A stretch of 64,000 nt of DNA from Hydractinia symbiolongicarpus. Lineage: Eukaryota > Cnidaria > Hydrozoa > Anthoathecata > Hydractiniidae. The notes under the pieces are model-generated. The model was not told the DNA's origin. It did not search any database and worked only from the letters and a program-made list of their open reading frames with translations. The DNA lies in contig NC_079881.1 of NCBI RefSeq assembly GCF_029227915.1, forward strand, positions 18,079,501 to 18,143,500, in the 5' to 3' direction. The stretch's first letter is position 1. Every line of letters begins with the position of its first letter. Positions 1-64,000 of the stretch are shown here, in pieces. A program made the position numbers and the translations under genes.

Positions 1-1289
1 ACACATTATCCAATTGTTTAAACAACAGGCAACAAGGACACCAAAACAAACAAAAAAAAATGAGTTTGCTAAAGGTATATCATTGTTTCATTAAAGCATT
101 GTTTTTATTAAAAAAAAAGTTTTGACTGACCAACTTGTAATTACTCTTAAAGTTCTTATTCGAAATGGTTAAAAGAACTTAAGGGATGGATTTGTAAATG
201 CTCTAAAAAATAAAACCTGCGTGTAAACCCGACGCAGGAGCATGCAAGGCACTAACATGTTAATACTTTAAGATGCTGATAATTTCGAGAGAGCATATTT
301 CAAATAAAACCACAAGCAGCAATAACAATTTAGCTTTAGAGCAATGTTAAGAACAACATTAGAATATTGCTAGTGAGCTTAAGTCAAGTTCTATTTTGTC
401 AAATATTTCGACCGATAAACAGTCACAAATACCATCAGTATCTAAGGGTAAAAGTAAATTACTTACAAGTTCCTTGTCAAGTGTTACAGAAAAACATTCA
501 CAAATGAGTGAACGTGTGAAAGATGATTCGGACATGTTATTTATATAGAGTCTGCACCTGGAAAAACTTGCATGGTATAAAAAACAGATTGACTAGAATG
601 GATATAATAAAATTTTTGACAGAGTACTAGTTTTCGGAATAATAATATTTTTAGAAGTAGACTATCTCTTGTTATAAGAACGAAATGTATATACATGCTT
701 GTTGTACATATTTTATCCTGATGTATATATCTTTTATGAACAACAGTGTGTTTTACACATTTGTTCTTACCGTTTATCTTTGATCAAAATTGTCACTTGT
801 ACTTCTGACCCATTGTTGCCTGAGCTCTCGTCGTCATCGGACGTTCTCTAACTGTTCTTTTGATGCAACAAACAAAAGGGCATTCACCTCAACTAAAGAT
901 TGCTTTAATGAAAAGCTAATTTCTGTTGTTTTTTTCAACAACAAACAGCAAGAACTTACAAGTAGTTATTATACCATCACTATATTTGCCTTCATCGTAT
1001 GGCTCTAGTAACAAGTGCTCGAAGCAAATCACAACTTGCTACCATCATGCCAAATCAACGTCAAGCTCAGCAGTAACACTGGACACTCTTCTAGCAGAAA
1101 AAAGGGTTGTTAAATATACTGTCAAAGCACTTGAAGCTAAGGTAGAAAAAATAAATTCACCTCTTGAACAAAATCTTTACAACCAAGGATACCTTTTTAA
1201 CGCAACTCAGTAAAGAGAATAAGGAACTCTAAAATATGTTAACTTGAAAAGCTGCCTTTAAAAAAAGAATAAAGAGAACATTGACATTA
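1..1289. other. Unassigned AT-rich sequence with weak ORFs
   Basis: No recognisable protein domain, RNA gene or repeat boundary was found here. Overlapping open frames lie on the plus strand at 790-1008 and 926-1213 (72 and 95 codons). Neither has a familiar motif, and the surrounding frames are full of stops. The stretch could be the degraded 5' part of the retroelement whose tail follows on the minus strand, or simple intergenic DNA. Confidence 0.3.
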
Positions 1290-1475
1290 AACAGATGATC
1301 CTGAACTTCAACGAGTGAAAATTACAAAGTGCACGCACAATGATAAACTCGAACAGTTAAGTCTTAAAATGTAAATTCTAGAGGTTTTGCTCCTCTAAAG
1401 AATATGCTCATATAAAAAAACACAATTCTTTCTTTACCCAAGGAGATAGTATGTGAGACGACATAATATTGAAAA
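1290..1475 (-). repeat. Family-B LINE 3' tail, fragment
   Basis: Read on the minus strand, this stretch has a short hairpin (TAGAGG, loop, CCTCTA), then an 'ACTGGTCGAGTTTATCATTGTG'-like block ending in a TGCACTTTGTAAT motif. The same block recurs at about 42240-42335 (-), 56880-57025 (+) and, more diverged, 57780-57860 (+). The corresponding part of the RLE-USP LINE tails has the same hairpin and a related 'GGTTGAGTTTATCATTGCGG' block. I infer a sister LINE family with a homologous 3' terminus. No coding sequence is attached here. Confidence 0.5.
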
Positions 1476-1985
1476 CACACAGAGCAACAAGACTGAGGAA
1501 AGGTCTCACAGCCACCGTCAGGAAAAGTATTGGATTTAGAGAAAATAATTTAAAAAGAGGTGGCAACCCACCGCAATGATGAACTCAACCTGTTAGGAAA
1601 CAAGCTAGAGGTTGTACTCCTCTAGAGAATATGCCTCTAAAAGCACAATTCTTCCTTTTTACAAGGAATTTAAAAATATATAAAAAATAAAATAAATAAA
1701 TAAAAAGGACACAACACATTTGAAAAGATGAACAGAACTTTAACCAAGGGCAGGTAGGTTTCGACCCATATTTCTGAACCTAAGTACCCTGGATGTCTAG
1801 CTGGGTCACCTCGAAGAGGTCCGCGGACGGTCATCAGCAGAAACTAGACATCCCTATCTTCCTAAAATTAACTTTGACCACTTTCTGTTCAACTGTGCTA
1901 TTCTTTGTTTTTAACTCAGGTAATAAGTGGAGTCGTTACTCTTCAAAGACAAGATCATGTGTGATCAAACCCCCCTGCTAATATT

Positions 1986-2030
1986 TTTTTTATTCTTTTA
2001 TTTATTTATTTATTTATTTATTTATTTTAA
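1986..2030. repeat. (TTTA)n microsatellite in LINE tail
   Basis: About nine tandem TTTA units lie between two hairpin modules of the copy A tail. The other tails have short A/T-rich spacers at the same place, so this is probably an expansion within the element. Confidence 0.8.
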
Positions 2031-2414
2031 TTGGGGTAATAAGTGGAGTCGTCACTCTCCAAAGAAAAGACCTAGTATGATCAAACCCTCTTGCTAACTT
2101 AATTTTTATTTTATTTTGTTTTATTTTGACTGGGGTAATAAGTGGAGTCGTCACTCTCCAAAGACAAGACTGAGTGTAGTCAAGCCCCCTTGCTGACTCA
2201 CTCCAGTTAAAATATTCTGATCTCAGCTCTTCTAAAAAGAAAACATATGACTCGTGACTGTTAATAAGGCGGTCATCACAGAAAATTACTGCTCTATAAC
2301 AGAAAATTCTAAACGGATGAAAATCACTAACATTGATACCATTGAAAACTTCGTAGATATAACTGAGCAGCTGAATACTTCAATATCGTTTTAATGACCA
2401 ACCTTGTTTAATCT

Positions 2415-3010
2415 CTAGACGGAACAAAGTGACAAGTATTTATGAACCTTAACTCCATGCCAAGTCTCCATGTTCTCTTTGCATGGGCAAGTTAATTCAA
2501 GGATAATTACAGTTTTGGTCATGGCAGAAGTTAAAAGTATGTCGGGACGAAGTTGAGTTACGGCAAGATAAGGTGATAATATTAAGGTTGAATCTAAGTC
2601 TGACAATAATCTATAATCAGAGGCCAGGCGAAGGTTGCCTTGAATTTTTTAACGCTTTTTAGTGGGAAGACGTTTACCAGCTGGAACAAAGGATATTTTG
2701 TGACATCTAGATGGTTTCGCTGGCTCATAATCGGATAAGAACTTCTGGATGGCTGTCACTAACACAGAAGAACAGTATTATGGCGGTACGTGAATCCACC
2801 TTGTGAAATGGCTGATTTACAAGCGCCTAAAATGTGGGAAACGTTACAAAAGGGTTTTTTACATAGGCTGCAACTTTTGTCATTTTGAATTCCCCACTTG
2901 ACAAGATTTTTAGGAGAAGGAAGCGTGTCATAGGTTGCACCGTTGCAAAACGAAGATAAACTTTGCGCAGAGAGAGTAGGTTCTTCCAGGAAAGATCGTA
3001 TTTAATAAAC
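2415..3010 (-). pseudogene. Restriction-like endonuclease domain of LINE (copy A)
   Basis: Translated across frameshifts on the minus strand, this begins with a zinc-knuckle segment (KSCSLCKKPFCNVSHILGAC), then a GGFTYRHN box. After it come the PD-(D/E)XK-type residues: LRPDILLTSAMT, then IILELTCPC, then KVHKYLSL. This is the usual order (CCHC knuckle, R-PD, E, K-x3-Y) in the C-terminal endonuclease of R2/R4/NeSL/Hero-type LINEs, which nicks the target to prime reverse transcription. The longest open piece is 2415-2606. Stops and frameshifts, for example after the KKR motif, show it is dead. It is the 5'-most surviving part of copy A. Confidence 0.7.
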
Positions 3011-3030
3011 AAGCACCACTTAGTCTAGTT

Positions 3031-5345
3031 ACCTTAGACATGAAGCTGAACGGCTCGAGCATAATAGAAGTCTTCCCATTAATGCCGGACGTTTTGCTGA
3101 CTCTGCAGACAGGCCCTCCTCCAAAAGTGACGGAGACATCGTATTGCCACCAAATTTAGCACAAATATTCGTTAGCACATTGAAAGACAAATTCATCTAA
3201 ATTTTGGAAACATAAAATTTGGAATAAGAACAGGGCACGCAAACGACTCAGATGTGTAAAATGACTTGATAAATGCATAAAAAGGCTACAATACATTCGG
3301 AACAAGTGATAAGGATATTAGGAGAAAGAAAAACCTGTTAACCGTCGAAATTTTTTTTTTATGATTATGAGATCCTGTTTACAAAAGACGTGAAGTTATA
3401 CCAAATTTTTGTGACTGTCATGAATCTAACTTAAATTGATGTAAAAACACTAAATTTCAGTGGTTACAAGAGCAGATTTAACTGCTTGATAAGGGACTGT
3501 TAACAGCATCAATAATCCGCTGTGTTACACATGCTGGTAGCGTTGTTGACATTTTACGCTCGTATTGGATTTCATCCAGTTTGTTTTTTTGTGTCAATGG
3601 GCAATTCTTTGTATGGTAATTTATTAAAAAAACATTGAATCTCTTGAGGAATCTTCTTGTCTAACCGTTACAATTGAACCAACATGTTGCTTAAAAAATT
3701 GTAGAATTCTTGCGATAATAAACTGCGGAATCTTTTAGGGCAGCTTTGCTTAAATGAATGGTACGTCACAAGAGACCCTGGCGTCATTAAAATTGCATGC
3801 TTAACTCAGATTTTTGAGGCGCAGATTGTATGGATGCAGATTGTTTGGTTTTAAGTAATTCATCAATAAACTGCAAATAAATTAAAAATGAAAAAAATAA
3901 AATGTGTCAAACATTATTAGTGATGGCAGAGTAAGGTAAGTAATAAAATGACGATTTTAGTGCATATTATAATACTCATATAAGCCTGTCAAGCAAAAAG
4001 GTAAAGTTACCGCAAGTAGCGAGAAACACAATGTAGTGAAAAAGGACGGGTAAGCCTGGGGATTTATTCACGGGTCACTGACTAGAGAACTAAAAAATTG
4101 GAAGATTTTTTTAAAAAATGAATGAAATAATGAAACATTTACATACCTTATGCATTATCATCGAAGTACAATATCGAACTATCCATTTCTTTAACATACT
4201 GAAATATGTAGTCAATCTTGACACGATTTAGTAACTAGACGGGATGTTGTTGTTGTAACGGAAGTAGACGATAAGACCTTGGCCTATCAGAAATCTGTCC
4301 GGAAAACCATTTCTTTACAAATTAAAACACATTTTTATATTTAAATAAAATAAATTTTGAAATGATATGTTTTTTTTCTTATTTTTAAATTAAAATTTCC
4401 CATAAAGCGTACATTAATCACGTTCTTTAATGTATGAAAGTAGTTGAGATGCAGATTATTTTAAAGTGAAACTTGCATGTGATTTTAACACTAAATCCGA
4501 TGTTTAAAATTGATTTACATAAACGGCTTTACAATTCTCCTTATGAAAATGCACTTTTGCGATATTAAAATGGCTTTGTGACTTGGTAGCTTCGGAGGAT
4601 TCGCAGCTTCGTGGATTTGTGGTTTAATCATTCATAAATAAGGAAAAATGAGTAAACGAAGACCTTGCTTTGTCCACAAATCCACTAACCGTTTAATTCA
4701 GTTAAAAGATGATATATATTATCATAAAGTGTAGAAAGTTAATGAAATACAAAACATAAGATGTAGTGATCTGACTAAAATAAATTACACATAACCCTCA
4801 TAATTATAAGCAGTAATCGTACCTTGACACAGAAGAATATATTAACCCTTCCGTAAGTGCCTTTTCCAGTAGTTTGGGCAATAACCCATAGATAAGAAAA
4901 AGGTATCCAGTACCATTTCTACTTATCACGAGCCTACAGTATATCCAATACGCATAGGTAATACTGCATAACAATTAAAGAATTGACACGGGAAGAAACA
5001 TTATTTACCTAGTATGTAGAAGGCACAATTGTCAGGATTGTGTCTTTCATTTTCAGTGCTGAATTGCATTGAAACACTTTCTCCAGTGAAAATTTTTGAT
5101 TATATTTCTACATCACCAGTGTAATCTTTGTTTTTAAAATTTTGAAAAGATATTCTTGTATTTCTGCTTTTACAATAAACGCAGATCCGTTAATAGACAA
5201 AAATATTGTCAAACCGAAGTTGTAGCTGTTGACATCATACACGCATCTTCATTATTGTACTTAAGCAGTTGCATGGTAGATAGCTTTAGAGCAGATGATT
5301 TGCCTGTGGTTGATTTTTTTATTAAAAAAGTATTTAAAAGAAAAT
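3031..5345. other. Unannotated AT-rich interval
   Basis: I see no domain-bearing ORF, RNA gene or clear repeat here. The longest plus frame (5156-5347, 63 codons) has no recognisable motif. The interval lies between two minus-strand LINE pieces (copy A and the tail-only copy F) and may contain unrecognised degraded element sequence. Confidence 0.4.
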
Positions 5346-5349
5346 AATG

Positions 5350-5937
5350 ATAATATGATAATGATAAACTCAACCTGTTGGGTCTTTGGAAATAAGCTAG
5401 AGGTTGTACTCCTCTAGAGAAAATAACTCTAAAAGCACAATTCTCCCTTTTTACAAGGAATTAATTAAAAAATATATATAAAAAAAATAAAAAGGACACA
5501 ACACATTTGAAAAGATGAACAGAACTTTAACCAAGGGCAGGTAGGTTTCGACCCATTATTTCTGAACCTAAGTACCCTGGATGTCTAGCTGGGTCACCTC
5601 GAAGAGGTCCGCGGACGGTCATCAGCAGAAACTAGACATCCCTATCTTCCTAAAATTAACTTTGACCACTTTCTGTTCAACTGTGCTATTCTTTGTTTTT
5701 AACTCAGGTAATAAGTGGAGTCGCTACTCTCCAAAGACAAGATCATGTGTGATCAAACCGCCCTGCTAACTTAATTTTTATTTGATTTTGTTTTATTTTT
5801 GACTGGGGTAATAAGTGGAGTCGTCACTCTCCAAAGACAAGACTGAGTGTAGTCAAGCCCTCTTGCTGACTCATCCTGGTTAAAATATTCTTATCTCAGC
5901 TCTTCTAAAAAGAAAACATATGACTTGTGAACTATAC
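5350..5937 (-). mobile_element. RLE-USP LINE tail-only copy F
   Basis: On the minus strand this holds the final codons of the USP domain, then two hairpin modules, the GGATGTCTAG/CTAGACATCC stem, and the terminal hairpin with the GAGTTTATCATT block. It is nearly identical to the copy A tail (1545-2225): the antisense 62-codon frames at 1793-1981 and 5581-5769 differ by one residue. That implies a recent common source or local duplication. No endonuclease sequence is retained, so the copy is severely 5'-truncated. Confidence 0.75.
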
Positions 5938-6448
5938 CTTGGCTAACGTGCTATCTCATGGTTTCATTAACAAAACTATATTTTAATTTATTCCTTCCAT
6001 TAAAGAACAAAACACAATGCGGTTAGGGGGAAAAAGCCGTATATAAGCATTTAAAGCATATTTACGCTGTATCTCGCTTATTTAAGTTGTATTGAACATT
6101 TAATTTGAAGGTAACATACTATTTATACTGTAACAGAATATTTAAAAGTTTTCCCTGACTGTATAAGAAGTCATTAATTCGCAAAAGGAAGTCAATGTAG
6201 TTATTACTATATATTTGAAATTTGATGGTTGGGCGTTGGTTATCGTTTTGTTTTATTTTTTACATAGGTGGGGGGATTGTGTAAAGGCTAGCTGTAATAT
6301 CAAGTTTTAATTTTTCACCAGACAATATCCGTAAAAGACGAAAGGCCGGCCAACCGTAATAAGTTTACAAGAGAAAATGAGCACGAAAAGACCACTATCT
6401 CAATATGGAACAAATCGTGTAGCAAAACCAAAACCCTGAGGACAGGGC
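5938..6448. other. Unannotated interval before Kolobok element
   Basis: About 500 bp of AT-rich sequence between LINE copy F and the TTAA target site of the Kolobok element. No ORF, RNA or repeat structure was recognised. Confidence 0.4.
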
Positions 6449-6790
6449 TTAAAGGTTACCTCCCGAAGAAAAATAAATATGCTTAAATCAACTCGAAATA
6501 CATTACTATAAAACAATCCAGCAATAGTTTTTTAAAATTTGTACACATACTTGAGTATAGCTATGACTATTTATTCAGTCTCCCAGAGCTTCGATCGTCT
6601 TCACGCCGCCATTACAGAAAACATAATTTCACACTGAAAACGGCCGTGATGTAATGAGTATGCAGCGCATGCTGGCCGGACAAGTGCATCTACGCTAAAC
6701 CACACAAAGTACGGATTTTTGAATTTACTTTCGACTACGAGGTGACTATTATTTTATTATTATTGCTTACGTCCTTCTGCGCAAATTACA

Positions 6791-8224
6791 ATGTATGAAG
6801 TTCATTTTTGTGTTTTCCATTCAGGGGAATATGTTTTCCCAGAAATACATAGATTCTGGTCTGAGCATCAACAAGCACTACTTTGTTCTGCATCTGAGAA
6901 GCATTTACAGCTGGCAATTGATGGACAGTGTGACAGTCCCGGTCATAGTGCTACATATTGTACAGCTTCGGCCGTGGATACTATTACAGAAAAAATATTG
7001 GATTTCAACGTGGTTGATGTGAAAGAAGTTAAAAATTCGCAAGGTCAGCTTCCACCATATATACACTTCATACAGTAATAGCTATGTTAATTTAGCTATT
7101 CTTATTCAAAATTTACTAGGAATGGAGAAAGAGGGGTTTATTCGTTGTCTGCATAACCTACATAACAACTTTGATGCTAACATAGCAATCGTGTCAACAG
7201 ATCGTCACAATCAAATTCGTGCGCTGATGAGAACTGATGACAAATACAAAAACATTAAACACCAGTACGACCCGTGGCATATTGCAAAAGGAATCTATGA
7301 AAAGTTGCATAAGCTTTCGAAGAAAAAAGGTACCCCACAGAATTTCCTTACCTACTTTTGATACGAACTGTTTTAGTTCCTTTCCTCTTCTTTTCAGGAT
7401 TTGAGTTACTGGGTTTGTGGGCACGTGCCATTGTGAATCATTTATACTGGAGCGTAACTACCTGCAATTAAAATGGTGATGAGCTAGTGGAACGATTTCT
7501 ATCTGTAATTCATCATGCGTGTAACAAGCACACATTCCCAGGGAAGTTCTATACCAAATGTGCACATGATAGATACACGACGGAAGAGGCCAAAAATGTG
7601 CAGTGGATTAAGCCTGACAGCCCTGCACATGAAGCATTATTGAAAATATTGAAACAGCCACAGTTGGTGAAAGATATGGCCCAAATGAGTGAGAATATAT
7701 ATGTCTGGGGTGGAGGTGTTCCACGCATTGAAAATACGGTACCTTCCCAGAAGTATATTTTTTGAGAAGGAAAAAATGTTGGCCTCAACTGCCTTAGCTG
7801 GTCTTGATCACAACTTCAACGTTGATAGAGCACAGGTAATTTTTATTGTGTGAATTTAGATAACCTATTGTGTAAATATGATTGTAATAATTATATTTCA
7901 CCGCAGGCTAGTTACAAGAAGAAAAATTCGGAGGGAAAATACATTCCACGCTTTAGAGTCCAATATACGAAGCACACAAATCGATTCACAGCTAAAAAAG
8001 TTAAAGTCGCAAAAAACTACACTTTCATGCGAGACATTACAAGATCTGTTTACTTTAGAGCTGTTGATAGCGATAAAGCATTGAAAGAAGAGCGACTATT
8101 GAGAAAACGATGTTTGCTTTTATCACCCATAGAACGACCTCGTCGAGAGGAAACTATTACAAACTCCAATAAATATAGTCGTATGAAAAAAAAAAAACGT
8201 AAAAAAAGTGTAAATATTTTTTAA
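6791..8224 (+). pseudogene. Kolobok transposase (multi-exon, damaged)
   Basis: Four exons can be traced: up to 7043, 7120-7329, 7398-7832 and 7907-8224, with GT/AG borders and consistent phase. Motifs in order: DGQCDSPGHSA, then EVKNSQ joined by splicing to GMEKEGF, then VSTDRHNQI, HQYDPWHIAKG, the FPGKFYTKC block, and a basic C-terminus. The STDRH and D-PWH pair is typical of this transposase family, where acidic residues cut and rejoin DNA. Damage: an in-frame TAA in exon 3 (about 7469), and a frameshift near 7710 after which the FHALKIRYLP frame resumes. The true N-terminus is uncertain. The same protein is encoded by 45160-46395 on minus. Confidence 0.75.
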
Positions 8225-8247
8225 TCTAATATATAATCTCTGAAAGC

Positions 8248-9038
8248 TCAGATCAAATTGACCTCGTTAATAGCGTCTGGGCCTCCTTCTACATCTTTGT
8301 AGCCCACGTAAATACCATCTGGTGCAGGATATTCTCTACGAATTCTATTCACCACACAAGATGGGATCACTCTCCTGATACGTCTACCAATTCTATTGTG
8401 GACCCACCAAGTGAACTGACGGTAACTTGCGTACCTATAAGTCCTGTACGTAATATATAAACAGAATAAATAGTGTACAAACGTTATTACTACATGTATA
8501 TATTTCGTGTGTGTATAAAGAAGCATAATATAGTGATGAAAAACAAAGAAAATTATTCAGAAAAATTTTCACCTAGGTGGAACATTATTTCTGTTGGGTA
8601 GATGACAAGCCTCTCGATCATGCATCCCAACTAATGCGGTCCAAAGAGCATTCTTCAAAATAACAATGCTGACAAAGTGCGCATGTTCAATTATGCACTT
8701 GAACGCATCTTCTGAAAAAAATAGAGAGGGTTACTTTCAAATAGGCGACGAGAACAGAGGAATGATTGTAAGAGAAAATAACAACAAGCTCCTAACTCAA
8801 AAACAGCTGCTGTCTCCAATTCCCGGCAACAAAAACATTCCTCTTCACTTGGCATATCTTCGCTGTTGCCACATTTGCACCACGTGCCAACTGGCTGAAT
8901 TTTGCGACGTGGACTTTCGACATCCTCGTCTGATTCATTTACACTTTCCCAGCTGGAATCTGAGTCTGAAGTGGCTTTCGCGAAACATCTTCTGGGTTCA
9001 AACTGAAAGCCAGCTATTGCGTTTGTGTTCTCAGCCAT
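8248..9038 (-). CDS. P2X7 C-terminal-domain-like protein carried by Kolobok
   Basis: A three-exon gene on the minus strand. Exon 1 (9038 to about 8790) starts with MAENTN, has an acidic Ser-rich stretch, then a Cys cluster ([19 protein letters not shown]). Exon 2 is 8711-8573 ([12 protein letters not shown]). Exon 3 is 8443-8248 ([33 protein letters not shown]). The exon 2/3 join keeps frame (VPPR to TYRYAS). These motifs match the zinc-binding intracellular domain found at the C-terminus of vertebrate P2X7 receptors and in many invertebrate proteins. No channel segments are present. The exon 1 donor is unclear (a GA where GT is expected). It converges with the transposase inside the same inverted repeats, so it is an element-borne accessory gene of unknown role. 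Confidence 0.7.
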
Positions 9039-9391
9039 TTTCTTTAAGTATTATACTTTCAAAACATTCGATCAAATAAATTTACTGAATAATAAAGAAG
9101 TACGGGGGTTTTAAATTTTGTTTGTTTGCGGCATTGAATAGAAGACTCGCTATCATTATTCCGAACTGAATATTGTGCATACTCGTTACGTCACACTACG
9201 ACCACCGTGTGATTTTAGTTTAGTAATGGCGGCTGGATGTAAACAAGCTACGAAGGTGATATTTTGAATTTGAATGAAACATTTCTTCCTTATGTTACAA
9301 ATTTTGTCAAAAAGAAAGTTATATTGTTTATTATAGTATGTTTCTACGTCGAAATACATTAAGTTGTTTTTTTTCGGGAGGTAACCTTTAA

Positions 9392-9643
9392 CTTGTTTAT
9401 TTACGATAGCAAAAAATATGCTTTTTAACATCACTGGGTCTAAGTTATGGAAGTTTATCCATCACATAAGCCATTATTTGATTGATTATAATTTTATTTT
9501 TGGGTAACATGTGTACATTGGGCGGTTGAGGACATGAAATTTGTAACTTAATAAATTTAGGCATTTCCACATTTCTTTCCCAATTTATACGGAAAAATGA
9601 CTTATAAATAGGATCATATTTCAGCAAAAACGTTTTATGAGCA
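9392..9643. other. Short unannotated spacer between Kolobok and ISL2EU
   Basis: A 250-bp gap between two transposon boundaries. A minus-strand ORF (9445-9693) crosses the ISL2EU terminus and is probably spurious. Confidence 0.5.
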
Positions 9644-9761
9644 ATTCTTGCGGTCGGAATGACGTCACTACCATGGCAACGATAACTAGCCATGTTGGCT
9701 TGGGGTACAATATGGTAGCAAAAAAAGGGAAAGACAGCATTGCTTCAATATTCTCAGCAGG

Positions 9762-12306
9762 ATGCCAAAGTGTTGTTGTGTTGAAAACTGTACAAATAAT
9801 AAGAGGAATAGGCCGGATTTAAATTATTATATTATTCCAAAAGAGGAAAAACGTCAAAGACTATGGCTAAATGCGATAAGTCGTGCACAAGTTGATGAAT
9901 CTGGAAAAGTTCTTGACAAAACATGGTCACCCAAATCATGACATAATTTTGTTTGTTCTCAACATTTTGCAACTGGTAAGGGATACTCCACAACTGCGTA
10001 CATGTGCCTTTTGTTAGCCTGTTCTGTATTTAAAACTGGAATGTGTAGCTAGTAAAAATAATCCTTTTAGGAAAGAAAGAAAACTTCGAGAAACATCCTG
10101 ATTATGTTCCTTCTGTTTTCCCTGGGAGAACTAAAGACAACTCTTCAGAAATGGGTAAAATGGATCGCGTCAATAGAAGAATTAACAGGACTCTGAGTAA
10201 AGAATGTGAGTAGCTACACTTTTTTATATAAAAAATACACAAAATATGGACAAGAGGCCTTGACTATAAAAATGTTTTCTTTTTAGTTCCATCATCAAGT
10301 ACATGTGTTGAAGAACCGACGGAATTAACGTTGACTGAACAGACCGATTCAAGTACCAATTTATCCAGCCCGTTGGTAGAGGAAGAAAGGACTGCATTGT
10401 ATATGGAGACGTTTAATCTTCGTAATGAGAGAGATATCTTGCGGGCTGAATTAAATCTTAAAACTACGGCATTATCCTATGAAGGATTAAGGAACAATAA
10501 GGACAAGAGTATTAAACTAACTGGCTTGGAGTTCAATTGCGATGTAGTTACTCCTATTCTCTTTTTCCTGTTTCTTACACAGATCCAGTTGACTGCCAGG
10601 AAAGACTGGTTGACACTGGGAAAGACTAGTGACTGTGGGAAAGACCACTGACGGTGGGAAAGACCATAGATCGTGAAGGCTTTTAGGTTTTGGTGACTAA
10701 AGAGTGTGTGTTCTTCATTGGTTAGGATGGGTCTTCAGTTGCAATCTCGAGACGATTGATAACTCCTTCCAAAGAATGGAGTGTGGCGGATTTCGAAGCA
10801 TAAAAGTTGACTGGGTGGTGAAGTGAATTACTTGTTTAAGCTCGAGACGATATGTAATGGTTTTCTGGGTTGCCGCCGCTGGGTTCCAAGTCTACCTTTC
10901 TAAGGGGCGGTTTCTTGGTCAGCCCAAGCATTACGATACGATTTCTCAAGTGTTCATGTCTAAGGTCAGAAAGCTTTTCTGTTTCCAGGTTTGCTGCTTT
11001 TTATTCTTTGTCACAACCTTTCTAAGGGCTGGGTTCCAAGTCTACCTCTCTTAGCCCTGGGCTCTGTGTCAGTAGGTAAAAGCAACAACGATACGATTTG
11101 CAGCTGTCGACTTTTCTTTTTCCAAAGTTTAACAAAAGTTATTGGTTTTGGTGGACGGTGTCAATGAATGTGGCTGGTGTCTTGCAGGAGGCAGGGGATG
11201 CTTACTCAAGGGTCCGCACCAGATCCCAAGCATGAGTGAATTTCACCAATCCTTGTGTTTCCACATTCATAGGTGTTTGTTTCAGTACAGTCGAAATCCA
11301 TTAACTTTCCGATTATCCCTGTAAAGGGGAGAATGCAGAAGTTCTACAGCAGCTTCTTATTCTTTGGAGAGAAACCTCCTTTTTTAATTAAACTTTCCGT
11401 CTTAAAAGACTAGTTTTATCTGCATTGCGATGTAGTTACTCCTATTCTCATACTTGATAAAATAATTTCCTACTTAAAAAAATTCAGCATTGAAGTTAGT
11501 CGTAGTCCTTCCTTGAACGTTGAAGATCAGATATTGTTAACGATTATCAAACTTAAACAAAACCCAAACTTCGAATTCTTGGCATATATTAAAAATATAG
11601 CTAAAACAACATGCATTGAGTATTTTTGGAAATGGGTTAACATAATGTACTATAAACTGAGATTTCTTATTCGGATGTCAGACAGGGAGAAAATATTCCA
11701 AACAATTCCAGCAGTTTTTAAGCAAAAATCCCAAGGCTAACAAGCATTATAGACTGCTTTGAAATATTTATTGAGGCACCAAGCAATTTTTTAGCAAGGG
11801 GACAATGCTACAGTCAATACAAAAAACACTGTACAATCAAAGTATTTATTTCCTGCACACCACTAGGTGCACTGAACTTTATTTCAAGTTGTTATGGAGG
11901 ACGTGCCTCTGATGTACAAATAGTAAGAGAATCAGATTTTACAACAACAAAGTATCATCACCCTGGCGATCAAATTCTTGCTGACAGAGGCTTCACATTG
12001 AAGGAAGATTTTGCTCTAAACTCTGGCAGTGAACTTTTAATTCCTGCCTTTACAAAAGGTAAGAAGCAGCTGTCAGCAGAAGAAATCGAGTCAACACGAA
12101 AAATTGCATTAGTAAGAATAAATATTGAAAGAGTGATTGGACTTCTTAAAAACCGCTACATTATACTGAAAGGCATCATGCCAATAAGGTGTGTTAAAAG
12201 TATGAAGGACGAAAAACTTGATGAGACTCTAGCTAATTGTGACAAAATTGTTACGGTTTGTGCAGCATTGTGTAACTTAAGTGAAAGCATAGTTCATAGG
12301 AAGTAA
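9762..12306 (+). pseudogene. ISL2EU transposase: THAP zinc finger plus DDE domain
   Basis: Exon 1 (9762-9975) opens with MPKCCCVENCTNN, the first half of a THAP C2CH finger. The second half is VCSQHF, followed after splicing (exon 2, 10071-10205) by HPDYVPSVFPG, the THAP AVPTIF-like box. Exon 3 (from 10287) has a coiled-coil-like stretch with NERDILRAEL. The DDE domain follows after an insertion: IIDCFEIFIE (first D), GGRASD, GDQILADRGF (second D), NIERVIGLLKN (E). Lesions: in-frame TGA at 9939-9941, the inserted element 10537-11449, and a frameshift near 11725 between VFKQKS and IIDCFE. The gene is therefore dead although the catalytic motifs survive. Confidence 0.85.
10537..11449 (+). mobile_element. 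Terminal-direct-repeat element, copy 1 (family X)
   Basis: The 3' terminal repeat is 11326-11449, beginning GGGGAGAATGCAG and ending TACTCCTATTCTC. Its last 25 bp (GCGATGTAGTTACTCC core) recur at the 5' end, 10537-10561, so the 5' repeat is truncated. The ~760-bp interior has no convincing coding sequence; frames at 10857 and 11142 have no domains. A fuller copy is at 38593-39561 and a 3' fragment at about 53790-53932. It interrupts the ISL2EU transposase. It could be a small non-autonomous LTR retrotransposon or a Penelope-like repeat unit. Confidence 0.65.
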
Positions 12307-13379
12307 ATACCTTGAAGTTAGACTTTTGTAAAATATTTCTGCCTTAGCATACACATAAACATGTAAAAATGTATATAAATGTAACAATAAAGTTTAAACA
12401 TATCAGTTCACTTTTTTCTACATTCGTAGCAATACCAGACTTTCTGGGCTGCAAGTTTTTTCAACTTTAAACAGCTTGGATGAAACCAGTTGTCGCACTT
12501 ATCGCATCCAACCATCTCACCCTCACCAGTCGTAGACTGGCACACACAATAAGTACGGTTTTCTGGTGTTATTTCAGGAGTAAGAGCGTTTGTATCTGTG
12601 TTGTACGATTTTGTTATTAAGCAAGGCAAAATATGATTTTTCCAAAACAATGTTGCCTGCTCTTGCATAAGGGTTGTAAAATCTTAATCGACAGGGATCC
12701 TTAAAATAAAATTTCTTGCGGTGTCCAAACAACAAAATCACCATACAAGACATTAGTAACCAACATTTCCATTTGAATTTGTGCATAATAACAATGTTTA
12801 CTATCAAGTTTATAAATTCCATTGATATTTTTGACATAAAATGTGTTAGAATTTATGGCCTCTAACAAAGAGCCTTCACGTAAACTATATGGGCACTTAA
12901 CTTCTACGACACCGTAACCGCAACACTCACAGCAGACTAACGCATCAGGGGATGCACCTAACCAAGGATGCAGGGGCGGATCTAGCAAATTTTCTTTGTA
13001 GGTCATGATGAGCAGCATCATGACCTACTAAGAAAATTTGAATATACAGCTGGGGGTCTTGGGGGGCGCTGTAAGCCCCTCAAGCGGGGTCTGGGCCCAG
13101 AAGCTTTCGCTAAAACGGGCTTTGCGAACCCTGAAATAGGCTTAAACGGGGACAAAAAACAACCTCGTATGCAGACGTTTTAGACCTTGATAACAGAAAC
13201 GAAACATTCTCATAAACGCCGCAGCTCCGCATAAACACTTCAAATAGAAAAAGAATGACAACTTAAATGTATTTTGTTAGCATAAATCATTTTTAGACTG
13301 TTTCACCCAATGTCAGGGCTCGTCAGCATGCCTAGGACAAACGAAAAATAGATTGAAAATATAGTTCGTTAAGCCCGAC

Positions 13380-16300
13380 ATGGACAGTCATAATGCCGCT
13401 CCGGAAACCAGGAAACCAACTTATGCCAGAGATCTAGCTCAGCATCAAGAGCTAAAAAGTTTGGCATGTCATCAGAATAAAAGCTACAAAAAGCTGTAAA
13501 CTTGTCTTTCCATCCCAATAGACCATGTTTACTAACTAAAAACATCATCTTAGATGGAATAATTGACAAGCCCTGATAAGAAGTCACAGTAGATATGTCT
13601 AAACGTAACTTCAATTCAGAATTTAAATGGTCCAACATTGGAATAGTTGTTGTCCTTTTAAAATAATCCGAAATTTTTCAGCAGGAATGTTAGATCTGTT
13701 TTTTTGACGTCCACAAGTTCTAGGTTTTGTAGGAGTAACACATACTTTTTGAGCTAGAGATACAGCTTTCTCATACCACATTTCATGGTAGGCATCAACT
13801 GCATTTCGTGTAGCCATGGCTGCACTTTTAAGAGCATCAATCATATGAAGTCCCTCAAAAATATCGTTGGATTTGCTCTGAAGCATTCGTGTTACTGGCA
13901 GTGTTATATCAAATACAGACCGAGTAATTACCATTGTAATAATAAAATCAAAACTTGTAATTAATTTATATAAGGACAAGGCTTTTAATGATGTGTCAAT
14001 ATTGCATTGCCTTTGAACAAACATCTCCTCAAGAGTGAAAACAAGAGGGACATAAAGTTCTTGGAATGTATCCATACCTTCAACACGTTCAATCCACCTT
14101 GTGCGACAAACATCCTTAAGCTTATTTTTTAAGGAATCAGGAGCATACAATTCAATATTTTTCACAAACATGTCTTCCCTTACTTGGGAAAAATTAAAAA
14201 AATAGGAAATCTCTTTTATGTTATCAAGCACATTTCTAATTGTTTGGACTGAACAAGAGGCACATATACAGAGGTTGAGGCGATGACTATGACAATGAGT
14301 ATAAATAGCCTTCCTGTTGATTCTCAAAATATGAGCAGAAAGACCATTAATTCTACCAGCCACAGCACCAGCCCCATCATAACTCTGGCCTCTACAGTCT
14401 TGAACATTTAAAACTAGGTCATCACTTAGAGCTTTGAGAATAATGGAAGCAAGAGCACTTCCAGATAAACCTTCCTTACAGTGAAGAAATCGAATGAAAT
14501 CTTCTTTAATGTCAAAATTGCTATCTACATAGCGTAAAACTAATGATAACTGCTCTTTATTGGATGTATCTGATGCTTCATCAGCTATAATCGTAAAAAA
14601 CTTGTTTTTCTTAACTTCAGAAACAATATTTTCTGTGATTATATCTGCACAACAATTAATTATTTCATTCTGTGAAGTTTTAGAAATATAAGAAGAATTC
14701 TTATTACATTTTAGAAGATGATTTTCAAGGGTTGTCTCCACCACGTACTCTGTAATTTAAAAGATCAATAAAATTGCCAGTTGAACCAGTTGAAAAATTT
14801 CCAACTTCAGGATGATATTTACTATCATCCCTGTGGCCACGAAGAGGAATACAAACACGACCACATAAAATTATGGTGTCAACAATTGGTGTTAAGAACT
14901 TTCGATTATCAGCAACCTGTTTTTTGTAGTTGGAATCTATGATTACACTGATTGGTTGAGTTTGTCCTAAAAAATTCTTTACAAATGCACTAAAAGTTAG
15001 GCTGGTTTGAATATGTAAACCATTTTTTGATATTTCATGTTGTTTAAAAAAGTTTTTGGCAGCTGGCCAATGTCGAAAAGGTTGAGAAAGCAATTTCTGT
15101 AACTTAGAAGTTTTGTTAGCAACCTTGTGACCAAAAAGGATACATGGCAAACAAAATGCTCCATCCAAAGTTGGTGAATATTTAAGCCATGAAAAGGTCT
15201 TTAGCCATTCATGCCGAAAGGAACGCCCACTTTTTTTAGGAAAAATAAAAGATTTATCGGGCACAAAAACATTGGTGATTAGGTTGTGTACACCTTTATC
15301 ATCTAGACCTGAAACTTTAGAAAGGAAAGAGGCAACGTCATATTGATGTTCAAAATTTAAAGCAGTAGCAAAGGAAATATCATTTAAAGCTTTGTCATTG
15401 TTATTAAAATCTTCAGCAGATGTGCTATTATTGTTACTATCTTTATAATCTTCAGTTAGTTTATTGTTAAAGGAAGCTTTATTAGGAAAGAAATTAAACT
15501 GTTTATCTTTAATCACAGGTTTTACAAGAGATAATTTCCCTGTTGCCTGTGCATCCGGAAAAAACCTTGTTTGCCTTTTCACAGGAGGAGATAAAACTTT
15601 TGTGTCCGCAGCTGAACCTGACTTGCGTTTACGTATCTGCTTAAAAATAATTGGAACGAAATGATTAGGTGCAAAATTTTCTCTGGATGGAAGTAAGCCT
15701 TCATAGGAAAACAAAATGTGAATAGCAAAAGCAGAGCTTGGTTGTCTAGGCTCTATTAATTGGTTAAACAACATTTGAGCTTTTTTGCATCCATAATCTG
15801 GGTAATAAGAAAATATATTCCTGTTTGTGACAGATGACAGAGCAAGCATAGCAAGAAAGGAACAATATTTCCGATCTATTAAATTTAAAATGGCTACCTC
15901 CTTAACTAAGTCTTCTTGTTTTTTGTCTGTGTTAAATGCAGAATTGCAGACAGACATATTGAGAATATCTTCCATAGATTTAAAGAGACTTTCTGGAAGA
16001 GCAAGGATAGAAGAAAATAGAGGATGCTTACAGTAAAAGCTAGCATTCATCATTAGCTCCACTGACACAAGAATTCGTAAGTCGTCAACCATCACATTTT
16101 TCCCAAACAAACACAACGCCATAGAACTGTACAGGCAATTTCCATTGACCTGAGACCTGTAATAAAAATAGGTATTGCTAGCTATTCTAAAACTTTAACT
16201 ACACATTTTGCTAAACTGCTGCCTATTAAAGGTTTGTTTATGAAATTCAACTTGCTCAATATATAAATAAACTAAGAATGCATCAACAAAAGAAACTGAA

Positions 16301-16725
16301 CAAGCAAGACATATTTGAGATGACCTTTGCACATTTTAAAACAACAAAGATTATTCATAATCTTTTTTAAGACAATATTCAGCTGCATAGTTAGTGGTCA
16401 TAGTAACAAAAACGCATAGCTATTATAGAAACAACAAAAGATAAACATAAACAACTCACTTCAACGTAATTGCGCAACCATCCTTCTTTGCTTTCACATA
16501 GGCAGGAAGGTAGTATTCTGCATGGCAATTTCTTTGGATAAAACCAAAAGTAAGTTGTTTTTGCAACACGTCAGTAGATGGCAAAACAGAATTACATTTA
16601 AACTTTTTATTTAATTCGGCGTAAATTTGAGGTAGCTCATCAAAATTTTCGTTTTCAAAAACTAACTCCACACGCTCTCTCAAGCTCTTGCAAGCCATGT
16701 TGAGAACGGAAAGAATCTTCCGCAT
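13380..16725 (-). pseudogene. hAT transposase with N-terminal OTU deubiquitinase-like domain
   Basis: Exon 1 (16725-16460) splices to exon 2 (from 16156) through a clean GTGAGT donor and ACAG acceptor. The join gives SQVNGNCLYSSMALCLFG, an OTU active-site Cys block (Cys about residue 96). Later NHFVPI supplies the OTU catalytic His (about residue 254). A linker follows, then a TTF-type zinc segment (DGAFCLPCILFG), a DUF4371/ZMYM1-like hAT core (FFTIIADEASDTS, SYDGAGAVAGRI, HCHSHRLNL, CRTRWIERV) and a C-terminal dimer-like piece (AELDLWHKL). Frameshifts lie near 14735 (RVRGGD to LENHLL) and near 13650 (before TTTIPMLDHL), so this copy is inactive. OTU enzymes cleave ubiquitin. Whether this one did is inferred from motifs only. 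Confidence 0.8.
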
Positions 16726-16779
16726 GCCTTACTTATATTTATACCAACATGCTACAAATTTTGACAGGTTTGTTTAAAA

Positions 16780-17180
16780 CTTTCTGACTAAAAATAGGTC
16801 AGGCCCACATAGGTTGATTCTAGTCAACGGTGAAAGCCTCACGGGATAACCTAGAGCCAAGACTGGCTGGCTTCAAAATTTCTGACTAAAAATAGGTCAG
16901 GCCAAGATAGGTTGACTCTAGTGTATGGTGAAAGCCTCACGGGATAACCTAGAGCCAAGACTGGCTGGCTTCAAAATTTCTGACTAAAAATAGGTCAGGC
17001 CAACATAGGTTTGATTCTTGTCGACGGTAAAAGCCTCGCGGGATAACCTAGAGCCAAGACTGGGCTGACTTCAAAATTTCTGACTCAAAATAGGTCGGGC
17101 CCACATAGGTTTGATTCTAGTCGACGGTAAAAGCCTCGCAGGATAACCTAGAGCCAAGACTGGCTAACACAGGTCAGGTC
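16780..17180. repeat. ~98-bp subterminal tandem repeats of the hAT
   Basis: Roughly four units, each starting TTCTGACTAAAAATAGGTCAG and containing GGATAACCTAGAGCCAAGAC. Unit starts fall near 16781, 16879, 16977 and 17077, and a partial unit follows. They lie between the transposase start and the right terminus. Subterminal repeats are common transposase-binding sites in hAT elements, which is a plausible role here. Confidence 0.85.
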
Positions 17181-18801
17181 AACATAGGTTGATCCAATTC
17201 GCGTTATGAGAAAACAAGGAGAAATATTTCGATCTTCAGATTCTGGGTAAATTCGACAGAATTCGATTTCAATCCTCGGCATTTTTTTACTAGGTCGCGT
17301 GACAGGGTTGACCTAGTCTAAATCCGCGCCTGGGATGTTCTGGATGTACACATAATCCTACATCTTTGCATTCAAAATCGGTGTGAGTTTCTGGGTCTCC
17401 CAACACTACAATATTGTTTACAGTATCGGAAGTTGATATTTCCTGAAACAATAACAATGCTTCGTGTTCATGGTCTCTACCCCATTTTAGGGATGTCACA
17501 TTCAAAGATAAAATTTTCTTCTGACAAATTTTATCCATTAAAATTTTGGCTGGGTTGGTTTCATTTGTATGAAGCACTGAATGGATAATGGAACCAGTGA
17601 TTCTTCCAGCTCTCTGTTGGTACCAGGTTGAAGAAGTAGCTTGATTTCTAGTCGCTTCTTCGATGTAACAAAGATCTGACTCACTGTACTTTAAGTTCTT
17701 GATAACTTTATCACATTCAATTTCTAACTCTTTGGGAGAAAATGTTTTATTTCCCACATACAAATCCAACAATGAAGAAGGTAATTTACGCTGAACAGGT
17801 GGAGGTTCATTTACTACGAAAGCATCTTGATGCTCTTCAAACAGAGATAAACCTACAACTTTCTTACTTTCGGTTGATAAATCAGCTAAAAATGCACTTT
17901 GTTCCTGTGATGTGGCAGGTAGCATATCATTTCTTGTATATGATTTTATAGGTGACTTCCCTTTATGGGAATAAAAAATAATGTCACAGATTTTGAAGGC
18001 TTTAACATTCCGGGTAAAATTTTGGTTCCACTGGCAAGGAAGGTCTGTAGGAGTGGTGTGAGTTAAACCTTGTCGAACAGCAGCTTCCACTTTATAAAGA
18101 ATTGCTGCCACATGAGAACATGTTTCACCAAGGCTAATAATTAAAATAATTCAGAGGTAATATATACAACAAAGAAATAAAACTTACCCAGCCATGCATG
18201 TACAGTGACCAGCTACAACCTTTCCACTCTTTGCAACAGCTACCCAAGGATGATAGGGTTCCTCAGTTGTACGGTAGGATGGTCTGACATCAGCAAAAAA
18301 CACTACACCACCAGGAAAATGAATATGTTTAATCGTTTGCACCCAACCAGAAATAAAATATTGATAAGCCTGTAAAGATTTATAGTTTTCCATTGCCTCT
18401 GGACTGAAGATCCCTAAGTGAATCAAAAATTAAAACAAAAATATTTATTTAGTCAGGTTCAACAAACAGTTTTCTGAAAACTAGCTAGCAAGATTCTTAC
18501 TTGGGGATTTTATAAGGTAGTGATAAAGATGATGATATGAAAGTGGTGGCCACTCTGTTGGGTCTTCTATCCAATCATCTGCAGGTCTTTTGTACGGACA
18601 TTTTTCTAAACCAATTAGCAAAATCTTTTCCTTGTAACGTTTTAAAGCTTCTCCAGTCAAATTTTCTTCGTATTAATACATTTTAAAATTAAAAAGACGT
18701 CTTATCCCTTTAATCGCTACAGAAAGACTGAAAAAGCGTACACCACTTCATAATGGCTGGCAAAACTATTGTTTGTCACGTGACATTCCGACCGCAAGAA
18801 T

Positions 18802-19270
18802 ACACAAACTGATTTCAACATAAAAACTAAACAAATACATAGTGTATTTAAGTTGGCAATACACTATTCTCTGATTTCAGCGCGATCATTAATTTAAAGT
18901 GACGTAATCTAATAATGACGGATTTCGTATGTAAACAAACCATAAGCGTGGTCGAACACTGAGCATTATTATTTCTTATGCCAAACAATTTATTAAGTGG
19001 GCCTTTAAATTATTTTACAATAGTTTTTTTATAACATATCAACTTTATTAAATAAAAAGATGCAAAATACAGTAGACTTATGGTTATTCAAACCTGCACT
19101 TATTTGAAATTCCCCTTAAATTTTCTAACTCGTTTTAAACGTGTCCTAAGTGCCTTCCACAGTTAAAGGCTGGAAATTGGAAAGTTAAAAGGCAGTTCTT
19201 TTGTCGGATAGTCAGCTCAATTTCAAAAAGATTTTCGGTTTGCATCAGACTAGTCGAGCTGGTTTAAAAA
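18802..19270. other. Unannotated interval with possible pogo-like terminus
   Basis: No gene is visible. At about 19069 a CAGTAGACTTATGGTTATTC stretch weakly resembles the CAGTAGACACCCGG terminus seen (inverted) at 31960-31975, so a pogo/Tigger end fragment is possible. Nothing else was recognised. Confidence 0.3.
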
Positions 19271-19274
19271 TATA

Positions 19275-19725
19275 TATATATTAGCAGGGGGGTTTGATCA
19301 CGCATTATCTTGTCTTTGGAGAGTGACGACTCCACTTTTTACCTAAGTTAAAATTAAAGAATAGCACAGTTAAACAGAAAGTGGTAAAGTTTACTTTGGA
19401 AGATAGGGATGTCTAGTTTCTGCTGATGCCCGTCCGCGGACCTCTTCGAGGTGACCCAGCTACACATCCAGGGTACTTAGGTTCAGAAATATGGGTCGAA
19501 ACCTACCTGCCCTTGGTTAAAGTTCTGTTCATCTTTTCAAATGTGTTGTGTCCTTTTTATTTTTTTATATTTTTTTAATTAATTCCTTGTAGAAAGGGAA
19601 AATTGTGCTTTTAGAGGCATTTCCTCTAGAGGAGTACAACCTCTAGCTTATTTCCAAAGACCTAAAAGGTTGAGTTCATCATTGCGGTGCCTTGCCACCT
19701 CTTTGTAAATTATTTTCTATTTTTA
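19275..19725 (+). mobile_element. RLE-USP LINE tail-only copy H
   Basis: It contains one hairpin module (19283-19350), the long stem region (ATGTCTAG ... CTACACATCC, slightly diverged), the T-rich spacer and the terminal hairpin with TCATTGCGGTG, ending AATTATTTTCT. It abuts directly the endonuclease start of copy B, giving a head-to-tail arrangement. No coding sequence is retained. Confidence 0.75.
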
Positions 19726-19749
19726 CTGCCACAATGTCTAACTTCCTTT

Positions 19750-20497
19750 TGTATAGGGGCAATCTACGACCAACCAATCTTGTGAGATGGGGAATTGAGA
19801 AAGACAAAAGTTGCATGCTGTGCAAGAAACCATCCTCAAATGTCTCTCACATATTGGGTGCCTGTAGGACCTCCCTACGCAAGGTATATACCCATATCGC
19901 CATGACTCGGTTTTAATTGTTTTGGTTAAGGCATTAAAAGAGTATTTGGTATCATATGAACCTCTAAAGTTTCCCAAGTGCAACAAAATCAATTTCATTC
20001 TAGCTGGTCAATCACCAACTAAGAAGAGGAATACAGATTTAAATTCCGTTTTATATGTTCCACCATACATTGCAATAACACAACTACGTCCAGACATGTT
20101 ATTAATATAGAGTTCTTCCAAAACTGTAATTTTATTAGCACTGACTTGTCCATGTGAAGAGAACACAGAATATTGGCACGAACAAAAGCTTAAGAAATAT
20201 TCTTCACTTTGTTATGCTATGAAAAGCAATGAATGGATCGTCCATTTCTTTGCCATTGGAGTGGGTGCAAGGGGTTTCTGTTCAGAATCAATAAGGACCT
20301 GTTTTCGTCGCCTTGGTTTCCCTAACAAGCCTTTACGATCCCTATTAAAATCCCTCACTTTTGTCTCCATGAGTGCTTCTTTTGATATCTGGATGTCTCG
20401 AAATTCTACCATATGCGTTGAGCCTAAAAAGGGCCCAATCATTCCTGAAGTTTCTTCTGTTACAAATATGGAATGTAGGAAACCAAAAACCCCTTAG
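19750..20497 (+). pseudogene. RLE endonuclease domain, LINE copy B
   Basis: Begins NLVRWGIEKDKSCMLCKK, SNVSHILGAC (CCHC knuckle). A frameshift then leads into the RYTYRHDS-like box. Next are LRPDMLLI, an in-frame TAG at about 20107-20109, then LALTCPCEE in place of the usual ELTCP: the acidic residue is lost (E to A). It continues WIVHFFAIGVGARGFCSES and a C-terminal helix-rich part ending FDIWMSRNST. The R2-type order is clear, but this copy is catalytically dead. It leads through a Pro/Ser/Lys-rich linker to the USP domain one frame away. Confidence 0.75.
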
Positions 20498-20589
20498 AAA
20501 TCTTACACAAGTCACACAAAATCTTGCAAAATCAAAAAACCTGAAAAACTTGCTACAAGGTCTTTTAAAACAACAGTCTGATTGCCATC

Positions 20590-21426
20590 AACACTGATTT
20601 TAAGAATGGCCGTCTAAAAAACTTGGGAAGCACGTGTTATGCAAACTCAATCTTACAATGTTTTTATAACCTTCCAAATGTTGAAAAAGCCCATTCCGTC
20701 AGCAAAACAAACTCTAAGTTAGATGAAGCATTTCTAGCTGTTCTTCAAAGTTTGGCTGTTTCTAGAAGTCCAGCTGACCCCTCCCATTTCTTGCGTGCTA
20801 TGAAACATATCTCAGCTGCGAAGGGATGTGCGTTTAATGTTTTTGCTCAGCATAACATCCCTGAGGTTCTTAAATATCTTCTACCTGGTGTGTCATTAGA
20901 CTTTCCATTTTTTGGAAGTCTTTTTAGTATTGGCATCAAGACATCAACCACTTGCAATTCATGTCATATTACCAGCTCCTCAGAAGTTATAGCACCATGC
21001 ATCCAACTTTCTCTGTACCCTGCAATACAATCTTCCTTGTATAGTTTCTTTGAAAGCGAGGAGTTGTCAGACATTAATGCCTACTTCAGCCAGGGTGTCG
21101 TGCGGTTCCCATCTTATTTTACAGCTAAGCGTTTTGCCATTGCCAACAACCTTGTGTCAAAAATTGCCTCTCGTATTATTGCTTACCCTGGTACCATTTC
21201 CATACCTTTTACCGTAGAAGGAGAAGTGAAATTTCGTAAAAATTTTCAATTAAGGGCTATTATCAACCATTGCGGCAACTTAAATAATGGTCACTACACA
21301 ACCATAGCCTTCGACCAAATGGTACACAGGTGGATACATTGCAACGATAGAGCAGTAATTTTCTATGATGACCGCCTTATTAACAGTCATGAGTCATATG
21401 TTTTCTTTTTAGAAGAGCTGAGATAA
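20590..21426 (+). pseudogene. Ubiquitin-specific protease (C19) domain, LINE copy B
   Basis: Reading frame from about 20590 to the TAA at 21424-21426. It has the USP Cys box (LKNLGSTCYANSILQCF), a QQD-like box (FAQHNIPEVL), a CNSCHITSS half zinc ribbon, the region ahead of the His box (YPGTISIPFTVEGEV), the His box (NNGHYTTIAFD) and a closing HCNDRAV with SYVFFLEEL. USPs cut ubiquitin isopeptide bonds with a Cys-His-Asp/Asn triad; Cys and His are present here. Relative to copy E, roughly 50-80 bp is missing around 21095-21140, removing the second CxxC-like part and the LQLNRL strand. It ends directly before the LINE tail. Confidence 0.75.
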
Positions 21427-21985
21427 CAATATTTTAACCGGAATGAGTCAGCAGGGGCGGTTGACTACACTCAGTCTTGTCTTTGGAGAGTGACGACTCC
21501 ACTATTACCCCAGTCAAAAAATATATATATGTATTAGCAGGGGGTTTGATCACACATGATCTTGTCTTTGGAGTGTAACGACTCCACTTATTACCTGAGT
21601 TAAAAACAAAGAATAGCACAGTTAAACAGAAAGTGGTCAAAGTTTACTTTGGAAGATAGGGATGTCTAGTTTCTGCTGATGACCGTCCGCGGACCTCTTC
21701 GAGGTGACCCAGCTAGACATCCAGGGTACTTAGGTTCAGAAATATGGGTCGAAACCTACCTGCCCTTGGTTAAAGTTCTGTTATTTTCAAATGTGTTGTG
21801 TCCTTTTTATTTTATTTTTTTTATATTTTTAATTCTTTGTAAAAAGGGAGAATTGTGCTTTTAGAGGCATATTCTTTAGAGGAGTACAACCTCTAGCTTG
21901 TTTCCAAAGACCTAACAGGTTGAGTTTATCATTGCGGTGGCTTGCCACCTCTTTGTATAAGTTATTTTCTTATTCTCATTCAGCG
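21427..21985 (+). repeat. Structured 3' tail of LINE copy B
   Basis: Two tandem modules each contain GCAGGGG..TTGA, a small hairpin (GACTACACTCAGTC in the first, GATCACACATGATC in the second), a hairpin GGAG..CTCC and TTATTACC. After them comes a stem GGATGTCTAG/CTAGACATCC enclosing the palindrome GTCCGCGGAC and the hairpin ACCTC-TTC-GAGGT. The tail finishes with hairpin TAGAGG..CCTCTA and GGTTGAGTTTATCATTGCGG. In LINEs the 3' UTR is often recognised by the reverse transcriptase, so a recognition role is plausible. Confidence 0.7.
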
Positions 21986-22036
21986 ATAATATTTTATTAT
22001 TGATCACTTATAGCGCGTGCTCGCTAAACAAAGAAG

Positions 22037-22082
22037 TTTTATCGATAATTTAGATTAAACAAATATAAAATTATCGATAAAA
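22037..22082. repeat. 15-bp perfect inverted repeat
   Basis: TTTTATCGATAATTT (22037-22051) and its exact complement (22068-22082) are separated by 16 bp. It could be a remnant of a small inverted-repeat element. No flanking duplication was found. Confidence 0.6.
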
Positions 22083-22089
22083 ATAGCTA

Positions 22090-23609
22090 CGGGATTTTCT
22101 TTGTTTTTTTATCCCTATTTATCGCTATTTTGCTAGGACTAAATTAGCGTAAATTTAAATAATAATAACAGCAGTACTTGATAAATGCTAGCGAGCTAAG
22201 ACAGCTAAGTTTTGATCTCTGGCTGCGAAAAGTGTCATGCGCACGTAGAGAAAAACGCCGTGTCTAAAAGTTAAATAATTATTTTTTTTAGAAATATAAT
22301 TATATTGTAAAATAATTACTTCAACCCTTCTGACATTAGTAGAAATGGAAATAAAAACGGTGTGCAAACACCAAGAATGCAATCAATAGAATTAAAAAAA
22401 TTGAGAGATACAAGTTATGACGGTATACATTAGGCATCATGGTTTGAAACGGCAAGATGGCAGAATGAAACATTCCATGCAACTAGAATTTGTATCCATG
22501 TATTTCATAACAATCGATACAGTAAGTGCTGTAAACTTTTATTTCGCTGCAAAGCTTTTGATTTGAGGTTATTTTGCTTAAAAGTGAATTAGTGCCAGTA
22601 TACTAATATCAGTGGTAAATCAGGCGATACAGACAAAATAATGTGTACTAATGTTCCTAGTATAGCTAAGCAGAAATCACACTTTGTTTAGAATTAATAT
22701 ATTATTAAGAAATAGTATACTATATTGTACAAGCGTATAATGTACTTTTAAACAGCTAAATGAAATCATTTAGCTGTTTAGATAACAGCTCAGGTTGGGT
22801 TGCAAAACTTTCAAACTCGTTATAATTGAAATAGAAAGTTCGATTATTAATGTGGGAAAAAAGGCAAAAAATTTAATAAATTATTAAAAACTAATTTGGG
22901 TAAGTCCAATACACACCTTTTTAATACCGAAATTGAGACCTCATCAAAAATTTGTTTTAAAACATAATATGGAATTTCCATAACATAACATAAAAGCTCC
23001 ATAAAAATGATTTTCTTAATTCAAATTGAGTGTACTAGCTTCCCATAAATAATTGACTAAACTAAACCTGGACACCTTGGTTCACTTAGCCCTAATTTCT
23101 TTTGCATGTTTGGTTACAAACAATTATTTATGGGGCACCTAATGAAACTTTTGTTCGGTGCTACCCTGATTTATTTGAATTACAAGGTTTCTAGCGGAAT
23201 AAGTGGGTGGAGGTTGGTAGGGTTGGTATCGGTGTTGTGGTGGATGCTGTGGTGTTTTTTTATCCCTTTTTTCCTATTTAAATTTTTTGTGGTCTTTACC
23301 TCCAGTCCAGGCTTTAAAGCTTCTTTTGCTTGTAGGGCCTGGATAATTTTTTTATATACACGAAACTGTTTAAGTAATTAATCTAAACAAAAAAATAATC
23401 TGGTTTTACCAAAATTTAGTTGTGTCAAAAAAATTTACTATGGTAAATGTAATAATTGAGAACATAACCTGTAACAAAATATTTTGGAATAATGACTTTT
23501 TCTTCGTTACATTAAAAAAAATTAAATTAAAATTTCTTACCTTTGTTTCCACTTTTTCATTCTCATTTTCATTCACGTGATTCTAAATTAAGTGTAGGAA
23601 AGTAAAATT
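22090..23609. other. Gene-poor interval before Harbinger element
   Basis: Apart from the two inverted repeats annotated separately I see no supported feature. The plus ORF at 23106-23381 is hydrophobic and low-complexity, with no family resemblance. Confidence 0.4.
22749..22780. repeat. Near-perfect 15-bp hairpin
   Basis: TAAACAGCTAAATGA and its complement are separated by only two bases. Function unknown; it lies in an otherwise gene-free stretch. Confidence 0.65.
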
Positions 23610-23805
23610 TAAAGGCTCGAATACACGGAACAATTTTACAGATCAATTTTCGAAAAATATTATTTTTCGGAATATTGTTAAAAAAAATACACACAAAAAT
23701 TTTAGGTCAATAATTACTCAATTCTTAAATTGATTTAATATTTTTGTATACATACACGAGACAATATAAAGAACAATCTGAATTTAATTTACCACAACAT
23801 CAGGC

Positions 23806-25145
23806 ATGAGCGACAACGAAGAAGAAACAATTTTGTGCTCCTTGATCTTTTCAAGCAGTGTCATTCTTTCACATGGCAGAAAAGTTAGGAAAAAAAAAAC
23901 TGTATGGGTGAAAGATTGGGTTCATCACAGAAATGAAGAGCTTATAATACAATTCTGAACGAATTAAAATTAACGGATTTTGAGAGCTACCGAAGCTATT
24001 TAAGAATGAACACGGATACTTTTTCAGGTAAGTTTGATTACTTCATTTTGCATATCAAGGATATATCACTTCATTGTGACAGCATTAAATCATTCATCAT
24101 TCATCAAAAACAACGAACAATGATGCGAGATCCAATTTCACCTGAAGAGAAGTTAGCTGTCACTTTGCGATTCCTTGCAACTGGTGAAAGTTACGAAAGT
24201 TTGATGTATCAATTTCGAATTCATAAAACAACTATCTCTCAGTTCATACTAACTGTTTGCCAAGAAATTTATTTGTCTTTCAAGGATCAATACTTACATC
24301 TACCTAACACCAAAGAGGAATGGATGGCGCAAGAGGAAAAGATTCGAACGCGTTGGCAATTTCCAAATTGCATTGGTGCTGCTGATGGGAAACACATATC
24401 TATTCTACATCCTAAGGATTCTGGGTCAGAATTCTATAATTATAAAGGATTCTTTTCAATTGTACTTCTCGCTATAGTCGATCATGATTAAAAGTTTTGC
24501 TTCGTGGATGTTGGCTGCCAGGGAAGAATAAGCGACGGCGGTGTTTATAGAAACAGCTATTTTTACAAAGCTTTAGAAAATGGTGACTTAAATCTTCCAG
24601 ATTGTAAGCCCCTGCCACAGTTTCCTGATCCAAACTGGGCTTATGATCAGAACAACGAGCCTATTCCTTACGTCTTTGTTGGAGATGATGCGTTTCCATT
24701 AACCAACAACTGCATGAAACCTTTCGCACAAAGGAAACTTACACCGAGAAATAGAATATTCAATTACCGTTTGTCACGATTTCGCCGCATTAGTGAAAAC
24801 GCGTTTGGAATATGGGTGAACCGTTTCAGAGTATTCTCCACCAAGCTCATGCTAAGTCCTGAAAAAGCAACTATCATTACGCTTGCCTCACACGTTTTGC
24901 ACAATATGTTACGAGATTTGTCGAAAGAGAGTTATACACCTCAATGGTTCATCGATTTTGAATGCGAAAACGGAGAAGTTGAACTTGGGCGCTGGAGAGA
25001 AGGAAGCTACACCGAATCCATTATTCAGAAATTGCCAGTGAACAGAAGTAATAGAGCGACCAACTCAGCTGAGTATATCAGAGAAGTGTTCGCAGACCAC
25101 TTTTATGGATCAGGACAAATACCATGGCAATGGAATCAGCTATAA
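23806..25145 (+). pseudogene. Harbinger (HARBI1-like) transposase
   Basis: The frame starts at ATG 23806 (MSDNEEE), shifts near 23940, and continues AYNTILNELKLTDFESYRSY into the helix-turn-helix (ISPEEKLAVTLRFLATG). The DDE catalytic motifs are GAADGKHI (D), VGDDAFP (D) and SENAFGIW (E). A single in-frame TAA at 24489-24491 (DHD-stop-KFCFVDVG) falls where the family usually has Tyr, so one base change explains it. The rest to WQWNQL at 25145 is open. With two simple lesions it is probably non-functional but recently so. The partner MADF protein lies convergently downstream. Confidence 0.85.
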
Positions 25146-25206
25146 ACTATTGCTGGTTATTTTTTTACCTTTGTACTAGAAAAAAAAACACGTATACAAA
25201 ATTATT

Positions 25207-26136
25207 TTATTGGAATAATCCATTGTTATAACTGCTGTAACTGTTGTTCATAAACACAGGTGATCCGAGAGGTGAAGAAGAAACAGAGCTGCTTGACGAG
25301 GAAGAGTGACGTCGTTTATACTTCAGTGACGTTGCGGAATGTTGCATGTTCAATTTAAGCATGTCTTTTTCTTCGCCATTCGGAATACTTGTTAATATTT
25401 TGCACAGCAATTCACAAAAAACCTCATCTTCCTTTTTTTCTTTCCTTTCAGCTCCTCCGTTTGACCTTTTCTCATTTAACTTTTCCAAAGCTGCAGCCGC
25501 AGAATGCATAACTTTTTGCGCTGTCTCCATGCTCGAATCGCGAATCTTCTTTGCGCTTTTTGCTGAGGGTGGATTCAAGACCTCGTACGTTGAATTTTCA
25601 TCGGCATTGCTGAAAGTTTTTCTTGGAGTAAACAAATCATTTAAAAAGTGCAAAACTTGAAAGAACTTCCAATTACTCTCGTAAACATCATCAGCTCCAG
25701 CGCCACTGGCCTTTGAAGATTCGACAGATCTTTTTTGACCACCATAGTATGTCTTTAGATTCGTGAGTTTACCTGCAATATCTTTCACTGAAGCAAAAAT
25801 ACCTTGGTCTGCTAATTCTTTCTGAATTTTTTCAAGAGATTTTTGTCGTGTATCACGATTAAAATATTGGCTGTTTCTTGTGTTGTAGAGATTATCGTGA
25901 TTCGACCAAGTTTCAATAAGAACAAAGATTTCGTCATCATCCCAATCTCTTTTTTCGGATGACTTTTTTGAAGGTCTGCCACGTTTTTTTGCAACCACAG
26001 CTGTTTCAGGTTGTGCAATCTCCTCAGCTGGTTCACTCCGTTTTTGCGTGTCCTGCGAATTGTCATTGTCAGGAATTGAGGATCTAAACAAAGTTCCAAA
26101 AAGCTTTTTGTACATTGAAAACCTCTCAGGAGACAC
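25207..26136 (-). CDS. MADF/Myb-SANT-like accessory protein of Harbinger
   Basis: Uninterrupted 309-codon ORF starting MSPERFSMYK. It has an acidic/basic N-terminal part with an AT-hook-like KKRGRPSKK, then a trihelix-type DNA-binding domain (WDDDEIFVLIETW ... IAGKLTNLKTYYGGQ). The C-terminal half has a Lys/Glu-rich helix (AAALEKLNEK) and a Ser-rich end. In Harbinger elements this second protein brings the transposase to the nucleus and to the element ends. It lies tail-to-tail with the transposase, 60 bp apart. No lesion was seen, so the ORF may still be expressed. Confidence 0.85.
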   Translation of the reverse strand: MSPERFSMYKKLFGTLFRSSIPDNDNSQDTQKRSEPAEEIAQPETAVVAKKRGRPSKKSSEKRDWDDDEIFVLIETWSNHDNLYNTRNSQYFNRDTRQKSLEKIQKELADQGIFASVKDIAGKLTNLKTYYGGQKRSVESSKASGAGADDVYESNWKFFQVLHFLNDLFTPRKTFSNADENSTYEVLNPPSAKSAKKIRDSSMETAQKVMHSAAAALEKLNEKRSNGGAERKEKKEDEVFCELLCKILTSIPNGEEKDMLKLNMQHSATSLKYKRRHSSSSSSSVSSSPLGSPVFMNNSYSSYNNGLFQ

Positions 26137-26421
26137 AGCATTGTGGTAGTAACAACCTCCCAGTGAACGAAGAATTCAAGTTTCGAATAGGAATCGCGAC
26201 AACGTCATTTCGCGACGTTGCACGTTAGGTGGAAGAGAGCAACGTGTAATCACGAAGAAAGTAGAGACAAAAACAAAATTATCTGACATGTTTAGTCGCG
26301 TTTCTCTTCATTTACTCTCTTTACGTGCATATAAACATTTGAAATGAATGAAATACCGAGCGTGAGTTTCGAAAAAAAGTGAGCAGATGGCGGTTTCCTT
26401 TGAAATAATATTGTTCCGACG

Positions 26422-26473
26422 AAAAATTGATCTAATAAAATCAAACCGGTTTGATTTTATTAGATCAATTTTT
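26422..26473. repeat. 52-bp perfect palindrome near Harbinger right end
   Basis: Two 26-bp arms, centred at 26447/26448 in ACCGGT, are exact complements with no spacer. The arm contains AAAAATTGATCTAATAAAATC, which resembles the subterminal TTGATCT motif of the element ends. It may be a subterminal duplication or a cruciform-forming scar. Confidence 0.9.
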
Positions 26474-26611
26474 GAGTGTTTTTACGTCATTATGGCATTA
26501 TCGTTCTGTTAATTTTCTACGATATATACGCAACAATATTAGATCAATTTTAGTTCAATATTTTATTTTGAAAATTGATCTGCAAAATTGTTCCGTGTAT
26601 TCGAGCCTTAA

Positions 26612-27195
26612 AGTAGACTCTTTTTATAGCCTTTTCCGCACTAAAAATATTGTTTTAGTTGATAATTTTGGGCTAGATGTCATTTTTAAAAATTTTTAAG
26701 TATCAGAATTAGAACATATACAAGGAGCGTAGAGTTTTATTTATTTTAAGAGCTTACCTGCCCTGTCTACTTCCATGATTTTTTATTAATTTTAGTTAAT
26801 CTAAAAATTAAAAAGAGGTGCTAGTATGTACCAAATACTAATTTATGAATAGCCAGCCCTGGAACAATATTAATACTATTTTTATTCTCTAATATCAGGG
26901 CCTGTGACATTCTTTACATACACTCTTTTGCAATACCTAGCCCTAAAACAATACCATCTATAGTTATTTATTTTTATTATTTTAAAATATCAGGTCTGTG
27001 ACATTTTTTGTTATATCAGAATTCTGGAACAAGCATCAGATTTCTGGAAAACCTATTTAGGTACTCTGGAAATTTTTATCAGAGCCCAAATTTTATATTG
27101 GAATAGGTGCAACAACATCATCTGTTCCCTCTGCACAAAAATGTCTTATTTCCTGATAAAGATACTTTCTCCGTGAAGCAGTAAAACCATGTGCT
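26612..27195. other. Unannotated interval
   Basis: About 580 bp with no supported ORF or repeat. Two related phrases, 'AATATCAGGGCCTGTGACATT' and 'AAATATCAGGTCTGTGACATT', occur around 26895 and 26988, suggesting an old local duplication. Confidence 0.4.
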
Positions 27196-27199
27196 TGAA

Positions 27200-27560
27200 T
27201 TATTTCTGGCATCTTCTTAACAAATTTTGTTGTTTTTTTATTGTTGGCGGAGAATCTAACCTCCTAAGGCAGTGGACAGTAACAGGGTCACTGCTCTTAA
27301 TACGAAAGTGATGGAACTTAATACGAAAGTGATGGAAGTCAGTTATGTTTGGAACTTTGAAAAAGCATTTAGAAAACATAAAAACCCAGTCATATATCGG
27401 CACAAGAACGTCACCAGTGTGTGTTCCTACTAGTTTAGATGTATTACATATAGCAGAGTCATCCCAACACTTGGCTATGACAGAAAGTGTCCATAGTGCT
27501 GTTACTGATGTGTTTTTTTTAATGCACCGAAACATCTGCCACAACTAAATTTAGTGTGAC
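27200..27560 (-). pseudogene. Unrecognised conserved-looking ORF fragment
   Basis: A 114-codon minus ORF (27544-27200) whose upstream context is lost. Visible features: TALWTLSVIAKCWDDSA, VPIYDWVFMFSKCFFKVPNI, and a 21-bp tandem duplication giving FHHFRIK twice. The 'P-YDW ... K-PNI--FHHFRI' pattern recalls an uncharacterised multi-copy protein family common in cnidarian and fish genomes, but I cannot name it. It probably belongs to a mobile element. There is no start context, promoter or splice evidence. Confidence 0.35.
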
Positions 27561-27654
27561 CGACAACCATGAAAGAATATTCAATTTCGTTGTGCAGGCC
27601 CATTAAAGTTCTCCATATCAGGTACCATAACACAAAGTTGTTCTTGTTTTGTAA

Positions 27655-28770
27655 TAATAATAATAATAATGTATATGTATAGTGGCAGTGCCCAGAATAA
27701 TCTTTCAGCTTTTAGACAGCTTTCGGATTTTTTCCGCTGGGGGCCACTTTTGAGAATTATTATACATCAGAATTATTTAGTTATGTTAAAAGGAAAGAAA
27801 AAGGTTAAAATATTTTATTGAGAATGTAAGAACTTAAAATTATTATTTAAAGTTATAATGTTTGCCAACTGCAACCTTGAATTGTAGGAGACTATTTAAT
27901 TTGGCAAACTATTCCAAAGCTTTGGAGATGAATATAAAAATGTGCTATTAAGACACCTTGCACCACTTCGATGGGAAACTATAACATATTACTTGTAGAT
28001 GATCTGGTGCTGTGACAATGGTTGCTTTTAATTAATGTTAGCTTATTGCTCAAATATGTAGGTGCAATCTCATGGACAGCTTTAAAAATGGAAATACTTG
28101 AGTTGAAATTAAATAGAGAGTTCAGATCTGAAGCATCTCTTCCCAAGAAAGTGTTGATGTTAGAAAATAATTTTTTACCTTTTTTAAAGATGAGTTATTA
28201 GCATTACACAATGTTGGTGAACAATAATACAAATATGGCATGACAAGAGGATTCATGAGTAATTGTTTTGTTTCATCCTTCAAGTTTGTATCTTATTTTA
28301 TTGAATTTATAATACGATTTACTAACAACGCTTTTGATGTGACTTTTCCAACTCAGGTTACTATCAAAGATAACCCCAGATAACCCCAGACCAAAGATAC
28401 GAAAGAAGGTGAAGTACCTGACGTCACCTTCCTTCCTAAAGTTAATTCAATGCCATCGTATGATATAATGATGTCTGTGCATGCTTTAAGTTTTGTTTTA
28501 TTTCCAAAAAAGATCACTTCAGTTTTATTTATGGTGACTTTATTAATGTGGATCCATTGCTTGACATTTATTTAACTCAATATCAAGTGCAGATTTAAGT
28601 TCAATAGGAGAAATACAGCTTGAATAATTATTGTGTCATCTGCATACAGATGGAAGTAAATGTGCATTGCAGATTCTAAATCATTAATATAAACAAGAAA
28701 CAACGGTCCAAGGACTGATCCTTGAGGGACTCCATAGGTCTCCTCTGGTATCACATCTGACATATAACTT
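27655..28770 (-). mobile_element. APE-type (CR1/Jockey-like) LINE fragment
   Basis: On minus the fragment starts in a reverse transcriptase: GVPQGSVLGPLFLVYINDL and YADDT (the catalytic motif). It runs through KTEVIFFGNKTKL to a C-terminal SSPKLWNSLPN piece, and ends with an (ATT)n tail at about 27658-27670. Only 28572-28763 stays open; the rest has stops and shifts. The tail and motifs match CR1/Jockey/Rex-type LINEs. It is truncated where it meets LINE copy C. Confidence 0.75.
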
Positions 28771-28771
28771 T

Positions 28772-29407
28772 TACCTCCATGAGTACTTCTTTTTACATCT
28801 GGATGTCTCGAAATTCTACCACTTGGGTTGAGCCTGAAAAGTCCCCAATCATTCCTGAAGTTTCTTCTGTTACAAATATGGAATGTAAAAAATCAAAAAA
28901 CCCTGAGAAATCTTCCGCAAGTCACACAAAATCTTGTAAATCAAAAAACCCGAAAAACTTGCTACAAGGTCTTCTAAAACAACAGTCGCATTGCCATCTA
29001 ACCCTGATTTTAGGAATAGCGGTCTAAAAAATGTGGGAAACACATGTTATGCAAACTCAATCTTACAATGTTTTTATAACCTTCCAAAAGTTAAAGAAGC
29101 CATTTCTGTCAGCAAAACAACCTCAAAGGTGTTCTTTAAAGTTTGGCTGTTTCTAGAAGTCCAGTTGACTCCTCCCATTTTTGCATGTTATGAAACATCA
29201 ATCTTAGCTGCGAAGGGAAGTCTGTTTAATATCTTTGCTCAGCACGACGTCCCCGAGGTTCTTGATTACCTCCTACCTGGTCTGTCATTAGACTTTCCAT
29301 TTCTTGGAAGTCTTTTTAGTATTGGCATCAAGACATCAACCACTTGCAATTCATGTCATATTACCAGCTCCTCAGAAGTTATAGCACCATGCATCCAACT
29401 TTCTTTT
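28772..29407 (+). mobile_element. RLE-USP LINE copy C (RLE C-terminus plus USP N-half)
   Basis: Begins at the end of the RLE domain (FYIWMSRNSTTWVEP), continues through the Pro/Ser/Lys linker, and enters the USP domain: GLKNVGNTCYANSILQCF, FAQHDVPEVLDYLLPG (QQD-like box with the Asp kept), GSLFSIGIKT, CNSCHITSS. A one-base loss in an A run about 28940 separates the RLE and USP frames. The copy breaks off after CIQLSF at 29407 where unrelated sequence starts. No 3' tail remains, so the 3' half was removed by deletion or recombination. Confidence 0.75.
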
Positions 29408-30057
29408 ATGAGGGGGGATCCGGGTCAAAATTCCCTGCATTCTGTCGTCCGTTTTAGGCGTTCCTTTTAGGCATTCGTGTGATCTGTCGTCCGTTTAAAG
29501 CATTCGTTTTAGTCGTTGGTTTTAGGCGTTGGTTTCAGGCGTTCGCGGAATCGTTTGATTGTTTTGGTGATCGCAAGATTGAGCTCTCAGTTTTTAAGTA
29601 TTTTGCAGAACCAGTCCTTGATTTATTACTTGAATTTTGAACTCCATCGTTGATGTTAGTTAAACATAAAAAATGGCGGATATCACGTCCATGCTGAGCG
29701 ATGTATTAAAAACACTAGAGAATATAAAAGATAAAGCCAGAGAAAAAAACGAATCAAACGAAGAGGAAGACAAGAAAAGAAATTGGAAAGATCAGATAAG
29801 ATAGCAAAGCCCAGAACGACTCAATCTGAATTAAGGTATAGTTTGAGCTAGCTAGCTAACATAAGTTCACAAAATTTCAATTCAACAATATCATAGATGG
29901 AAAGACAATATTACCGCATAAAGTTTCTGGATTTTTTTTCTACATATAGTTCTGTCCATGCATCTTCATTTCCAATATTATATACAACAAACAACGTTTT
30001 TGAGTGTATATTTCACTACTTTATTATAGCACCTTGTTCCCTCAAATAAGAAGCAAA
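29408..30057 (+). other. GTTTTAGGCGTT-rich leader region
   Basis: From 29450 to 29550 there are several imperfect copies of a CGTTTTAGGCGTT phrase. At 29672 an ATGGCGG context opens a short acidic/basic frame (MADITSMLSDVLKTLENIKD) ending after about 43 codons. It may be the promoter and first exon of the transposon coding region that follows. No terminal repeat was identified on this side. Confidence 0.35.
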
Positions 30058-30384
30058 ATGCCAGATACGTTGAAAAGAAGAAAGTATGATGGTGGTGCCT
30101 GTGCTGGAAAAAATTCTTTTGTAACTGACACTTGGACACGGGATTTCTGCTGTCTTCCATACACGTTTTCTGCTGAAACACCCTCTGTTGATCTTCTTGG
30201 ATTGTTAACCGAGGCAGGATTAGGGAGGAAAAGGATAAAGTTTAACCAAAAGGATAATCATCACACCCTTATCACAAAAATTGAAGAAGCATATCCTCGG
30301 CTGAAAGTTGTAGGTGGGTTCACCTTGTATAAAGCTGTAGATGGTGGTTCAAGAAAAAGGAATAACAAAAACCAGTATAGCTAA
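30058..30384 (+). CDS. Unrecognised ORF upstream of Tigger transposase
   Basis: ATG at 30058 (MPDTLKRRKYDGG). Visible pattern: FVTDTWTRDFCCLPYT, then LLTEAGLGRKRIKF and YPRLKVVGGFTLYKA. A 'L-x-x-AGLG+' and 'P+L+--GGF-L' pair recurs in a domain of unknown function in several animal and transposon-linked proteins. I cannot assign a role. It ends with a Lys/Asn-rich tail at TAG 30382-30384. It could be an extra domain or an exon of the Tigger element whose HTH follows at 30440. Confidence 0.4.
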   Translation: MPDTLKRRKYDGGACAGKNSFVTDTWTRDFCCLPYTFSAETPSVDLLGLLTEAGLGRKRIKFNQKDNHHTLITKIEEAYPRLKVVGGFTLYKAVDGGSRKRNNKNQYS

Positions 30385-30439
30385 AAAGTATAGTGTTCCG
30401 CCAACTACCTTAACATACTGTGTCAAAACAAAGAAGACA

Positions 30440-31706
30440 TAATCAGTAGTTATGAGTCCGGCCAATGTGGAGCTAAGAGACAAAAACTAAGCTCTGGTAA
30501 ACACGATCAGATTGATAAAGCTATGTATAAGTGGTTCATGAAGCCACGTGAAAGAAATGTACCAATTAGTGGCCATATTCTTCAAGAGAAAGCATTGGAA
30601 TTTGCTAAACAGTTCAATGTAACAGATTTCAAAGTCTCTGAAGGATGGCTTGATCGCTGGAAAAATAGAAATAACGTTGAACTTGCCATATCAGGAGAAG
30701 AAAAGTCGTGCACACCTGAAATGACAGCAAGCTGGGAGCAAACACATTTACCCACAATCCTATCAAGATATGAATTAAAAGATATCTTCCTGGAGGGTAC
30801 TTGTTGGTAGCTTAATCAGCTTCCAACAAGTATCCTCTATCTTAAAGGGCAACGATGTGCAGGTGGAAAGCTCAGTACAATTTGTTTGACGGGCCTTGTA
30901 GCGGGAAATGCCATAGGCGAAAAATTACTAATGTTAGTCATCGGCAACTCAAAAATACCAAGATGTTTTAAAGGTGTAAAAAGCTTTCCATGCCAATGCA
31001 AAACCCAGAAAAAGTCTTGGATGGACTTTGAAATCTTAAAGGAATCATAAAGAAGGCCGTAAAATTGTTCTCATTATTGATAACTGTCCTGCACACCCAG
31101 AAGTGGAAAACCTCAAAGCTATATAGTTGGTGTTTTTCCCACCCAACACAATTCCAAGACTCAACCTATGGACCAAAGTGTGATTAGGGCATTGAGAGAA
31201 TTTTATCGCTCTAATGTTGTTAAGCGTCAGCTCAAATACATCGATGCCAGGAAAGAAGTTCCTGTTATGAACATTCTTGAAGTAATGCGAGTTTTGGTAA
31301 AATCTTGGGAAGCTGTATCCATAAATACCGTAATTAATTGATGAGGATGACCCATTTAAATCACTTGCAGAAAACATCAACGAGCTAAAAAAGCGTGGTT
31401 TAGTGGACGATAGATTTTGAGATTTCTACAAACAAAACTATTTTGACCGATAAAGAAATAGTTGAATCCATTGTTAATGGTACTGACGGCAAGAGCGTAC
31501 AGAAGGCAGAGCAAGATGATGTAATCGAAGTAAACGATGTGCCTCCACAAAAACCAGCATTATCGGAGATAGAGGATGGTCGCTTTTTGATAAGGATGAT
31601 GATGAAATAAGAAAAAAACTACACGCGATAACCAACAAATGTAACCAGCACTTTACCGAGGGCAAAAATCAAACATTTATTGAAAACTATTTCACAAACA
31701 CTTCAT
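30440..31706 (+). pseudogene. pogo/Tigger transposase remnant 1
   Basis: CENP-B-type DNA-binding region: KHDQIDKAMYKWF, ISGHILQEKALEFAKQF, WLDRWKNRNNV (open at 30523-30810). Then a broken DDE domain: QLPTSILYLKGQRCAGGK, IPRCFKGVKSFPCQ, IVLIIDNCPAHPE (second Asp present), and after a frameshift QPMDQSVIRALREF (third Asp). The first catalytic Asp block is destroyed (EGTCW-stop). A segment before GRKIVLII is missing. Several further shifts run to about 31706. A terminus reading CAGTAGACACCCGGTTCTT on the complement lies at 31950-31976, while no left terminus was found. Confidence 0.75.
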
Positions 31707-31927
31707 AAGAATATAGAAATGAAGAATGGTTATCGTTGATATTTGTTTTTAGTAAACATTATATTTGTATATTTTAACTTTTGAAACACTCGTTGCGTTT
31801 AAAACTGCAGAGTAGAAACTTGATATGACAACTTTTTTATTCAAATCCCTCCAAAAAATCAGTCAGAGTGAAAATTGGACCAAAGTAAGAAAATTTCACT
31901 TATTCAAAATTTCGGTTAATCAAAGTA

Positions 31928-31976
31928 AATTCCTATCCCCCATGGAGCTTCAAAGAACCGGGTGTCTACTGTATGT
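31928..31976 (-). repeat. Right terminal inverted repeat of Tigger 1
   Basis: The end of the element reads, on the minus strand, CAGTAGACACCCGGTTCTTT. pogo/Tigger elements begin with CAGT..ACC-like repeats. No matching left end was seen upstream, so the element is one-sided. Confidence 0.55.
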
Positions 31977-32273
31977 TTAACGAGTCAAGTTATTGTGCTA
32001 AATGCTAACCATTTCTTAGCGCTATTTTTGTAAAAACAGTTTTAGCACGCTTCTCAATAAAATGCATTCCGGCAAACGCGATATGATTGAACGTAAACCA
32101 ATTAGCACATGTGGATAAAGATCATTCAGTAAAGTCCATTCAATGATAAAAGTATATTTGTTAATGAATGTTTACATCTATAAACACAACAAAATATAAA
32201 TATATGTATATATATAATGTATGTAAAGAGATATGTAACACAACACACATGCATATAGCTCATATATAATTGG

Positions 32274-32765
32274 AAGAAACTTCACAGCAAACTAGAAAAT
32301 AAAATAGAGAAATTTAAAAAATTAAAAAAAGTTTAGAAATAAAAACGTCGCATAGCAAGGGGGTTTGACATGCTTATTTCCCTTTTTACAGGTTCCTACA
32401 AGTCTTGTCGTTGGGTGTGACAACGTCACTTATTACCCCAGTCAACCCTTGTTTTATATGTCAATAGATTGCACGGATTAAAGAACATTTAATGACAGAA
32501 GAGTATTCCAGGGTCTCCTGATGACCGCTTAGTGGACCTCGGATTACAGGTGTCCCACATGAAATCCTGACACCTCTTGGTTGAGGCTTTGGAGCGAAAC
32601 CATTTGGTGTCAAGGTTGGGATTGTGCAATCTGTGTTGTGTGTGTGTGTTTTTTTTGCACTGATATTGTGTATCGTGCAAAAAGGAAGTTTAACTGTCTT
32701 TTTGGCAGTAACTAACAGGTTGAGTATTTCATTGTGCCTTGCTGCGATGTTCAAAATTTTTATGA
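32274..32765 (+). mobile_element. Diverged RLE-LINE tail (copy I) inside a gypsy LTR
   Basis: This interrupts the downstream LTR between TATAATTG and GAGGCACTGAG, which are adjacent in the other LTR. It has the hairpin-module phrase AGCAAGGGGGTTTGAC ... ACTTATTACCCCAGTC, then CTGATGACCGCTTAGTGGACC, and AACAGGTTGAGTATTTCATTGTG near the end. The order matches the RLE-USP LINE tails but the sequence is clearly diverged, so it is a third tail subfamily. No coding part is present. Confidence 0.65.
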
Positions 32766-33101
32766 GGCACTGAGTGTGTCCATAAAACGTAGTCTTATGT
32801 ACTGTCCTATTTATATTAGTATAGTTCATTACTCTGCATTCCCCTCCAGTTCGGCGAAGACGAATTAAACCTAATGGCCACTCTCTGGCTCATATGGATT
32901 CACGTCGGTAGTTGAAGATTTTTCAGGGATATCAGCGTTCGTTGGTGAGGGAGCAGGTACAACAACGTCTTCAACCGATTCTCGTGTTGGTTCAATGACT
33001 GGTGTTAGGTAAAGGAATGGTGGACACGCTAGAGTTAAAAGTTTATCAGCAAGCGAGCTATGTTCCATAGGTTGCAAGTGTTGTGGTGTAATGGACGGTG
33101 A

Positions 33102-34480
33102 TTACAGCCCAAATGGGCTTGCTGAGCGCAATCTGACGGTTCTTCCTGAGTGCGTCTCATCGGTGGTGTTAGGTCCATGATCTGTAATAGTGTGTGATAC
33201 TGGGCAGAATCGCCCCAAGAAATTTCTGTTGCGTTTTGTTAGACGTCTTGTGCCATTAACTTTAACTGTGTAGCTTCCATAACCGTAGGATTCGACAATT
33301 GTTCCAGAATGGTCCCATTGCTTAGGATAGTTTCCTGTCTGGTTTTGTACGTAGCAGAGGTCACCAATATGAAGAGCGGGTAAGATGCGAGAGTGTTCGT
33401 TGAGAGTCTCTGCTGAGTGACGGAATAATGAATGAGAGTCTCTGCTGAGTGATGGAAACATAGCCTCTTTCTTTTAATGCCATGCTTTTCCCCACACTGG
33501 ACGAATGGTTTGATTGCTGGACTTTTCTAGACAGCTGGAGAAAGCGAACGCGTCTTAAATGGGTCTCCTGAAAACGATCTTTGACGGAGATATGTTGCAG
33601 TCAGGGTCTCTGGGGTATCGCGTAGCTGCATCATAGCCCTGAGAAATTTTTCGATATCGAGCGTGCCTGAATGACCCGTGTTAGATCTGAGTAGTCGATT
33701 TGCTGTCTTACTGCCACTTCTGCCCGTCTATTTGATTGAGGATGGTAAGCAGACAAAAGCCTGTGATTGACACCCCAACGATATAGAAAATCTTCTGTAG
33801 CTTTAGCCACAAATTCCAGACCACCATCACTGGATATTTCTTCAGGATCTCCAAAGCGGGGAAAGAAGGCAGGAAATCAACCCCTCTGCACCAGGTTTTG
33901 GCGATCCATGTTGGGATTTAAACATGTCGCACGAACCTGATAGACGATCTCTAATAACCAGGTAATGCTGACCAATATAATTGAAAAAGTCGGAAAACAC
34001 TTTCGCAAATGGTGTTGATGGCGGGATTGTGGGAATGTTGGGTACGGAGGCTTGTGAAGCAGCATTGGCGATACAATCCTAACAATTAGTCCTGATACAA
34101 TTGATGTTGTCGGTCATCCCTTACCAGAATATGATTATTCAAGCGCGACACCCATCGTTGAGGAGCCTTGATGGGCAGAATGTAGTATTTCTAAGACGTT
34201 TGGGCGGAGGAACGGTGGTAGTATTGCACGATCGTTGTATACATCCACACCATCAGATTCATAAAGCCCATAACGGTATTGCCAATACTAGGCAACAGCA
34301 GGAAGCGAGCGTGTTTCGTCTGGAAATCCTTGATGAATCGCGTCCAGCAAAGTCTGTATATGTTCATGTCTTTTTATGTTTCTGCTGCAAGGTGGTCCCA
34401 TGTGATTGATGTCATGGACCTGGTGTCTCGACGAATGGCAGCAGCAATCATCGGCCCAGCAAGGTCTTCCCTAGTCAGTT
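33102..34480 (-). pseudogene. gypsy integrase region
   Basis: The open piece 33461-33102 has an integrase C-terminal/GPY-like pattern (GDLCYVQNQTGNYPKQWDHS, then GTIVESYGYGSYTVKV and a basic tail), where the protein contacts DNA. Further upstream on minus, shifted pieces carry catalytic-core remnants near 34000-33650. It is the 3'-most pol domain, as in Ty3/gypsy order. A short direct duplication (GAGAGTCTCTGCTGAGTGA, near 33390 and 33432) lies inside. The gene is inactive. Confidence 0.65.
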
Positions 34481-34482
34481 AA

Positions 34483-35600
34483 GAAATCTCACCTGCAGTA
34501 GAAGGGTACCGCGATGCTGCATCAGCAACACTATCCATCTTTCCTTGGATGTGGACAATGTTAAAGCACCATGGTAAAGATCTGTTTAAGGCGAAAGAGT
34601 CTTGTATTTGGTACCTCGTCCAATGTCCTGTCACCGAATAGCTTGGTAAGTGGTTTGTGGTCAGACCATAAGACAGCGACATCCAAGCGTAAAGAACTTT
34701 GTCTGCTCAAGCCCCCCGTAATGGCAATCGCGGCATAATGCTGCTCAGCTGGTTTTGCAAACCTGGATCCAGCTAATGTGATGCGTCAACCTTTAGGACA
34801 ACAATCTGGGACTGAGCTGTTGCATGTACAGTGCTTCTGTAGCAGGAAATATCCAATCCCGCTCTTTGACCAATCCATACAAAGACAAGTAGGTCGTTGC
34901 GGGTCAAATATTTCAACTCCCTCCCGTACTGCATTGATGATGGCTACCTTCGATGACTGGAATGCGGTGTCTAGCTGAATCTGGTGTCAAGGTGTCGTAG
35001 TTGGTAACCTGATTCACTAATCCAAACCAGGTTCTGATATCAGTTATAGAGGTGGATGTTGGAGAATCGCGGATGGTGTTGTAGTACTTTGGAAGAGGGT
35101 CAATTCTATCAGCTGCGATATGAAAGCCTGCAAAGTCAACTTCCTTTTCGACAAATTGAAATTTTTCCGCATTAAGCACTTTGCCAGCTTTTCCGACTAT
35201 CGAAAGGAAGTCTATGGTTCACGCTATGGTATCCGTTCCACGCATCAGTTACAGTCTTCCATGTGTTGCGTGGTGTCTGACGAGCAAGGTGGAAAGATGC
35301 TTCTGAATTGTGAGTCCTTTTGCAGTGCTTGTTCAGAAGTGAAAGATCTACTGTTCGGCGGGGTGTCGTTGCTTTCTAGTGACTACCATACGATGACACC
35401 ATCTGGTTCCCCAATGGGAACACGCTCAATGACGCCAAGTGCTTCGTCACGTTTCAGATCGACCATTATTTTGTCTTGCCAATGTACAGGAATTGATATT
35501 GCTTTATGGCAAGCAACTGGTGTTGCGCCCTCCTGGAGGTGTATTTCAACAGGTGGGGCCTGTCATGGATGGTAGGTCTAGGTGAGGACAGGCATTAAAA
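34483..35600 (-). pseudogene. gypsy reverse transcriptase / RNase H region
   Basis: Minus frames 35179-34913 (LNAEKFQFVEKEVDFAGFHI) mark the end of the RT palm/thumb seen in Ty3/gypsy pol. The frame at 34682-34479 (FNIVHIQGKMDSVADAASRY) marks the end of RNase H just before integrase. The catalytic YxDD region lies in a frame-shifted stretch that I did not resolve. It is flanked by protease upstream and integrase downstream. Confidence 0.7.
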
Positions 35601-35856
35601 GTTGAGCTCTGATATCGCTTGAGAAGCCACTGCCTCATCATACCATTGTTCTCTGGGTTGCAAGGGAATGGAAGTGCAGCAGTGTGGTCAGGAACTCTCG
35701 TTCTTTTGGGACAGGCACATATTGCACCATCATCTTTTGTGGCACCGCAAATTGCACCATCATCTTTTGTGGCACCACATATCGATCCCGTAAATAGACT
35801 GGAGTTGTTGCGAACCACAGTATATCGGTTTTCGGGGTTGGCGTTGGTCTGGGAAC

Positions 35857-36252
35857 TCAGGAAAGCTTCCCAACGGAAGGGAAATTTGGGTTTATTATGC
35901 CCAACTCCAACATGGAATCGTGTGAAAGATACAAGGAGTTGACGTCTCGGCTGACATACACCATTGAAGGGCAGAATACGCCATTGTTAACATCGGTTTG
36001 TCCCTTGATCTTTGCGAAGAAAGTTCCCTCGATCCAGATAGTCGACTTGTTTGCAGCATTCAGGGAGAGAGAAGCTGGGGTCAGGTCCGCCATGGTAAAT
36101 CCAGCTTCCCTGAATTTGGAAAGAGACCACAAGTCGGACTGTGCTCCAGTATCAGTGATACCTGTAACTTCTACAAACCTGGTAAGTTGTTTATCCAAGG
36201 CAATCCTCAAGGTGACTTGAGGGTGAGCTGTGATAGAAGTATACGACGCCAT
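35857..36252 (-). pseudogene. gypsy aspartic protease region
   Basis: A 131-codon minus ORF with the active-site triad TDTGAQSDLWS and a later hydrophobic strand followed by MLELGIINPNF. Retroviral-type proteases cleave the Gag-Pol polyprotein. It sits between gag and RT as in Ty3/gypsy. A 27-bp tandem duplication (about 35716-35770) lies just downstream on minus. Confidence 0.75.
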
Positions 36253-36319
36253 TCACCTTTGTTGAATATATGGTGCTCCAGTAATCTCCTGTTCTGTGTG
36301 GGACCATTTGCGTTAGTGT

Positions 36320-37331
36320 TCAGGGAAGGCTCACTTTGGTAAGATGTTGGAGAAGTAATGTGGATGGCAGAGATTGTCCAAGAGTGTCAGTGCTGTCATG
36401 TGAAATCGATTTTGCTTCACCATTTTGTTTGTATTTCGAGCATTCCCGGTTCTTCTTCCAGCAACAAAGGTTTCCGGTTCCAGCCACGCGATTTCTCTGA
36501 ATATTGGTGGAATGTCTTATTGCAGTCTGTGCAGCGAGCGGTCTTCGATCTGTCAGTAGCACTCGGAGATGGTGCACGGTTCCTGCGTGATTTATCTGCA
36601 GCATCTTTCTCATATCGGTTGCTGCGGTGATGTAGGTATGCAGAAACTGCAGGCGAGGAAGATGATGGGTTTGTATTAAGTGCAGTTTCTCTATTCTGCG
36701 ATAACATCAGTTACTGGTTTCATCTGAATCCCATCAGCACCGAGAGCTTCATGGCGGATGTCTTTTTCAGCAATGCCATTGAGCAAGACATCGCGAATCA
36801 CTCCGTCCGTGTAGTACACCTCCCCATTAAAAGCAGTAGTGCAGTGTGCTCACACACCATCAAGGTTTGTTTTGAACTCTCATGTCTCAGCCTTCCCTAG
36901 TACTCAAGCAGCAAACGTTCAAAAAATTTTGTCAGGGTCCTGGCGCATCACTAAGAGTTCTAACCGTAGCACACCCAGGGCAACATGAACAACGGCTATA
37001 GTTTTCAGTTTTTTCAACGCATCAGCCAGTGGGTTGGAGGTGAACGCTGGACAAGCCTGTAAGACGTTGTTCCCAAGCTGTTTGCTATTCTGGAACGAAT
37101 GCGGAATGCGTCCCATCTCTGGATGAAGGCATTCCAGTTTTCGGTTGTTGAGTTGAGCTTTAGCCTAGGACGTTTAAGCCTGGCTGCTGGTGGTGCTGGA
37201 GTAGCATGAGCTAGTGTAGCTGAGCGTAGGTGAGAGTGTACGTTCGAAATTGCTGCTGCGCCTATTACATCTACATCATCGGTCTCGAATCCACATCCAG
37301 GTATAGGACATGCAAAAACCGTCATCGTCAA
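36320..37331 (-). pseudogene. gypsy gag-like region
   Basis: The frame from 37331 starts MTMTVFACPIPGCGFETDD (a C2H2-like knuckle) and continues through WNAFIQRWDAFRI, a capsid-like helix. After frame breaks, 36707-36417 has a Ser/Arg-rich stretch and a Cys-containing piece (RCTDCNKTFHQYS) that resembles a zinc finger before the protease. Stops separate the pieces. Confidence 0.6.
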
Positions 37332-37833
37332 TAAATTGTTACGTTAATACTTCAATCCAGTTAAAAAGATGTAAACAAAGATCATTCAGTAAAGTCCATT
37401 TAATGATGAAAGTATATTTGTTAATGAATGTTTACATCTATAAACACAACAAGAGATAAATATATGTATACACATATAATGTATGTAAAGAGATATGTAA
37501 CACAACAGACAAGCATATAACTCATATATAATTGAGGCACTGAGTGTGTCCATGAAACGTAGTCTTATATACTGTCCTATCTATATTAGTATAGTTCATT
37601 ACTCTGCAACATGGTTATACAGTTACAGAGGACATGTCTTCTTCAAGCTACAGATTTGTTCTTTCTCACTTTGATATCAAACATAGCTGCATAATGGATA
37701 CCGAAGGCCAGTTTTTCGATACAATGTCATTTGAACGCTTTAGAATGTGGTCATTAAATTCGTTAAAATCATACCTATACACGTCCGTAGAAAGTCTACT
37801 GATATAGACGACCTAGCTGCAAGGCAATTATCT

Positions 37834-37849
37834 CCCCCCCCCCCCCCCC
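37834..37849 (+). repeat. Homopolymer of 16 C
   Basis: A run of 16 consecutive C at 37834-37849, followed by an A run. It is unusual in this AT-rich window and may be a sequencing weak spot. Confidence 0.9.
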
Positions 37850-37989
37850 TAAAAAAAATACTAATAATAAATATACCACCGATTTCCCTTAATTCTGTCG
37901 CTTTTTCGTAGAGCCTACGCCGCCTGGGCCGACATCGATACAACACTAGAGTCTGAGGAAAGAACCCTTTTTAAGGAATATGCAGCTAA

Positions 37990-40190
37990 ATTAATAACAG
38001 CGTTGTTCCGGACCTAATGACCTTAAAGGAAGATTGGTTAAAAGAAAAGGACACCAAGGGAGATGGTATTTTAAAATGGCCTTCTACACACTACCTCGAC
38101 ATAGCAAATTTTATTGGCTTGACACAACCAAATTCCTTATAGCGATTGCAAAGCGATTACAAGCAGGGCAAATGTTATCGATATTTCGCTTGCGATTTTC
38201 TCCGAGAAGTTTCTTATCATCCCATTAGTTCTAGCTCTGATTTGTGTATTTTAAAATGTGAAGTGGTTCCTTTGTACACAGTTAAGTTTAAACCACACAA
38301 CGTTTGGGCTGCAATTGTTAAAGACCACCATCAGCCAGGCGGAGAGATTAAATAGCCTATTGCTCGCGTACTGCAGGACTAATTGGGGCATGCAATCACG
38401 TTGTTGCGATGCTTCTTTCCATTGAGCATGCTGTGAGATTTAATCTAACTAAGCCAACTTTAACCAGTAAACTATGTTATTGGAATGTTCCATCGGGGAG
38501 TAAAGTAGATACGAAGCCAAAGAAGATCAGGGATATTTTTTTTGACAAAGCGCAGTACATGAAAGATGAAAAAAATCAAGAAAAAAATAAAAGGGGAGAA
38601 TGCATAAGTTTTCCAGTAGCTTCTAATATTTGGAGAGAAACCTTTTTTTCATCAACATCTCTGTTTTAAAAGGCTAGTTATATCTGTATTGCGATGTAGT
38701 TACTCCTATTCTCTTTTCATATTTCCTACATAGATCCAGTTGACTACCAGAAAAGACTGGTTGACACTTTGAAAGACTAGTGACTGTGGGAAAGACCACT
38801 GACGGCTCGTGAAGGCTTTTTGTTTTTGGTCAATGAAGAGTGTGTGTTCTTCATTGGTCAGCATGGGCCTTCAATTGCAATCTTGAGACGATTGATAATT
38901 CCTTCCAAAGATTGGAGCGTGGCAGATTGCGAAGCATTAAAGTTGACTGGGTGGTGAAGTGAATTGCTTGTTTAAGTTTGAGACAATATGTAATGGTTTT
39001 TTGGGTTTCCGCCGCTGGGTCCAAGTCGACCTTACTAAGGGGCGGTTTGTTGGTCAGCCTAAGCATTACGATACGATTTCTAAAGTTTTCATGTCTAAGT
39101 TCAGAAAGCTTTTCTGTTTCCAGGTTTGCTGCTTTTCATTCTTTTTCACAACCTTTTTCTAAGGGTTGGGTTCCAAGTCTACCTTTCTTAGCCGTGGGCT
39201 CTGTGTCAGTAAGTAAAAGCAACAACGGTGAGATTTGTAGTTGTCGACTCTTCTTTTTCCAACATTTAACAAAAGTTATTGGTTTTGGCAGATGGTGTCA
39301 ATAAATGTGGCTGGTGTCTTACAGAAGCCAGGGGATGGGGATGCTTACTCAAGGGCCGCACCAAATCCCAAGCATGAGTGAATTTCACCAATCCTCATGT
39401 TTCCACATCCATAGGTGTTTGTTTAAGTACAGTCGAAATCCTTTTAGCTTTTCAATCATCCATGCAAAGGGGAGAATGCAGAGGTTTTCCACTGTGTCAG
39501 TGACATCTCTGTCTTAAAAGGCTAGTTATATCTGCATTGCGATGTAGTTACTCCTATTCTCCAAGAATTTTCAGCCAGTTGGCCATCAAATGTAGTGAAA
39601 TTAAAAAAAACTGAATCTACCCGAAAAAAACTTCACAACATAATTAAGGAGGACATAAAAGGCTCATGTTTATGGAAAATCATGGAAGGTAGAATTCTAT
39701 CAGTTGAAGCTGCTAAGGACCCACATTATTACAGTTAGCACAATCATATTCCAGGGCAGAAGACAATACAAACATGACAAAATTTTATGAAACAGTTGTG
39801 TTTACAAATAAACAAATAAATGCTATAAAACAAAAAAATAAAACAAAAGTAAAATTGAAAATTGGCACAATCACAGAGTTGGTCGTATAACGGCCTCTAA
39901 ATTTTACAGGGTGTTTACGAAATCAAAACCTTTGCAAACGATAAAAGAAACTGAAGACTTACAAGTTACATCACAATTGTCAGTGAAATAATGGGATACA
40001 AACCCAGAGTGTCAACGTTTGCAGCTAAGCATGGCTTATCTTTAAAAATATACAAGTATATCCAAGCAAAGACATAAAAACTTTAAAACATCTGATTCAG
40101 GTTTAGTAATATATAATCAGTTTCCATATATAGCAGCTTCTCAAGATTCAGAAATATACAATTTGATAACTATGGCAATAAATGCTATTT
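37990..40190 (+). pseudogene. Second SWIM-YqaJ gene (ISL2EU-type), interrupted
   Basis: Plus-strand frames carry ILKWPSTHYLDIANFIG, then a SWIM finger (AYCSRTAGLIGACNHVVAML, first ligand pair damaged by Cys to Arg), then LTSKLCYWNVPSGS. After the terminal-repeat element 38593-39561 the YqaJ nuclease begins (WHNHRVGRITASKFYRV) and continues to YNQFPYIAASQDSE, the position of the family's SPD motif. Stops and shifts are frequent. It parallels the gene at 12408-18672 on the other strand, but no ISL2EU termini were found. Confidence 0.65.
38593..39561 (+). mobile_element. Terminal-direct-repeat element, copy 2 (family X)
   Basis: 5' terminal repeat 38593-38713 and 3' terminal repeat 39469-39561 (a ~28-bp internal deletion) both start GGGGAGAATGCA and end TACTCCTATTCTC. 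The ~755-bp interior matches copy 1 (GATCCAGTTGACTACCAG and later blocks) and ends with a purine-rich AAAGGGGAGA at the repeat border, resembling a polypurine tract. No protein domain is seen. It lies inside a YqaJ gene, as copy 1 lies in an ISL2EU transposase. Confidence 0.75.
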
Positions 40191-40319
40191 CAATTTAAGT
40201 GGTTTTGGGAAATATAATTGCTGTTGAATTAATACATTCCAAAATTAAAAAAACCTTGATCAAAAAGAAAAAAATGTACTTGTTGGTAAAGGAAATTTCA
40301 TCAGTAGGGATAGAAAGCA

Positions 40320-42245
40320 CGATTAGCTCGTGGTGTTTCATAGGCTGACAGTTCACCGACCTTGTATTTTTGAAAGAGGAACCACTGAGGCATACCTAAG
40401 TAACTGAACAACAAAGATATCACCACAACTGGAAATTTGTGTTTCAGATGTGCTCTCCTGGTGTGATTAACACTGGGGGCAAAACCACCGTTCGTCGCCT
40501 ACAAGCTGTTGCAGCAGCGAAATAGCCTTGAAAGAGTCCTGTGAAACTAAACCAATTTAATCGTGCAATGTACGATGGGGAAAGCGAGAGGGAATAACAC
40601 ACTGATGTTCACACATTGACTTGCATGTTGGTAAGTAAGAATTGTCTCCTTAAAGAAGCCGGATGGCTGACGAGAAAGTTATGAGACAACATTTTAATTT
40701 ATTGAACGATAATTTGACAAAGTTGGATATTAAAGATAAACCAGAGGGAATATTCAACTGCGAAGAATCTGGAGTTACCATAGGTATGCAAACTGGGAAG
40801 GTTAGTTGCTTTAAAGATTATATAAATTATGTGTTTCAACCTTATCCTAGTTATTTTCAGTATTTTATAGGATGCTGTTGAAAGAAAATTCAGCTATTCT
40901 GCTATTCAGAAAGCATAGCATGAAGTGAACATATCACCGTCCATGTCTGTGTGTCGGCAGCTGGGTATGCTCTTCCTCCTTTCACCATCCTTGAAAAGCG
41001 CTATCCGTCTGGTCCGTACGCAAGACTTGGTCCGCAAATCGGCTTGTATGCCATATGACCAAATGGGTATATGGATAAAGAGCTGTTTCGAAAATGGAGT
41101 GATAAACTGTTTATACCATCAACACAAAAAATCAAGAAACCAACACTGCTCATCCTCAAAGGTCATGGATCCCACATGGACATTGATATGATAGACATGC
41201 TCGCTGACAACGAAATCCATCTCTTCTGCTTGCCGCCACATACTACGAACATTTTACAACCACTCGATGTCACCATTTTTAAGCCTAATAAAGCTCACTT
41301 TTCCAAACTTACGGACTTTGTGACACTGACTTCACTTGGGGGAAAAAACAGCGTCACAATCCATCAAAAAACTTCACTGCCGTATTTCAAGAAGCATGCA
41401 GTAAAAAATGACCATGTCATTGATTCAGAAAGGTTTTCGGAAGAGTGGCATATATCCCTTCAACCCGGATTCCATTGACAAAAAACGACTTATGCCAACT
41501 TATCCACCCTCGTCCAATACACCATCAGCATCCGAAATCTCTGATACTTCTACGCTGCAGAAATAATGTGGATGTGATCCTAGAGCAACCAATATCTTAC
41601 CATCTCTTCCAGGGATGATCATAAGGTGGCAAAACAGCTAGCTGTAATGATATTTCTGGTCTAATGACAGCTGGTTCTACTATAGTTAGGTCTAATGACA
41701 GCTGGTTCTACTATAGTTAGAGGTTGCAACCCTCTAAAGATTTTTCAAAAAAGCAAAATCCCCCTTTTTGCAAGGATTTCCTAAAAACATTGACGGTAAA
41801 AAGGCAGAAAAATACGGTGCTAGTAATGTGGCTGACAATATTCCAAGCTCCTCAACACCGCAAAACGACCACAACAGCACGAGCAGTAGCAGCAGGAGAA
41901 TTAACCATCCCTTGTTGTCCGTCATACCATCTTCGCTAGTGGAATCAATAATTATTTCAAAAACACCTGAAAAAACATTAAAGAAATGTATGCGTAATAA
42001 CAAAGGCCCGCGTATATTCTGGGGATGAACACCGTGCGCTTTTTAGACAAAAAGAAAAGAAGAATGCGAAAAGAAAAACAAGCTGAAAATGCAAGGTTAT
42101 CTGCGAATAAGGACAAGGGGAAAACAACGGAAAAGAGAAAAAAATCGGTCAAAAGGATGGCACCCGTCGTATGAGAAAGCAGTGAAGAAGAGAGCGTTGA
42201 CGAAGAGACAGAGGAAGTTATTAAGTAAGTATTCAAGTGAGTCAG
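40320..42245 (+). pseudogene. pogo/Tigger transposase remnant 2
   Basis: Open pieces 40663-40881 and 41071-41478 carry the pogo DDE domain: PEGIFNCEESGV (the usual catalytic Asp is Glu), PTLLILKGHGSHMD (the second Asp is Lys) and TNILQPLDVTIF (third acidic residue intact). The C-terminal Lys/Glu-rich region runs, frame-broken, from GPRIFWG to about 42245. Two catalytic positions are changed, so it is inactive. A 31-bp direct duplication lies at about 41659-41720. A ~65-bp block at 40545-40610 is an inverted copy of the 174-bp repeat at 42895-43405. Confidence 0.75.
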
Positions 42246-42335
42246 GTATAAGAATGAAAATTACAAAGTGCACGCACAATGATAAACCTGACCAGTTAAG
42301 TCTTTAAATTTAAATTTTAGAGGCTAAAATGGATA
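42240..42335 (-). repeat. Family-B LINE 3' tail, fragment
   Basis: On minus it reads ACTGGTCAGGTTTATCATTG with the TGCACTTTGTAAT motif, matching 1290-1475 and 56880-57025. It is only the last ~95 bp of the element. Confidence 0.5.
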
Positions 42336-42894
42336 AAACTTGTTAAATTGGGTTTGCTGCAGGAAGACCTTGTTACTTGATTTGACGTCTCTAAAACATT
42401 GGCAATTCGTGTATTTTCTACATGGGTAAAAGCTATTGCCTCTGTTCTAAAATCATTTGTGTTTGTACCAGATATGGGAAGCATCATTGCAGAGAGTAGC
42501 GTAGCTAGCGCGGCGAAGCGTATCCCATTTCCTTATTAATTAAGGCAAATAATATAAAAAGTTACTACGGTGGAGAGTATTTCAGAATTTCTATTAATTT
42601 CATCCCTATACATCAAAAACGGCTAGCATTTCATTTATGGAGCACTCGATTTCCCAGTATTATTATCTGGTTATATTTTTGTAAATTTTTGATTAAGCGA
42701 TACTACGTTTTTTTCTTTTATGAACTACGATGGAGTGCTTTTGTTGCTTTTTAAAGATGGCTAAGCGGAAAATCGGATGATTTTAGTTGAATCCAAATCA
42801 GCCAACACTTTTTAGCCACGTGATACATATATCTTATGACCATTTCTCGGACACATACCGCCTCGAACTCAAACTTTCGTTCACCTAAGCAATG

Positions 42895-43405
42895 TGTGTG
42901 AAAATCAGTGTGTTATTCCCTCTCGCTTTCCCCATCGTAAATTGAACAATCAAATTGGTTTAGTTTAAGTTTGTTCGAGCGAACATGTTGTTGTAGTTTG
43001 CTCTGGTTATCTACCAATATATAAGTGTTGATATTGGCAATTTGTGTTTCGTTCTTTTTTTAAAAAAATGTGTGAAAATCAGTGTGTTATTCCCTCTCGC
43101 TGTCCCCATCGTACATTGAACAATCAAATTGGTTTAGTTTAAGTTTGTTCGAGCGAACATGTTGTTGTAGTTTGCTCTGGTTATCTACCAATATATAAGT
43201 GTTGATATTGGCAATTTGTGTTTCGTTCTTTTTTTAAAAAAATGTGTGAAAATCAGTGTGTTATTCCCTCTCGCTTTCCCCATCGTACATTGAACAATCA
43301 AATTGGTTTAGTTTAAGTTTGTTCGAGCGAACATGTTGTTGTAGTTTGCTCTGGTTATCTACCAATATATAAGTGTTGATATTGGCAATTTGTGTTTCGT
43401 TCTTA
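42895..43405 (+). repeat. Three tandem 174-bp repeats
   Basis: Units start near 42897, 43071 and 43245 with GTGAAAATCAGTGTGTTATT and contain CGAGCGAACATGTTGTTGTAG; they are nearly identical. About 65 bp of the unit occurs inverted at 40545-40610. There is no ORF. They could be satellite DNA or a subterminal array of an unrecognised element. Confidence 0.9.
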
Positions 43406-44975
43406 AAAAACTAACTGAATAATGAGAGCATCAGTTGATTTCTACCGTCATTGGAGTTTTCGGCCCCGTCCTAGCACGGACTAATCAATAACTCCTCGTG
43501 ATAGTGGGCCATACCTTTGTTTAGGTATTCTCATCAATTAGTAAGAACAATTTTCTTTTTTTAACTTACCGTTCTCTTTGTCGTGCATATGTATGTCTTG
43601 CTACAACAGCTACTCGAGTGAAAAGAGGTCGATTTTAAGACATGTGCAGCCATATATAGTTGAAGGGCCGTTTAAACGGGCTGTTGTCAACTGTTGTTCG
43701 TCTTTTTCAAAAAAGCGCAATGTGAGTATTAGTTGTTGCCATAGCGATATGGGTTATGATTAATTTAAGAGACCGGTTGCAACTTTGTACTCAGGTCTCT
43801 TTTATAAGTAAAACACAATTTAGGATTTTAGTACGGCTAATTTCAGAGTTGGACACGGCTAAAGGTGTCCATGCGTTACGTTTTGTTGAAAGTTTGTGTC
43901 AACAGGCCGTTCTACAGTATATTTTTTGTTTGATATTTTAAGGCACAATGGTGGTACATAATGTTGCTATGGTAATATGAATTTTAGTTGGTTGGAAAAA
44001 CAGTTTAGGTGTCAAGTGTCGTTTAGAAGTTGATTTGGGCACTATGTCTCTATGTTGTTAGATGGCTGTGGTAACAGACCGTTATTAAATGTCGTTCGAT
44101 TCGACCAATTGTAAATATTTTTTTCATATCATGAGTACAATGAGTTGCTATGGTGATATGGATTTCTCTTCTTTTTAAGAGAGTTGGTATATTGTAGCTC
44201 ATGTCACGACGTTGTTTTATTTTGTGTTTCAGAATTAACGGTACCTTTGTTCGTTACACTTCCTCCTAAAATGACGGAACAAGTTAGTTCCCAGTATCTT
44301 TGCATTAAATGTATTGTGATGTGTTTTATAACGGTGTATATCAAGTTTTCCTGTTAGCTATAATAGAGTTGGTAATGGGGGAAGAAAGTTGGTCTTATAT
44401 AAAGAAAGTTACGCTTATAAAAAAAGAAAGTTACGCTTATAAAAAAACAGTTTATATCAATGATGGTATTTGTTTGTGGATTTATTGTACTTTTCTTGTG
44501 CTTCAAGGTTGGTTGTTGATGAAACCTTTGAAATCGACATTGAAATGGAACGTTCGATCTCATCTCCACCTTTAGGTTTTGTTGTCGAATTGCCAAGGTT
44601 ATTGTTTAAGAAAACGAAGAAAGGGTATGTTTTATCACTATTAAAAATATTTTAAGACATAAAAATCCCTTTCTTTGTGTAATTCGTCAAAATAAAATTC
44701 CCGCCAAAATAAACATTTTTTTTGTATTCGCCAAACTTAATCCACGCCAAACTTTATAAAATTTATCATTTGCCAATTTAAATACTCGGCAAAATTTATC
44801 CACCTAAAGATATTTTAATCTCTGGGGAGCAATTTATTTCTCGGATTTTATTTTCTTATCGATAGGCTTGATTTACCCTGAGATATTTATATAAGAAAAC
44901 CGATATGATATCCCTAAAAAGGTTTATTATAACTATACTTTACTGTAAAATAGTCTGTGAAACTGTGTATGCATT
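43406..44975. other. Unannotated interval
   Basis: About 1.6 kb without a recognised domain. Several short ORFs (43578, 43756, 44309, 44470) have no motifs. A 24-bp direct duplication (GTTACGCTTATAAAAAAA) lies near 44410-44450, and 44690-44830 holds several 'CGCCAAA' phrases suggestive of an old repeat. Confidence 0.4.
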
Positions 44976-44978
44976 CAT

Positions 44979-45052
44979 GCCCTGTTGGTCTAATGGTAAT
45001 GACTCTCATTTTTAAATAAAAGATCCAGGTTCAAGACCTGATTGGTGGACAA
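44979..45052 (+). repeat. tRNA-like sequence (degenerate)
   Basis: It has an A-box-like TTGGTCTAATGGTAATGACT and a B-box-like GGTTCAAGACC with a mostly paired T arm (CCAGG/CCTGA, four of five pairs). The acceptor stem does not pair well. More likely a tRNA-derived repeat or pseudogene than a working tRNA. Confidence 0.3.
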
Positions 45053-45159
45053 AAATGAATTGTTTTGGGGGCGACAATGTCCAGAAGATTGAAAACAATA
45101 AATTATATTAACAATAAATGTACAAAAATAAAGGAAATGAAGAAATATGTTAGGAAAGT

Positions 45160-46395
45160 CTTGAGTACTTTGTTGAATTTCCTATTATTTTTCTCGTTCA
45201 GGTCGTTCTTTGGGGACGTTGTACGTCCGTTTTCGATCATTTTGGACACGAATTTCTCTATCAACCGCCCGATAGTACGAACTTAGAGCAATTTCTCTGA
45301 GAAAATTATGATTCTTTTTTTTCATGACCTTTTTAGCAACAAAGCGTTTTAAATATCGATGCCATGAAATTTTAAACTTAGGCTTGTAAGTGCCTTCGCG
45401 GGATTTTCGTTTTTAACAGCCTATAAAAAAGATGAAATAACAACGGAAAGTTATGTATTAAAATATAGATGACGTGCCAATAAACTTTACCTGTTCCCGA
45501 TATACGTTGAGTTTATGATCCAGCGCAGCTAGTTCAACCCCCGCAACCACTTTTTCTTGCTCAAAAAAAATGCTTTTGGGTAAGTAACGAATCTTTAATG
45601 CATGGAACACTTCTAAATACGTGGTAAAGATATTTTCATTCAGCTTCCTGATATCTTTTACAAAATGTGCATTAATGACGACATTCTTAAGGGCTTCGTA
45701 GGCAGGTGAACCTGGCGTTAACCAATTTCTGCTTTGAGCCTCTTCGACAGAATACTTTTCATGCTCACATTTAGTGTAATAGATACCAGGAAATGAATGT
45801 CGATTACGCGAGTGATAAATAACTGAAAGAAATAGTTCAACCAATTCTTCAGGATTACCATGACATGTCTTTATTGACCAATATAAATGATTTACTATTG
45901 ATGGAAAACCCTCTCCCAGTTTTTGATACGCTATAAAAAAGCTTGACAATTATATTGCACGTATTCACTATATTGCTACCAGATACCATTCCAGAACTTA
46001 CTTTTTTTCTTTGCAAACTTCACAAGCTATTTTGACATGTTTTTCGCTAAGTGCCACGGATCGAACTGGTGTATTGTGTGTTTAAATTTATCGTCTGTTG
46101 CCATTAATTTTCGTATTTGTATGTGCCTATCAGTGGAGACAGCTCTAACACCAACCTCATCATCTAACCTTTTCACGCAAGTCATGAAGCCGTGCTTTTC
46201 CATTCCTAAATATGAGATCAGTGTCACTTTTAACAGTGTATACATATAACAAGCAATGGTACTTATGTAGGGTTACGTATAGTACCTACCTTGCGAATTT
46301 TTGACTTGCTTTACATTTACAACTTCCATATCTAAAACTTTGTTTGTTTTACAGTCCATTGACGTTACTATAAAATAGGTTGCGTTGTGGCCAGG
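45160..46395 (-). pseudogene. Second Kolobok transposase, cut by LINE copy D
   Basis: Minus exons: about 46390-46290 (DSPGHNATYFIVTSMDC ... VVNVKQVKNSQG), 46245-46027 (GMEKHGF, VSTDRHIQI, HQFDPWHLAKN), 45949-45458 (FPGIYYTKCEHE, LKIRYLPKSIFFEQEK) and a basic C-terminal piece from about 45420 (YKPKFKISWHRYLKRF). It parallels 6791-8224 exon by exon. LINE copy D begins at its upstream edge, around 46395. No matching P2X7-like gene or inverted ends were found here. Confidence 0.75.
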
Positions 46396-46399
46396 ACTG

Positions 46400-46968
46400 T
46401 CCGACTGGCCACCTACACCGACGTCGATATTACCACCACACTTAAGTTCTTACCTGATTATGAGCCAGTAAAACCATCTAGATGTCATAAAATATCCTTT
46501 GTTCCAGCTGGTAAACTTCTTCCCACCAAAAAGCATTCAAAAATTCAAGGAATCCTTCACCTGGCCTCTGATTGGAGATTATTGTCAGACTTAGATTTAA
46601 CCCTAATAGTACCACCTTATCTTGCTGTAACTCAACTTCGTCCGGACATACTTTTAACTTCTGCCATGACTAAAATTGTAATTATCCTTGAATTAACTTG
46701 CCCATGCGAAGAGTACATGGAGACTTGGCATGGAGTCAAGGTTGATAAATACTTGTCACTTTGTTCCGTCATGAGATTAAACAATTGGTCTGTGCATTTC
46801 TTTGTTGTTGAAGTAGGAGCTAGGGGATTTTGTTCCGAAAATGTCAGAATCTGCCTCCGTCGCCTCGGCTTTTCTAACATGTCTGTGCGTTACACTCTGA
46901 AATCTCTTACTGAGTCATCTATGCGATCGTCGTTTTACATCTGGCTATCTCGAGATTCTTTGTCTTAA
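46400..46968 (+). pseudogene. RLE endonuclease domain, LINE copy D
   Basis: Best-preserved endonuclease of the family. From LKFLPDYEPVKPSRCHKISF it continues RDWRLLSDL-like sequence (SDWRLLSDLDLTL), then LRPDILLTSAMT, VIILELTCPCEE and KVDKYLSLC: the R-PD, E and K-x3-Y positions of R2-type restriction-like endonucleases, all intact. After WSVHFFVVEVGARGFC comes the helix-rich end SSFYIWLSRD. The zinc knuckle is lost by truncation. It terminates at TAA 46966-46968, after which the same frame runs on for 85 codons into the USP Cys box. Confidence 0.75.
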
Positions 46969-47004
46969 ATTCATCCTGGTAGGGATCCACAGCATACCGC
47001 ACAA

Positions 47005-47755
47005 TTGATACCAACTGTTTCAAAGAAATCATCCAAGTCACAAGCAACTTCGACCACTAGCTTTAAGGACACGAATCATCAGGACGTAACAAAGAGCTCC
47101 AGTACCTTTCCTGCACAAGAATCACTAGGTACCAACATTGGCTTGCTGCATTTCCGCAACACATGTTACATCAATTCAATCTTGCAATGTTTTTATGTTT
47201 TTTTTATGTGTTCAACACTCGTGTGAAAATCTGCACTACTTGCAGCGCTTGCAATAATATTAGCACCTCTGAGCAAGTAAGTGCATTTCTTCAACTTCCC
47301 TTGACATCGACTGTACAATCTTCAATTGATAAAATTTTGGAGAGCGAAGAATTGCAGGTGTCAATTCGTACTTCTGTCACTACTGCAATAGTTACCAAAC
47401 TGCAACAGTTGAAAAAGAAGTCGCAGAGTGCAGTTCAATTTTGGTTCTGCAATTAAAGCGCTTTGCCTATAACAAAGGTCTTGTGTTTAAGGTTTGTTCT
47501 CCTGTCACATTTTACCCAGGCACCGTTTCTATACCTATCACTGTAGACAGTGAAGTCTCTTGTCGCAAGCACTACAACTTAAGGGCTGTAATTAATCACT
47601 CTGGAAATTTGAACAATGGCCATTACACTACTGTTGCTTATAACCAAGTGCATGGTAAGTGGTTTCATTGCAACGACAGAGCAGTGGTCCCTTGCAAACA
47701 AAGATTGTTTGATGGTGTACAACCTTACATCCTTTTCCTTGAAGAGCTTTGGTAA
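47005..47755 (+). pseudogene. USP (C19) domain, LINE copy D
   Basis: Frame 47005-47226 gives the Ser/Thr-rich linker and Cys box (FRNTCYINSILQCFY; the Gly before Asn is Arg). A deletion then removes the QQD region. Frame 47163-47456 has CTTCSACNNIS, and 47441-47755 supplies the LQLKRFAYNKG strand, YPGTVSIPITVDSEV, NNGHYTTVAYN (catalytic His), WFHCNDRAVV and ILFLEELW-stop. Two frameshifts separate the pieces. The latter ORF is clearly of the USP fold's C-terminal half. Confidence 0.75.
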
Positions 47756-48502
47756 ATTGCAGTCAGCACCACAACTTCCGGTTTATGTCAGCAAGGGGGT
47801 TTGACTATTCTTTTTTTTAATTTTTTTATAGTATTGTCTTTGCAGAGTGACGACTCCACTTATTACCCAGTCAAAATAAAAGCGAAAAACAAATAAAAAT
47901 TACGCCAGCAAGGGGGTTTGACTGTACCAGATCCCTATCTTTGAAGAGTGACGACTTTACTTATTACCCCTGACAAAAAGGAAAAAACAAAAAAAAAATT
48001 AAAACATATTAAAATTATGTCAGCAAGGAAGTTTGACTCCACTAGTCTTATCTTTGGAGAGTGACGACTCCACTTCTCACCCCAGTCACACATGATTGTA
48101 CAGAGAGGACAGATGAAAAGTTATGGATAAAACAAATGTCTGCTTCCTGCTGAAGACTGTTCGCAGACTTTTTTGAGGTAACTCAGTGACTTATAACAAA
48201 ATTTTATTAATTTCATTTAATCTATTTGCATATTCGCTATTCAATCCAGTGTATTTATTTTAAATATTCTGTTTTTCACCCACCTCATTGTTTAAATCCT
48301 TTTCTAAGTATTTAGAAATTTATTTTCCTCCAGTTGTTTTACTTTTTGAGCAAGTCTACAGCAACAATTATCTGTGTAAGGCTGAGTATTGGATCTCCGT
48401 AACACATGTGAAAAGCTACAGCCAGGGTCACAAGTCCTGTCGCACAGAGTTGTTTGCTTTAACTTAAACACGTTCATTTAAGAATAACGTGCATTTCTTT
48501 GG

Positions 48503-49045
48503 GTGGGTGCAAGGGGTTTCTGTTCAGAATCAGTAAGGACCTGTTTTCGTGGCCTTGCTTTCCCTAACAAGCCTTTACGTTCCCTATTAAAATCCCTAAC
48601 TTTTATCTCCATGAGTGCTTCTTTTTACATCCGGATGTCTCGAAATTCTACCACTTGGGTTGAGCCTGAAAAGGCCCCAATCATTCCTGAAGTTTCTTCT
48701 GTTACAAATATGGAATATAAGAAACCAAAAACCCCTAAGAAATCTTACACAAGTCACACAAAATTTTGTAAAATCAAAAAACCCGAAAAACTTGCTACAA
48801 GATCTTTTAAAACAACAGTTGCATTGCTATCTAACACTGATTTTAGGAATAGCAGTCTAAAAAACTTGGGAAACACATGTTATGCAAACTCAATCTTCAA
48901 TGTTTTTATAACCTTCCAAAAGTTAAAGAAGCCATTTCTGTCAGCAAAACAACCTCTAAGCGAGGCGCAGCATTGGTATGTGTTCTTCAAAGTTTGGCTG
49001 TTTCTAGAAGTCCAGTTGACCCTTCCCATTTTTTGCGTGGTATGA
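48503..49045 (+). pseudogene. Single ORF joining RLE C-terminus to USP Cys box
   Basis: One uninterrupted 180-codon frame. Residues 1-50 are the end of the RLE domain (MGARGFCSESVRTCF ... FYIRMSRNST). About 51-117 is a Pro/Ser/Thr/Lys-rich linker. About 119-130 is the USP active-site block (LKNLGNTCYANS, Cys at about 126). A one-base deletion just after shifts the frame, so the rest of the ORF is not USP; the USP frame continues in the ORF beginning 48877. This is direct sequence evidence that the endonuclease and protease are parts of one polyprotein. Confidence 0.8.
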
Positions 49046-49708
49046 GACATCATATCTCAGCTGCGAAGGGATGTGCGTTTAATGTCTTTGCTCAGCACAA
49101 CATCCCTGAGGTTCTTGAATATCTCCTACCTGGTCTGTAATTAGACTTTCCATTTCTTGGAAGTCTTTTTAGTATTGGCATCAAGACATCAACCACTGCA
49201 ATTCATGTCATCATACCATCTCCTCAAAAGTTATAGCACCATGCAACCAACTTTCTTTGCACCCTACGTTACAATCTTCTCTAGATAATTTCTTTAACAG
49301 CGAGGAGTTGTCAGACACTAATGCCTACTTCTGCCAGGTTGGCAACGCTCATCAAACTGCTCTAGTTGTAAAAGAGGTAGTGTCGTGCGGTTCCCTTCTC
49401 GTTTTACAGCTAAATCGTTTGGCCAGTGCCAACGGTCTTGTGTCAAGAATTGCCTCTCGTATTACTGCTTACCCTGGTACCGTTTCCATACCTTTTACCG
49501 TAGATGGAGAAGTGAAATTTCGTAAAAATTTTCAAATAAACGCTATTATCAACCATTGCAGCAACTTAAATAATGGTCACTACACAACCATAGTTTCGAC
49601 CAAATGGTTCACAGGTGCATACATTGCAACGATAGAGCAGTAATTTTCCGTGATTACCGCTTTATTAACAGTCACGAGTCATATGTTTTCTTTTTAGAAG
49701 AGCTGAGG
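48877..49708 (+). pseudogene. USP (C19) domain, LINE copy E
   Basis: Frame 48877-49140 has CFYNLPKVKEAISVSKTTSK and FAQHNIPEVLEYLLPG, ending at a TAA. Frame 49257-49643 has YFCQVGNAHQTALVVKEV, GSLLVLQLNRLA, YPGTVSIPFTVDGEV and NNGHYTTIV (His box). A frameshift then leads to the CNDRAVI and SYVFFLEEL end at about 49708. It retains the middle segment missing in copy B. Three lesions make it inactive. Confidence 0.75.
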
Positions 49709-50844
49709 TAAGAACATTTTAACCAGAATAAGTCAGGAAGGGGGCTTGACTACACTCAGTCTTGTTTATGGAGAGTGACGACTCAATTTATTACCCCAGT
49801 CAAAAAAAAAAAAATCAAATTAAAATTAAGTTAACAAGGGGCTTTGATCACACATGATCTTGTCTTTGGAGAGTAACGAATTCACTTATTACCTGAGTTA
49901 AAAACAAGGAATAGCACATTGAACAGAAAGTGGTCAAAGTTTACTTTAGGAAGATAGGGCTGTTTAGTTTCTGCTTATGGCCTTCCGCGGACCTCTTCGA
50001 GGTGACCCAGCTAGACATCCAGGGTACTTAGGTTCAGAAATATGAGTCGAAACCTACCTGCCCTTGGTTAAAGTTCTGTTCATCTTTTTAAATGTGTTGT
50101 GTCCTTTTTATTTTATTTTTTTTATTTTTTTTTTTTTTTTAATTAATTCCTTGTAAAAATGGAGAATTGTGCTTTTAGAGGCATGTTCTATAGAGGAGTA
50201 CAACCTGTAGCTTATTTCCAAAGACCTAACAGGTTGAGTTCATCATTGCGGTGGCTAGGCACTTCTTTGTAAATTATTTTCTTATGTTTATAAAAAAAAT
50301 ATTTCTTCACTGTTTTTGTTATATTTATTAGAAACGCCATTGTAGCGACGCATTACTTTAATAATTTGCTTGGAGATCATGTTTTTATTTCCTCCTTGTT
50401 TGATCATTCCATTAAAAGTATGGAAGATCGGGATATAAAGTCTTCGACTAGTAAGCAGCATCTGCCAATACGTAAAAATTCGGAAAAGATTGGTCCATAA
50501 AGGTAGATGATGGTATGTTCGCTTCCGATATGGCATGCGTACTATATGGAATGGAAATTTATCTCTTTTTCCGAAGAGTATATATATGGAAGTGCTGTCT
50601 TTTTTTATTTCAATTTCTAAATCTAGGAATGTAGCTTTGGTTCCATGTTGTTCGACTTTCGAATGTTGTTCTGTAGGGTAAATGGTGTTGTAACATGTTA
50701 GGAAATCTTCTCCGTTATTTATTGTACACAGATCATCAATAAATCGTCCTGTGTTGTTGTATTTATATGAACCTCTAGAGATTAATTTTTAAACAATTTT
50801 TTTTTCAAAGAAGTACAAGAACAGGTTTGCCCGAAAGGAGGCTA

Positions 50845-52230
50845 CAATACTGGCCAAAACTATTGGAATTTAGCTGTCCTTCCCCCCTACCCCCATACAC
50901 AGGGCACTATTTTGAGATGGGCAATTGTCTTGAAGAAATTGCCTGTCAACGTTATTAGCAGATATCTGAAACATTCCTGGTAAATGTTCCCTAACAAAGT
51001 TCGCACATGTTTGTCCATTCACATTCCAAGCATACTGGTGACACTTGATTACACCTCGACCGTGGGCAATTGCAACGAAGAAGCGAGCCATGCGACCACC
51101 GACACCTTCTTTCTTCCCCTTCGCTGTGCAGTGTTGGTCGAGACTTTCGCCACGTTTTTTCCAGGTACGGGTTCGAGACGTACGTGCGTGTTGTGCTGGA
51201 TTTGTTTTATGTGCCCATCCAACACTGTCGAAATAAAATGATATGCTTTCTGCCCAAAAATTTGATGGAAGATTCTTGCATCTTCTTGCAAATTCTAACC
51301 TTTTTTTTAGATCTTCAGTTAGAAGTTGACCTTTGCGGCGACATTGCGTGAAACCGTATCCCGCTTTGTTCAAGTACCGTCGAACTGTTCGGTTTGACAC
51401 ATCTCGTTCTGATAAACCTGCCTCTCGCTGTATATCCGTTGAAGAAAAGTCACCAACCGTCTTGCGTAGTTTTGTGACAATCGTGATAATTTTCCGCATT
51501 CCTCTACTTGTGATTTTGCGTGGACGACCCCGTTTTCCCTTAGTGACAGCCAACTTTTCTTTAAAAACTTCGGCTTGAGGGAGCTTCATGTGTCTATAAA
51601 GGGTCGTCCGGGCATACTGAGGGTACATATTTTGCAAGTTGCGAAGTGTTTCACCCTTTTGTTGATGTAGATGGACGGCGTTTTGTTTTATTCATGGCAA
51701 CAGGTTTGTCTACTTTTTATATCTATTATGCACTGAAACGGAGAAAATATTTTGTTATTATTGTATTTATGTTGAAGGAAGACGTGCGGTAGCACTTGTA
51801 AATATTTTATATAGCTACAGAATGGCGAGAACTTTTGTTTAAACAGATTCATATAAGAAAAGACAAAATGTGTCTTCTATGCAAAACACAGAACCTTCAA
51901 ACACAAAGCAGTATGGAGGTGTTGTGATCAACCAGACTACAGCTACACACATGTGGTGACAGGCAGTGAATGTCTAGTGTATACTTGGAAACAAAACAAA
52001 AGTTTCTGAAACTTTTCAAAAAAAGTCTCAACAGCAAGAATATGCAGACAATACTGGACAAAATTATTGGAATTTAGCTGTCCTTCCCCCCTACCCCCAT
52101 ACACAATGTTGATTTGTGTTAAATTTTAAGCATTCAAGGAACAGCCAAAGTCAACACTGTTTAAGGGGGGGAGGGGGCAGGTTTCTTCAGTCCAACAAGA
52201 AGGAATTCCATTATATATTGGCCAGGATTG
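50845..52230 (-). mobile_element. Tc1/mariner transposon inserted in Penelope-like RT
   Basis: The left end is CAATACTGGCCAAAACTATTGG (50845) and the right end is CCAATATATAATGG-containing sequence ending CCAGGATTG (52230). TA lies on each side (50843-50844 and 52231-52232). Ignoring the element and one TA restores the flanking RT frame (GID-L-ASFRANLFL). Near the right end, 52049-52110 repeats the left-end sequence in direct orientation, so the element holds an internal partial copy of its own end. Confidence 0.75.
50870..51637 (-). pseudogene. Tc1-like transposase
   Basis: Minus ORF of 255 codons. It has a paired-like HTH (YARTTLYRHMKLP), KGKRGRPRKIT (GRPR AT-hook-like linker), a second HTH (FSSTDIQREAGL, VSNRTVRRYLNKAGY) and catalytic-domain parts (FWAESISFYFDSVGWAH, FLQDNCPSQNS). 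The canonical DxxD/E catalytic set is partly visible: FDSVGW and QDNCPSQ match the usual first and second Asp. The third acidic residue was not found before the stop at 50870. Upstream codons (AVHLHQQKGE) lie in the same frame but the ATG is shifted, so the start is broken. Confidence 0.75.
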
Positions 52231-52800
52231 TAGGTCAATACCTATGAGGATGCCAATATCTCTATTTAAGACAAGATAGCCGATGGTAAAAAATATTTAG
52301 AAATCAAGAATATGAAACATGTTTGGTAAAAAATGATTGCTAACGCCTTTGTTTGTCTAATACACGGACGTATTGAAAACCCCAGTTTGTTTTGCTTTTT
52401 ACAGTCGAAAACGAAACCAATAATCTCTGATAATACATGAATTAACAGATTGCGAGGTATGTTGGTATATAGAGTGCTAAAATCAAATGTGGACATGTTT
52501 TAAGCGTTACCTGGAGTATTTATTTTATCAATAGCAGGAAAATAATTTTGAGCAACCCAAAATTTATTAAACTGAGGATAAAAATAGCTTTTTTATGAGA
52601 GCTTTCAACTTGAGCAAATATCAATTTAAATACCCTAGAAATTACATTAGTCAGAGGTTTCGTGGTACAGTGCTAGGAGGCTACTATAAAACGGAATGAT
52701 GTAGGTGTTTTGTGTACGTTGCTTATCTGTTACATACATACATACCTTACATGAAACGATTCACGAAAATATGGTTTTAAACAAAATTTGCAAACAAATT

Positions 52801-53530
52801 TTGGTGTCTCCTTTGAATCTTTCACAACTACCAATGTCAATTCTCTAGTTACAGAAGGAAATAGCTGAAGGTTGATGATCGAAAACAAACATTTCAAGCC
52901 TTTGATAAGTAAATTTGTATCTCGACATCCTTAAAAGAACTGAATTTTTTAAACTTTCAACATTCACAGGATTGTCTTTCTGAGGATGGCATTTGTTTTC
53001 AAAATATTGGTATTCTTCAGTTCCACAAGTTTCCGCCATGACTACTTTTTACTATGATTTACGAAATAACAATCAAAACATTTTCTTTATCATGATTGGC
53101 TTAAAACAAACTTCTGATTTTACCTAACCTTTCCGATTCAACGCATTTATAAGTGATTTTCTCGTGCTTGGTATTTTTAGCTTGCAGTCGTTAGCGCACT
53201 TTTTGAAATTTTATTATTGTTCATGTTTCTTGCATATTAATTACAGTGAAAAAGGCATGAAATATATATCTTGTTCGCTTTGATAAATTAGCGAAATTTC
53301 TAGTAGCTAGCTAAGATATATTTTATTTGTCGTTCATTAGTTACAAGCCTTTTAATACTTTAAAAAATATCTTACTCCCTTGTTGTCATGTCATTATACT
53401 TTCAGTTTATGCCAAAAAAGTTTTTAAAAAATGCTATATTTTACGATATCAAACTAAACAGACATACTAGGCGCTGCTATTTCCTTATCGTCATTGTTTT
53501 GCCATTCATTCTTCGAACATCCAGGACCTA
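52801..53530. other. Unannotated interval, one small minus ORF
   Basis: The minus ORF 53039-52845 begins in a good ATGGCGG context (MAETCGTEEYQYFENK) and runs 64 codons without a familiar domain. It may be an exon of an unrecognised element. The rest is AT-rich with no feature. Confidence 0.3.
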
Positions 53531-53534
53531 AAGT

Positions 53535-54245
53535 TCAAAATTCTTTTATTGTATTAAAAAAGGTTTACAATACAGCAAGCTGCACTGAAGTATCTTGTCT
53601 ACAGGGACGGTGGATGTAAATAAAATTAGGAGTAGGCTCCCAAAAGAAGGTGCTGAATATTCATCCTTGCTTATTACAAGCATGCGTACTGTCCAACTTG
53701 GACCTATAACTATTCTCGGAGAACATCTTAAAGAGAAAAAGCAATCTTTCACTCACAAACAAGACGACATAAGACAATCCATTAGCTTTTTGATCATCCC
53801 TGTAAAGGGGAGAATGCAGAAGTTTTCCAGTAGCTTCTTATTCTTTGGAGAGAAACCTCCCTTTTTTTCGTTAACATCTCTGTCTTAAAAGGCTAGTTAT
53901 ATCTGCCTTGCGATGTAGTTACTCCTATTCTCAGCTAACAACATAAACGGACTGGTTACAGAACAAACACAAATAGAAAAATATATATCTCAAAAATATA
54001 TAATATACAAATATAAATAAAAACCCTTCTGTGCGCCAGAACTTGTGACTCTGGCTGTAGCTTTCCACATGTGTTACAGGGCCCCAACACGCAGCCTTAC
54101 ACAGGAGGTTGTCATGACAGGACCAGCCTGTACATATTTTGTCAAGCCTGAAGACCAAGTTAGTAAACTTGGGCACCTTACTGAACTGGGGTAATAAGTG
54201 GGGTCGCTACACCCGAAGACAAGCAGAAACCAACCCCCCTTGCTT
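53535..54245 (-). mobile_element. Family-B LINE fragment split by element X
   Basis: Minus-strand sequence 54245-53933 has a hairpin-module relative (GCAAGGGGGGTTGG, GGGTGTAGCGACCC, CTTATTACCCCAGTTC), then a stretch matching 57960-58130 on plus (GGTCTTCAGGCTTGAC, AGAGTCACAAGTTCTGG). It resumes at about 53790-53535 and matches 58230-58330 (ATAGTTATAGGTCC). It is interrupted by the 3' end of the terminal-repeat element (53790-53932). Confidence 0.55.
53790..53932 (+). mobile_element. Terminal-direct-repeat element, 3' fragment (family X, copy 3)
   Basis: It has the last ~27 bp of the interior (CATCCCTGTAAAGGGG) and a complete ~116-bp terminal repeat ending TACTCCTATTCTC. Because interior sequence is attached, it is a 5'-truncated copy and not a solo LTR. 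Confidence 0.7.
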
Positions 54246-54695
54246 TTTTTAAGTTACCAGAGAAGAGTGAGCTGAACTCTTTGCTCTCTGGGTATTGACG
54301 GTAAACTGGTTCGAATGAACTAGCTGTAAAGCGAACGCAAATGCTAGAAATTGCATATTAAGTCCCTAAAAATGAATTTAAAATTGACAATAAATTATTA
54401 AAGCAAGTATGTTACGTACAAAAATCAATTTCACTCATCTCCATCTATCTTTAAGAGTTGCTCTCCTATTTTTGTTATCCATATCAATGCGTGCAGGCTT
54501 TGATAAACGCCCTTATTTATTTTACTCGTTGTTTCTCATGTGAGAATAAAAGAACTTCCTTTCGTTATCTGGAATTTTAAGAGCTGCATACAATATACTC
54601 ACGCGATGTCGCTTATTCGTTGCCTTTATTAAGTTAGGACTGTTCAGCGCAATGATAGAACAGACCTTTTTGAGAGCATGCCATCCGGAAAAAGT

Positions 54696-55420
54696 TCAAT
54701 CCGATTGTTGTGTACTTGCAAACACGAATGCATTCCAACATGCAGCCCCGGAAACGTCGAGTATCTCTGTGTCAGATAATACTTTTAGAGCATCAGTTGC
54801 ATCGCTTGGAATTAACAAAGGTACCAGGTGATGATTACCCTTCCCCGTCTGGTCGGCTATTTTCATCTGAGAGTGCTTTAACTCTTTGGGGATCAATCCA
54901 CCCGTTCCTATGAGGCCACTCATTACCACATTTCTTAAATTAATAATAAAGCTGCCTTTTGACCACAAGTGATAGTCACAGAATAGCTCCTTCAGCTTCG
55001 GTTGGACATAACAATATATATGCCGCACATCTTCTTCCAAAGGGAGTTGCCATGGTTTTCTTGCAGTCTTTAATTTTGCTTTTTCTAAATTATACAAAGC
55101 ATTGTATAAAAAAGTATCTTTATTATATTTCAATAAGCGCAGGAAGGAATTTAGACAATTGGTCTTTTCTGTCTTGTATAACTTGTCTCTTACCCTTTTT
55201 CCAGTACTGCTTAACATGTAAAACATATTCTTTCTTTGACCAGACTTTACCCCTAACTACCCGAGTCAATAGTCTCTCGACAAAACATGTGGACACAAGT
55301 TTTGTGTTTTTCTTGAATGCCACTAAGGGACTTAAATTCAATGTACATTGTTGCCAGCATCCGCATTTCAGTTCGGACTTGGCTGTGGATAGTTGTCACT
55401 TTTTTTTATGAATCAGTGTT
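54696..55420 (-). pseudogene. Possible tyrosine-recombinase-type (Crypton-like) fragment
   Basis: Minus ORF 55226-54696 (176 codons): ARKPWQLPLEEDVRHIYCYV, YHLWSKGSFIINLRNVVMSG, then HHLVPLLIPSDATDALKVLS and a final FASTQQSD. 'PW-LP-E-D' and 'LVP-LIP-D---AL--L' recall a family of cnidarian/fish proteins with tyrosine-recombinase-like C-termini, where an H-x-x-R and Tyr would come further on. Those catalytic residues are not in this fragment. Upstream ORF 55341-55123 may be an earlier part in another frame. Confidence 0.35.
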
Positions 55421-55556
55421 TTGATACAACTTGTTTTCACCATAAAGAATGTTGGAATTATTAGTTATTGTTTCGGAAATGTTATCATTTTTGAGCTTTG
55501 GAAGAATTTTGGTCACAAAGTCATCATGTAATTTGAGTCCTATTCACAATAATATT

Positions 55557-56012
55557 AGCAGGGGGGGAGGGGGTGATCACACCTAATTTTTGTCTTTGAA
55601 GAGTGACGACTCCACTTATTACCTCAGTCAAACAAAACAAAGAATAACAAAGTTGAACAAAAAACGGTCGAAGTTTAATGTAGGAAGATTGAAATGTCTA
55701 GTTTCTGTTAATGACCGTCTGCAGAATTCTTTGGGGGGACCCAGCTAAACATTCAGGGTACTTAGGTTCAGAAATATTGGTCAAAACCTACCTGCCCTTG
55801 AATAAAGTTCTGTCCATTTTTTCACATGCGTTGTGTCGTTTTTGTTTGTTTGTTTTCTTTCGATTACAATTATTTCTTTGAAAATAGGGAGAAATATGCT
55901 TCTAGAGGCATTTTCTTTAGAGGAGTCGTCTAACCTCTAGTTTGTTTCCAAAGACCTAACAGGTTAAGTTTATCATTGCGGTGGCTAACCATCTGTTTGT
56001 AAATTATTTTCT
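55557..56012 (+). mobile_element. RLE-USP LINE tail-only copy G
   Basis: One hairpin module (55559-55630), the long-stem region with a diverged stem (AATGTCTAG/CTAAACATT), the T-rich spacer, the terminal hairpin and TCATTGCGGTGG. It ends AATTATTTTCT. Base differences from copies A, B and F place it among the older insertions. Confidence 0.75.
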
Positions 56013-56879
56013 AGATAGTCGTTGGTTGGGTTCAATCTTCGTCTTACGCTGTCAATTTATTCGTTTAGTGGTGTGAGTATGGAATAGAGTATAGTATTTC
56101 TATGAATAAAAGAGATAGTAAAATCGGTATTCCTCCGTAGTTTTAAAGATATTCTGACCTCTAAAACCATCTTCTTTCACGCCTTTAATCAGTGTCACTG
56201 TAAGAATTAGATACGTCATGGTTCTTGAAGCCTTCACTATTAAAAACAATAAAGCTACCATGAAAGAAATCAAAGTGATAAATCTGTGCTGCAACACATT
56301 TAACACAATGTGTTTATATTTGTCGCAATGGTATAGATACAGTTCCATTCAGCTTTCATTTTACGAGAGAGAATTCTTAACACTGCAAATAAGTCTCTGC
56401 AGCAACAAATACTGACAAATCTTTCTCAGTTGTACCTGTTCCCCGTCGGTAACGAAACATGTGCCCAATAGCATTAATATAGCCAATTAATCCTGATAAG
56501 CCAACCTTTCATTCGTTTTTCAAAAAACATACAAAATTAGAAAACATATTAATACAGCCAACGCAATAGTCGATAACCGGAAATGGTACCTCCGAAGGAG
56601 AATCCTCGCAGCAAAGTTATTTGATTGGCCTGAAAATGATCTTTAGCACCACCACATGGACTTTTCAACCATGTTCTAAATACAACTGCCAAATTACATG
56701 TTTTAGCAAACTTTGGCATTGAAAATGTAGAGGGGCGCTCTCTTTGTGAATCTTTTATGCGATTTTTCGTACTGAAGTGGGGAAGTACTTTGTCAATATT
56801 CGTTCTTTGATCGAAATAATAAAACCATCCACGACTGCTATGGACATACTCTCTCTGTCTGTTTGTTTGTTCAATTTTT

Positions 56880-57025
56880 GTGCCAATTACCTCCTTGGAA
56901 AAAAGAAGAATTGTGTTCCTTTCTATGATCATATTCTTTAGAGGAGCAAAACCTCTAGAATTTAAATTTTAAGACTTAACTGGTCGAGTTTATCATTGTG
57001 TGTGCACTTTGTAATCTTCATTCTT
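56880..57025 (+). repeat. Family-B LINE 3' tail
   Basis: It has the terminal hairpin TAGAGGAGCAAAACCTCTA, then ACTGGTCGAGTTTATCATTG and TGCACTTTGTAAT. It is very similar to 1290-1475 (minus). No module or coding sequence is directly attached. Confidence 0.6.
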
Positions 57026-57493
57026 CTTGCTATGACGATTATTAAGCTTTAGCACGAGTGCTACTCTGATTTTTTCAGAACTCTGGCGTAAATTTTAGGT
57101 GAACACAAGCTTGCAGAGATATAGTTAACGTTTTTGAGCCAATTTTTTACTGGTGTGTTTACACCATGAGATATTGCATGGCTATTCTTGCTGAATACCA
57201 CATTTATATGCCCTAGAAAAGTTTTCGACAAGGCTGCTCCTCGTGAAATTTTTTTTGCCTGCAGTGGTTAAAACACTTAATATTCAATTAATAGGAAATA
57301 TCTGCTTGAAGCCTGCTCCCACAATTTAGTGGCATGGGCATGTGTATTAAATTCTTTTTTAATTGCAAGGCTTGTGTTTTGTCAGTTGTGCAATTTACTG
57401 TGAGCTGATTTCAACATTTTTGCAAATATAACGATTTTCAACCAATACAGCTTTCGAAAACGCTACCAAGTCTAAACGTTGAGAGCTGCCGCC

Positions 57494-57670
57494 ATGGACG
57501 CTTTAATAGAAAGCATCCTTAAATTAGCTACAACAAGCGTGATAAAAAGCTATGTAGCTGACTGTAATTGTGTTACCAGTTTATGTAAGAAACGTTTTAA
57601 GAAAAAGTTAGAACATACCTTAAATGTTGAAAAGGCTAAGACTGGGACTAGTGATGAGGTTGAAAAGTAA
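57494..57670 (+). CDS. Small ORF in strong start context, unknown
   Basis: ATG at 57494 sits in GCCGCCATGG, a strong animal start context. It encodes 58 residues beginning MDALIESILKLATTSV, with a Cys-rich middle (YVADCNCVTSLCKK) and a Lys-rich end. No family is recognised. It may be a short gene, a first exon or chance. No splice donor or poly(A) signal was confirmed. Confidence 0.3.
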   Translation: MDALIESILKLATTSVIKSYVADCNCVTSLCKKRFKKKLEHTLNVEKAKTGTSDEVEK

Positions 57671-57779
57671 TTGTTGGAAGAAATTATGTATATTGGTCAT
57701 TTGAATGATATGGTATGAAATTTGAGGTCAACAAGGCGTGTTGAGTGTTTCAAGTAATTTCCTTGTGTTGTAGCATGTT

Positions 57780-58510
57780 GGTTAAAAAAACCTCTACACT
57801 TTAAATCTAAAACTTAACTGGTCGAGTTAATCATAGTGCTTGCTTTTTGTAATTTTCCTTCTTTTATGATGGTTTACATCAAAAAGCTTAGCAATGGGGT
57901 TTGTTTTTCACTTGTCTTTGTGTGTAACGACTAATTTTTACCCCAGTTCCGTAAAGTGCTCAATTTTATTAGTCTGGTCTTCAGGCTTGACAACCCTGCT
58001 GTCCTTAGTCAACATGTTTACAGGCTGGTCCTGTTAGTCATGGAAATCTTCTGTGTAAGGAGTGTTGGGCCCTGTAACACGTGTGAAAAGGATAGTCAGA
58101 GTCACAAGTTCTGGAGCACGGGAGGGCTTTATTTAACTCTTTATGTTTATATTTATATACATATACATTTTTTACATTTTTCTTCTATCTGTATCCAGTC
58201 CGTTTATGTCTTGTGTCGTATTGTTTGTGATAGAAGGATTTTTTTTCTCTTTAAGATTTTCTCAAAAGATAGTTATAGGACCTAGTCGGACTGTACTTAT
58301 GCTTGTAAAAAGCATGTCAGTGAATTCAACACCTTCTTGTTGGAGCCCAAAGCCAGTTTTGACAACACCCGTCGCTTTTAACAAAATAAATTCAGTGCAG
58401 CTTGCTGTATGGAAAGCCTTTTTTGTCTTTGTCCCAAGCATGAGAACCAATAGCAGTCAGTGTCGCAACAAAAGAATATCATCCATTTTAAGAATGTTAT
58501 TTTGATGTAG
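57780..58510 (+). mobile_element. Family-B LINE piece with tail, module and downstream unit
   Basis: A tail end (ACTTAACTGGTCGAGTTAATCAT, 57812-57835) is followed at 57888 by a hairpin-module relative (GCAATGGGGTTTG ... TTTTTACCCCAGTTC) and then by the unit shared with 53535-54245 (minus). The order tail, module, unit suggests head-to-tail tandem copies. ORFs at 57956 and 58143 have no recognised domain. Confidence 0.5.
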
Positions 58511-60394
58511 AAAATTATTGTGGCTTGTCAAATCTTTGTTTTGTCAAAACATCTTTCAAAACATTACAGAGAGTAGTGTTTGGTTGTTAGACTGTTCCAG
58601 CGTGATAGTAGCCCAAAACCGTTAAAAAACATTGACAAGTTAACTCTATGAAAAACTCTTATGGTTTGTTTATGCGTACCATTTTATATATATATATATA
58701 TATTCTAAGAAAAGTTTTCATAAGGTTTTATAATAACGCCATGTGTTCTTAGTTTTATTTTTTAGTATAATAAAATGTGCTTTTCTATGTAATACAACTT
58801 CCTATGTCATTTCCAACCATGCATGTTTTATTCATATCTTGACATAAATAAAGGGCGTCATAAAACACTACCGACAAAAAGGTGCAGATGTTAAAAGCGC
58901 AAGGATGTCTGGTTTCCTTTTAGTCATTATTGTTCTCCATTTCTTTAAAAATAATTAATAGTATTATGTAATTACAAGTCTTTATGAAGGAGATTACCCC
59001 CTTGCAAATTGGTATGCTCCAATATATCTATTATATCGCGATGTTTGACACATTTTGTAGCTACCGTCTGGGAACGACTTTCTTACACCAGCCAACAATG
59101 CAACAAGTGTTAGCTCTCACCCGTGATTCTGCAAATTTTTTCTTTGTTCTGGCACCAGGAAAATTTTTAACATCCCAAATGTTTGTTTAAAATAAAAACC
59201 TATGTTTTATTTATGCTACTTGTTATATAGAAACCAGTTTTATAGCAACCACGAGCCGACATGCAGTTTTTGTCAATATGTTATGATAGTGTTCTAACAC
59301 AACAAGGTATTGTTGTTTAACTGTTTACAATCAACCAAATTGACACCGAAACTTTGTTTGTGTTTATGTTTCATAATGTCATGTCAAATTAACTGTAGAT
59401 TTTTTTTGATTTTTTATAAACTGTATCTAAACATTCAAATCACTTAAGGTATGTACGTGTTTCTTCATATACCAAGACCCAACATAGATGCTTCTCAACT
59501 TTAAAGAAATCTTTAAAACTGAAGTACATTACAATAACCTTTGCGCTAATATTGCTTTGGCAACTGATAAATTCAACTTTTAATATATTTTATTCTTCAC
59601 CTTTTATTCTTGTTGCTTGCTCTTTAATTGACATATGACATTGCGTATACGCGGATCTTTATAGTTACTCTTTATAGTTAACAAAGCTATTGGTTTGTAA
59701 GGAAACAGTAGATGATGCTAAAAAAGATATGATATCGCAAACTTTATCAAAAGAAAGGACTTTAACTTTTTTTATTTTCGGATTACAAGTGTAGTTTAAT
59801 TCTACATCCAAATTCACTGTTGTTTTACAGAAGAGAGATACACGTCTTTTTTTCCTAAAAAAAAAACTTATTGGGTTCAGCCTAAATGTTTCTTAACGTC
59901 AAAGAAATTTTCTGAAATTTAAATCCCACTCCTGTTTTATATTCCTGAAATATGCTGCTGTTTTGCGAGTTCATCATCATTTTAATTTTTTCAATATTCT
60001 ATCTCAGTCTCAAGTTAAGAAACATAGTGTTTCTTATACAAAGAGAATTGTATGTACTGCATCGTAAGTTATATGCGTTTCATTGATCAGCATCTCCTTC
60101 AAAGCAAACAACCTGACTAAGAATTATTTATTTATTTGCTGTGATCTATATCTATATACACGAAATGCGTCATTGTGTGGAGAAAGCGAAACAGAATTTG
60201 CGTAACAAGGATGAAACTCTGTTACAAAAACACTAGGTATAGAGCTATAGATATACAAATAAAATATTCAATTTATTAAATGTTTAAACGCCACTAACAG
60301 ATATGTTGAAATGAATTAAAGTTTATCTAATAAGTTGTAAGTTAAGTTTACAGCACATATTGCCATAATGATATGAATATATACTTTTAATTTA
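58511..60394. other. Unannotated AT-rich interval before claudin-like gene
   Basis: There is a short (TA)n run at 58683-58702. Nothing else is supported. The last part may hold the promoter or 5' UTR of the gene at 60407, but no core element was identified. Confidence 0.4.
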
Positions 60395-60406
60395 GTTACA
60401 CAAACC

Positions 60407-60934
60407 ATGGAAAGGAAAGATATAATTTTACTTCTTGGGACTATGTTCTCTTTTATTTGTATCACAGCTTGCGTTGGAGGAGAATCATGGTTAGTTTGTG
60501 GCAACTGTGAGATAACAAGACAAGGATTGTGGAAAACTTGCAATGAATCTTTGTGTTTTCCTTTTTCGAATAATATTCCTTACTGGCTTCATGTCATTCG
60601 AGTTTTTGGTGTATTGTCTAGTTTGGTGTCTATCTGTAGTTTGGGGTTATCATATGTTGTAATTTTTTTCGATAAGCTTAAAAGTTACCATGTTTCAATT
60701 GCTTCTTTTGTTGCAATGATTGCGATCGTGGTAGCGCTGAGCAGTTACATAAAAAGGATGAAAACTCTACGTGATTTGGATGACAGTCGTTTAGGTTGGA
60801 GTTGTATATCTGGCTGCTTTGGCATTTTGTTATCTCTTATCACGGGAATTTATGCTCTTACCCACCAAAAGTTCCAGAACAATGAGGTGAAAATCCACAG
60901 TGAACCACATGAGACAATATCTTTAAACGGATAA
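60407..60934 (+). CDS. Claudin/PMP22-like four-pass membrane protein
   Basis: A single uninterrupted 175-codon ORF. Four hydrophobic segments at about residues 6-24, 64-88, 96-115 and 130-151 fit the tetraspan topology of claudin/PMP22/EMP proteins, with both ends cytosolic. The first extracellular loop has the family pattern: W28, G40-L41-W42, C45 and C50. The two Cys are four residues apart, shorter than the 8-10 usual in claudins. C31 and C34 are extra. The tail is short and hydrophilic, without an obvious PDZ-binding end. The start ATG (AAACCATGG) follows an AG at 60394-60395 preceded by a T-rich stretch, which could be a splice or trans-splice acceptor. A role in cell contacts or membrane shaping is inferred from the family. 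It is the only convincing host gene here. Confidence 0.75.
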   Translation: MERKDIILLLGTMFSFICITACVGGESWLVCGNCEITRQGLWKTCNESLCFPFSNNIPYWLHVIRVFGVLSSLVSICSLGLSYVVIFFDKLKSYHVSIASFVAMIAIVVALSSYIKRMKTLRDLDDSRLGWSCISGCFGILLSLITGIYALTHQKFQNNEVKIHSEPHETISLNG

Positions 60935-63060
60935 TCATTTTAATGTAATTATTAAGCATGATTACATACTAACCAGTCCATACAACTTAGGAGGAAGGAA
61001 CAGTTTATTAGGAAAAGACGCACAGCTAGTCGAGTAAACATTGCTCTGAAACTCTTGGTGCTTCTGGCATATTATTTGGTATTAACATTCATAACAATCA
61101 TAACATAATTTATTAAATCAATTGCTTTTTCGCAGGTTAAATCAATAGTGGAAAAGCTTCGATTGATGTCTTACCTTATGCGATATTTACAAGAATTTGC
61201 TATTTTATCTAATGACAAACAGGATTTTTTACCATACAGGTAGTTACTTTCGTGCAATAGTAGCACGGCACAATATTGTTTGCAATATGTTACGAACATC
61301 TAATAAAATATTTTAGTTAAAGATTTATTGTTTCAATACATACTTTAATACAGCGTATATATCACAAAATTTTCTCCTTTCTCTAACAAGTTACGTTTAC
61401 AAGGCAAGATACAAAAAATGGATTGCAGGTAAAGTCCTTATACATAGAACTTTTAATACCCAATTAGCTCTTCAATTGAGGTGCAATATTTGATGAATGT
61501 GTGAACGTCATTCAGATGTCAGGATGTTAAAAAAGAACTTATTTTCATGTTAATGTTGTACTATCGGAAAGTACTGGTCGGACTCATCTGCAAGTAGAAA
61601 ACTAGTTGGATTTATTACACTTTATCAGGTTTTATCCTTATTTTTATTATTTGCCAGTTGTTACAATATAGAATAGCGCGGATTAATAACGCTGTTATTT
61701 CGGCGCAGGAGAAGTATCTGCATTAGCAATTACAATCATTAATTAATAGTATTATCCATATTAGCCTAAACAAAAATATTCTTTCAAACTTTGACAGAAT
61801 TAATTGGTAAAAAATACTTTTGTAGATTCTGATAAAGATAGTGCATTTTTTCTAACTTTGCATGCATTGTTGACCACATTGACCAGCTCATAAGCCAGGT
61901 GTACTCTATTTTTGTATTATTAAGAACGTAATTAAATATCTCAGATTCAATAAAACAAAACTGATTTTTGATAAAGAAGTATCTAAATCTTCAACAAGAA
62001 CAACAATGTGAATGTTGCTATTAAAAACTCAAACTTAAGAAAATCGCAGCAAGAAACTGCATATTTTTAGCGCAAAAATCTGTCCGTTTGTGCGCGAGTC
62101 GTGTTACGGAAACACGAAATGCGATATATAAATGAAGCGAAAGTCCATCCAATTAAAAACGAAGTTGTGCGGAATGAGTAAGTTTTATATTTATTATTAC
62201 AATTATTTACCCAGGATACTGAATTCCTATTCGTACTGTTAACAATTAAGATTCTTCAAGCGCATTTAAAGCTAGCTACGGAAGCCATGCAAGCACAACA
62301 ACCGCTTAACGAGACAACCCCTGAATATTAATCTCATGCTGAACGTTAAGCAGAAAAAAAAATCGATTCACAGTTTTAAAGTCTGCGGCATGCACACCCG
62401 TGGATTGAACCACGATATTCTGCATTGAAGTGAACCCTCCACCGAAAGGCTACCAGTAGATTTCCCTATTTCTTGTTTCGCAGGACTGACATAATGTCCA
62501 AATTGACTAAAATAAAGTTTTGCAAATTTTCAAAATTAAATTGCATGCCTTATAACAGGACAAAGTAAATACAAACTGCTTAGAAGTATTTATATTTGTA
62601 TCTTGTTTGTAAAGTAATTAAAACACATGCTATCTGCTATTACAATTTTAATCCCCTGTCTGTCACATCTACGCCTCCTACTAATTGCTTTTGTGTTTAC
62701 CTATCATCTTGATTATGACATATGAAATAGATTTTAGTTTTTAATAACCTAGAATAGGGTTGGTGAAATGCAACGAAATGTTAACGAAATCCAGTATCCG
62801 CAACGTGTTTTCATACACGTGATATATTTCTCTGCAGTTATCTTCCCTGCCAACTGTTTCTAATGCACACACTTTAAAGAAGTTTGCTATTAATTTGTGT
62901 CCTGCGTTAAGAAAAAGAAAAAGGAAAAAGAAAAAGTTAAACTAAATAAAAAAAAAAGAAAAGAAAAAAAAGGATACTGTGAACTCCCAGCAGCATTGAC
63001 AATTAGACTGGGCTAAACATGGATTAGGCTGGACTATCAATGTAACAGGAAGGTCACAGA
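60935..63060. other. Unannotated interval downstream of claudin-like gene
   Basis: About 2.1 kb, including any 3' UTR, with no supported ORF. A tRNA-like block at 62398-62472 (minus) and a purine-rich A/G run at 62909-62972 are the only visible structures. Confidence 0.4.
62398..62472 (-). repeat. tRNA-derived SINE-like sequence
   Basis: On minus it reads GTAGCCTTTCGGTGGAGGG (A-box-like), then CAATGCAGAATATCGTGGTTCAATCCACG (written here as two overlapping parts: CAATGCAGAATATC, GTGGTTCAATCCAC), a B-box-like T arm one base short of canonical. The pattern is common in invertebrate tRNA-derived SINE heads. A functional tRNA is unlikely. Confidence 0.35.
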
Positions 63061-63084
63061 TTAATTTAAATATTTACAAGTTTA

Positions 63085-63660
63085 TTTTTATTTACAATAA
63101 AACTTCAGGAGTTTCTTGTAGATAAAAGTAGAGTTTTCCTTCCGAATGACAATTGGTAAGGCGTTATATAATTTTGCGCCTGAGAAGTAGAACGATTTTC
63201 TCGCAAACTCTAGTTTAACTTTAGGTAATTTGATTTCGAAGTTCTGATTCCGAGTTCCTTTTGCGTGACGATTTATCCAATCACTTGTCATCCGCGCGCA
63301 TCTCTTTCATAAGCAATCAATTTTAAAACTATTCGTCATGGAGCTGTTACTGATAAACATTTTGAGTCAACTTCATACATTCGAACAGTAACTTTTTTTA
63401 GTAACTTTTATTCCTGCCTAATATAAAACATTTTACCCTAAACTAGAGCTTATTGTTATTCCATACTATCCCAGGGTAGGAGCGTTTATGAGAAAATGCA
63501 ATTAATAGAGGGAGGCGTTTATCAAAGAAAAGTTTAAAAATAAGCTGGAGTGGGAAAGCGTTATTAAGAGAATTATAAGCTTTAAATATGGTTATTTGCC
63601 GAAGTGTTAACAATACCTCTGAAACATTCTTCGACAAGTGAGTAGAATCTTTGGACAAGT
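63085..63660 (-). mobile_element. APE-type LINE reverse transcriptase C-terminal remnant
   Basis: Minus ORF 63291-63088 has a KLPKVKLEFARKSFYFSGA then LYNALPIVIRKE pattern, found at the C-terminus of CR1/Jockey-type LINE polyproteins after the RT. The upstream minus ORF 63658-63443 (RQITIFKAYNSLNNAFPLQL) may be an earlier piece in another frame. The rest of the element is absent. Confidence 0.6.
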
Positions 63661-64000
63661 GTTGTACAAAATTTATTAATTAATTTTTGTAACTGCGTTA
63701 ATATTTTAATTTTTTGTTTTCGATATTATAAGGTATTAAGATGATTAGAATTTAATAGCACATAAATAACAAGACACGTCTTTATGAATCAACCATGTGT
63801 TGGTCGATCAGATAGATGAAGCAAAAATATTTTATCAAGATAGATAAAACAATGAGTTAGCTGTTTACCTTGAAATGATAAGATAGCTTAAATTCTGAAT
63901 AATCAACTACATATCTATATTTGAAATGTCAGCATACTTATTGCAATTAAATTACTTAACTTCGCGTTCTGATCAACAGAGTATTATATTTCTTTGCTGA
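63661..64000. other. Unannotated window end
   Basis: AT-rich, no ORF or repeat recognised. Confidence 0.5.

Follow-up and report, generated by a model that had tools for sequence, protein, structure and literature searches.

A non-LTR retrotransposon family of Hydractinia symbiolongicarpus with a predicted C-terminal ubiquitin-specific protease

Judged by its sequence, the genome of Hydractinia symbiolongicarpus (HSymV2.0), a cnidarian stem-cell model, harbors a lineage of single-protein RLE-type (R2-like) non-LTR retrotransposons whose predicted protein carries a complete C19 ubiquitin-specific protease (USP) domain at its C terminus. The RT + RLE + USP family occurs in the window, i.e., the whole 64-kb stretch of DNA analyzed here, and is also present outside it. 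Our main reading is that of an RLE-type LINE with a C19 USP that would be copied in the manner of R2, would use its USP on its own protein or RNP and, in the lineage F3, would pass through an RNA of several units; taken jointly, we give it a probability of roughly 0.8. No earlier description of an RLE-type LINE with a C-terminal C19 USP was found in the papers searched. The element would extend the cysteine proteases of RLE elements to a second type and to a new location in the protein.

Organization of the intact element

Intact copies elsewhere in the genome, read in four copies of F3 and one of F4, contain one ORF of 1,422-1,426 aa (1,426 aa in L031 and 1,422 aa in L034), in which an N-terminal region is followed by RT, a CCHC knuckle, an R2-type RLE, a linker and the C19 USP. 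RT, RLE and USP, which the original prediction proposed to look for in one ORF, thus share a single frame in L031 and L034, and the uninterrupted frames rule out that the USP is a separate downstream host gene. At least four lineages (F1-F4) carry an element-borne USP. F3 is the youngest, with an identity of >99% among its copies, which points to recent movement of the element. The 3' end is fixed, the 5' end is variable and there is no LTR, as in other non-LTR retrotransposons.

The RT of the intact ORFs matches Pfam RVT_1 (8e-16 and 5e-17). When the RT-RLE profile was compared with the PDB, R2 proteins gave the best match (7e-22), followed by LINE-1 ORF2 (3e-10); the R2 match is collinear through the knuckle and RLE, with a weak extension over the RLE. 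The knuckle and RLE motifs are invariant in our alignment, the latter in the order R/KPD, ELTCP, KxxxY. As the RLE profile by itself had no PDB match at E 1, we assign the putative RLE at the motif level only, from this order of motifs together with the R2 match, which continues over the RLE collinearly but weakly. The N-terminal ~330 residues gave no Pfam family above the cut-off and no Ulp1 at E 1.

The USP of the intact ORFs is a complete C19 domain (Pfam UCH, 5e-32) whose nearest profile match in the PDB is USP8 (2e-39). Like USP8-type deubiquitinases, it is a whole USP domain with a Cys box, a His box and Zn-ribbon cysteines, but its core of ~290 aa is fused to RT-RLE and is 29-53% identical between lineages. 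By these hallmarks it qualifies as a C19 deubiquitinase and is predicted to hydrolyze ubiquitin. Among 23 copies, dead ones included, the Cys box and the first CxxC are present in all 23, the QQD-type motif in 21, CND in 19, the second CxxC in 18 and the His box in 17. The full motif set was found by pattern in L031, L034, L035 and L036, and in L032, one of the four full F3 copies, the second CxxC pair is missing by the pattern used. A single-sequence AlphaFold model of a window USP reached a pLDDT of 34 and was set aside.

Copies in the window

The window copies are dead fragments, mostly of lineages F1 and F2, that match other copies in the same genome with E values down to 2e-105 for the RLE and 2e-143 for the USP. 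The features are as follows.

1538..2218, minus strand: copy A, F1 3' tail (blastn 92%)
2221..2295, minus strand: copy A, final 25 residues only of an F1-type USP (100% over 25 aa)
2301..3075, minus strand: copy A, remnants of an F2-type connector, knuckle and RLE (tblastn E 8e-89)
5360..5893, minus strand: F1 tail after the final codons of a USP
19150..19266, plus strand: F1 remnant upstream of copy B, connector piece into a tail at 19266 (tblastn)
19266..19723, plus strand: F1 3' tail directly adjoining truncated copy B at 19726, head-to-tail (blastn 91%)
19726..20407, plus strand: copy B (F1), zinc knuckle and RLE, frameshifted and 5'-truncated (tblastn against L011 RLE, E 9e-102)
20569..21426, plus strand: copy B, open frame of 285 aa with C19 USP (Pfam UCH 4.9e-27)
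21424..21970, plus strand: copy B, F1 3' tail (blastn against L012 tail)
28764..29407, plus strand: copy C, final 21 RLE residues, linker and N-terminal half of an F1 USP (tblastn)
40276..40538, minus strand: F4-like USP fragment (tblastn E 3e-25)
46396..46962, plus strand: copy D (F2), RLE (86% to L009 RLE, E 2e-105)
47134..47749, plus strand: copy D, F2 USP, frameshifted and gapped (tblastn E 2e-89)
47753..48186, plus strand: copy D, F2 3' tail (blastn 82% to L009 tail)
48503..48658, plus strand: copy E (F1), final 52 RLE residues only (tblastn)
48848..49708, plus strand: copy E, F1 USP, frameshifted (tblastn E 6e-121)
49709..50282, plus strand: copy E, F1 3' tail (blastn)
53557..54326, minus strand: F3-like 3' tail (blastn 88-92%)
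55548..56012, plus strand: F1 3' tail alone (blastn 82%)
57881..58423, plus strand: F3-like 3' tail (blastn 80%)

The original prediction described five copies, A to E, with one shared order of domains and the same 3' tail. Their resemblance is real and far above chance, but the copies are not uniform: an RLE and a substantial USP lie within one copy in B and D and partly in E, but not in A or C, and the F1 tail is common to A, B and E, whereas D ends in an F2 tail and copy C (28764-29407) gave no match to a 3' tail. The USP match in copy B spans 20605-21423; in the alignment its Zn-finger region falls short by at least 12 residues. F1 tails end in ..TTGTAAATTATTTTCTT, without poly-A, as seen in the tail comparison. 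Six fragments (5360-5893, 19266-19723, 55548-56012, 40276-40538, 53557-54326 and 57881-58423) go beyond those originally listed. A window ORF at 14728-16194 with a possible OTU-like start had no Pfam match and was discarded.

Linkage of RLE and USP across the genome

Lineage assignment by RLE agrees with that by USP in 23 of 23 paired copies (Mantel r 0.84). The USP sits at the same position in all four lineages and the length of the linker is lineage-specific, which bears out the proposal that the domain is element-borne. Among the 127 genome matches listed that reach the RLE end, 102 could be scored and 25 could not; USP remnants follow the RLE in 101 and are lacking in 1. Full-length copies whose ORF ends at the RLE, the finding that the original prediction had set against itself, were absent among these 102 scored of 127 listed matches.

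In nine between-lineage comparisons of the USP, the nonsynonymous difference (0.28-0.55) lies below the synonymous one (0.74-0.84), which is saturated, so that the exact dN/dS ratio first envisaged is out of reach. Within the sister pairs F3-F4 and F1-F2, identity is 0.46-0.53 for the USP versus 0.28-0.40 for the linker. Between the F1/F2 and F3/F4 groups, pN/pS of the USP (0.60-0.73) is little below that of the linker (0.74-0.85). The RT evolves more slowly than the USP.

Head-to-tail units in F3

In all near-identical F3 copies with a full match to the 5' probe (11/11), a 3' end precedes the unit and is joined to it. The five copies whose junction was read show one and the same junction without extra bases, and on C13 five junctions follow each other in a row at a spacing of ~5.3 kb. 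The piece upstream of the F3 unit varies in length: four copies have between ~110 and 1,029 bp, and L033 has at least 2.7 kb. F3 therefore has the pseudo-LTR or partial tandem organization known from Penelope-like elements, here in an RLE LINE. F3-like terminal repeats were not found in L034 or in six F1/F2 loci, where the F1/F2 copies may be 5'-truncated, and the 5' junction gave no Rfam match to a known ribozyme at E 1 in L031, L033 and L034.

We propose that the F3 RNA template would span more than one tandem unit, with the upstream 3' sequence serving as a pseudo-LTR. Alternatively, the units might arise at insertion by end-to-end template jumping in the style of R2, an explanation that we consider possible but somewhat doubtful. 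The R2 RT jumps between templates in vitro, as reported in PMC8857657, and both the variable length of the upstream pieces and the F1 tail adjoining truncated copy B in the window fit such a process; the joining of all 11 copies, the single junction without added bases and the regular row on C13 speak against it.

Possible role of the USP

It is plausible, as originally suggested, that the element employs a deubiquitinase during its life cycle. By analogy with the R2 family, the RLE would nick DNA and the RT would copy the RNA by target-primed reverse transcription, while the tethered USP would take ubiquitin off the element's own protein or RNP. Such an enzyme could counter the host's ubiquitin ligases and keep the element away from the proteasome, the cell's protein disposal, a role to which we give about even odds. 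In human and mouse, LINE-1 proteins are under restriction by ubiquitin ligases, TRIM41 being reported to act on ORF2p (PMC10716122) and TEX19.1 with UBR2 on ORF1p (PMC5570191). If self-deubiquitination holds true, ubiquitin-based host restriction of LINE proteins would be older than bilaterians, and the element, whose USP persists in four lineages and is undamaged in copies that moved recently, would offer a natural test of ubiquitin as a general weapon against LINEs. The full proposal, of the first known LINE with a USP, R2-like, replicating through a multi-unit RNA and evading a pre-bilaterian ubiquitin restriction by deubiquitinating itself, is put forward only tentatively.

The USP might instead act on target chromatin (ubiquitinated H2A/H2B or repair factors), opening the site or steering repair. 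Since it follows the RLE, the DNA-cutting domain, in one protein, it would reach the nick. For the OTU/Ulp1 domains of Ginger1, Bao et al. suggested that they take part in transposition or repair (PMC2836005). We regard this as unlikely: no chromatin-reader or ubiquitin-binding module is among the Pfam matches of the ORF at E 1, although the present evidence fits action on chromatin and self-protection alike.

Many viruses process their polyproteins with cysteine proteases, and the USP could in principle cut the element's own polyprotein in the same way. However, what USPs recognize is ubiquitin, R2 proteins function without processing, and the ORF lacks a reliable ubiquitin-like domain, the only candidate being APG12 (E 0.042, 14.7 bits versus a cut-off of 22.8), which makes a processing protease very improbable. 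That the USP is a passenger, an unselected piece of host gene that entered the element in a single 3' transduction event, would agree with the internal stops in many USP matches genome-wide but is ruled out, to within a very small residual probability, by the in-frame fusion conserved across four divergent lineages at saturated synonymous sites, by the matching RLE and USP lineages and by the intact USP of young copies.

Relation to known elements

The element shares with R2 and other RLE-type LINEs the RT, CCHC knuckle and RLE, in the same order and in one ORF, and the lack of a poly-A end, but differs in its C-terminal USP and pseudo-LTR-like tandem units. No common target emerges from the 3' flanks of five F3 copies, each of which is different; judged from these flanks, the element lies outside R2 sensu stricto, which occupies a single 28S rDNA site. 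NeSL/Utopia elements are likewise RLE LINEs that encode a cysteine protease from the ubiquitin/SUMO system, but theirs, as described in PMC4640811, is Ulp1-like and N-terminal, whereas that of the Hydractinia element is a C-terminal C19 USP. As Ulp1 occurs in only part of NeSL/Utopia, its absence here leaves membership possible.

Outside LINEs, OTU, Ulp1 or C19 domains are described in PMC2836005 for Ginger1 (including Hydra) and for a Trichomonas vaginalis protein with transposase_11 and Peptidase C19, and in Ginger1 the protease-type domain is also C-terminal; these are DNA transposons, whereas the Hydractinia element is a retrotransposon. Penelope-like elements and HeT-A/TAHRE resemble F3 in their (partial) tandem units, with 3' sequence before the next unit (PMC11167929, PMC5537684). 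In contrast to Penelope, with its GIY-YIG endonuclease (no Pfam match in our ORF at E 1), and to the telomeric HeT-A, the Hydractinia element is a dispersed RLE element.

Copies of the element in the window

The window contains fragments mainly from lineages F1 and F2 of an R2-like non-LTR retrotransposon, plus bits of F3 and F4 (sister pairs F1-F2 and F3-F4). RLE denotes the R2-type endonuclease and USP the C19 ubiquitin-specific protease domain.

Element copies in the window
1538-3075, minus: copy A; RLE of F2, tail of F1, USP down to 25 residues
19726-21970, plus: copy B, F1; RLE and substantial USP
28764-29407, plus: copy C, F1; half a USP
46396-48186, plus: copy D, F2; RLE and substantial USP
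48503-50282, plus: copy E, F1; RLE end and USP

The original prediction treated these five copies as alike; the domain order it gave is right, but the copies are unequal, B and D being fullest and A, C and E partial. No intact copy was seen among the longest frames inspected in the window. At 19150-19770 one element's 3' end directly adjoins a second member of the superfamily that is truncated at its 5' end, and comparable abutments occur in loci fetched from the same genome (L011 near 8394, L028 near 8399, L032 near 7888), sometimes between different lineages; they could reflect either template jumping or nested insertion.

One ORF carries RT, RLE and USP

We searched the 480.9-Mb assembly (76 contigs; window at C7:18079501-18143500) with the window USP, which gave at least 139 matches, and fetched 20 loci hand-picked for long or complete frames. 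Many of their ORFs read RLE-linker-USP with RT upstream, often frameshifted. A genome search with the F2 frame led to a young lineage, F3 (frames of 1,423-1,426 aa), and to F4 (1,422 aa), after which six loci (L031-L036) were fetched. A USP borne by the element itself, as originally proposed, is borne out by full-length copies elsewhere in the genome with RT, RLE and USP in one ORF: the ORF is uninterrupted in four F3 copies, L031, L035 and L036 (1,426 aa) and L032 (1,423 aa), and runs to 1,422 aa in the F4 copy L034. That of a fifth F3 copy, L033, is broken by a stop, and further uninterrupted 1,426-aa frames, known from the listing alone, are among the matches listed. Since the ORFs of L031, L035 and L036 differ pairwise at 8-10 of 4,278 bases and full F3 units are 99.5-99.8% identical, F3 appears to have moved recently.

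Domains in the L031 ORF
339-609: RVT_1 (Pfam, 8.2e-16)
828-892: zf-RVT (below threshold)
1137-1423: UCH (Pfam, 5e-32)

The layout of L034 is similar, and the first ~330 residues gave no family above the cut-off. Against the PDB, an RT-RLE profile of six sequences matched R2 proteins best (9nl2, 6.9e-22) and LINE-1 ORF2 at 3e-10, with the R2 alignment extending weakly but collinearly across the knuckle and RLE; the RLE profile alone gave no PDB match at E 1. A USP profile of five sequences matched USP8 best (2e-39), followed by USP15 and USP2. Across 23 copies, dead ones included and three frames read, we found the Cys box and first CxxC in 23/23, the QQD-type motif in 21, CND in 19, the second CxxC in 18 and GHY(W/T) in 17.

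The USP accompanies the RLE across the genome

The RLE gave 153 genomic matches; from the best 150 we hand-picked the 127 reaching at least residue 224 of 228, excluding 23 as too short. Comparison with 194 of the 277 rows from two USP searches placed a same-strand USP match no more than 1.5 kb downstream for 82/127 (median gap 166 nt). Further USP rows (10 from the F2-frame search and 51 more) place a USP beside 14 of the other 45 (16 listed minus two lacking USP residues, with just 19 residues in one of the 14). Six of the remaining 31 loci were fetched, and five (L037, L038, L039, L040 and L041) retain USP remains, just 17 residues in L037 and displaced by an insert in L038; in L042 the RLE end runs into unrelated sequence, with no USP. 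USP remains are present in 101 and absent from one of the 102 RLE rows classified out of 127, the other 25 being uncounted. Copies whose ORF stops at the RLE were sought as counter-evidence, and no ORF ending cleanly there was seen among these 102.

In each of the 23 copies that cover at least 60% of both domains, the RLE falls in the lineage of its USP. The intervening gap is 145 nt in F3, 166 in F2 (195 in broken copy D), 181-184 in F4 and 184-201 in F1. RLE and USP distances correlate (Mantel r 0.84; 0/5,000 permutations as high) over the 20 copies left after three near-identical F3 copies were dropped. As these loci were mostly chosen via USP matches and same-lineage copies are non-independent, the lineage agreement is the informative part of this comparison.

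Constraint on the USP and its possible role

Between lineages, synonymous differences in the USP are saturated (0.74-0.84) and nonsynonymous differences are 0.28-0.55 in nine comparisons, of which the three with the F2 locus L009 cover just 127-129 codons; the F1 and F2 sequences are slightly decayed copies. Identity between F1 and F2 is 0.51-0.53 in the USP, 0.57-0.63 in the RLE and 0.40 in the linker; between F3 and F4 it is 0.70 in the RT, 0.56 in the RLE, 0.47 in the N-terminus, 0.46 in the USP and 0.28 in the linker. Between the F1/F2 and F3/F4 groups, USP identity is 0.29-0.33 and USP pN/pS 0.60-0.73, not far below that of the linker (0.74-0.85). The lower nonsynonymous than synonymous change, together with identity by region, indicates constraint on the USP, weaker than on the RT and clearest inside the sister pairs.

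We consider self-deubiquitination the most likely role of the USP (probability about 0.5). The element would use target-primed reverse transcription, by analogy with R2, and a USP tethered to the RT within one protein would be well placed to reverse host ubiquitination of the element protein. Support for this role is indirect: LINE-1 ORF2p is reported to be ubiquitinated by TRIM41, limiting retrotransposition (PMC10716122), and polyubiquitylation and degradation of ORF1p to be driven by TEX19.1, likely with UBR2 (PMC5570191). That the USP acts on chromatin at the target ranks second and seems to us unlikely.

Relatives differ in protease or position: nematode NeSL and Utopia-1_TSP are described with an N-terminal Ulp1-like domain (PMC4640811), and Ginger1 with a C-terminal OTU or Ulp1 (PMC2836005, which also refers to a Peptidase C19-bearing transposase of T. 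vaginalis). The repeat table for H. symbiolongicarpus, a colonial hydroid, gives R2/R4/NeSL as 0.18% of the genome, CRE as 0.17% and unclassified repeats as 48%, and no mention of a USP was found in the accessible text of that paper (PMC10411563). No LINE with a USP was named in the paper titles and abstract openings surveyed, which took in neither Repbase nor the large protein database nor most subscription journals; with H. symbiolongicarpus as the one animal genome covered, we provisionally regard the element as previously undescribed.

3' ends and tandem F3 units

The F1 tail ends in ..TTGTAAATTATTTTCTT without poly-A, and its flanks differ. F3 ends in ..GTAAACCTTTTTCAT, with a few extra bases in some copies, and the 3' flanks of five F3 copies are all different. 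Each F3 copy read (unit length 5,369 bp in L031) is preceded by another unit's 3' piece, of 291 bp in L031, about 110 in L032, 1,029 in L035, about 200 bp in L036 and at least 2.7 kb in L033. Among 40 scored of 558 candidates for an F3 junction probe, 16 span the junction, one does so in part and 23 are 3' ends only; no free F3 5' end was seen among these 40. A 5' probe beginning 100 bases inside the unit (40 scored of 44 candidates) gave 11 near-identical full matches, each of which also appears among the junction matches, and one 100% match that starts at probe base 50 and is truncated inside the unit. Five further matches form a head-to-tail array (C13:23682114-23703795) with five F3-like junctions ~5.3 kb apart, 87-88% identical to F3, and the other 23 (76-93% identity), assessed on the matched stretch, belong to other lineages or pieces. 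In L035 the F3 copy is nested between the USP end and 3' UTR of an F4-like copy. The F3-type terminal repeat was not seen in L034 or six F1/F2 loci.

Because no free 5' end was seen among the scored junction-probe matches and the full 5'-probe matches, we favour a multi-unit RNA as the F3 template over an end-to-end template jump at every full-length F3 insertion, although such jumping is within the reported abilities of the R2 RT (PMC8857657). The tandem units resemble Penelope pseudo-LTRs (PMC11167929) and HeT-A, whose 3' UTR bears a promoter directed at the unit that follows (PMC5537684). In the F1 locus L012, satellite-like repeats at 813-1706 and 2806-3753 reach the 5' end of the F1 copy and may be either target or 5' UTR repeats.

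Other features of the window

11722-12303, plus: DDE_Tnp_4 transposase piece
13626-14756, minus: ORF with DUF4371 (1.6e-18)
17293-18150, minus: ORF with YqaJ-like recombinase domain (4.5e-5)
24492-25142, plus: second DDE_Tnp_4 transposase piece
25210-26175, minus: MADF/Myb DNA-binding ORF, beside the second DDE_Tnp_4 piece
42895-43416: tandem array of three 174-bp repeats (94-99% to the reference copy)
50873-51691, minus: HTH_Tnp_Tc3_2 transposase ORF (2.8e-11), downstream of copy E
60377-60931, plus: PMP22/claudin-like ORF (1.6e-7)

The PMP22/claudin-like ORF is probably a host gene. We take DUF4371 to be hAT-like; adjoining its ORF, the ORF at 14728-16194 (minus) has no Pfam match and its start reads as OTU protease-like, and the two are perhaps a second deubiquitinase-bearing element.
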